Shown here piece by piece: positions 1 through 23,809 of a stretch of 23,809 nucleotides of DNA. Source of the stretch: a virus. Numbering within the stretch: the stretch's first letter is position 1; each line of letters begins with the position of its first letter. The position numbers and the translations under genes were made by a program. The stretch covers positions 1 to 23,809 of the IMG/VR virus record IMGVR_UViG_3300025309_000054. One strand, given 5' to 3'. The notes under the pieces are model-generated. The model worked only from the letters and a program-made list of their open reading frames with translations. It was not told where the DNA came from and searched no databases.

Positions 1-251
1 TCAACTTTGAGGGATGCCCGCTGCCTTTCGATGCTCTCAGCAGCACTTTTGATTTCTGCCTGAGCCTCAACCAGAGCGGATTCCAGGTCAGGGTGGTACA
101 TATCAACTCCACAGCGAGCAACCCTACCGTCGCCATATCGAATCTTGAGGGAGGGTAACCTGCATCCCGGCAAAATGCCCTCTTCAAGTACGGTTATCGT
201 TTCAATCGAGATGGTACCATTGTCGTTAAAATGGATGTCATAGCGTTTCAT
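1..251 (-). CDS. Hypothetical small protein (3' end outside window)
   Basis: This leftward gene starts at 251 and stays open for 83 codons to the left edge, so its C-terminus is missing. The start is supported by GGGAGG six bases upstream of the ATG. The visible protein begins MKRYDIHFNDNGTISIE and has a beta-rich first half with a GDGRVARCGVD stretch (about residues 40-50). An Ala/Glu-rich helix, probably a coiled coil, follows from about residue 56. I recognise no family. It is the most promoter-distal gene seen in the leftward series and is separated from its upstream neighbour by an A-box (267-288). Its role is unknown; an accessory phage protein is the only inference the context allows. 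Confidence 0.8.
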   Translation of the reverse strand, partial: MKRYDIHFNDNGTISIETITVLEEGILPGCRLPSLKIRYGDGRVARCGVDMYHPDLESALVEAQAEIKSAAESIERQRASLKV

Positions 252-266
252 CTTGTCCTCCCTCGT

Positions 267-288
267 AAAATGTGATATTTCACTTTTT
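267..288. promoter_or_regulatory. A-box 1
   Basis: AAAATGTGATATTTCACTTT is a palindromic site between the genes starting at 663 and 251. It contains the stop codon of the former and lies just before the ribosome binding site of the latter. Confidence 0.8.
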
Positions 289-663
289 GCTTCGTTCACT
301 CAACTCATCGACCGCCAGAATATTGCTGAAGTAATCCCCTTCGTTCCCTGCGGAGGAATACTTCTCGTTCACGAAATCATCCTCCTCAAATCCCTGCTCC
401 AGAGCGTCCTTCCTGAGTTCCTCGATATAATCCGGATCTGCGAAGTAGCCTTTGTACCCCTTGTCCTTGCAGTAGTCGGCTATGGCGTCGTGGCAGGCGC
501 CTAGATCCGAGTTCCCGTGAATCAAAAATCCTGCCGAGACATAGCAGCCGGTGTCGAGCCAGATGATGTAGGTATTGGGCCAGAAGTGCTTGTCTGAAGG
601 ATTCACGTAGTCGATGGATTTGCGGCACTCCCGGAGCCACTTGGCGAATTCAGTTCGTTCCAT
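280..663 (-). CDS. Hypothetical acidic phage protein
   Basis: This 127-residue protein starts with MERTEFAKWLRECR. A perfect AGGAGG seven bases upstream of the ATG fixes the start. It has a predicted alpha/beta fold with a hydrophobic core segment around residues 30-48 (TYIIWLDTGCYVSAGFLI) and a very acidic second half (EELRKDALEQGFEEDDF). There is no signal peptide or catalytic motif I can name. Its last codons, AAA AAG TGA, lie inside the A-box at 267-288, so the stop codon is part of the palindrome. The A-box at 678-699 lies immediately upstream of its ribosome binding site. The function is not recognised. Confidence 0.85.
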   Translation of the reverse strand: MERTEFAKWLRECRKSIDYVNPSDKHFWPNTYIIWLDTGCYVSAGFLIHGNSDLGACHDAIADYCKDKGYKGYFADPDYIEELRKDALEQGFEEDDFVNEKYSSAGNEGDYFSNILAVDELSERSKK

Positions 664-677
664 TTCCTACCTCCTAA

Positions 678-699
678 AAAATGTGAGATTTCACTTTTT
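678..699. promoter_or_regulatory. A-box 2
   Basis: AAAATGTGAGATTTCACTTT lies immediately upstream of the AGGAGG of the gene starting at 663. No -35/-10 pair accompanies it, so it looks like an intercistronic site rather than a promoter operator. Confidence 0.8.
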
Positions 700-700
700 A

Positions 701-841
701 CTACCTAAACATCCAGCTACACATCACCAAGCCGCAGACAGCAACCAAACAAACCAAGATCCTCCCTACGGCGGCTTCAGTTTCCCTTTTCTGTTCGAAT
801 TGGGCTCTCTGTTTGAGGACGGTGGTGGAGACGTAGTTCAC
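701..841 (-). CDS. Small single-pass membrane protein
   Basis: This 46-residue open frame starts with GTG, which overlaps the TGA stop of the upstream gene (838-978), so it is probably translationally coupled. GGAGG lies seven bases before the GTG. The N-terminal half is charged (about residues 9-24, KQRAQFEQKRETEAA). It is followed by one clear hydrophobic segment at about residues 28-41 (ILVCLVAVCGLVMC) and a short WMFR tail. This is the layout of a small inner-membrane protein with a cytoplasmic N-terminus. It could be a holin-accessory or host-interaction peptide, but nothing identifies a family. The stop codon lies next to the A-box at 678-699. Confidence 0.6.
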   Translation of the reverse strand: MNYVSTTVLKQRAQFEQKRETEAAVGRILVCLVAVCGLVMCSWMFR

Positions 842-978
842 GAAACCACCTCCACTCTCTCCATCCTGAGATCGACCCAAGCCAATCCATCGTTAAACTG
901 CACCAGGACCATATCCGCCAATTCTTCAAGGCAGTGACCAATTCCGGTTCCGATTACGTAAACTTTTTGATTTTTCAT
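838..978 (-). CDS. Hypothetical small beta-rich protein
   Basis: This 46-residue protein begins MKNQKVYVIGTGIGHCLEEL. The start has AAAGGAG nine bases upstream. The leader (A-box, then ACGGGAAAAGGAGCCACAAA, then ATG) is nearly identical to the leader of the gene starting at 1581. This suggests duplicated regulatory cassettes in front of unrelated genes. Strands such as KVYVIG, MVLVQF and LAWVDLRMERVEVVS suggest a small SH3-like barrel, but no family is recognised. The TGA stop overlaps the GTG start of the downstream membrane protein. Confidence 0.7.
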   Translation of the reverse strand: MKNQKVYVIGTGIGHCLEELADMVLVQFNDGLAWVDLRMERVEVVS

Positions 979-998
979 TTTGTGGCTCCTTTTCCCGT

Positions 999-1020
999 AA
1001 AATGTGAGAATTCACTTTTC
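999..1020. promoter_or_regulatory. A-box 3
   Basis: AAAATGTGAGAATTCACTTT sits directly before the ribosome binding site of the gene starting at 978, eight bases from a B-box (1028-1041). Confidence 0.8.
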
Positions 1021-1027
1021 CATCAAG

Positions 1028-1041
1028 ATTCACTTCTGAAT
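1028..1041. promoter_or_regulatory. B-box in leftward region
   Basis: ATTCACTTCTGAAT is the complement of ATTCAGAAGTGAAT, identical to the B-box inside the promoter spacer at 6716-6729. It lies between the 38-residue peptide gene and an A-box. It is the only clear B-box among the leftward genes. Confidence 0.7.
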
Positions 1042-1044
1042 ACC

Positions 1045-1161
1045 TTAAGCCACCAAAATCCTCACCACGTAAGGATGGCCGTAGTTCATGAACCAGTCCC
1101 AGGTCGTTTTGATCCTTCTTGTCTTGCCTGATTTAGTTCTGACTTCGCAGATGATCGTCAT
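1045..1161 (-). CDS. Hypothetical 38-residue basic peptide
   Basis: This short frame starts three bases after the stop of the upstream zinc-ribbon gene. AGGAGG lies nine bases before its ATG, inside the end of that gene. The product begins MTIICEVRTKSGKTRRIKTT and ends HPYVVRILVA. It is basic in the middle (KSGKTRRIK) and has beta-like hydrophobic ends, as in small phage nucleic-acid-associated peptides. Immediately downstream are a B-box (1028-1041) and an A-box (999-1020) before the next gene. Operon position and the ribosome binding site support it; the function is unknown. Confidence 0.6.
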   Translation of the reverse strand: MTIICEVRTKSGKTRRIKTTWDWFMNYGHPYVVRILVA

Positions 1162-1164
1162 GGC

Positions 1165-1581
1165 TTAGTCCTCCTTTTCTGGCGCCGTATTGCGCGCATC
1201 GCAGATTTCCCATTCATTCAAGCTTTCGTCCACCACATGGACCATCTCAGCGACAGCCACCCTTTTCCCGCAGGAGTCGCAGGCTCTCATCGTGGGGTCC
1301 TCTAAATACATCCCTTCCCCACAACAAGGGCAGCGCTCGCCGTTGTCTTCGATTTCCCCTCGCTTAGACTTTTGCTCACAATCGGGGCACTTTATTTCCT
1401 CGCCTCTAGCCTCCCGTTCGATTTCATGCTCGATGTACTCTTCTGCCAGGGTCTCGGAGCGAAATGCGGAAACGTGGCCATACCTACCAAGCAACTCGTT
1501 CCACCTCTCGACAGCTACCCAGCCAATCCCGGTTTGCCCTGCAGGCACAATTCTGTAAAATGGGATTTTGATGAATTTCAT
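1165..1581 (-). CDS. Zinc-ribbon protein, hypothetical
   Basis: This 138-residue protein has an N-terminal beta-rich part (residues 1-45) and a charged helix (about 44-63, ETLAEEYIEHEIEREARGEE). These are followed by two metal-binding pairs: C65-x2-C68 with C84-x-C86-C87, and C101-x2-C104 (CDSC). The arrangement suggests one or two zinc ribbons used for nucleic-acid or protein binding. AGGAGC lies seven bases upstream of the ATG. The A-box at 1599-1620 directly precedes the ribosome binding site. It is the first gene of a tight group with 1045-1161. I cannot name a family; a structural zinc-binding accessory protein is the safe reading. Confidence 0.8.
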   Translation of the reverse strand: MKFIKIPFYRIVPAGQTGIGWVAVERWNELLGRYGHVSAFRSETLAEEYIEHEIEREARGEEIKCPDCEQKSKRGEIEDNGERCPCCGEGMYLEDPTMRACDSCGKRVAVAEMVHVVDESLNEWEICDARNTAPEKED

Positions 1582-1598
1582 TTTGTGGCTCCTTTCGT

Positions 1599-1620
1599 AA
1601 AATGTGAAGTTTCACTTTTT
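1599..1620. promoter_or_regulatory. A-box 4
   Basis: AAAATGTGAAGTTTCACTTT lies in the junction of the genes at 1612-1908 and 1165-1581. It carries the stop codon of the first and directly precedes the ribosome binding site of the second. Confidence 0.8.
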
Positions 1621-1908
1621 ACCTTTCAGCCATTCCCTAATCCGAATCATCCCCTCGCTGCTAATCTGCCAGACCGGAACTCCACCATCCAGATAAAGGC
1701 CCCTCTCTTGGTCGCCTTCCATTAAAGTGCTTAGGTAGTACCTGGACACGAACTGACCGAAGTCCGTATGATCGTAACGGCAGTCATAGAATTCGACCGT
1801 CGGATCATCTTGGTCGTGCTCCAGGCAGAAATTGAGTCCGTATTTATCACCTTTTTGTACGATCCGGACGAGCCAGATCATTCCTTGGTCGTTGAATATT
1901 TTGATCAT
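1612..1908 (-). CDS. Hypothetical phage protein
   Basis: This 98-residue acidic protein begins MIKIFNDQGMIWLVRIVQKGDKYGLNF. The start is supported by GGAGGG eight bases upstream. Its core is beta-rich (IWLVRIV, YGLNFCLEHDQDDPTVEFYDCRYD) and is followed by a helical C-terminus ending IRIREWLKGKK. The terminal KK codons and the TGA stop are inside the A-box at 1599-1620, the same arrangement as at 280. Its first 62 bases overlap the upstream gene (1847-2044) in another frame. No family is recognised. Confidence 0.8.
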   Translation of the reverse strand: MIKIFNDQGMIWLVRIVQKGDKYGLNFCLEHDQDDPTVEFYDCRYDHTDFGQFVSRYYLSTLMEGDQERGLYLDGGVPVWQISSEGMIRIREWLKGKK

Positions 1909-2044
1909 TTTTGAGCCCTCCTACCGCACCATTTTCGATGAAGAAGTTGTTCGGGTACTTCAGCTCCAGGCAGTAGACGATGGTTTCCAGTGGGAATCCT
2001 CTGTTGACCAGTTGCTGCACGTAGGCTTGCCAAGGCAGTTTCAT
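1847..2044 (-). CDS. Hypothetical small protein overlapping the next gene
   Basis: This 65-residue frame starts MKLPWQAYVQQLVNRG with a near-perfect AAGGAGG six bases before the ATG, so initiation here is credible. The N-terminal 40 residues look like a small helical domain (VQQLVNRGFPLETIVYCLELKYP), reminiscent of an HTH-like fold by eye only. The last 20 codons overlap the next gene in a different frame and encode a low-complexity basic tail (RPRNDLARPDRTKR). That tail may be a by-product of an extended overlap. A palindromic repeat (2060-2117) lies just upstream. The function is unknown. Confidence 0.55.
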   Translation of the reverse strand: MKLPWQAYVQQLVNRGFPLETIVYCLELKYPNNFFIENGAVGGLKNDQNIQRPRNDLARPDRTKR

Positions 2045-2059
2045 TTTTAACCTCCTTCT

Positions 2060-2117
2060 GACCGCAGGTTTCCTCAGGTTGATTGCTTCGCAGGAGAACA
2101 TGAGGAAACCTGCGGTC
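2060..2117. repeat. Palindromic repeat element, copy 1
   Basis: Perfect 17-bp arms (GACCGCAGGTTTCCTCA at 2060-2076 and its complement at 2101-2117) enclose a 24-base loop that holds a mini-hairpin TGC-TTC-GCA. It sits between two leftward genes. A second copy with paired (compensatory) changes is at 6507-6570, and a rearranged copy is at 3087-3166. It may act as an RNA hairpin between genes or be a small non-autonomous mobile palindrome. Confidence 0.85.
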
Positions 2118-2128
2118 CAACTATCAAG

Positions 2129-2338
2129 CTACTCAGCCCACATTACCAGATCCGAGAAAAGACCCTCGGCCTCTGGGAGTTCCCACAGCCCGTCTTTGTT
2201 CCTGGAGGCTATTATCGTGTCTCCGTCAGGTCCGCTCCTCAGTTCTCCGTAGGTTATTTGCATGTAATCCGAGAAGGGGCCTAAGTCCTCACTCATGGTC
2301 GAGGTAGCAACATTTTCACCGCGTACATAGTAATTCAT
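2129..2338 (-). CDS. Hypothetical small acidic protein
   Basis: This 69-residue protein begins MNYYVRGENVATSTMSEDLG and ends EAEGLFSDLVMWAE. AAGGAG lies eight bases before the ATG. The sequence is acidic and mostly beta and loop, with a motif PDGDTIIASRNKDGLWELPE typical of small globular domains. No membrane segment or metal site is present. It is preceded by the A-box at 2386-2405 and followed by palindromic repeat copy 1. No family is recognised. Confidence 0.75.
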   Translation of the reverse strand: MNYYVRGENVATSTMSEDLGPFSDYMQITYGELRSGPDGDTIIASRNKDGLWELPEAEGLFSDLVMWAE

Positions 2339-2385
2339 TTTATTCTCCTTTTGGTTGATGGTGGTTGAACTCGGTCGATTCAAAT

Positions 2386-2405
2386 AAATGTGAAATTTCA
2401 CTTTT
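2386..2405. promoter_or_regulatory. A-box 5
   Basis: AAATGTGAAATTTCACTTTT lies between the 21-residue peptide gene and the gene starting at 2338. Its central 12 bp, GTGAAATTTCAC, is a perfect palindrome. Confidence 0.8.
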
Positions 2406-2469
2406 ACGAAAACCTCAGTAAGATAGCCGTCGCCCAAACAACTCCGAGCCAAACTATAGGTGCCATCAT
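2404..2469 (-). CDS. 21-residue hydrophobic membrane peptide
   Basis: This tiny frame encodes MMAPIVWLGVVWATAILLRF plus one residue, almost entirely a single membrane helix. Its ATG overlaps the TGA stop of the upstream gene in a classic ATGA junction. GGAGG lies 5-6 bases before the start. The TAA stop abuts the A-box at 2386-2405. The coupling, ribosome binding site and coherent helix support a real peptide, possibly of the toxic or host-modulating type. Short length keeps confidence modest. Confidence 0.5.
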   Translation of the reverse strand: MMAPIVWLGVVWATAILLRFS

Positions 2470-2762
2470 ATCGTCCCTCCGTGCTTTCGGATAATCTCCC
2501 GGACAACTTCCAGAGGGACGTATGAATAAACGGGAGAACCTTCGTAGGTATGATAAGGAGCCAAAAGTTCTTCTGGTTTGTTAGGGAACCCAACCTCGAC
2601 ATCCGAGTACAAAGCGAGCTTGAAGAAGTCCATTGTCTTAGGACAACAAGCGTGACGATCGCTTGCCTGGACACTCATCATAAACCCGTCTTTGCACACG
2701 ATCTGAGGGAATAAAACTCCCTGGGTCCTTGTGGGAAGTTTGATTTCAATTTTGGTGGACAT
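2466..2762 (-). CDS. Hypothetical first gene of leftward transcript
   Basis: This 98-residue protein begins MSTKIEIKLPTRTQGVLFPQ. AAGGAG lies eight bases upstream of the ATG. It is the first gene after a strong leftward promoter (2850-2878), about 80 bases downstream of the predicted start point. It is beta-rich with two adjacent cysteines (RHACCPK, about residues 38-42) and a helical end (LEVVREIIRKHGGTI). I do not recognise a family. Being promoter-proximal, it is likely expressed strongly when the leftward region is active. Its stop overlaps the start of the 21-residue peptide. Confidence 0.8.
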   Translation of the reverse strand: MSTKIEIKLPTRTQGVLFPQIVCKDGFMMSVQASDRHACCPKTMDFFKLALYSDVEVGFPNKPEELLAPYHTYEGSPVYSYVPLEVVREIIRKHGGTI

Positions 2763-2849
2763 TTGGATCTCCTTTGTAATTACGGGCTATTTCCGAAATG
2801 GGCGGATAGGGATGAGGGGAAAGAACTTTATAAAACCTTTGTCTTGGCG

Positions 2850-2878
2850 TTTATAGCGGGTTTGGATCTTTTCGTCAA
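2850..2878 (-). promoter_or_regulatory. Leftward sigma70-type promoter PL
   Basis: On the minus strand TTGACG (2873-2878) is followed after exactly 17 bases by TATAAA (2850-2855). The predicted start is near 2843. A degenerate B-box (2887-2900) begins eight bases upstream of the -35 and an A-box (2909-2930) lies just beyond it. This is the best promoter for the genes from 2762 leftward. Confidence 0.8.
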
Positions 2879-2886
2879 GCATTTTA

Positions 2887-2900
2887 ATTCACATGTGTAT
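2887..2900. promoter_or_regulatory. B-box (degenerate) upstream of PL
   Basis: ATTCACATGTGTAT matches the B-box consensus (read as ATTCACATCTGAAT) at 12 of 14 positions. It sits eight bases upstream of the PL -35, the geometry seen at other promoters in this window. Confidence 0.55.
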
Positions 2901-2908
2901 TTAAATTG

Positions 2909-2930
2909 GAATGTGAAACCTCACTTTTAT
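2909..2930. promoter_or_regulatory. A-box 6 upstream of PL
   Basis: GAATGTGAAACCTCACTTTT lies about 31 bp upstream of the PL -35, next to a degenerate B-box. It is the only A-box near a strong promoter. Confidence 0.7.
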
Positions 2931-3086
2931 GGTTTATTTGACGGGCGAATCAGGTAAACTACGCAAACTTTGCATAGCTGGTGTAAAACCTTATTAAATA
3001 CGCAGGTTTAGTCAGGTTTCTAGCGGAGCTTGGATATTGAGTTATGCCTGCGGTGGATTAGGGAGGATGCAGGATCAGTCAATTTT
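2931..3086. other. Non-coding stretch with decayed palindrome remnants
   Basis: No credible gene is seen in 2931-3191. Fragments such as TACGCAGGTTTAGTCAGGTTTC (in part) and GCCTGCGGTGG at 2999-3056 resemble broken pieces of the palindromic repeat. They suggest an older, decayed copy next to copy 2. Confidence 0.5.
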
Positions 3087-3166
3087 CCAGCGAAGCTTTA
3101 ATCATGAGGAAACCTGCGGTTGAATTGGGAGCTTCGCAGGTTTCCTCAATTTTAATGCGAAGCTGG
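3087..3166. repeat. Palindromic repeat element, rearranged copy 2
   Basis: Two imperfect 32-bp arms (3087-3118 and 3135-3166) contain a perfect 14-bp core (TGAGGAAACCTGCG at 3105-3118 and its complement at 3135-3148). Both outer ends read CCAGC inward. The arm order is inverted relative to copies 1 and 3, as if two half-elements joined tail to tail. Confidence 0.75.
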
Positions 3167-3191
3167 TTGGCTTGAGGCGGACTGCGAGGTA

Positions 3192-3374
3192 TTAAAGCAC
3201 TTCTTTCTCCGTGACGAAGTATTCGCGCTCGAAACCTTCGGGAGCGTTGATCTGCCATTCCTGGCCTTTGGCGTGCGCCTTTTCGCTGGAGGAAAAGAGG
3301 AAGGTTTCAACCCAGCGATCATCCGAGTAGGGCTCAAGGGTGTCTTCAATCTGCGCGAGTTCATAGACGATCAT
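3192..3374 (-). CDS. Hypothetical 60-residue protein
   Basis: The protein begins MIVYELAQIEDTLEPYSDDRW and ends EYFVTEKEVL. GGAGA lies eight bases before the ATG. The pattern (short N-terminal strand, then a segment FLFSSSEKAHAKGQEW, then a strand REYFVTEKEV) resembles small one-domain phage proteins that read as defence or host-response modifiers, but no family is recognised. It is isolated: palindromic repeats lie downstream and the 30-bp A-box palindrome (3479-3508) lies about 105 bp upstream. No convincing promoter is visible in front of it. Confidence 0.75.
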   Translation of the reverse strand: MIVYELAQIEDTLEPYSDDRWVETFLFSSSEKAHAKGQEWQINAPEGFEREYFVTEKEVL

Positions 3375-3478
3375 TTTAATTTCTCCTTTTTCTCGTTTCC
3401 CCAAGTTCCAACGCGTTTCCCTTCCTAGATCAAAAAGGATATACGCGCCGGTCCTGGGGGTTTTTAGGTAGTTCGTTT

Positions 3479-3508
3479 AGGCGCTATGTGAAATTTCACA
3501 TAGCGCCT
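3479..3508. promoter_or_regulatory. A-box 7 inside a perfect 30-bp palindrome
   Basis: AGGCGCTATGTGAAA is followed at once by its exact complement, with the axis between 3493 and 3494. The inner 16 bp is a fully symmetric A-box (TATGTGAAATTTCACATA); the outer arms add GGCGC. No T-run follows on either strand, so an operator is more likely than a terminator. It may be the highest-affinity A-site. Confidence 0.75.
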
Positions 3509-3599
3509 CTCAAGGTCGAGCTACGATCCGCGCCCTGGACCTGCAGGGCACCTCTTTTGCTCCATCTAAAGACTGCGAACATCCGTTTGCAGAGTTTAG

Positions 3600-3621
3600 A
3601 AAATGTGAAATATCACTTTTA
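3600..3621. promoter_or_regulatory. A-box 8
   Basis: AAAATGTGAAATATCACTTT lies in the non-coding cluster. It is one of four A-boxes between 3479 and 3750. Confidence 0.75.
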
Positions 3622-3650
3622 TTTGTTCCATTATGTAACACATCCTGGAT

Positions 3651-3672
3651 GAAATGTGAATTTTCATATTTT
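3651..3672. promoter_or_regulatory. A-box 9 (variant)
   Basis: GAAATGTGAATTTTCATATT has the TGTGA half intact and a changed right half (TCAT). It lies directly beside the strong hairpin at 3681-3716. Confidence 0.6.
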
Positions 3673-3680
3673 CTAAATAG

Positions 3681-3716
3681 AGCGGGACCGGCTCGATGCT
3701 TTGGGCCGGTCCCGCT
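3681..3716. terminator. Strong GC-rich hairpin flanked by A-boxes
   Basis: A perfect 12-bp stem (AGCGGGACCGGC, 3681-3692, with its complement at 3705-3716) encloses a 12-base loop. TTTGTTGCC follows on the plus strand and CTATTTAG on the minus strand, so it could terminate in either direction. A-boxes lie 9 and 11 bases from its two ends. Confidence 0.7.
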
Positions 3717-3726
3717 TTGTTGCCTC

Positions 3727-3750
3727 AAAAATGTGAACTTCACATTTTTA
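3727..3750. promoter_or_regulatory. A-box 10 (short-spacer, fully symmetric)
   Basis: AAAAATGTGAA, a single C, then TTCACATTTTT: both halves are perfect but the spacer is one base shorter than in the other A-boxes. Confidence 0.7.
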
Positions 3751-3944
3751 ATGAGCTTTTCTTTAACCAGTGAACCGATTGCCTCATGCCTCGCCTTTCT
3801 TATCAGCGACACAACTATTAGCAGGACGGTCAGTATCTGGCGTTTAAACGGCCCTTCTGTTTAGATGTATGGTAGCACCTCCCCCGCTTCTTATCTCTCG
3901 ACTATAAGGGGATATTCCGCCTTTCCAATCTGTTACCTTGTACC

Positions 3945-4260
3945 GTCAGGCAGACTCCCATAGTTGGGGCCTCTGTCTGCAGTCATTTGGATTGATACAA
4001 GTCAAGGATCGAACGCGCTAAATCTTGTGCTGATCCTGTCGGCAATAGGTGACAGGTTCTAAGGTTTCGTGCCCTATAGCGGGACACTACTTTCTCCGTT
4101 TGGCATTTTGCTAGAATGCCTGTACAGGTGTCAAGCTGTACACGTCATGCCTCAATAGTCTCAATGAGCGGGGAAATGATACAAGGGTCTTGCTCTGTAG
4201 CTTCTAGATCCTACACCTAGAAGCTACAGAGCAAGACCCTTGCCGGTTAGGGCAAGGGCC
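3945..4260. ncRNA. Run of consecutive hairpins, possible structured RNA (strand unknown)
   Basis: No credible gene is seen from 3751 to 4267. The stretch holds at least seven stem-loops in a row. Stems are 3947-3954/3972-3979 (8 bp), 4035-4040/4051-4056 (6 bp), 4069-4074/4081-4087 (6 bp with a bulge), 4103-4107/4115-4119 (5 bp), 4121-4127/4136-4142 (7 bp), 4182-4207/4217-4242 (26 bp, perfect) and 4237-4244/4251-4258 (8 bp). The last two share 4237-4242 and cannot both form. A structured non-coding RNA, the 3' region of the leftward transcript from 4780, or a replication-related structure are all possible. I do not match it to a named RNA family. Confidence 0.45.
4182..4242. repeat. Perfect 26-bp inverted repeat with 9-base loop
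   Basis: The arms 4182-4207 and 4217-4242 are exact complements, separated by ATCCTACAC. The stem is much longer than a normal intrinsic terminator and has no T-run. It lies 26 bp beyond the stop of the leftward gene ending at 4268. Confidence 0.9.
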
Positions 4261-4267
4261 TTTGGCG

Positions 4268-4702
4268 CTAGGCAGAGGCACCGGCCTTTTTAGCCTCTTT
4301 CATGGCTTTTTCCAGAGCTGCGAAAAGCCCCTCATTCCCTGCACATTTCGTCATGACGGCCTTAACGTAGCTGTCAACGTTGAACTCTTTGGTGCAGTTG
4401 GAGTTATCACCGCTGTTCCTGATGAAGTCATACAGCCTCTTGAGGAAGCGCCCACACTCGCCTTTGTCCTGAATAGCCTCGGTGTATTTCTCGGGAACGT
4501 CGCGGCCAGCCTGCAGCATGGCGTTGTGTACCGTGTGAACGTAGCCGGTTGCCTTTTCCGGCACGCCGAAGTGCGTTTCGATGGTGGAGATGGTATCCAT
4601 CATGCGGGTCTGTTGCGAGGCGTAGGCTTTGCTCTCTGCGTCAACGGTTTTCAGAATGGCGGTTCTAGCTTTGATACCCATGGACTCGATTTGCTTTTTC
4701 AT
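4268..4702 (-). CDS. Hypothetical helical protein
   Basis: I place the start at 4702 (MKKQIESMGIKARTAIL), 144 residues, because GGGG lies seven bases before this ATG. The frame remains open upstream, but there the starts at 4777 and 4828 lack ribosome binding sites, and the second would precede the predicted start of transcription. The protein is helical: an N-terminal helix rich in A/E/K, a central HTVHNAMLQAGRDVPEKYTEAI, and an Ala/Lys-rich C-terminus (EGLFAALEKAMKEAKKAGASA). It is not a classical HTH repressor. A strong promoter (4787-4815) gives an 80-base leader with a small GGTGC-AAG-GCACC hairpin. It lies alone between the hairpin run and the tandem repeats. The function is not recognised. 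Confidence 0.75.
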   Translation of the reverse strand: MKKQIESMGIKARTAILKTVDAESKAYASQQTRMMDTISTIETHFGVPEKATGYVHTVHNAMLQAGRDVPEKYTEAIQDKGECGRFLKRLYDFIRNSGDNSNCTKEFNVDSYVKAVMTKCAGNEGLFAALEKAMKEAKKAGASA

Positions 4703-4786
4703 GATATACCCCTTTGGCCTATGGCCGGTTGTGGTGCAAGGCACCGTGTATGCTTCCCAGGTGAGCCGTTCGTTCATGTTGATACA

Positions 4787-4815
4787 GTTATAACAGCTAC
4801 CTTGTTTCAAGTCAA
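4787..4815 (-). promoter_or_regulatory. Leftward promoter for 4702 gene
   Basis: On the minus strand TTGACT (4810-4815), 17 bases, TATAAC (4787-4792). A single GTGAA half-site (TTTTTCACATTTA, 4821-4833) lies just upstream, roughly where B-boxes sit at the other promoters. Confidence 0.75.
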
Positions 4816-4894
4816 CACTATTTTTCACATTTATTTTAAAATAATTATTCTTGTGTAAAACAAGGTACTTAGGCTGTTAATTCATATTAGGTAG

Positions 4895-5026
4895 CTCCCC
4901 TCGGTCGATCCCTACGACCTCCCCTCGGTCGATCCCTACGACCTCCCCTCGGTCGATCCCTACGACCTCCCCTCGGTCGATCCCTACGACCTCCCCTCGG
5001 TCGATCCCTACGACCTCCCCTCGGTC
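4895..5026. repeat. 24-bp tandem repeat array (5.5 copies)
   Basis: Five exact copies of CTCCCCTCGGTCGATCCCTA plus CGAC (24 bp each) run from 4895 to 5014, and a 12-base partial copy ends at 5026. Each unit has one GATC and a small stem GGTCG/CGACC. The array lies in the gap between a leftward and a rightward promoter. Candidates are an iteron-type replication origin, a protein-binding array, or a plain expanded satellite; exact identity of all units also fits recent expansion. Confidence 0.9.
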
Positions 5027-5098
5027 ACTGGGGGCGGGGTGAAAGTTTTAATGAGAGCCAGGCTCCCTTACCCATTCACACACACGCTACGAGTTAAA

Positions 5099-5112
5099 AT
5101 TCAGATGTACAT
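5099..5112. promoter_or_regulatory. B-box (degenerate) upstream of rightward promoter
   Basis: ATTCAGATGTACAT matches the B-box consensus at 12 of 14 positions and ends nine bases before the -35 at 5122. Confidence 0.55.
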
Positions 5113-5121
5113 ACTTTTATC

Positions 5122-5150
5122 TTGACACGTAGCGAGTAAAGTGTTAAGGT
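5122..5150 (+). promoter_or_regulatory. Rightward promoter for 5181 gene
   Basis: TTGACA (5122-5127), 17 bases, TAAGGT (5145-5150). The -35 is perfect and the -10 is moderate. The predicted start is near 5157, giving a 24-base leader with AAGGAG before the ATG at 5181. Confidence 0.65.
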
Positions 5151-5180
5151 TCAATACAGGCAAAACAAAGGAGAAATAAA

Positions 5181-5507
5181 ATGGAACGAGTAAAAATTGG
5201 AGATAAATTTCACGCTTGGACAGTGATAGCAGGCCCCATCATGAAGGGCAAAGGTCTCAAGTATTGGACATGCCAATGTGCTTGTGGGACTCAGAAGGAG
5301 ATCCAGCAGTACTCCCTACTGAATGACCGCACCCATAGTTGTGGGTGCCAGAAGGTTTTCTCCGAGGAAACTAGAAAGCTCCTGTCCGAACTCAGGAAAC
5401 AGCGGCCCGCCCCAAGAGCTAAGGGGTTCACCCAGACTGAAGAGACGAGGGCGAAGATAAGCCAGGGTGCCAAACAAAGGTGGGAGGAGAGGAAGGCGCA
5501 GCCATGA
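5181..5507 (+). CDS. Zinc-finger DNA-binding protein with NUMOD3-like motif
   Basis: This 108-residue protein has an N-terminal domain VGDKF-like start (KIGDKFHAWTVIAG) and cysteines C31-x-C33-x-C35-G with C54-G-C56 (SCGC). This pattern is common at the N-terminus of phage AP2/HNH homing-type proteins. The C-terminal part (about residues 84-101, TQTEETRAKISQGAKQRW) resembles the NUMOD3 DNA-binding motif found beside GIY-YIG and HNH nucleases. No nuclease domain follows, so it may be a DNA-binding regulator or a remnant of a homing endonuclease. AAGGAG lies seven bases before the ATG, and it has its own promoter at 5122. Confidence 0.75.
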   Translation: MERVKIGDKFHAWTVIAGPIMKGKGLKYWTCQCACGTQKEIQQYSLLNDRTHSCGCQKVFSEETRKLLSELRKQRPAPRAKGFTQTEETRAKISQGAKQRWEERKAQP

Positions 5508-5681
5508 CCCTACCCTACCTGCTTCGCACTGTTACCAGGGGTTCTACTCAAATTAGCCCACAGGGTTCCTCAATCCAGCCTGCTTCGCACTGATCCTGAC
5601 CGGTACCTGTGGTCCAACTAGACGAGCCTGTGGCTGCACCGGGATAAACAAAATACCAGCGCCAACCCAAGAGGAGTTAAA
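5508..5681. other. Non-coding gap with decayed palindromic repeat
   Basis: The 14-mer CCTGCTTCGCACTG occurs twice (5518-5531 and 5579-5592). CCACAGGGTTCCTCA (5559 onward) and ACCTGTGG (near 5606-5613) look like diverged arms of the palindromic repeat seen at 2060 and 6507. No gene or promoter is evident. Confidence 0.5.
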
Positions 5682-6062
5682 ATGAAGACGATCATACGGA
5701 ATCACCCAGCAACTTCCCAGGAAGCTATCCAGTTCACCCAGCACCTCCTCCAGTCCTTCCCCATCACCACCAGAAGGCAGATCACCATCGAGTTCAGGTC
5801 TACTAACTCTATTGGGAGGGGGAATTGGGGCATGGCGCACGATTACAAATTCAACAACACGCTCTTTCTGGAACTGGCCCTTGGGACTTCCAAGGAACGC
5901 AGAGATCTCCAGGATCTCCTCCACACAATTGCCCACGAGTACTGCCACGCGCTCCAATACGACCAGGAGAAGCCTGCATCCTGCACTGAGGCGGACCTCT
6001 TCGGAGACAAAGAGGTGCCCAAGTTTCTGGAGGAGAACCTGCGGATGAAAAAGGCTGCTTAA
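5682..6062 (+). CDS. HExxH metalloprotease-like protein
   Basis: This 126-residue protein carries HTIAHEYCHALQYD at residues 81-94. It contains the zinc-binding motif H85-E86-x2-H89; a third ligand could come from the acidic stretch TEADLFGDKEV (about residues 102-112). Small phage and bacterial proteins with an N-terminal alpha/beta part and this motif belong to the zincin-like (SprT- or ImmA/IrrE-type) metallopeptidases. The exact family is uncertain. No signal peptide is visible, so it probably acts in the cytoplasm, for example cutting a regulator or host protein. GAGGAG lies seven bases before the ATG. It forms a pair with the gene at 6082. Confidence 0.75.
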   Translation: MKTIIRNHPATSQEAIQFTQHLLQSFPITTRRQITIEFRSTNSIGRGNWGMAHDYKFNNTLFLELALGTSKERRDLQDLLHTIAHEYCHALQYDQEKPASCTEADLFGDKEVPKFLEENLRMKKAA

Positions 6063-6081
6063 AATTTAACAGGAGGAACAA

Positions 6082-6261
6082 ATGACCAAAATTTACTACG
6101 AGATCGACATCACCAAGGCACCGGTAGGACCGCCTGTGCGCTTATTTAGGGAAGGCTTCGATACGCGCCGTCTGAATGAAGAGCGCCTGGAGGACTACTA
6201 CCGGTACATTGAGGAGTTCAAGAGGCAGCGGGAGTTAGCCCGGTCCAAACCCAGCAGCTAG
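6082..6261 (+). CDS. Hypothetical 59-residue protein
   Basis: A perfect AGGAGG (6071-6076) lies five bases before the ATG, 19 bp after the metalloprotease-like gene. The protein begins MTKIYYEIDITKAPVGPPVR. It has a proline-rich turn and then a charged amphipathic helix (about residues 31-55, LNEERLEDYYRYIEEFKRQRELA in pieces). It is probably co-transcribed with the upstream gene. No family is recognised; an interaction partner of its neighbour is only a guess. Confidence 0.75.
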   Translation: MTKIYYEIDITKAPVGPPVRLFREGFDTRRLNEERLEDYYRYIEEFKRQRELARSKPSS

Positions 6262-6506
6262 AGCACCTCTCCCCTATTGTACCTGGGGTAATGCTCCATA
6301 TATGATACGTTAAGCCTAAAAATATGACTTAATGATTCATATTTGATACGTTAAGAGGGCAAAAGTAATGTGGGATTTGAACCGGAGGTTGGATTTTGGG
6401 ATTGCTAAAATTTTGGGGATGTGGGTTCAGAAAGGATATACTTTGGGGAAATGCAAAAATGTCAACTAATGGTTTACAAATTTGTGGATTTTCAATTTGT
6501 TACCTA
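6262..6506. other. Non-coding gap with direct repeats
   Basis: TGATACGTTAAG occurs at 6303-6314 and again at 6344-6355 (41 bp apart), each preceded by an AT-rich CATAT tract. CCCC-10-GGGG (about 6271-6288) could form a weak hairpin. The one long open frame through here runs across the palindromic repeat and lacks a ribosome binding site. Confidence 0.55.
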
Positions 6507-6570
6507 GCGAACCACAGGTTTCCTCAGGTGGATCGCTTCGCGGGAGAACATGAGGAAACCTGTGGTTCGC
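6507..6570. repeat. Palindromic repeat element, copy 3
   Basis: Perfect 20-bp arms (6507-6526 and 6551-6570) enclose a 24-base loop with a mini-hairpin CGC-TTC-GCG. Compared with copy 1, a G:C pair in the stem became A:T on both arms, and the mini-hairpin pair T:A became C:G on both sides. Pairing is therefore conserved while sequence changed. Confidence 0.85.
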
Positions 6571-6685
6571 CTAAGCCGTGCTCTTGTGGTCCCAGTAACG
6601 TTAAGCAAAATTTACAAAACCTACCTGAAATGTAAATTTTATTTTACGATAGCCACTTTAAAATTCACGCAGCGAAGCGAAGTGC

Positions 6686-6699
6686 ATTCACATCTGAAT
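6686..6699. promoter_or_regulatory. B-box upstream of promoter
   Basis: ATTCACATCTGAAT is the exact complement of the B-box consensus. It ends seven bases before the -35 at 6707. Confidence 0.8.
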
Positions 6700-6706
6700 T
6701 TTTCTC

Positions 6707-6735
6707 TTGACAAATATTCAGAAGTGAATTACGAT
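6707..6735 (+). promoter_or_regulatory. Rightward promoter with embedded B-box
   Basis: TTGACA (6707-6712), 17 bases, TACGAT (6730-6735). The spacer contains a complete B-box, ATTCAGAAGTGAAT (6716-6729). With the B-box at 6686 this promoter has two sites. A protein on the spacer site would block RNA polymerase, which fits repression. Confidence 0.85.
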
Positions 6736-6748
6736 GCAGTTCAACAAG

Positions 6749-6789
6749 AGGTCTGCCTGCCGCTAACGGGAGAGGCCTTTTGTTTTAGC
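6749..6789 (+). terminator. Leader hairpin resembling an attenuator
   Basis: Just downstream of the predicted start (near 6742), GGTCT (6750-6754) can pair with AGGCC (6773-6777). A nested CCG-CTAA-CGG helix lies inside, and TTTTGTTTT follows. The stem has mismatches, so strength is uncertain. It would end transcription before the first gene at 6824 unless overcome. Confidence 0.5.
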
Positions 6790-6796
6790 AGGACAA

Positions 6797-6810
6797 ATTC
6801 AGATGTGAAT
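6797..6810. promoter_or_regulatory. B-box before ribosome binding site
   Basis: Exact ATTCAGATGTGAAT, directly followed by TAAGGAGA and the TTG start at 6824. No -35/-10 lies downstream, so it resembles a stoperator. Confidence 0.8.
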
Positions 6811-6823
6811 TAAGGAGACCATT

Positions 6824-7084
6824 TTGACCGTTAAAGAGTTGATCGAGGAACTGAAGGACCTGCCGCAGGACGCTGAGATAATCATGCAGAAAGACACCGA
6901 GGGGAATGGCTACAGCCCTTTGTCTGTAGTTGATCCAGACGCGATTTACGTTCCGGACAGCACCTGGAGCGGAGATGTTTATTCGCTGGATTGGACAGCG
7001 GAGGATTGCTGTTTGCAGGAGGACGACTGGGAGGAAATGAAGGCCAACCATCCGAGGTGCGTAGTTCTGGCACCAATAAATTAA
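6824..7084 (+). CDS. Small conserved phage protein (TTG start)
   Basis: This 86-residue protein begins MTVKELIEELKDLPQDAEIIM, a beginning seen in many small phage proteins of unknown function (helix, then LPQDAEI strand). Translation starts at TTG with AAGGAGA eight bases upstream. The next gene has an almost identical leader (AAGGAGANCATTTTGAC), which supports both TTG starts. The C-terminal half is acidic with two adjacent cysteines (AEDCCLQEDDWEEM). It is the first gene after the promoter and attenuator-like leader at 6707-6789. The role is unknown. Confidence 0.8.
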   Translation: MTVKELIEELKDLPQDAEIIMQKDTEGNGYSPLSVVDPDAIYVPDSTWSGDVYSLDWTAEDCCLQEDDWEEMKANHPRCVVLAPIN

Positions 7085-7094
7085 GGAGAACATT

Positions 7095-7571
7095 TTGACG
7101 ATCACGATCAAAGAAAGTAAGACAGCGGATTCCCGGACCTGCGGAGATCCGACGAAGGTGACCAAGGAAATCTTGGTCGCTTCCACAGTGCAGCACATCG
7201 AGGACGTAGGGAAGGGCATCGAGTTTATTCAGGGAGCCTTAGGCGAGGCCATAAAGTGGCACGACTTCGACAAACTGACCTGCCTCGACCAATTCCACTC
7301 CGACTTCCAGACGGGTTTTAGTGAGCATAGCTGGTGGGACTCCCACAAGATCTGCTCCAGGCACCATCTTTTAACTGAAGAAGGTGTGCCAGAAGACGTT
7401 GACCTGATCGACGTGCTGGAGTTCATCGTCGATTGTGTCATGGCGGGGATGGCTCGAAGCGGAGCTGTTTATGACTTGGAGCTTCCAGATGAACTGCTGC
7501 AGCGAGCCTTTAGGAACACGGTGGACCTTTTAAAGGACGCGGTGGTGGTGGAGGTCTCCGATGAGCCTTAA
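7095..7571 (+). CDS. HD-like phage protein (DUF5662-type)
   Basis: This 158-residue protein starts at TTG after AAGGAGAACATT. It has histidine/aspartate pairs in the order expected for an HD-type metal site: H34 in VQHIEDV, H56-D57 in KWHDFDK, H90-H91 in SRHHLL, and D103/D106 before a long helix (VLEFIVDCVMAGMARSG). I associate this pattern with small phage proteins of the DUF5662 type, whose activity is unproven; a phosphohydrolase is possible. It overlaps the next gene by 11 bp. No membrane segment is present. Confidence 0.65.
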   Translation: MTITIKESKTADSRTCGDPTKVTKEILVASTVQHIEDVGKGIEFIQGALGEAIKWHDFDKLTCLDQFHSDFQTGFSEHSWWDSHKICSRHHLLTEEGVPEDVDLIDVLEFIVDCVMAGMARSGAVYDLELPDELLQRAFRNTVDLLKDAVVVEVSDEP

Positions 7572-7743
7572 GCCCTACTGGGTCAAGCACCCGGTTCAAC
7601 TTCGTCTAGCAGCATTACTCGCGATCCTGACTTCACCGCTCGCGGTTTGCTGGTTCGTCTGCGAGAGCATTTGGGAGCAGCGTGGCGGTATTGCTAGAGC
7701 CTACAAGGAAGCTTGGGGCTACGTGATTAAGGGAGGTGGGTGA
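7561..7743 (+). CDS. Small membrane protein
   Basis: This 60-residue protein starts inside the end of the previous gene, with GGAGGT six bases before the ATG. One hydrophobic segment (about residues 17-35, LAALLAILTSPLAVCWFVC) follows a basic start (KPYWVKHPVQLR). It is followed by an amphipathic C-terminus rich in W, Y and K. It is probably an inner-membrane protein. Its stop overlaps the next start (TGATG). With 7743, 7894 and 8271 it makes a block of four consecutive small membrane proteins. Confidence 0.75.
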   Translation: MSLKPYWVKHPVQLRLAALLAILTSPLAVCWFVCESIWEQRGGIARAYKEAWGYVIKGGG

Positions 7744-7875
7744 TGTTTCAATTGGCAGATTTTTTATTTATAACATCGGGCGCCACCATCGTGGGTTTTT
7801 GAGACCAACTGGATGCTAGGCATCGCGACTTGGCTCATAGCAACTGCCTGCAAGTCAGGCAGCAACTACAGATAA
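7743..7875 (+). CDS. Small membrane protein with possible +1 frameshift
   Basis: The ATG at 7743 overlaps the previous stop, and GGAGG lies 7 bases upstream. The zero frame gives 19 residues (MFQLADFLFITSGATIVGF) and stops at TGA (7800-7802) right after GGT TTT. Skipping one T at TTT-TGA continues in frame to TAA at 7873-7875. The 43-residue product would have a second hydrophobic stretch (WMLGIATWLIATAC). A tRNA on UUU can slip +1 onto UUU, as in the prfB shift site CUU-UGA. A 7-bp hairpin (7844-7862) lies downstream. A sequencing error or a true point deletion in the T5 run are the alternatives. Coordinates cover the shifted product. Confidence 0.45.
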
Positions 7876-7893
7876 AATAAAAGGAGATCAAAA

Positions 7894-8274
7894 ATGGAAT
7901 GGTATCACGTTTATTTGTTCACGAGGTTGGATGGTCTGAGTGGTGCGTTTTGTTTTTCTGGGATTTTGTTGGGCGTCATCACGGTGATAGCTTTAGCTTT
8001 CCTGCCCATTTTAGCCCACGAGGTGGAGGACACAGCAATCCTCAAAAAGATTTATGGCGTGCTTGTCGGGACCGCCCTCTTCTTCAGCGCAGGCGCCCTA
8101 GCAATCCCAACTCAAAAAGAAGCAGCCGCGATTTACCTGCTGCCGAAGCTGGCAAAGTCCGAGTTCGCTTCTGAGGCATCGAAGATTCCTACGGACGCTG
8201 CTAAGCTTTTGAGGTTGAAGCTGGAGCAGTACATCGCGGACATCGACCCGGTGAAGGAGGCAGAGAAGAAATGA
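7894..8274 (+). CDS. Two-pass phage membrane protein
   Basis: This 126-residue protein begins MEWYHVYLFTRLDGLSGAF with AAGGAG nine bases before the ATG. Two membrane helices (about 15-40 and 51-70) are followed by PTQKEAAAIYLLPKLAKSE and an amphipathic C-terminal helix (AKLLRLKLEQYIADI). This resembles a widespread but unassigned small phage membrane protein with a cytoplasmic helical tail. Its stop overlaps the start of the next gene (ATGA), so the two are translationally coupled. A role in lysis or superinfection control is possible but unproven. Confidence 0.75.
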   Translation: MEWYHVYLFTRLDGLSGAFCFSGILLGVITVIALAFLPILAHEVEDTAILKKIYGVLVGTALFFSAGALAIPTQKEAAAIYLLPKLAKSEFASEASKIPTDAAKLLRLKLEQYIADIDPVKEAEKK

Positions 8275-8459
8275 TCTGGCTTATAAGATTTGGATTGGGC
8301 ACGGCTTATTTCGGGTTCGCTTGGTGCGGAGTAGTTTTTTACCTGGATATGCTCTGCGGCAAATATGGCCTCGCCCTGTCGATGCTTTTGTGCCTCGCAA
8401 TCAACGCTGTTAATGTCGCGCTGTACCACAAGATGTTAGGCGAGGAGGCCCAAAAGTGA
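8271..8459 (+). CDS. Small two-pass membrane protein
   Basis: This 62-residue hydrophobic protein has two helices (about residues 5-28 and 33-54) and a short acidic tail (KMLGEEAQK). The ATG overlaps the previous TGA. AAGGAGG of the upstream coding sequence lies at a suitable distance. The stop region overlaps the GTG start of the next gene. It is of holin-like size, but tandem small membrane proteins in accessory phage operons are common and usually of unknown function. Confidence 0.7.
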   Translation: MIWLIRFGLGTAYFGFAWCGVVFYLDMLCGKYGLALSMLLCLAINAVNVALYHKMLGEEAQK

Positions 8460-8686
8460 CCAAATGTACTTGGGTCGATTGCCTTGCTCAAGGAATCAAC
8501 CCACAGTTTTCTAAAGATGGCGAAGAGTGGGCCTGCCTGTGCGACGAGCATCACGAGAAGTTGGAAGGGGTGTTGGAATCGGCGAGGAGAGTAGGTTCGG
8601 ACGCGGTGCTGCCCACTTGGGCCAATATTTTAGACGTGTGGGCTAAAGCTCAGGGTGGGGCTGCGGAAGCGGCGAGGAGGATTTGA
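8456..8686 (+). CDS. Putative zinc-binding small protein (GTG start)
   Basis: This 76-residue protein starts at GTG, overlapping the previous stop. GGAGG lies eight bases upstream. C4-x4-C9 near the start and C27-x-C29-x2-H32-H33 (CLCDEHH) around a Trp (EEWACLC) form a plausible zinc site. This C...W..LC..H pattern is frequent in short phage proteins. The C-terminal half is helical (EGVLESARR, NILDVWAKAQGGAAEAARR). The function is unknown; probably nucleic-acid or protein binding. Confidence 0.7.
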   Translation: MTKCTWVDCLAQGINPQFSKDGEEWACLCDEHHEKLEGVLESARRVGSDAVLPTWANILDVWAKAQGGAAEAARRI

Positions 8687-8687
8687 G

Positions 8688-8867
8688 ATGACCCACATCG
8701 AAAAAGAAGTAATGGAAAAGATAAAGGACGAGCCTTGGTTTGAGGGGCGGGATTGTCAGTACGAAAACTGTGCCTCTCACGGGTGTGAAGACTGTACCCA
8801 CGATAGCAAAGATTACGCAGGCTGCACCTACTGCTCTGACGGAATTTGTCAGTGGAAACAAGCATAG
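8688..8867 (+). CDS. Cys-rich small protein
   Basis: I start this 59-residue protein at 8688 (MTHIEKEVMEKIKDEP), since GGAGG lies nine bases upstream and the frame start at 8655 lies inside the previous gene. Seven cysteines (23, 28, 33, 36, 46, 49, 54) in C-x4-C-x4-C-x2-C and C-x2-C-x4-C patterns suggest a compact zinc-binding or disulfide fold. There is no signal peptide, so zinc is more likely. It starts one base after the previous stop codon. No family is recognised. Confidence 0.7.
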   Translation: MTHIEKEVMEKIKDEPWFEGRDCQYENCASHGCEDCTHDSKDYAGCTYCSDGICQWKQA

Positions 8868-8880
8868 GAGCTAAAAAAAA

Positions 8881-9060
8881 ATGGAACCCCACAATTTCGT
8901 CAAGCTCTATCGAAGCATACCTTGGCTGGTTTGCAGCAAATGTGGGCTCGTAAGACTCAGGAACCCGTTCACCGATTGGTGCGTCCGGAATGGCTGCGAT
9001 GCAGACGAGAGACCGGACTACAAGAAAATGCGAGATAAATTAACTCGACAGGAGGTTTAA
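8881..9060 (+). CDS. Zinc-ribbon-like small protein
   Basis: The 59-residue protein has C18-x2-C21-G (LVCSKCGLVRL) and C34-x4-C39 (DWCVRNGCD), a treble-clef or ribbon-like zinc site of a kind common in phage accessory genes. GGAG lies upstream but 12 bases from the ATG, behind a run of nine As. That run could affect initiation or allow transcript slippage. The next gene's AGGAGG is inside its last codons. The role is unknown. Confidence 0.7.
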   Translation: MEPHNFVKLYRSIPWLVCSKCGLVRLRNPFTDWCVRNGCDADERPDYKKMRDKLTRQEV

Positions 9061-9062
9061 AA

Positions 9063-9362
9063 ATGGAAGTGATTTGTGATCACGGTAAGGAGAGTTGCGG
9101 GAGTTGTATACACAGCGCACCGCATGAAAGGTATATAATTGGTTGCAGTTGCGAGACCTGTGGTAGCACAGGTGAATGGGTCCAATGCATTCCGGTCGAG
9201 GCTAAAAAGGACTGCGACAACCTGCTGGGGAGGCTCAAGGGTCAGATCGAAAAGATAGCCGAGAACACCCCATACAAGAACGAGGTGGATGTAGCGGGGC
9301 GCCTGCTGGGGAACCAGATGGTTATCATGGAAGCTCTTGTGGCTTTGCTGGAGGCGAGATGA
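9063..9362 (+). CDS. Cys-rich N-terminal, helical C-terminal protein
   Basis: This 99-residue protein has AGGAGG six to seven bases before the ATG. Eight cysteines fall in the first 51 residues (5, 12, 15, 28, 30, 33, 42, 51), followed by a helical part (LLGRLKGQIEKIAEN, about 54-68, and GRLLGNQMVIMEALVALLEAR, 79-99). The layout suggests a zinc-binding head with a helical dimerisation tail. Its end overlaps the next start (ATGA). No family is recognised. Confidence 0.75.
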   Translation: MEVICDHGKESCGSCIHSAPHERYIIGCSCETCGSTGEWVQCIPVEAKKDCDNLLGRLKGQIEKIAENTPYKNEVDVAGRLLGNQMVIMEALVALLEAR

Positions 9363-9625
9363 GTTGGACTGACTGCGTTTGTGTCGAAAACGAGAACCAC
9401 AACGGTGAATACGCCGAGTGCCTCATGTGTGAGATCGAGCGACTAGGTGAATACGCCGAGGACTTGAGTAGTGAGGTCGAGAGGAGTCACGAGGAGAACC
9501 GGCTTCTAAGAGACCAGGTTGCTCGGCTGCAGGCCTCAACAGGTGCATCTGTGATGCGCGGGAAGAACCAGAGGATTGAGGCGTTGGAGGAGCAGATAGA
9601 GGAACTCAGGATTCTTGCGTTTTAA
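9359..9625 (+). CDS. Coiled-coil protein with Cys pairs
   Basis: This 88-residue protein starts in an ATGA overlap. Two cysteine pairs near the N-terminus (C6-x-C8 and C21-x2-C24) precede a long acidic coiled coil from about residue 25 (EIERLGEYAEDLSSEVERS) to the end (RIEALEEQIEELRILAF). It is probably a dimeric structural or adaptor protein. The gene at 11384 has the same plan (CxC head, coiled-coil tail). The function is unknown. Confidence 0.75.
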   Translation: MSWTDCVCVENENHNGEYAECLMCEIERLGEYAEDLSSEVERSHEENRLLRDQVARLQASTGASVMRGKNQRIEALEEQIEELRILAF

Positions 9626-9628
9626 CAA

Positions 9629-9642
9629 ATTCAGATGTGAAT
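9629..9642. promoter_or_regulatory. B-box before ribosome binding site
   Basis: Exact ATTCAGATGTGAAT directly upstream of AAAGGAGA and the TTG start at 9657. No promoter elements are seen downstream of it, so it is another stoperator-like site, inside the long rightward operon. Confidence 0.8.
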
Positions 9643-9656
9643 TCAAAGGAGATAAT

Positions 9657-10307
9657 TTGAGCAGAGGAGAAAAGCTCCGGGTCTTAGTTGCCTGTGAGTA
9701 CAGCGGAATTGTTCGCGATGCCTTTATCGCAAGAGGACACGACGCAATGAGTTGCGACCTGCTTCCAACTGAGAAGCTCGGTCCACATTACCAAGGAGAT
9801 GTTCGGGACATTCTCGATCAGGGCTGGGACCTACTGATCGCCCACCCAGACTGCACGTACATAACCAGCAGCGCGGAGTGGGCCTACGGCGATGGCCCTT
9901 ACCACCAGAAGGTTAAGCCCGAGACCTTAGTTGGTGCTGCTAGGAGGGCCGCGAGGGAGGATGCGCTTGATTTCGTCAGGCTGCTTCTCGCTGCGCCGAT
10001 CTGTATGAAGTGCATCGAGAACCCTGCACGGGGGGCCATTAATACGAGGGTCAGGAAGCCGGATCAAATCATCCAGCCTTGGCAGTTCGGTCACGACGCG
10101 AGCAAGGCGACTGGGCTCTGGCTTGAGGAGCTTCCTCACTTGTTGCCGACTTGTTTGGTGCTTCCTCGAATGGTAGGGGCGCTCCCGAGGTGGGGCAATC
10201 AGACGGACAGTGGGCAGAACAAGCTGACTCCGGGAAAAGACAGATGGAAAGAACGAGCCCGCACCTACCAAGGTTGGGCTGACGCTATGGCGGATCAATG
10301 GGGATAA
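9657..10307 (+). CDS. DNA cytosine methyltransferase-like protein (TTG start)
   Basis: I start this 216-residue protein at TTG (9657), with AAAGGAG eight bases upstream and an exact B-box before it. Upstream codons in the same frame would run through the B-box and ribosome binding site. A glycine/acid loop VLVACEYSGIVRDAF (about 9-23) looks like the SAM-binding motif I. HPDCTY (63-68) stands where motif IV would be, and ENPARG (121-126) resembles the ENV-type motif VI. This matches a phage family often annotated as DNA cytosine methyltransferase. Family members I recall read PPC where this one has PDC, so activity is uncertain. It probably modifies phage DNA or a nucleotide. Confidence 0.65.
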   Translation: MSRGEKLRVLVACEYSGIVRDAFIARGHDAMSCDLLPTEKLGPHYQGDVRDILDQGWDLLIAHPDCTYITSSAEWAYGDGPYHQKVKPETLVGAARRAAREDALDFVRLLLAAPICMKCIENPARGAINTRVRKPDQIIQPWQFGHDASKATGLWLEELPHLLPTCLVLPRMVGALPRWGNQTDSGQNKLTPGKDRWKERARTYQGWADAMADQWG

Positions 10308-10318
10308 GGAGCTAGAAA

Positions 10319-10711
10319 ATGTCAAGTTTTACGAAGCAGGGCCTTTCTTTAAACGAAGGTGACAAGGTGAAGTGGGATGGTCTCCCGGCACTGGTTGTAG
10401 CGGTAGCTGAGGAGGACACGGAGTGCCCGTACAGGGTATTCAGCGAAGGACACGAGGTGTCCGGGTGGGTGAGTGGGGAGGTGCTGGAGTTGGTGGAGAT
10501 GGCTACCTACGAAGAGTTCCTGAACGAGGAACTTTTAAAGGTCGGGGATTTTGTGCGCACGCGACATGGAAGAGGGGTTTTAATCCAGATAGACCAGGAT
10601 GACGACAGCATACCCTACTTTGTGGGCGTGTTTGGCTCAGAAGGGCGCTGGATTGAATATGACGAGGAAATCACCTTCATCTCCCGCCCTGACTACGGGG
10701 AGGTGGTTTAG
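10319..10711 (+). CDS. Tandem SH3-like (KOW-type) small protein
   Basis: This 130-residue protein has two similar beta modules. The first is NEGDKVKWDGLPALVVAV (12-29) to SGWVSGEVLEL; the second is LKVGDFVRTRHGRGVLIQI (73-91) to GRWIEYDEEITFI. The xxGDxVxxxGxxxxV pattern resembles small SH3-like barrels (KOW/YodF-like) that bind nucleic acid or proteins. AAGGAG lies eight bases before the ATG. The next gene follows without a gap and has the same kind of modules, so the pair probably arose by duplication. Confidence 0.7.
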   Translation: MSSFTKQGLSLNEGDKVKWDGLPALVVAVAEEDTECPYRVFSEGHEVSGWVSGEVLELVEMATYEEFLNEELLKVGDFVRTRHGRGVLIQIDQDDDSIPYFVGVFGSEGRWIEYDEEITFISRPDYGEVV

Positions 10712-11200
10712 ATGAAACCTGAAATTGGGGATAAGGTTCGGGTAGATGATTGGTCGGGTCAGCACGAAGGGGTCGTGTTCAGGCTCCCGACAGAAACCGT
10801 TCCGGAATACTATGTGGGTCGTGAGACTGGCTCTGTGATCTATACCAAAGAAGACAAAATCACAGTCCTTTTCAGGCCTCGTTACGAGTACGTCAACCAG
10901 AATCCGTTCAAGGTTGGCGACCTGGTGACTTGGTATGGCGAGAGGTGCTTGGTGGTTGGGCAGGTGGATGAGGGTGAGTGGAACTACCGAGTTTCTCGGC
11001 TGAACTACGAAGGGGATTTAACCTCTGTAAGGGAGCAGGATCTTACGCTGGTTCACGCCGCAGGGCATCCGGAGGAGAAGGTTTCGGTTCAGGACGTTGA
11101 GCCTGAAGGTTGGTACGGGTACCCGGATGAGGTGCCTGTGGAAGAACCCAGCAAGCCCTTCAATTTTGAGGAGGTGTACGATGAGCCAATCCCATTTTAA
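10712..11200 (+). CDS. SH3-like repeat protein
   Basis: This 162-residue protein begins MKPEIGDKVRVDDWSGQHEGVV, right after the TAG of the previous gene. Two SH3-like modules are visible (residues 4-60, and 68-115 from FKVGDLVTWYGERCLVVGQV). An acidic, Pro/Glu-rich tail follows (about 118-162, DEVPVEEPSKPFNFEEVYDE). It shares its module pattern with the preceding gene and with the N-terminus of the gene at 11559 (VKVGDRVWD). It overlaps the next gene by 20 bp. The function is unknown. Confidence 0.7.
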   Translation: MKPEIGDKVRVDDWSGQHEGVVFRLPTETVPEYYVGRETGSVIYTKEDKITVLFRPRYEYVNQNPFKVGDLVTWYGERCLVVGQVDEGEWNYRVSRLNYEGDLTSVREQDLTLVHAAGHPEEKVSVQDVEPEGWYGYPDEVPVEEPSKPFNFEEVYDEPIPF

Positions 11201-11384
11201 CCTGCTTCCCTGCCCCTTCTGCGGCTCTCCTGCAGAACTGGATGTGATGGAAGACCACCACGGCGAGTACTTTAACTTGGGTTGCTTGGACAATGGATGC
11301 CCCGCTCGCTGGATCTACTACACGACCGCCTCTGAGGATATCTCGGTCGAAGAAGCAGTTGCAAAATGGAACGGGAGGGTTTGA
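11181..11384 (+). CDS. Lar-like restriction alleviation family protein
   Basis: The start is placed at 11181 (MSQSHFNLLPCPFCGSPAEL) because GAGGAGG lies six bases upstream, giving 67 residues. The LLPCPFCGSPA motif (C11, C14), a second pair C35/C40 and the closing VEEAVAKWNGRV are the hallmarks of the Lar-type zinc-ribbon family (PF14354), usual length 55-90. The Rac prophage Lar protein reduces cleavage by type I restriction in E. coli; most phage members are untested. It sits beside a methyltransferase-like gene in the same operon, which is consistent with anti-restriction. It overlaps neighbours on both sides. Confidence 0.75.
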   Translation: MSQSHFNLLPCPFCGSPAELDVMEDHHGEYFNLGCLDNGCPARWIYYTTASEDISVEEAVAKWNGRV

Positions 11385-11566
11385 TGAGCGGAGACAGATT
11401 TTGCAACTGCGACTTCACCATCTCCCGCCTACAGGCCCAACTGGAGCTGGCTCACAAACGCGAGTCAGAGCTTGAGGAGTTGCTGAGGGAGGCCAAGGAA
11501 TTAGCAGAAACCTACCGCGTTTTTACGCGGAGAACAATTCAGACAAAAGGAGCAGAAAATGTTTAG
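11384..11566 (+). CDS. Small coiled-coil protein
   Basis: The ATG at 11384 overlaps the previous TGA (TGATG), and GGAGG lies nine bases upstream. The 60-residue product has a short CNC head (residues 7-9) and a long charged helix (TISRLQAQLELAHKRESELE, then EELLREAKELAETYRVF), probably a coiled coil. It resembles the protein from 9359 in plan. Half of a B-box (AATTCAGAC, about 11535) lies inside its end. The function is unknown. Confidence 0.7.
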   Translation: MSGDRFCNCDFTISRLQAQLELAHKRESELEELLREAKELAETYRVFTRRTIQTKGAENV

Positions 11567-11984
11567 AGATGTGAAAGTAGGAGATCGAGTTTGGGATATC
11601 AGATTTGGGTGGGGCACAGTGAGGCACGTAAGTCCTCTTGGGTTCTTCCCTCTTCATGTAGAAATGGACCTTCGTGACGAAGGCGAGGCTATTTTTGAGG
11701 AGTACACTTGGGAGGGCTACGTGATCCCGCAGCCACTCAACCCAACCCTCTTCTGGGACGAGATCGTAATCAAGGCGCCTGAGAAGCCTGTGAGGTTGGT
11801 CGAGAGAACGTTTGAGGGTTGGGTGAATTTGTATGAGGTAGGCGACCCCTGTTTCCATAGTACCAAGAATGGAGCGGACCTTGCTGATTCTGGCAGGCTG
11901 GGTGTGTTCAGTGTGTCCTTGGTAATCAAAGAAGTGCCTGAATGTGTTGCCCTGTGTCTGGAGGGCTTCAATGAACTCGCGTAA
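11559..11984 (+). CDS. Conserved phage protein of unknown function
   Basis: This 141-residue protein begins MFRDVKVGDRVWDIRFGWGTV, and LFWDEIVI occurs at about residues 65-72. The combination VGDxVWxIRxGWGTV ... LFWDE is familiar from small phage proteins of unknown function. It is beta-rich at the N-terminus, like an SH3 barrel. AAGGAG lies eight bases before the ATG, inside the preceding gene. It overlaps the following gene by 14 bp. Confidence 0.75.
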   Translation: MFRDVKVGDRVWDIRFGWGTVRHVSPLGFFPLHVEMDLRDEGEAIFEEYTWEGYVIPQPLNPTLFWDEIVIKAPEKPVRLVERTFEGWVNLYEVGDPCFHSTKNGADLADSGRLGVFSVSLVIKEVPECVALCLEGFNELA

Positions 11985-12423
11985 CATCGCAAAATGTGCC
12001 ATCTGCTGCGACATCATCGAGTCCACGTACCGCCACCATTTTATTACCTGCAAGTGTGGCGCGATCAGCCTGGATGGTGGAGATGATTATCAGAGAGGTG
12101 TAGGTGAGCCGAAGGATTTCCTTCAGCTTAGCGAAGAAGAAATCGCTGCGTGGGATTCGGTGCCTACTGGAAGGCTGGAGGATTGGGCTTACGTGGGTGG
12201 AGTCATCTACGGGGCCGTCTTCGACGACAAGCTGAAGCGTTTTCGTGATGGAACCGAGATCCACACTTCCTCGGTGGCATCACCCGCGAAGGACCGGAAG
12301 GAGGGGAAGGTGATCCAGACCAGAGGTAGCACCTATTTACTAGGCAAAAAGTTCGAGCCGAGGAAGGATTGGACTGCTGAGGTCGTGGAGGTAGCGGCTG
12401 AGGTTGGAGTTGGTGCGTTTTAA
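11971..12423 (+). CDS. Zinc-binding phage protein (DUF7695-like N-terminus)
   Basis: I start this 150-residue protein at 11971 (MNSRNIAKCAICCDIIESTY), with GGAGGG six bases upstream. The N-terminal 45 residues, KCAICCDIIES...HHFITCKCGAISLDGGDDYQR (C9, C12, C27, C29), match my memory of the DUF7695 zinc-ribbon pattern. A separate C-terminal part follows (about 85-150, KVIQTRGSTYLLGKKFEPRKDW). It is the last gene of the rightward accessory operon, followed by a strong two-way terminator. The activity is unknown. Confidence 0.7.
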   Translation: MNSRNIAKCAICCDIIESTYRHHFITCKCGAISLDGGDDYQRGVGEPKDFLQLSEEEIAAWDSVPTGRLEDWAYVGGVIYGAVFDDKLKRFRDGTEIHTSSVASPAKDRKEGKVIQTRGSTYLLGKKFEPRKDWTAEVVEVAAEVGVGAF

Positions 12424-12427
12424 ATCA

Positions 12428-12458
12428 AAGCCCTTGGGTCTTCCCAAGGGCTTTTCGT
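12428..12458. terminator. Bidirectional terminator
   Basis: AAGCCCTTGGG (12428-12438), TCTT loop, then its exact complement (12443-12453), flanked by A-rich and T-rich sides. It separates the rightward accessory operon from the leftward integrase gene and can serve both. Confidence 0.9.
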
Positions 12459-13697
12459 TTATTCAAATTGCTCCCCAAATTTATCTGCGTCCTTCCTCTT
12501 TTGCTCCCTATCGACGAACGCATATTTCCTCGACATGTTGATGTCGCTGTGATCGAGGAAATCTGCGGTCTTCCTGATGTCCTGCGTAGCTTGGTAGTAG
12601 AAGGTCCCGGCTGAGTGCTTGGTGTCGTGGAAGCGCTTGTCTTCGAGCCCTGCTTCCTTTTTGACCTTCTGGAAAATGTTGTCCCAGTAGGATCTGGAGA
12701 TGGGCACTTCCGGAGTCTCACCGCAGAAGAGCCAAGGGCTTTCCTGCTCCTTCTTGGTTAGCCCCTCTAGGTAGGAATCCAGCAGGCTCCTGAGCTTTGG
12801 GATCATGTCCAGATAATGTGTGTAGTCGCCCTGCTTCCTTTTGCTTGCTGGGATGGATACGAGATTTTCCTGGAGGTTCAGGTATTCCTTTTTTAATGAG
12901 CATATGGTTTTCCTCCTGAGCCCACCGAACGCGCCCATCCCTATAATGAGTGGAGCCCTCTTGTCTACCAGCTCCGCTGCTTCCAGAAGCCTATTCAATT
13001 CACCCACCGTGTAAAATTTATCCTCCCTGGAATCGTTCTCGGGCCAAGCAGGTACCACCTGAAGCTGATTGTATTCGAGGTACCGCGTGTTGTCTGGAGC
13101 TACGATCTTGGATTTCACGAAGCAGTTGATCATGTTGATGAGGGTGGTCCTGGCCCGGTTCACAGTCGAGTTCGAGTGACCTAGATCATCCCGGCAGTAG
13201 ACCATGTATGCTTGGAGGTGCTGCGGGAGTAGATCCTGAATGAAAACTGGGAGCCGGTCTGATAACTGGCGTGGCAAGGGCTTGTCGGTCTTCCAGGAGA
13301 ACTCTCGGAAGAAGGGAGTCAGGTTTCGGTCTAGGCGTTGGAGGTAGAAGGCTCGTGTGTCGGCGTTGGAGAGCCCTTCGAGGTGGGTTTTGTAAAGCTC
13401 TGCGGCTCGATCCCAGGTCAATTTTTCCCGCTTCTGGTTCAGCTTGAAGCGGTCGTCCACGATCTGACCCAGGACCTGGTTAAGCCGATCCTCGGCTTGT
13501 TTCTTGTGGATGCTGATCTGCTCCGCGATCTGCTTCCCATCGAAGGAGTAGGAGATGCTCCAGAATTTATCAGCCTCGTTTGTGGTGCTTCCACACTTTT
13601 TGCACGGAGGCATCTTCTTGGGAGGATCGGTGAAGCGCTTCCTGGCCCCACACTCGTAGCATCGGACCACCTTGAAAATCGAACCCTTTTCTCGCAT
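12459..13697 (-). CDS. int: Tyrosine recombinase (phage integrase)
   Basis: This 412-residue protein has an N-terminal zinc ribbon (C13-x2-C16 and C32-x2-C35), an arm/core-binding part (about 90-215) and a C-terminal catalytic domain. Visible residues are R261 (GGLRRKTI), the beta-hairpin lysine region SKRKQG (285-290), H357 (FHDTKHSAG), H383 (FLDHSD) and nucleophile Y392 (SRKYAF). The second catalytic arginine of the usual HxxR is lysine here (K360). It would integrate and, with a directionality factor, excise the phage. It has its own promoter with a B-box in the spacer (13718-13746), so it is probably repressed by the same regulator as the 6707 promoter. AAGGAGG lies upstream of the ATG. 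The attP candidate is 330 bp upstream. Confidence 0.92.
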   Translation of the reverse strand: MREKGSIFKVVRCYECGARKRFTDPPKKMPPCKKCGSTTNEADKFWSISYSFDGKQIAEQISIHKKQAEDRLNQVLGQIVDDRFKLNQKREKLTWDRAAELYKTHLEGLSNADTRAFYLQRLDRNLTPFFREFSWKTDKPLPRQLSDRLPVFIQDLLPQHLQAYMVYCRDDLGHSNSTVNRARTTLINMINCFVKSKIVAPDNTRYLEYNQLQVVPAWPENDSREDKFYTVGELNRLLEAAELVDKRAPLIIGMGAFGGLRRKTICSLKKEYLNLQENLVSIPASKRKQGDYTHYLDMIPKLRSLLDSYLEGLTKKEQESPWLFCGETPEVPISRSYWDNIFQKVKKEAGLEDKRFHDTKHSAGTFYYQATQDIRKTADFLDHSDINMSRKYAFVDREQKRKDADKFGEQFE

Positions 13698-13717
13698 GAG
13701 CTTTCCTCCTTGGTCAG

Positions 13718-13746
13718 AATATAATTCAGACGTGAATGGAAGTCAA
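13718..13746 (-). promoter_or_regulatory. Integrase promoter with embedded B-box
   Basis: On the minus strand TTGACT (13741-13746), 17 bases, TATATT (13718-13723). The spacer is occupied by the B-box ATTCAGACGTGAAT (13724-13737), exactly as in the promoter at 6707. Confidence 0.85.
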
Positions 13747-13838
13747 GCCCTTCGCTGCAATATTTGAGCAATAATTGAAATTTCCTGACTCTTCCCGATT
13801 AGGGCTAAGTGGTGGGATTTGGTAATTTTATTTTATGT

Positions 13839-13849
13839 ATTAGGTAGTT
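13839..13849. repeat. Candidate integrase arm site, copy 1
   Basis: ATTAGGTAGTT recurs at 13904-13914. A related inverted form (AACTACTTAC, 14072-14081) lies on the other side of the tRNA fragment. Direct and inverted short repeats flanking a core are typical of attP arms. Confidence 0.4.
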
Positions 13850-13853
13850 ATAA

Positions 13854-13867
13854 ATTCAGACGTGATT
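13854..13867. promoter_or_regulatory. B-box variant in attP region
   Basis: ATTCAGACGTGATT has one mismatch from the integrase-promoter B-box. No promoter is obvious next to it. Confidence 0.5.
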
Positions 13868-13903
13868 TTAAATGCTGGATGTGATTTAAGGAAGTCTTTA
13901 TGG

Positions 13904-13914
13904 ATTAGGTAGTT
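13904..13914. repeat. Candidate integrase arm site, copy 2
   Basis: Exact second copy of ATTAGGTAGTT, 65 bp from the first, in a non-coding AT-rich region between integrase and the tRNA fragment. Confidence 0.4.
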
Positions 13915-14018
13915 GTGAGATTTGAGGCTTTTTAGTTGATATAGCAAAGGCCCTCTTGGTTAAGGAGAGCCTAGTTATAACTAGCTGATTCTATTGTACA
14001 AATAGGTGCATGCAAATA

Positions 14019-14032
14019 ATTCACTTGTGAGT
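14019..14032. promoter_or_regulatory. B-box-like site across the tRNA breakpoint
   Basis: ATTCACTTGTGAGT fits the B-box palindrome (TTCAC-N2-GTGA) with one outer mismatch. It straddles the point where tRNA similarity stops (14029). Confidence 0.4.
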
Positions 14033-14067
14033 CAGAGTCCGTTGCCTTACCGCTTGGCGACACCCCA
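14029..14067 (-). tRNA. 5' half of tRNA-Gln(CUG), candidate attP core
   Basis: Read on the minus strand, the 39 bases from 14067 to 14029 are the 5' half of a tRNA-Gln. They comprise the acceptor strand TGGGGTG, D arm GCC-AAGCGGTAA-GGC, anticodon 5' strand ACGGA, loop CTCTGAC (anticodon CTG) and the first two bases (TC) of the 3' anticodon strand. After that the sequence diverges (ACAAGTGA instead of an expected CGT), and no T arm or 3' acceptor half is present downstream. Identity ending in the anticodon stem beside an integrase gene fits a phage attachment site in a host tRNA-Gln gene. It is not a functional tRNA as it stands. Confidence 0.75.
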
Positions 14068-14085
14068 ATTTCAACTACTTACGAG

Positions 14086-14115
14086 ATTTTATTTTCCTTA
14101 GCAATAGTCTGTCAA
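14086..14115 (-). promoter_or_regulatory. Promoter in front of the tRNA fragment
   Basis: On the minus strand TTGACA (14110-14115) is followed after 18 bases by TAAAAT (14086-14091), 18 bases before the tRNA 5' end. The phage thus carries a promoter that could drive a tRNA rebuilt by integration. It has no B-box. Confidence 0.65.
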
Positions 14116-14123
14116 TTTTTGAA
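14101..14123. repeat. 23-bp near-repeat, copy 1
   Basis: Begins GCAATAGTCTGTCAATTTTT and matches 14563-14585 at about 19 of 23 positions. It overlaps the -35 of the tRNA promoter and may be an excisionase or integrase binding site. Confidence 0.45.
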
Positions 14124-14141
14124 TCCGGAATGCTGCTAAAG

Positions 14142-14187
14142 AAAATGCCCTGTCTCGCGTCAGGTGGACCGCAAGATAGGGCATTTT
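14142..14187 (-). terminator. Terminator of excisionase-like gene
   Basis: AAAATGCCCT (14142-14151) pairs with AGGGCATTTT (14178-14187), with a second inner helix (TCTCGCG/CGCAAGA, one mismatch). On the minus strand it is followed by TTTTCTTT, right after the stop at 14193. It could work in both directions. Confidence 0.8.
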
Positions 14188-14192
14188 GAAAT

Positions 14193-14546
14193 TCAAGTCA
14201 ACATTCTTTTTCGTCTTTTTTTGGGCTGAGGATCTTGTTTGGAAACTTGGTGGAGCGCCTTGATTTCGTCGAGGAGGATTGAGGGGTCGATCTGCCACCT
14301 ACCTTTAGGCCCAGTCTTCCAGCCTGTAAGTTCGCCAAGTTCCAGCTTTCCCTTCAGCCATCTGTCGGACTTGTTGATTTTGATTGAGGCTTGTTTGAGG
14401 CCGATCAGGAGAGGCTCTGGTCGATTTGGGCTAAGCGCTTCGATGGCCGCTTGGAGAATTTTTAATGTCGCGGCATGGACCTCGGCTTGGGCCTGGAGAA
14501 GCCTGAGTAACGATGCTGGGTCCGTGGAAATGGCTTGGGTCTGCAC
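14193..14546 (-). CDS. Excisionase-like / HTH DNA-binding protein (GTG start)
   Basis: This 117-residue protein starts at GTG with GGAGGG ten bases upstream. An N-terminal helical part (ASLLRLLQAQAEVHAATLKI) may form a dimer. A winged-helix-like DNA-binding part follows (about 46-90, LLIGLKQASIKINKSDRWLK then GELTGWKTGPKGRWQIDPS). The last 10 residues are basic (PKKRRKRMLT). Position next to attP and integrase, and the small MerR/Xis-like domain, suggest a directionality factor or a small regulator. Copy 2 of the 23-bp repeat lies just in front of the gene. It is not a classic repressor by sequence. The Xis role is inference. Confidence 0.6.
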   Translation of the reverse strand: MQTQAISTDPASLLRLLQAQAEVHAATLKILQAAIEALSPNRPEPLLIGLKQASIKINKSDRWLKGKLELGELTGWKTGPKGRWQIDPSILLDEIKALHQVSKQDPQPKKRRKRMLT

Positions 14547-14562
14547 TGGGAAACGCCCTCCT

Positions 14563-14585
14563 GCAATAGTCTTGCAATTATTGAA
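14563..14585. repeat. 23-bp near-repeat, copy 2
   Basis: Begins GCAATAGTCTTGCAATTATT and lies directly upstream of the ribosome binding site of the excisionase-like gene. It is a direct repeat of 14101-14123. Confidence 0.45.
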
Positions 14586-14607
14586 CTGGATTTCGAAATG
14601 ATTCTAC

Positions 14608-14760
14608 CTACTTCCAAGGCCACTTGAATATCGGGGTCGAATAATTCTCCCTGAAAAACTTCCACGAGGCGAAGTGCGACCGGCAGCAAAAGTGCAGGCC
14701 GTACTTCTTGGAGTAGATCCCCTTGTGGCTGAATTCTGAGTGACACCAGGCGCAGGTCAT
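14608..14760 (-). CDS. Small zinc-finger-like protein
   Basis: This 50-residue protein begins MTCAWCHSEFSHKGIYSKKY. AGGAG lies eight bases before the ATG. C3-x2-C6 and C25-C26 with nearby histidines (CHSEFSHK, FCCRSH) suggest a treble-clef zinc finger, rounded off by an aromatic basic tail (SWKFFRENYSTPIFKWPWK). It is probably nucleic-acid binding. It is the third of three Cys-rich genes transcribed leftward from the promoter at 15218-15246. No family is recognised. Confidence 0.65.
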   Translation of the reverse strand: MTCAWCHSEFSHKGIYSKKYGLHFCCRSHFASWKFFRENYSTPIFKWPWK

Positions 14761-14781
14761 TTTCGGTCTCCTGAGTTGATC

Positions 14782-14955
14782 CTACTCCTGACCTTCGTAA
14801 GTAACAAGTTGGAAGCATCTTTTCGGATTCCTAATACAGGTAACGTCGGGAGTCTCTGCAACGCACTCAGATTGCGACCTACAGAAGTAGCAGCAGGTCT
14901 GATTCTCCTTGAAAGGGTCGTAGGGACAACATGTGGATTTGCATCTGGCGATCAT
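14782..14955 (-). CDS. Cys-rich small protein
   Basis: The 57-residue protein has nine cysteines (5, 9, 10, 21, 22, 25, 31, 40, 47). GGAGGTGGGAG lies just before the ATG, which overlaps the TGA of the upstream gene (ATGA). There is no signal peptide, so metal binding is more likely than disulfides. The pattern C-x3-CC-x10-CC-x2-C is not one I recognise. It is co-transcribed with its neighbours. Confidence 0.65.
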   Translation of the reverse strand: MIARCKSTCCPYDPFKENQTCCYFCRSQSECVAETPDVTCIRNPKRCFQLVTYEGQE

Positions 14956-15134
14956 CTCCCACCTCCGTACAAATCCTTAGCCCACCCAGAGCCCTTCAAG
15001 ACAAATGAAGGCGAAGCTACGGTTCGGTGCATCGGATGACCACATTCACAAAGCTGAATTCCCGGTGAGTTGAAGGCCTCCCGGACCTCCCTTGATTTTT
15101 CACATTTGCTGCATTTGTACTCGTACAGAGGCAT
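14952..15134 (-). CDS. FmdB-type zinc-ribbon protein
   Basis: This 60-residue protein begins MPLYEYKCSKCEKSREVREA with C8-x2-C11 and C29-x-C31, followed by HRTVASPSFVLKGSGWAKDLY. The MPxYEYxCxxC start and the SFVLKGSGW-x3-LY end are characteristic of the FmdB/Zn-ribbon_8 family (PF09723), whose members are 60-110 residues and of poorly defined regulatory role. AGGAG lies nine bases before the ATG and a B-box (15150-15163) sits directly in front of it. It is the first gene after the leftward promoter at 15218-15246. Confidence 0.8.
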   Translation of the reverse strand: MPLYEYKCSKCEKSREVREAFNSPGIQLCECGHPMHRTVASPSFVLKGSGWAKDLYGGGR

Positions 15135-15149
15135 TTTAGAAAATCTCCT

Positions 15150-15163
15150 ATTCGGATATGAAT
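15150..15163. promoter_or_regulatory. B-box before leftward ribosome binding site
   Basis: ATTCGGATATGAAT, two mismatches from consensus, lies in the leader of the leftward transcript, directly before AGGAG of the FmdB-type gene. Confidence 0.65.
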
Positions 15164-15217
15164 TGATTGGGTAAAACGAAAGGCCCCGCTAAAGCCCCTT
15201 TTCACCTTTTGACGAGG

Positions 15218-15246
15218 ATGTTACGTCAGGTCGGGCTCGGTGTCAA
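15218..15246 (-). promoter_or_regulatory. Leftward promoter (divergent pair)
   Basis: On the minus strand TTGACA (15241-15246), 17 bases, TAACAT (15218-15223). It drives the three Cys-rich genes and possibly the excisionase-like gene. Confidence 0.8.
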
Positions 15247-15253
15247 GAAAATA

Positions 15254-15267
15254 ATTCATATCTGAAT
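15254..15267. promoter_or_regulatory. Shared B-box between divergent promoters
   Basis: ATTCATATCTGAAT lies seven bases upstream of the leftward -35 and ten bases upstream of the rightward -35, about 50 bp from both predicted start points. Confidence 0.8.
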
Positions 15268-15277
15268 AAAAATTCAC

Positions 15278-15305
15278 TTGACAAATGACGAAAGTGTGAT
15301 ACAAT
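15278..15305 (+). promoter_or_regulatory. Rightward promoter of the structural region
   Basis: TTGACA (15278-15283), 16 bases, TACAAT (15300-15305). The transcript would start near 15312 with a 6-bp hairpin TGAGGG-AGTGTA-CCCTCA (15312-15329). Confidence 0.85.
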
Positions 15306-15332
15306 TTTTAATGAGGGAGTGTACCCTCAACA

Positions 15333-15346
15333 ATTCAGATGTGAAT
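15333..15346. promoter_or_regulatory. B-box in leader of structural transcript
   Basis: Exact ATTCAGATGTGAAT, between the leader hairpin and the ribosome binding site of the first gene. It overlaps an ATG at 15345 that I do not take as the start. Confidence 0.8.
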
Positions 15347-15356
15347 GGGAGAACGA

Positions 15357-15746
15357 ATGGGAGATTGGATTGAGATCAAACCGGAGCAAGTAAGGAAGGA
15401 CAACAGCAACCTGTGGCGCATGGAGGGGGAGGGCACCTACATCAATGAGGAGTTAAAGAAATTGAAATTCAAAAAGGTTGAGCCTGAGCACATTGACCGG
15501 CTGAGAAACTGGGTGGCAGTCACTGGCTATGGAATTGCCCATCCTTACGAGGACTTGGATGCTCAATTGGATCTGCAGACTTTTATCGCGAGGCTAACCG
15601 AAGTAGATGCTGAAATTTTTGAACTGTTTCTGGAGAACTACTCGGTCAAGGAAATAGCTGCTGAGGTAAACCGAAATACCAAAACTGTGTACCGCAGGTT
15701 GAGCGGAATTATCGACCAGTACAAGACCTACTACCTGGAGGAATAA
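15357..15746 (+). CDS. HTH protein with sigma region 4-like end
   Basis: I prefer the start at 15357 (MGDWIEIKPEQVRKDNSNLW), 129 residues. GGGAGA lies five bases upstream of it, whereas the in-frame ATG at 15345 lies in the B-box and has no ribosome binding site. The C-terminal part (about 78-125, LTEVDAEIFELFLENYSVKE then IAAEVNRNTKTVYRRLSGII) is a helix-turn-helix of sigma-70 region 4 type. As first gene of the structural transcript, it could be a late-gene regulator or a DNA-binding packaging factor. It does not have sigma region 2, so it is not a full sigma factor. Its TAA overlaps the next ATG. Confidence 0.65.
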   Translation: MGDWIEIKPEQVRKDNSNLWRMEGEGTYINEELKKLKFKKVEPEHIDRLRNWVAVTGYGIAHPYEDLDAQLDLQTFIARLTEVDAEIFELFLENYSVKEIAAEVNRNTKTVYRRLSGIIDQYKTYYLEE

Positions 15747-16261
15747 TGGAAGAAGATAAAATACTTGGCACCAAATCAATCGTACCAAAGGACACCGACG
15801 CTTTCGAATTAGCGGATTTTGAAACACCGCTTTCAACCTCAGCAGTACCAAATGTCTTGTGGAGTATCGAGAAGCATAAAGTTGCTCAACTACTGGCTTT
15901 GTCTGGGCTATCTAAAGCTCAGATCAGTCGAGAAACAAAGGTTCCGCTCGGAGCCATCAAGAAGTGGCAGGAAAGCCAGGAGTTCCGTGACTACGTAAAC
16001 CAGTTAGTCCTCGAATCAGCAAATCTCATGAAGGCCACCCGCCTGCAGATCCTGACCAAAATCCTGAACGCCAGAATTGACGAAGCGGAAAAAACTGACG
16101 ACTACGCCCGCCTATCTAAAGCCGACACGGTAGACATCATCAACGCGATCCGGAAAGAGACGGTCGAGGATGAGGAGAAGAAGGAGTCGAAGTACGTTCA
16201 GATCCTGGAGAAGATGGTTGAACTGACCCACCAACCCAGGACCTTGGAGCTTCCTAAATAA
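15746..16261 (+). CDS. Probable terminase small subunit
   Basis: This 171-residue protein has an acidic start and an HTH-like part at about 43-73 (HKVAQLLALSGLSKAQISRE then TKVPLGAIKKWQESQEF). A long helical oligomerisation region follows (LMKATRLQILTKILNARIDE and KADTVDIINAIRKE), with a short C-terminal tail. Size, HTH plus helical plan, and position before the large terminase fit a small terminase that binds phage DNA and forms the packaging ring. Lysis-type genes and an HNH gene lie between it and terL, which is unusual. A general HTH regulator is the alternative. Confidence 0.6.
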   Translation: MEEDKILGTKSIVPKDTDAFELADFETPLSTSAVPNVLWSIEKHKVAQLLALSGLSKAQISRETKVPLGAIKKWQESQEFRDYVNQLVLESANLMKATRLQILTKILNARIDEAEKTDDYARLSKADTVDIINAIRKETVEDEEKKESKYVQILEKMVELTHQPRTLELPK

Positions 16262-16293
16262 ACTGTCTAAATGAGAATTTAGATAGCCTACCA

Positions 16294-16337
16294 CCCCAAT
16301 AAGGTATTGAGAACAAAATTCAATATCTTTTATGGGG
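16294..16337 (+). promoter_or_regulatory. RNA hairpin covering the ribosome binding site of 16345
   Basis: CCCC (16294-16297), ATAA (16299-16302) and GGTATTG (16303-16309) can pair with CAATATC (16321-16327), TTAT (16330-16333) and GGGG (16334-16337). The last is the only candidate ribosome binding site, seven bases before the ATG. Folding would hide it, so translation of the membrane protein may be delayed or controlled. Confidence 0.5.
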
Positions 16338-16344
16338 TCCTTAA

Positions 16345-16746
16345 ATGAATGCTTTTTTAGCCAAGATATTCGGCAACAGGCCTGGAGTTATTTTCAGGCT
16401 GTACATGGCAGCGGTGCTTTTTCAGTTTTCACTCCTCAGTTTCGCCTCAGTTGATCTGGCGGCTACGAATGATTTCTGCTTGGGTCCCTTCAACATGGTG
16501 CTGGATATATCCTTCTGGCTCGGCGTGTTTTCGTCGCTGGGCGCCTGCAGTTTGGCTTTTAGAAGCAAATACGTGAACTGGCCGCTAGGTACCCTACTCA
16601 GTGAATCAGCCGCAGTCCTCGCCTTCGTCGTCCTCAGCTTTGACTACTTGACCCGCAAGCCTCCGATCATCGCAGGTAGCGTTCTCTCCGTAACCGCAGC
16701 TATTTTCCTGATTGGAGGCCTTATCTATGAGCGAAGAAATCCTTAA
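16345..16746 (+). CDS. Four-pass membrane protein, holin candidate
   Basis: This 133-residue protein has four hydrophobic segments (about 15-36, 52-72, 82-102, 107-127), no signal peptide and a short charged tail (YERRNP). Its ribosome binding site (GGGG) is weak and buried in a predicted hairpin. It overlaps the start of an XhlA-like gene, a common partner of holins, so a lysis role is plausible. Holins more often have one to three helices, and no endolysin is in the window, so this stays inference. It lies between small terminase and HNH/terL. Confidence 0.6.
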   Translation: MNAFLAKIFGNRPGVIFRLYMAAVLFQFSLLSFASVDLAATNDFCLGPFNMVLDISFWLGVFSSLGACSLAFRSKYVNWPLGTLLSESAAVLAFVVLSFDYLTRKPPIIAGSVLSVTAAIFLIGGLIYERRNP

Positions 16747-16966
16747 TTACAAAATTGAGCAACTCGTAGATCGAGTAGAGAAATTGGAGGAGCACGAATC
16801 AAGGTGCTCACAGCCGGAAGAAGGAACTCTGGCTTTGATGAAGACGAGCTTGAAGGAGGACATAGGCAAGGTGGAGTCGAAGCTGAATTGGCTCATCACC
16901 TTGATTCTGACTACTGTGTTGGGCGCCCTAGTGACGATTTTTTTATCGAAGATGGGGTTTAATTGA
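16727..16966 (+). CDS. XhlA-like haemolysin family membrane protein
   Basis: I start this 79-residue protein at 16727 (MSEEILNYKIEQLVDRVEKL), with GGAGG nine bases upstream. A charged coiled-coil N-terminus (about 1-50) leads to one membrane helix near the C-terminus (about 54-75, WLITLILTTVLGALVTIFL). This is the plan of the XhlA family (PF10779) of phage and PBSX lysis accessory proteins, typical length 70-90. It overlaps the upstream membrane protein by 20 bp and the downstream HNH gene (TGATG), so all three are coupled. Confidence 0.75.
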   Translation: MSEEILNYKIEQLVDRVEKLEEHESRCSQPEEGTLALMKTSLKEDIGKVESKLNWLITLILTTVLGALVTIFLSKMGFN

Positions 16967-17601
16967 TGATTGAGAAAATAAGAAAATGCAGAACGTGTGG
17001 TTGTATGTCAACAGAAGTAGATTTCGTTAAGAACCAGAATTGGTGCAAGCCGTGCCAGAGTGATTACAACAGGACCTACTCAAAAGGGTGGAGAGCAGAT
17101 AATCAAGAGAAGATCAAAGAGGATAGGAGCGAGTACTACGCAGAAAACGGTGACGAGATTAGACGTAAATCTAAAGAGTACCATGCAGCCCACCCAGAGC
17201 AGAAGAAGCAAGCGGATAAGAAGTGGAGGGATGCTAATGCAGAAAGAAAAAAAGAGAATGATAAAAACTGGCGGATAGAGAATGGAGTACGTAAGTATAA
17301 GCACGAAAAGAAGCGCAGGCAGAGGAAGGCTGAGATCCCAGGTGTCTGCACCGACAAAGACGTTGATGCTTTGTATGCTAAGCAGGGAGGACGCTGTACC
17401 TATTGTCAGGAAAAACTTGGCGATTTTCATGTGGACCACATCATCCCTGTTGTAGTTGAGGGATGTACCCATTGGCCCTCCAATCGCCAGTTGCTCTGCC
17501 CTTTTTGTAACGTGAGTAAGGGCAAGAAGAGCCACGAGGAATATTTGGAGTACCGCAGGATTGTAGGCCTCCCGGTGTTTGACAATCAGGAGGCTGCGTA
17601 A
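16966..17601 (+). CDS. HNH endonuclease
   Basis: The start is taken at ATG 16966, overlapping the previous TGA, giving 211 residues. An N-terminal zinc knuckle (CRTCGC then WCKPCQ) is followed by a long charged helical linker with repeated W/Y-R-x2-N units (about 46-115). A C-terminal HNH domain follows: CTYCQ, FHVDHIIPV, and NRQLLCPFCNVSKGKKS. The HNH core has the DH pair and the two CxxC metal pairs. Its position directly before terL resembles HK97-type phages, where an HNH protein acts with the terminase in cos cleavage. A free-standing homing endonuclease is the alternative. GAGGAGC-type signal is weak. Confidence 0.85.
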   Translation: MIEKIRKCRTCGCMSTEVDFVKNQNWCKPCQSDYNRTYSKGWRADNQEKIKEDRSEYYAENGDEIRRKSKEYHAAHPEQKKQADKKWRDANAERKKENDKNWRIENGVRKYKHEKKRRQRKAEIPGVCTDKDVDALYAKQGGRCTYCQEKLGDFHVDHIIPVVVEGCTHWPSNRQLLCPFCNVSKGKKSHEEYLEYRRIVGLPVFDNQEAA

Positions 17602-19196
17602 TGGATGCCAGAACAAAAGGTAGAAAGCTCACCAGAAAGAAGCCTGAAGTAGTCGAATACATGAAGTTTAAGGGACGCCTCAGCGTCCCTGCATTTGTCG
17701 AGATATTGGCAAATTCGGGCATAGAGTTGTTCCCGCATGAGGGCCAGTGGCAAGTTATAGACGCCTACGAAGAGCGGGTCCCTCCTTCGGAGGCGGTCCT
17801 TCAGATGGCAGCAGAAAATGGCATAACTCTGGATTTTGAGTACGCCTATAGAACCCTTGTGGTTGCGGCGGGCCGGAGATGGGGCAAGAGCGTGGTTGCC
17901 AGTCTCTTCGGGGCGCAGGAGATGTTGGTGCCTAATGCCCGCGTCTTGATTGTTTCCTACGCCCTTTCCAACTGCGAGGTCATTTATGACTACGTGCGTA
18001 AGCTCTTGGTGGCGCTGTTGGGCCAGGACGAGATTGTAGCTGATAGACAGCAGGCGATGGAGTTGATCCTGAAGAATGGGTCGGAACTTAGGGTCGCATC
18101 AAACGACAACGTCCAGACCCGACTTGGTAAGGCCGTAAGTTTGTTGATCATTGATGAAGCTGTCCTCTTTTCAGAGAAAATGCACTCCCAGGTCCTCAAG
18201 CCCATGTTGTTTGATTACGCGCCGTTCAGTAGGTCGGTGCTGATTTCATCTCCGAGGGCAGGTTGGTTTGAATCTGCCTACCTCAAGGGCGCTAACCCGG
18301 ACTTCCCCAAACACTGGTCGATCAATCTCCCTACACATACCAACCCAACAATTCCAAAGGAAGAACTCGCGCAGATGGAAAAGGAGCTTCCCAGGGACCT
18401 TTACGAACAAGAGGTCCTTGGTCTCTTCACCTCCAATGCCGGGTTGGTTTGCCGCGAGTTCACCAAAGAGAGGAACACGTATAAACCAGAGGAGTACCCA
18501 TTCCTCTACGAGTGGCTCCATTCCGGGAACGTCATCATCAACATGATCGACTCAGGATACTCGCACTATTTTGCGTCGGTCTGGGTCATGTACGTAGAGG
18601 AACTGGACACCTACTTCGCCTTCGCTGAGTATGCCAAGAATAAGACCTTGACTTCCGAGCACGCACGCTACATCAACGAGTTCGAGGCCGAGAATGATCT
18701 CCAGGTTGACATCCGGTTTGCCGACCCAGCCGCCAGTCAACAGTTGGCGGACTTCACGGAGTATGACCTCTACTTCAACAAGGCTGCGAAAGTATTAAGG
18801 GAAACCATCAATAATCTCAACACGCTTTTCTTCCAGACCAGCGAGATCACAGGGAAACCAAGGCTCTTAGTAAGCACTGAGTGCCCCGAACTAATCCGGC
18901 AGCTTTCCTCGGTCATCTGGAAGACTGGCAAAGAAGATGAGCAGACCAAAGAGCAGTCGGCTCAGGGAATCAAGCCTTTCATCCCGGACAAGGAAGGTCC
19001 TGTTGGAGGTGGCAACAAAACTGACTGGGACCTCTTCGACGCCTTTCGTTATGGCCTCTTTTCATTCATCAAAAATACTAGGGTTGATGCAACGATCATT
19101 ACAACCGAGACCGGGACTCAACGGGACGCCTCTGAAGATGAATTCGACGAGATGCTGTACTCCCAGGGCTGGTTCCGGATGAGTGACGCCGTTTAA
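17601..19196 (+). CDS. terL: Terminase large subunit
   Basis: This 531-residue packaging motor has an ATPase domain with Walker A GRRWGKS (91-97) and Walker B LLIIDEA (181-187). The coupling motif SSPRAG is at 216-221. The C-terminal RNase H-like nuclease domain shows D317 (MIDSGY), D375 (RFADPAA) and D480 (FDAFRYG). It cuts and pumps DNA into the prohead through the portal. GGAGG lies eight bases before the ATG, and the ATG overlaps the TAA of the HNH gene. Length is normal for the family. With HNH next to it, a cos-type mechanism is plausible. Confidence 0.95.
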   Translation: MDARTKGRKLTRKKPEVVEYMKFKGRLSVPAFVEILANSGIELFPHEGQWQVIDAYEERVPPSEAVLQMAAENGITLDFEYAYRTLVVAAGRRWGKSVVASLFGAQEMLVPNARVLIVSYALSNCEVIYDYVRKLLVALLGQDEIVADRQQAMELILKNGSELRVASNDNVQTRLGKAVSLLIIDEAVLFSEKMHSQVLKPMLFDYAPFSRSVLISSPRAGWFESAYLKGANPDFPKHWSINLPTHTNPTIPKEELAQMEKELPRDLYEQEVLGLFTSNAGLVCREFTKERNTYKPEEYPFLYEWLHSGNVIINMIDSGYSHYFASVWVMYVEELDTYFAFAEYAKNKTLTSEHARYINEFEAENDLQVDIRFADPAASQQLADFTEYDLYFNKAAKVLRETINNLNTLFFQTSEITGKPRLLVSTECPELIRQLSSVIWKTGKEDEQTKEQSAQGIKPFIPDKEGPVGGGNKTDWDLFDAFRYGLFSFIKNTRVDATIITTETGTQRDASEDEFDEMLYSQGWFRMSDAV

Positions 19197-19213
19197 ACCC
19201 AAAAGGACACCAA

Positions 19214-20593
19214 ATGGGATGGTTCTTCAAAGAGAAAGCTGCATCGCAGCCTAGCCTAGCTGTATATTCAACCCCTCCTCGCCCGCCGATTGATTATTCA
19301 GGCAAGGAAAACCCCGCAGATAAAATCACGTACACCGGCATCGGCCAAACGAAGTACGCTTCAGGACTTCCGCCTTCCATCTTCGACAACCCGATTACGG
19401 CAGTCAGGTCGTACCCTGTTGTCTACTCCGTCATCTCTGCGATCTCCGATGCTATCGCCGGGTTGAACGTCAAGGTCTACCAGCTTAAAGGGGGTCAACG
19501 AACCGAGGCGATGGACCACCCCTTCTACAAGGTATTCTCGAACCCCAATCCCTATCAAGGATCGTTCGAGTTCCTCGAAGAACTTGAGCAGGGCTTGGAT
19601 ACTTGCGGGAACGTCTACATCCTGAAGGAGCCTGGGCCAAACGGGGTCGAGCTTTACATCCTCAATCCGAAGTATGTCGCGATCCTCCCCGACCCTACCA
19701 TCAAGGTCAAAGGCTACCGCTACTACATCAACGGGCAGTCGATGGATTTCCCGCCTGAGTCTGTAATCCACATCAAGTACAACGACGTGGACGATCCGTA
19801 CTACGGGATGCCTCCTCTGGCGACCGCAGTAGACGTGATCACTTTTGAGAAAAACCGCATCGCGTTTGCCAATCAGTACTTTATCAATGGCGCGATTCCA
19901 GTCGGGGTCCTTGAGACCGAGCAGGTTCTCGGTGAGACTCTCCTGAAGAAGCTCAGGAAAGAATGGAGCGGGATTCACCAAGGAGTATCGAATGCGCATA
20001 AGGTAGGGATTCTTCAGGGCGGGTTGAAGTACAAGCCGATCACCTCCCCCATCAAGGATTTAGATTTCCCTGGGCTCAAGAAGATGTCCCGAGAAGATAT
20101 TCTGGCAATCTTTAAAGTGCCTGAGTCCATTCTAGGTAGCCAGGAAGGTACCGGCGCCAAAGAAGGCAAGGACGCTGTGGTCGCCTTCTGGCGCCAGTGC
20201 ATTATACCTAGATTGAGAAGGATCGAAAGCGGCCTGAATCGCGGGCTCCAGATTGAGATGTTCGGACAGGGCACGTTCGTCTTTGAATTTAATTTGAAAG
20301 ATGTCGTAGCTTTGCAGGATGACAGGGAATCATTAAGCAAATACCTTCAGACTCTGGTTGGTAGCTCCATCATGACCGCCAACGAAGCTCGTGCAGTCAT
20401 CGGACTCCCGTTAAGCAAAGACCCCACCGCAGATGTCCTCATGGTCAACAACAGCCAATTCGGGAACGCCCTGATGCCGGTTGGAGACGTAGGAAATCAA
20501 GGCGCAGGCTCCAACGACAAGAAGCCTGGAGCAAAACCTGGAGGGACGAAACCGGTGAACGGAGAGAAGCCAAAGGCTAAACCTACGGCTTAA
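19214..20593 (+). CDS. Portal protein (HK97 family)
   Basis: This 459-residue protein starts with AAAGGAC eight bases upstream. The family signature is seen in NPITAVRSYPVVYSVISAIS (55-74), HPFYKVFSNPNPYQ (about 101-114), GNVYILKEPG, and SVIHIKYNDVDDPYYGMPPL (with FEKN following). MSREDILAIFKVPESILG lies near 290-307. It forms the dodecameric ring at the capsid vertex that binds the terminase and tail connector. The C-terminal 45 residues are low-complexity (GSNDKKPGAKPGGTKPV), rich in G, K and P. A B-box and a possible promoter follow the gene. Confidence 0.95.
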   Translation: MGWFFKEKAASQPSLAVYSTPPRPPIDYSGKENPADKITYTGIGQTKYASGLPPSIFDNPITAVRSYPVVYSVISAISDAIAGLNVKVYQLKGGQRTEAMDHPFYKVFSNPNPYQGSFEFLEELEQGLDTCGNVYILKEPGPNGVELYILNPKYVAILPDPTIKVKGYRYYINGQSMDFPPESVIHIKYNDVDDPYYGMPPLATAVDVITFEKNRIAFANQYFINGAIPVGVLETEQVLGETLLKKLRKEWSGIHQGVSNAHKVGILQGGLKYKPITSPIKDLDFPGLKKMSREDILAIFKVPESILGSQEGTGAKEGKDAVVAFWRQCIIPRLRRIESGLNRGLQIEMFGQGTFVFEFNLKDVVALQDDRESLSKYLQTLVGSSIMTANEARAVIGLPLSKDPTADVLMVNNSQFGNALMPVGDVGNQGAGSNDKKPGAKPGGTKPVNGEKPKAKPTA

Positions 20594-20596
20594 AGT

Positions 20597-20610
20597 ATTC
20601 ACGTGTGAAT
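20597..20610. promoter_or_regulatory. B-box between portal and protease genes
   Basis: ATTCACGTGTGAAT has fully symmetric halves (ATTCAC/GTGAAT). It is six bases upstream of a possible -35. Confidence 0.7.
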
Positions 20611-20616
20611 AAAAAT

Positions 20617-20644
20617 TTAACATTGTTGAGAATTATCGTATGAA
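20617..20644 (+). promoter_or_regulatory. Possible capsid-operon promoter
   Basis: TTAACA (20617-20622), 16 bases, TATGAA (20639-20644). The -10 is weak, but the spacing from the upstream B-box matches the other promoters. It would give separate expression of protease, scaffold and capsid. Confidence 0.45.
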
Positions 20645-20681
20645 ATCGACCCAATACCCATAATGAAGCATAAGGAGAATT

Positions 20682-21680
20682 ATGGAAAATAAAACGTTCA
20701 ACCTCTTGACCAAATTTGAGGTCAAAGCATCGACATCCCCTCCTCACGATCCCAATTCCGTAGACACTGGAGATTCCGAAGTAATCAAAATTGCTGGCTA
20801 CGCAAACTTTGCAGGGGCTGTAGAAGAAGGTGCCCCGATGGTAGACCTCTCCGGCGACGTGATCGTCCCCTCAGGGATAGACGTGTCTGTCTGGAAGAAA
20901 AACCCTCAGATCCTCTGGCAGCACGATAGGCACTGCACTATTGGTCGAGGTATCTCCGTAGTCAAGAAGAAGGACGGTCTTTACATCGAAGCCGAAATCC
21001 ATAAGGGCGCGATGGAGGACGAAGACTTCTACCGGATCAAGTCTGGGTTGATCTCCTACTTCTCTGTTGGCTTTCGCACGATGGCGGGTGAATTCAAGAA
21101 GGTTGGGGATCGCCAGGTTTACTTCATCACTAAGTGCCTCCTTTTGGAGGTATCCGCCGTTGGAATCCCCTGTTGCTCCGACGCATCCTTCCAAATCATC
21201 AAATCCCTCCCCGACGATGGAGGTTTTTACGCAGGTGAACTAACAGGAAAAATTTGTCCCACCATTGAAAATGAAATTCAAGAACAAAAAGGAGTAGCAA
21301 TGAAATTCGTTTCTACACTCAGAGACACCCTGCCCGAGGCAGAGGTCAAACGCCTGGAGGCCCTCGGGATGGGCGCAAAGCTTGAGGAGGAAATCGAGGT
21401 CGATGCCAAAGCATACATCGGTGAGATTGTCTCCAGAGCAACCGCCGAATTCACCGATGCAATGAAGGCCCTTCAGGAAGAAATAGCCAAGCTTCAGGAC
21501 CAACTCAAAGAGGTTCCTGTGGAGGAACCTGCGGAAGCTACTGAAGAGGAAAAAGAAGCTCCCGCTGAAGAGACCGAGGAAAAAGAGGCACCTGCTGAAG
21601 ATGAACTCAGCGAGGAAGACGTGACTACCATCAAAGGACTGCTTGAGCAGCTCGCAGAAATCAAAAAGGCGCTCGACTAA
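20682..21680 (+). CDS. Prohead protease with fused scaffold domain
   Basis: This 332-residue protein has an HK97-type serine protease domain in residues 1-175: H81 (LWQHDRH), S128 (SYFSVGF) and the acidic residue E156 in LLLEVSAVGIPCC. After a linker it continues with a scaffold-like part (207-332): helix, coiled coil (AMKALQEEIAKLQDQLKE), a very acidic Glu/Pro/Ala repeat (about 283-311) and a final helix (GLLEQLAEIKKALD). The protease matures the prohead and cuts the scaffold. AAGGAG lies seven bases before the ATG. An internal start at 21300 probably makes the scaffold part alone. Confidence 0.92.
   Translation: MENKTFNLLTKFEVKASTSPPHDPNSVDTGDSEVIKIAGYANFAGAVEEGAPMVDLSGDVIVPSGIDVSVWKKNPQILWQHDRHCTIGRGISVVKKKDGLYIEAEIHKGAMEDEDFYRIKSGLISYFSVGFRTMAGEFKKVGDRQVYFITKCLLLEVSAVGIPCCSDASFQIIKSLPDDGGFYAGELTGKICPTIENEIQEQKGVAMKFVSTLRDTLPEAEVKRLEALGMGAKLEEEIEVDAKAYIGEIVSRATAEFTDAMKALQEEIAKLQDQLKEVPVEEPAEATEEEKEAPAEETEEKEAPAEDELSEEDVTTIKGLLEQLAEIKKALD
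21300..21680 (+). CDS. Internal-start scaffold protein (nested in protease gene)
   Basis: Codon 207 of the protease gene is ATG (21300), in the same frame, with AAGGAG (21289-21294) five bases upstream. This is as good a ribosome binding site as any in the region. It gives a 126-residue acidic coiled-coil protein starting MKFVSTLRDTLPEAEVKRLE. Lambda C/Nu3 is the classic example of a protease gene with a nested in-frame scaffold. Here the capsid protein also has a delta-like N-terminal coiled coil, so two scaffold elements may coexist. Confidence 0.75.
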   Translation: MKFVSTLRDTLPEAEVKRLEALGMGAKLEEEIEVDAKAYIGEIVSRATAEFTDAMKALQEEIAKLQDQLKEVPVEEPAEATEEEKEAPAEETEEKEAPAEDELSEEDVTTIKGLLEQLAEIKKALD

Positions 21681-21711
21681 GAGCACAAAACCACACAGGA
21701 GATTCAAACAC

Positions 21712-23064
21712 ATGAGTAAAGAAATTCTTGAGCAGCTCCAGGGCGAAGTCGCCAACATCACCAAATCTCTGGCTGATAAAGTCAACGCAGGCCAGGCCGC
21801 AGAAGTCAAAGAGCTTAGCGATAAGCTGACCGCTCTCCAGGCTCAGGTGTCCGAGAAGCGTCACCAGTTCGCTGTTGACCAGCACGTAGTCAAGGAGAAG
21901 GACGTAGCGGTAGAGCGCAAGATGGATGAGCTTCTGATCGCGTCCACCCTTATGCGTACCAAGTCGGGCCACCTCACCGATGCCTACGGTAGGCTTGTCG
22001 CCACCCCGGAGTATCGTGATGCGCTTAAAGCTGCTGGCTTCACCGCAGATCCCATGACCACCGGGGCTGCTACCAACGGCGCTGAGTTTATTCCCACCGC
22101 CTTCTCCAGCACCCTGCAGGAAGAGATCTTCCTGAAGCTGGAAATTGCCGACTTGTTCGGGCGCATGAATATGCCTTCTCCGAACTACGTGCTGCCGTTC
22201 TCGCCGGGCCGTACCATCGCCCAGGGTGTTGCGGAGTCTGGTGAGCCCACCAAGGTCAAAGCGAAAACCGCAAAGATCACCTTCGACGCACAGAAGATCA
22301 TGAGCAACATTGAGTTCACCGACGAGTTCGAGCAGGACTCCATCGTCGCCGTGCTTCCGTTCATCCGCAAGCAGCTCATCGACGGCTTCGCGCTCGCGCA
22401 GGAAACCATGTCCCTGAACGGCGATATCAACGGCGATCTGCTTGCCAACGGTGCTTACGGCGCCACTGACTGCCGTAAGCTGGTCGCAGGTATCCGTGCC
22501 GACGCCACCAACGCAGCCGCAGGTAACGCCGCTGTTTCGTTCGCCTCTGGCGGGTTCACAGCGGATAACCTGCGTTCCCTCCGTACCGCGATGGGCAAGT
22601 ATGGCAAAACCCCGTCTGACCTCGCAATCATAGTGAGCATGGCTGACTACAACAAGATGCTGGCGACCGCCTGGAACAGCGGGGCATTCCAGATGCTCTA
22701 CTCCTACGGCGCGGGTGCTACCCTCCTGAAAGGTGAAATGGGCCGCTTCGACAACATCCCGATCATTGTCTCCGAACTGGTCCCGCTGGCTAACGCAGCT
22801 TCCACCGCTGACCTGTCGGATGCACTCGGGGGCCTGAACGCTTCCGGTCAGCACGACTACACCACCGCAGGCAACAACACCAAGACCACCTGCGTGCTGG
22901 TCAACAAAAACGCCTACATGTGGGGTGATCGCAAAGAGTTCAGCCTGGAGACCTTCCGCAACCCGTACAACCAGACCCTGAGCCTGATCGGTTCGCAGCG
23001 CCTCGACTTCCAGAAAGTCCTGTCCGCTACCTCCCCGACCTGCGCGGTAGGCATCAACTACTAA
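21712..23064 (+). CDS. Major capsid protein (HK97 fold)
   Basis: The start is placed at 21712 (MSKEILEQLQGEVANITKSL) because CAGGAG lies upstream and the longer frame has none; this gives 450 residues. The first 85-95 residues are a coiled coil with the character of the HK97 delta domain, which serves as built-in scaffold and is removed by the protease. The body follows: FIPTAFSSTLQEEIFLKLEI, then EFEQDSIVAVLPFIRKQLID (the spine-helix region), and QTLSLIGSQRLDFQKVL near the end. Codon use is visibly more regular and GC-rich than in accessory genes, as expected for a very highly expressed gene. A terminator with an adjacent B-box follows. Confidence 0.93.
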   Translation: MSKEILEQLQGEVANITKSLADKVNAGQAAEVKELSDKLTALQAQVSEKRHQFAVDQHVVKEKDVAVERKMDELLIASTLMRTKSGHLTDAYGRLVATPEYRDALKAAGFTADPMTTGAATNGAEFIPTAFSSTLQEEIFLKLEIADLFGRMNMPSPNYVLPFSPGRTIAQGVAESGEPTKVKAKTAKITFDAQKIMSNIEFTDEFEQDSIVAVLPFIRKQLIDGFALAQETMSLNGDINGDLLANGAYGATDCRKLVAGIRADATNAAAGNAAVSFASGGFTADNLRSLRTAMGKYGKTPSDLAIIVSMADYNKMLATAWNSGAFQMLYSYGAGATLLKGEMGRFDNIPIIVSELVPLANAASTADLSDALGGLNASGQHDYTTAGNNTKTTCVLVNKNAYMWGDRKEFSLETFRNPYNQTLSLIGSQRLDFQKVLSATSPTCAVGINY

Positions 23065-23069
23065 AATCT

Positions 23070-23083
23070 ATTCAGATGTGAAT
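23070..23083. promoter_or_regulatory. B-box directly before capsid terminator
   Basis: Exact ATTCAGATGTGAAT abutting the hairpin at 23084. It is not associated with a promoter, so bound protein could act as a roadblock that aids termination. Confidence 0.8.
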
Positions 23084-23116
23084 AGGGCGGGGGCCTTAGC
23101 TCCCCCGCCCTTTCTC
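23084..23116 (+). terminator. Terminator after major capsid gene
   Basis: AGGGCGGGGG (23084-23093), loop CCTTAGCT, CCCCCGCCCT (23102-23111), then TTCTC. The stem is a strong 10 bp but the T tract is short, so termination may be partial and reduce expression of downstream genes relative to capsid. Confidence 0.8.
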
Positions 23117-23135
23117 ATAGGGATATAGGAGATTT

Positions 23136-23507
23136 ATGGAACTCGCAGCTAAACAAACCTACAGGGAGCCGTCTTTCGAGATTTGGCCTGGAGGTGACAC
23201 CATTGGCTTGGACATCTCTGAGGAGCACAAAGCGCAGATGCTGGCTGACTTCCCCGAGAAGCTCGAAGTGATCGAGGACGTTGAGGCTTACACCAAGGAG
23301 AAGACCGCAAGGCTCGCTGCAGCGGCTGAAAAGTACATGCAGGAGATCCTGGCTCAGTATGAAGATCCTGCGAGCATCTTCAAATCTGATCCCATGACCA
23401 GCAAAGACTCTTTCGAGAAGGAAAAGGATTTCGAGCCCGAGACCAAAGAAGATGCCCTTGAGATTGAGACTCCGGAAGCCAAGCAGCCCAAAGGCAAAAG
23501 GAAATAA
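23136..23507 (+). CDS. Hypothetical head-region protein
   Basis: This 123-residue protein begins MELAAKQTYREPSFEIWPGG with TAGGAG seven bases before the ATG. It has a short beta start, a helical middle (AYTKEKTARLAAAAEKYMQE) and a charged, disordered C-terminal tail rich in E, K and P (about 85-123). It lies between capsid and connector genes, a slot that often holds a head-completion, decoration or small structural protein. I recognise no family. Confidence 0.7.
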   Translation: MELAAKQTYREPSFEIWPGGDTIGLDISEEHKAQMLADFPEKLEVIEDVEAYTKEKTARLAAAAEKYMQEILAQYEDPASIFKSDPMTSKDSFEKEKDFEPETKEDALEIETPEAKQPKGKRK

Positions 23508-23510
23508 TCC

Positions 23511-23809
23511 ATGAGCTTTACCACGGTAGAAAATGTGAAGACCTTCCTGAACCAGGATGTACTCACCACGGGACAGACCAGCACCATCTCGGCGTTGATT
23601 CTGTTCATCGATGGGGTGATCAGCAACTACTGTGGCTGGGCGATGCTGGCTAAGGATTACACAGCGAAGAAGTTCAACGGCAATAGCGACACCGAATTGG
23701 ACCTGGGCGTTTACCCAATTAACTCGGTTGAAGAAGTTCTGATCTACGAAGATTTGACCTACACCACGTTCGAGGATGTGACTTCCGATGTCACGGCAGC
23801 GGAGGACGA
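23511..23809 (+). CDS. Head-tail connector protein (3' end outside window)
   Basis: The frame begins MSFTTVENVKTFLNQDVLTT and is open for 99 codons to the right edge. AAAGGAA lies 9-10 bases before the ATG. The N-terminal helical part (TVENVKTFLNQDV, STISALILFIDGVISNYCG) followed by beta strands (ELDLGVYPINSVEEVLIYED) is typical of the HK97 gp6-like / phage DNA-packaging connector family that docks below the portal. Its position after capsid agrees. The C-terminus cannot be judged. Confidence 0.75.
   Translation, partial: MSFTTVENVKTFLNQDVLTTGQTSTISALILFIDGVISNYCGWAMLAKDYTAKKFNGNSDTELDLGVYPINSVEEVLIYEDLTYTTFEDVTSDVTAAED

Follow-up and report, generated by a model that had tools for sequence, protein, structure and literature searches.

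A dispersed near-palindromic site resembling a lysogeny-repressor operator array in an uncultured, putatively temperate phage

Background

Operators of one repressor that are dispersed over a phage genome occur in coliphage P1 (C1 operators) and in phiC31 (conserved inverted repeats), and both systems differ in sequence and protein family from the site and the MarR-like proteins considered here. The temperate mycobacteriophage L5 and its cluster A relatives are described as carrying 20-30 short repressor sites genome-wide (stoperators), a few of them in promoters and most in short intergenic spaces, and one such site precedes the repressor gene itself; the sites, asymmetric 13-mers, follow the direction of transcription, and the repressor binds as a monomer that has a second domain besides its HTH (PMC6550527, PMC9283540). 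In SP-beta, the master repressor MrpR, which has a tyrosine-recombinase fold, binds a conserved 15-bp element in promoter regions (SPBRE), with ChAP-seq peaks given at ten named promoters (PMC10516654). For LUZ100, a temperate T7-like phage, a MarR-like regulator beside the integrase is proposed to control lysogeny, with the promoter of the phage RNA polymerase as its site of action (PMC10134795).

We analysed a stretch of 23,809 nucleotides of viral DNA (the window), in which an earlier note had described a recurrent 14-bp site, here called the B-box. An 82.6-kb phage contig, G001, contains the window at 99.9% identity. A relative, G005, is 102.7 kb long, and from its size we infer a phage genome of roughly 100 kb. 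Gene calls from a simple script cover 77% of the window.

Occurrence and conservation of the site

All of the positions listed in the earlier note, exact and variant, were found. The 14-mer ATTCAGATGTGAAT occurs exactly at 6686 (minus strand), 6797, 9629, 15333 and 23070, and the ten named variants have 1-3 mismatches each. Allowing up to 3 mismatches, the window has 28 strand-wise matches compared to 2.23 expected and a maximum of 7 in shuffles (n=100); since the B-box is a quasi-palindrome, these 28 matches correspond to about 15 places. Strict B-boxes were defined as ATTCANNNNTGAAT with no more than 1 arm mismatch, and had to agree with a consensus form at 12 or more of the 14 bases. By this definition the window has 14 sites versus 0.10 on average in Markov sequences (n=20), with the site at 5099 being a fifteenth, weaker one, and none of the 14 lies within a gene call (p ~1e-9). 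G001 has 34 strict sites, where Markov runs (n=20) averaged 0.00, and G005 has 41, where they averaged 0.55 with a maximum of 4; the sites are present in nearly all 10-kb bins of both contigs. From this total of 75, 63 fall outside gene calls, where only 13% and 10% of 14-mers fall, and 12 inside.

Between G001 and G005 the B-boxes are 94.2% identical and their 25-bp flanks 81.0%, and 30 of 33 alignable sites are kept in position. The registers of the 5099 and integrase-promoter sites are identical in G001, G005, G003, G004 and G002, and the divergent promoter pair of 15254 recurs in G005, G003, G004 and G002. The site at 6797 is absent at the G005 counterpart.

Position relative to promoters and gene starts

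The earlier note had proposed one fixed geometry, with sites centred about 47-51 bp before predicted starts. The distance stood for the B-boxes at 2887 (minus), 5099 (plus), 6686 (plus) and 15254 (both strands), which are centred at -49.5 to -51.5 with a TTGAC -35 element, and in G001 as a whole eight promoters carry one in this position (centre 49.5-51.5 bp upstream of the predicted start). These eight sites agree within 2 bp, a precision that would be needless for a steric block alone. The single geometry gave way to three discrete positions, namely the upstream one, a second centred exactly at -19.5 between -35 and -10 (integrase promoter included), and a third over or near the predicted start site. 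The B-boxes at 6716 and 13724 are thus inside the -35/-10 spacer and not upstream of a -35, and a search for promoter pairing at 20597 gave no convincing promoter, which leaves the weaker promoter proposed at 20617 without a pair. We counted 32 site-promoter pairs compared to 6.4 for shifted promoters (sd 2.7, maximum 17). Of these pairs, 12 are at -48.5 to -51.5, 7 fall exactly at -19.5, 4 are at +/-2.5 and 9 fit none of the three registers. Weaker promoter matches place a few sites at -55.5 or -40.5, so the upstream register is not absolute.

The description of the B-box as tied to promoters was also too narrow. By our promoter calls only 22 of the 75 sites are at a promoter. A further 23, which have no promoter call, end within 30 nt upstream of a start codon. 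Among the 63 intergenic sites, 20 end 8-20 nt before a start codon versus 7-8% of intergenic positions, and many copies are directly upstream of Shine-Dalgarno sequences. The hairpin that follows the site at 23070 folds at -22.7 kcal/mol and is not among the listed predicted terminators. Coordinates are collected in Table 1.

Table 1 B-boxes, promoters and associated features. Positions are those of the window except for the MarR-like genes, which are numbered in G001. Centres are relative to the predicted transcription start.
Feature	Position	Strand	Context
A-box family, eight AAATGTGAnATTTCACTTTT-like dyads	268..3671		268, 679, 1000, 1600, 2386, 2909, 3601, 3652
B-box	1028..1041	-	Upstream of leftward gene; centre 25 bp from A-box (1000-1019) centre
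B-box	2887..2900	-	Upstream of -35 of leftward promoter; centre -50.5, with an A-box centred another 25 bp upstream
Leftward promoter at 2887	-35 TTGACG 2878-2873, -10 TATAAA 2855-2850	-
B-box, weaker	5099..5112	+	Upstream of -35 TTGACA 5122-5127; centre -51.5
B-box	6686..6699	+	Upstream of -35 of rightward promoter; centre -49.5
Rightward promoter at 6686/6716	TTGACA 6707-6712, TACGAT 6730-6735	+
B-box	6716..6729	+	-35/-10 spacer of 6707 promoter; centre -19.5, 30 bp from 6686 site
B-box	6797..6810	+	Just 5' of ribosome-binding site of gene called at 6824; stoperator-like
B-box	9629..9642	+	Intergenic; 14 nt before called start 9657 of DNA methyltransferase gene
Tyrosine integrase gene	12459..13697	-
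Integrase promoter	TTGACT 13746-13741, TATATT 13723-13718	-
B-box	13724..13737	-	Spacer of integrase promoter; centre -19.5
B-box variant	13854..13867		Between integrase promoter and attP-like sequence
B-box variant	14019..14032		4-bp overlap with end of attP-like tRNA sequence
attP-like stretch	14029..14067	-	39 nt identical to stretch in many bacterial genomes
B-box variant	15150..15163	-	15 nt before start of FmdB-like zinc-ribbon gene (14952-15134)
B-box	15254..15267		Common to two divergent promoters; centre -51.5 and -49.5
Divergent promoter at 15254	TTGACA from 15278, TACAAT to 15305	+
Divergent promoter at 15254	TTGACA from 15246, TAACAT to 15218	-
B-box	15333..15346	+	Just 5' of ribosome-binding site of sigma-70-region-4-like gene called at 15357
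B-box	20597..20610	+	Between portal and protease genes
B-box	23070..23083	+	5 bp past major capsid gene stop; G+C-rich hairpin directly after
MarR-like paralogs 1 and 2, adjacent	G001 34878-35234 and 35327-35683	-	Outside window

Integration and host range

The 39-nt stretch near the integrase promoter has exact copies in at least 120 bacterial genome stretches of unrelated groups, including Clostridia and Geobacter. It appears to be the 5' part of a tRNA-Gln gene and is probably the attP core. Because of the integrase gene and this presumed tRNA-type attP, we consider the phage to be temperate. Host assignment through attP was rejected, as the matching stretches span unrelated groups. In the Geobacterales, one possible host group, a narrower B-box pattern has any match in 33 of 141 genomes and at no more than 2 places in each, so that the B-box is not a large regulon there. 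Searches with the terminase large subunit for prophage relatives gave none in GTDB contigs, with 0 of 11 genomes and 0 of 141 Geobacterales genomes, both searches being without a positive control.

Regulatory interpretation

With a probability of about 0.65, we interpret the B-box as the operator of a lysogeny (immunity) repressor of a temperate phage, arranged in a stoperator-like array, with a MarR-like protein as the candidate repressor. A dimeric repressor would bind the near-palindrome ATTCAnnnnTGAAT at about 40 places. Sites at promoters, whether upstream of -35, in the spacer or over the start, would block initiation, and those between genes, before ribosome-binding sites or past gene ends would probably block elongating RNA polymerase. 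In this manner the integrase would be shut off together with the structural operon and both early operons, the leftward and the rightward one. The earlier note had suggested that a dedicated phage regulator acts jointly on early, integration and structural genes, and this is supported by the 34 and 41 copies in the two contigs, by their conservation and by the lack of a large regulon in the Geobacterales.

A -49 site alone might suggest activation; the spacer position of the B-box in the integrase promoter points to repression. Where a promoter has its B-box only in the spacer, as for the integrase, or only at the start, the site is hardly plausible as an activator site, and the activator-only reading was ranked below the operator reading. 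A dual regulator like lambda CI, which activates from -49.5 and represses from the spacer, the start and the gene gaps, would account for the agreement of the eight upstream positions in G001 and for the five of these eight promoters whose spacer and start are free of a further B-box; the array would then be a lysis-lysogeny or early-late switch and not a plain silencer. We consider this unlikely, since the -35 elements have 5-6 of 6 consensus bases (partly a product of the search rule) and an activator should be needless, since the same T-rich stretch and -35 are also found in promoters bearing only a spacer or start B-box, and since the few sites at -55.5 or -40.5, despite their weaker promoter matches, depart from the register.

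A host regulator co-opted by the phage as the binder would be in line with a single B-box-like dyad recurring at one locus in one group of Geobacterales genomes; with at most 2 places per genome in the 141 genomes, which are possible hosts only, compared to about 40 in the phage, we regard it as very improbable. The copies directly upstream of Shine-Dalgarno sequences could also be read as an mRNA hairpin for translation control or processing, and a hairpin can indeed be drawn (5-bp stem, 4-nt loop). However, it is weak (-0.5 to -1.5 kcal/mol), the divergent-promoter site and the other -49.5 sites are outside the RNA made from those promoters, and the loop orientation is mixed (29 versus 15 among intergenic asymmetric B-boxes), which together make an RNA element hardly credible. 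An element for DNA maintenance (partition, replication, packaging or chromosome organisation) with gene proximity being secondary would fit the spread over the 10-kb bins, but exact registers to -35/-10 and start codons would be unexpected of it and we give it very little weight.

Candidate binding proteins

The best candidate for the B-box binder is, on circumstantial grounds, one of two MarR-like paralogs encoded side by side in G001. The candidate proteins are of 118 aa. Values are given below for paralog 1 and paralog 2, respectively. Both match phrog_9665 'transcriptional regulator' (3e-20, 4e-8) and are kept in G005 (88% and 65% identity), and they share 30% identity over 89 aa. Paralog 1 passes Pfam MarR_2 (4e-9, 36.9 bits versus a cut-off of 27), and its predicted model (pLDDT 78, pTM 0.68) matched MepR-DNA, MarR and SlyA in Foldseek (4e-5 to 1.5e-4). 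Superposition of the model on solved structures gave TM-scores of only 0.5-0.6 with rmsd mostly 7-12, and a sequence search of solved structures with paralog 1 gave no match. By the model and the Pfam match, paralog 1 has a MarR-type winged-helix DNA-binding domain. Paralog 2 stays under the Pfam MarR cut-off of 24.6, with 17.1 bits in G001 and 12.1 bits in G005. Two degenerate B-boxes, 18 bp apart and conserved in G001 and G005, precede paralog 1, and a B-box core is within a promoter, seen by eye, before paralog 2; degenerate sites upstream of both genes would fit weak autoregulation. An alternative candidate is a ribbon-helix-helix protein of 52 aa (G001 37461-37619, 94% in G005).

Relatives of the MarR pair among viral contigs are four contigs of the same phage group. 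A scan of viral contigs with ATTGCACATGTGCAAT matched one contig, inside an open frame, and was taken as chance. In bacteria, MarR-like relatives were found in 3 of 141 Geobacterales genomes and 7 of 395 genomes in the phylum. A related dyad is present within 500 bp on either side of 2 of 10 such relatives, with the other 8 having none. For two Geobacterales relatives it is TTGCACATATGCAA, or TTGCACATGTGCAA flanking the gene on both sides, and these dyads carry the B-box CACATGTG core or are one base off. No dispersed array was seen in the stretches inspected around G037, G056, G130, G409 and G483.

A second dyad family

The A-boxes form a second dyad family, related to the B-box, before genes of one early (leftward) arm. 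The A-box and the B-box at 1028 are spaced by 25 bp, and the counterpart loci in G005, G003 and G004 keep this spacing. A doubtful yet possible reading is an immunity code of two proteins and two operators, in which the neighbouring paralogs read one half-site, TGTGA/TCACA, in opposite arrangements. One paralog would take the genome-wide B-box (TTCAC-AT-GTGAA) and the other the A-box (AAATGTGAAATTTCACTTT) of the one early arm only, with the two boxes kept 25 bp apart where they meet. If true, this would be a stoperator system of dyad-symmetric sites and MarR proteins, in which one early operon is under an additional layer of control.

Comparison with known systems

The phage-wide repressor arrays that are best described, as far as the cited sources go, are those of mycobacteriophages and SP-beta, and the present one belongs to an uncultured phage with a near-palindromic site. 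The MarR-like candidate is homologous to T7-like phage regulators (HMM 1e-11 to 1e-18, five ORFs in four records). Unlike the LUZ100 type as described in its source, the MarR pair is not adjacent to the integrase gene, and the four T7-like relatives have no dyad in common in the part of each record that was scanned; the dyads present near their MarR genes are different ones. SP-beta is alike in having one conserved element across a large temperate phage, bound by the master repressor as the B-box would be. SPBRE differs in having fewer sites, in the fold of MrpR and in that the available part of the source reports no stoperator-like placement (PMC10516654).

The B-box array looks most like a lysogeny-repressor operator and stoperator array as in L5. 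As in the cluster A accounts, the copies are many (34 and 41, counted as sites and not as bound sites) and mostly intergenic, the phage is considered temperate, and a repressor-type site lies upstream of the candidate repressor gene. Compared to those accounts, the B-box is a near-palindrome without strict orientation, its copies number about 40 and take three registers at promoters, and a MarR-like candidate stands in place of the L5-type monomer. The copies fall in exact, countable registers relative to promoters and start codons, and a pair of candidate repressors can be named. A B-box-type signature might mark immunity groups of uncultured phages, and the array opens to direct test how a symmetric site can stop both starting and elongating RNA polymerase.

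B-box number and placement

The window is a complete IMG/VR record, and a search with the terminase large subunit returned nine loci coding a relative at 73-100% identity. It is contained at 99.9% identity in G001 (82,561 bp), a larger contig of the same phage group. A second large contig, G005 (102,669 bp), shows roughly 75-90% identity where alignable; its two ends align near 1.2 kb and 4.9 kb of the window, which suggests a circularly permuted, nearly complete genome. The relatives G002, G003 and G004 are shorter.

The B-box, a near-palindromic 14-mer that an earlier note had read from the window together with its variants, was found at every position named there. We counted 28 strand-wise matches with at most three mismatches versus 2.23 expected; these correspond to about 15 places, because the B-box is nearly its own reverse complement. 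By a strict definition the window has 14 sites, G001 34 and G005 41, compared with means of 0.10, 0.00 and 0.55 (maximum 4), respectively, in Markov sequences of the same dinucleotide content. In G001 and G005, 63 of the 75 sites lie outside gene calls, where only 13% and 10% of 14-mers fall. All 14 strict sites of the window do so as well, with 77% of the window covered by calls from a simple coding-score script that missed some genes (e.g. an FmdB-like gene, which the B-box at 15150 precedes).

The same note considered the site tied to promoters, which holds for 22 of the 75 sites but not for the majority. A further 23 have no promoter call but end within 30 nt upstream of a start codon. Of the remainder, 18 occupy other intergenic positions and 12 fall inside gene calls, including three located 10-15 nt before the next gene. 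A common arrangement, read by eye, is stop codon, B-box, Shine-Dalgarno sequence and next start codon; some B-boxes lie between the end of a gene and a G+C-rich hairpin (for example 23070).

Promoter registers and mode of action

Using promoters with a near-consensus -35, we obtained 32 site-promoter pairs versus 6.4 (sd 2.7, max 17) with shifted promoters. Relative to the predicted start, site centres were at -48.5 to -51.5 in 12 pairs (upstream of the -35), exactly -19.5 in seven (the spacer), +/-2.5 in four and elsewhere in nine. The previously proposed distance of 47-51 bp thus describes the upstream class and not the other registers, such as the spacer or the start. Under slightly different rules that admitted weaker sites, G001 alone gave 21 pairs. 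Eight of these were upstream, formed by seven sites because one serves a divergent promoter pair; four had the B-box in the spacer, three had it close to the start, and six fitted no class. Orthologous promoters of the remaining contigs show the same positions and do not count as independent. Both G001 promoters having an upstream and a spacer B-box keep them 30 bp apart, and the integrase promoter (TTGACT, 17 nt, TATATT) carries B-box 13724 in its spacer. In the relatives, a few weakly matching promoters put the B-box at -55.5 or -40.5.

The array is most simply explained by a lysogeny repressor, which would block initiation at operators and would also halt elongation at gene gaps. Repression is favoured because promoters with a B-box in the spacer only or at the start only exist. 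The main rival is a dual regulator, since the tight upstream register leaves room for its direct contact with RNA polymerase. It is unlikely that the B-box acts as an RNA hairpin, because the hairpin is weak and the site at the divergent promoters is in neither transcript.

Site shape and conservation

The arms, ATTCA and TGAAT, hardly vary, and the centre is mostly CATC/GATG (29/75) or CTTC/GAAG (16/75), so that most sites combine an ATTCAC half with an ATTCAG half, perfect palindromes being less frequent. Asymmetric intergenic sites were oriented 29 one way and 15 the other relative to transcription (p 0.05, orthologs counted twice), a possible slight bias. Among G001 sites, 33 of 34 could be aligned to G005 and 30 of these were kept, with identity of 94.2% (435/462) at sites versus 81.0% (1336/1650) in 25-bp flanks. 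Eleven G005 sites have no G001 counterpart; as four of them (32858, 39256, 44004, 45328) are at about 26-50 kb, where nothing from G001 aligned, only the other seven bear on gain or loss.

Candidate binding proteins

The best candidate for the B-box binder is a pair of small adjacent MarR-like proteins coded outside the window. Paralog 1 scores above the Pfam threshold for MarR_2; the MarR match of paralog 2 falls short of the cut-off. For paralog 1, an AlphaFold prediction built from 4 sequences (pLDDT 78) matches structures of the MarR family, including several DNA complexes; the TM-scores are modest, at 0.5-0.6, and rmsd values are mostly 7-12. In both G001 and G005, paralog 1 is preceded by a conserved pair of degenerate B-boxes with an 18-bp separation, and a B-box core is inside the promoter before paralog 2 (TTGACA, 17 nt, TATTCT; read by eye). 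Two of ten bacterial MarR-like relatives, both from Geobacterales, have dyads at their own gene whose core is CACATGTG or differs from it by one base (TTGCACATATGCAA; TTGCACATGTGCAA twice); the other eight have no related dyad within 500 bp of the gene. A 52-aa ribbon-helix-helix protein is the alternative binder.

Integration and regulatory genes

The window codes a tyrosine integrase, and 0.3 kb away lies a 39-nt stretch that recurs exactly in many bacterial genomes and can be read as a tRNA gene start. This stretch is probably attP; its end shares 4 bp with B-box 14019. Separately, a group of Geobacterales genomes has at one locus a single B-box-like dyad, which in some genomes is a perfect ATTCACATGTGAAT, adjoining a gene that resembles a branched-chain amino-acid binding protein (called at nine loci, with two more assigned by similar flanks); a host regulator may use it. 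The first structural-operon gene is sigma-70 region 4-like (Pfam 1e-8) and a possible late-gene regulator; a second, distant relative (33% over 76 aa) is present in G005.

A-boxes and other repeats

A second dyad family, the A-box (AAATGTGAnATTTCACTTTT-like), is confined to one leftward arm, with 8 copies in the window, 14 in G001 and 8 in G005, whereas none of ten Markov runs gave more than one. In the two larger contigs, 15 of 22 A-boxes end 13-22 nt before a start codon. The families have the half-site TGTGA in common, in opposite arrangement. Where an A-box adjoins a B-box, the centre-to-centre distance is 25 bp at two loci, which have opposite order, and 7 bp at a third. Two longer dyads and A-boxes 3601 and 3652 cluster in about 0.9 kb without gene calls.

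Positions of genes, dyads and repeats
Sequence	Position	Feature
G001	34878-35234	Paralog 1; G005 counterpart at 88%
G001	35327-35683	Paralog 2; G005 counterpart at 65%
Window	14952-15134	FmdB-like gene
Window	15357-15746	Sigma-70 region 4-like gene
G005	3153-3662	Its distant relative
Geobacterales loci L198-L201, L203-L207, L209, L211	around 1501 (L209 at 70)	B-box-like dyad
Window	3479-3508	Perfect 30-bp dyad, A-box-like core
Window	3727-3749	23-bp dyad around single central base, A-box-like core
G005	101445-102125	A-box arm; protein with long alanine-tyrosine-arginine repeat tail
Window	4895-5030	About 5.5 head-to-tail copies of 24-nt unit CTCCCCTCGGTCGATCCCTACGAC, between diverging genes
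Window	2061-2123, 6511-6573	63-nt element, inverted CCGCAGGTTTCCTCA-like ends, 87% identity
Window	3103-3120	Piece of the 63-nt element, third occurrence
Window	6289-6355	Pair of 26-nt copies (88% alike) whose starts are separated by 41 bp; upstream of rightward promoter region

Comparison with known systems

Phage genomes with dispersed repressor sites are already known. What sets the present array apart is the combination of a near-palindrome without strict orientation, three promoter registers, a possible MarR-type repressor pair and a second, arm-specific site family. We found no open-licence paper that describes an array of this kind together with a MarR protein, which does not demonstrate absence since the searches were not directed at this phage group. 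A homologous MarR-like gene is present in four T7-like phage records, adjoining an annotated integrase in three, and in an excerpt of the LUZ100 report this gene is proposed as lysogeny control (PMC10134795); no dyad in common with the B-box was seen near these genes. In cluster A mycobacteriophages site orientation is strict, whereas that of the B-box is not. The placement of B-boxes at gene gaps is like that of cluster A stoperators, as described in passages of two papers (PMC6550527, PMC9283540).
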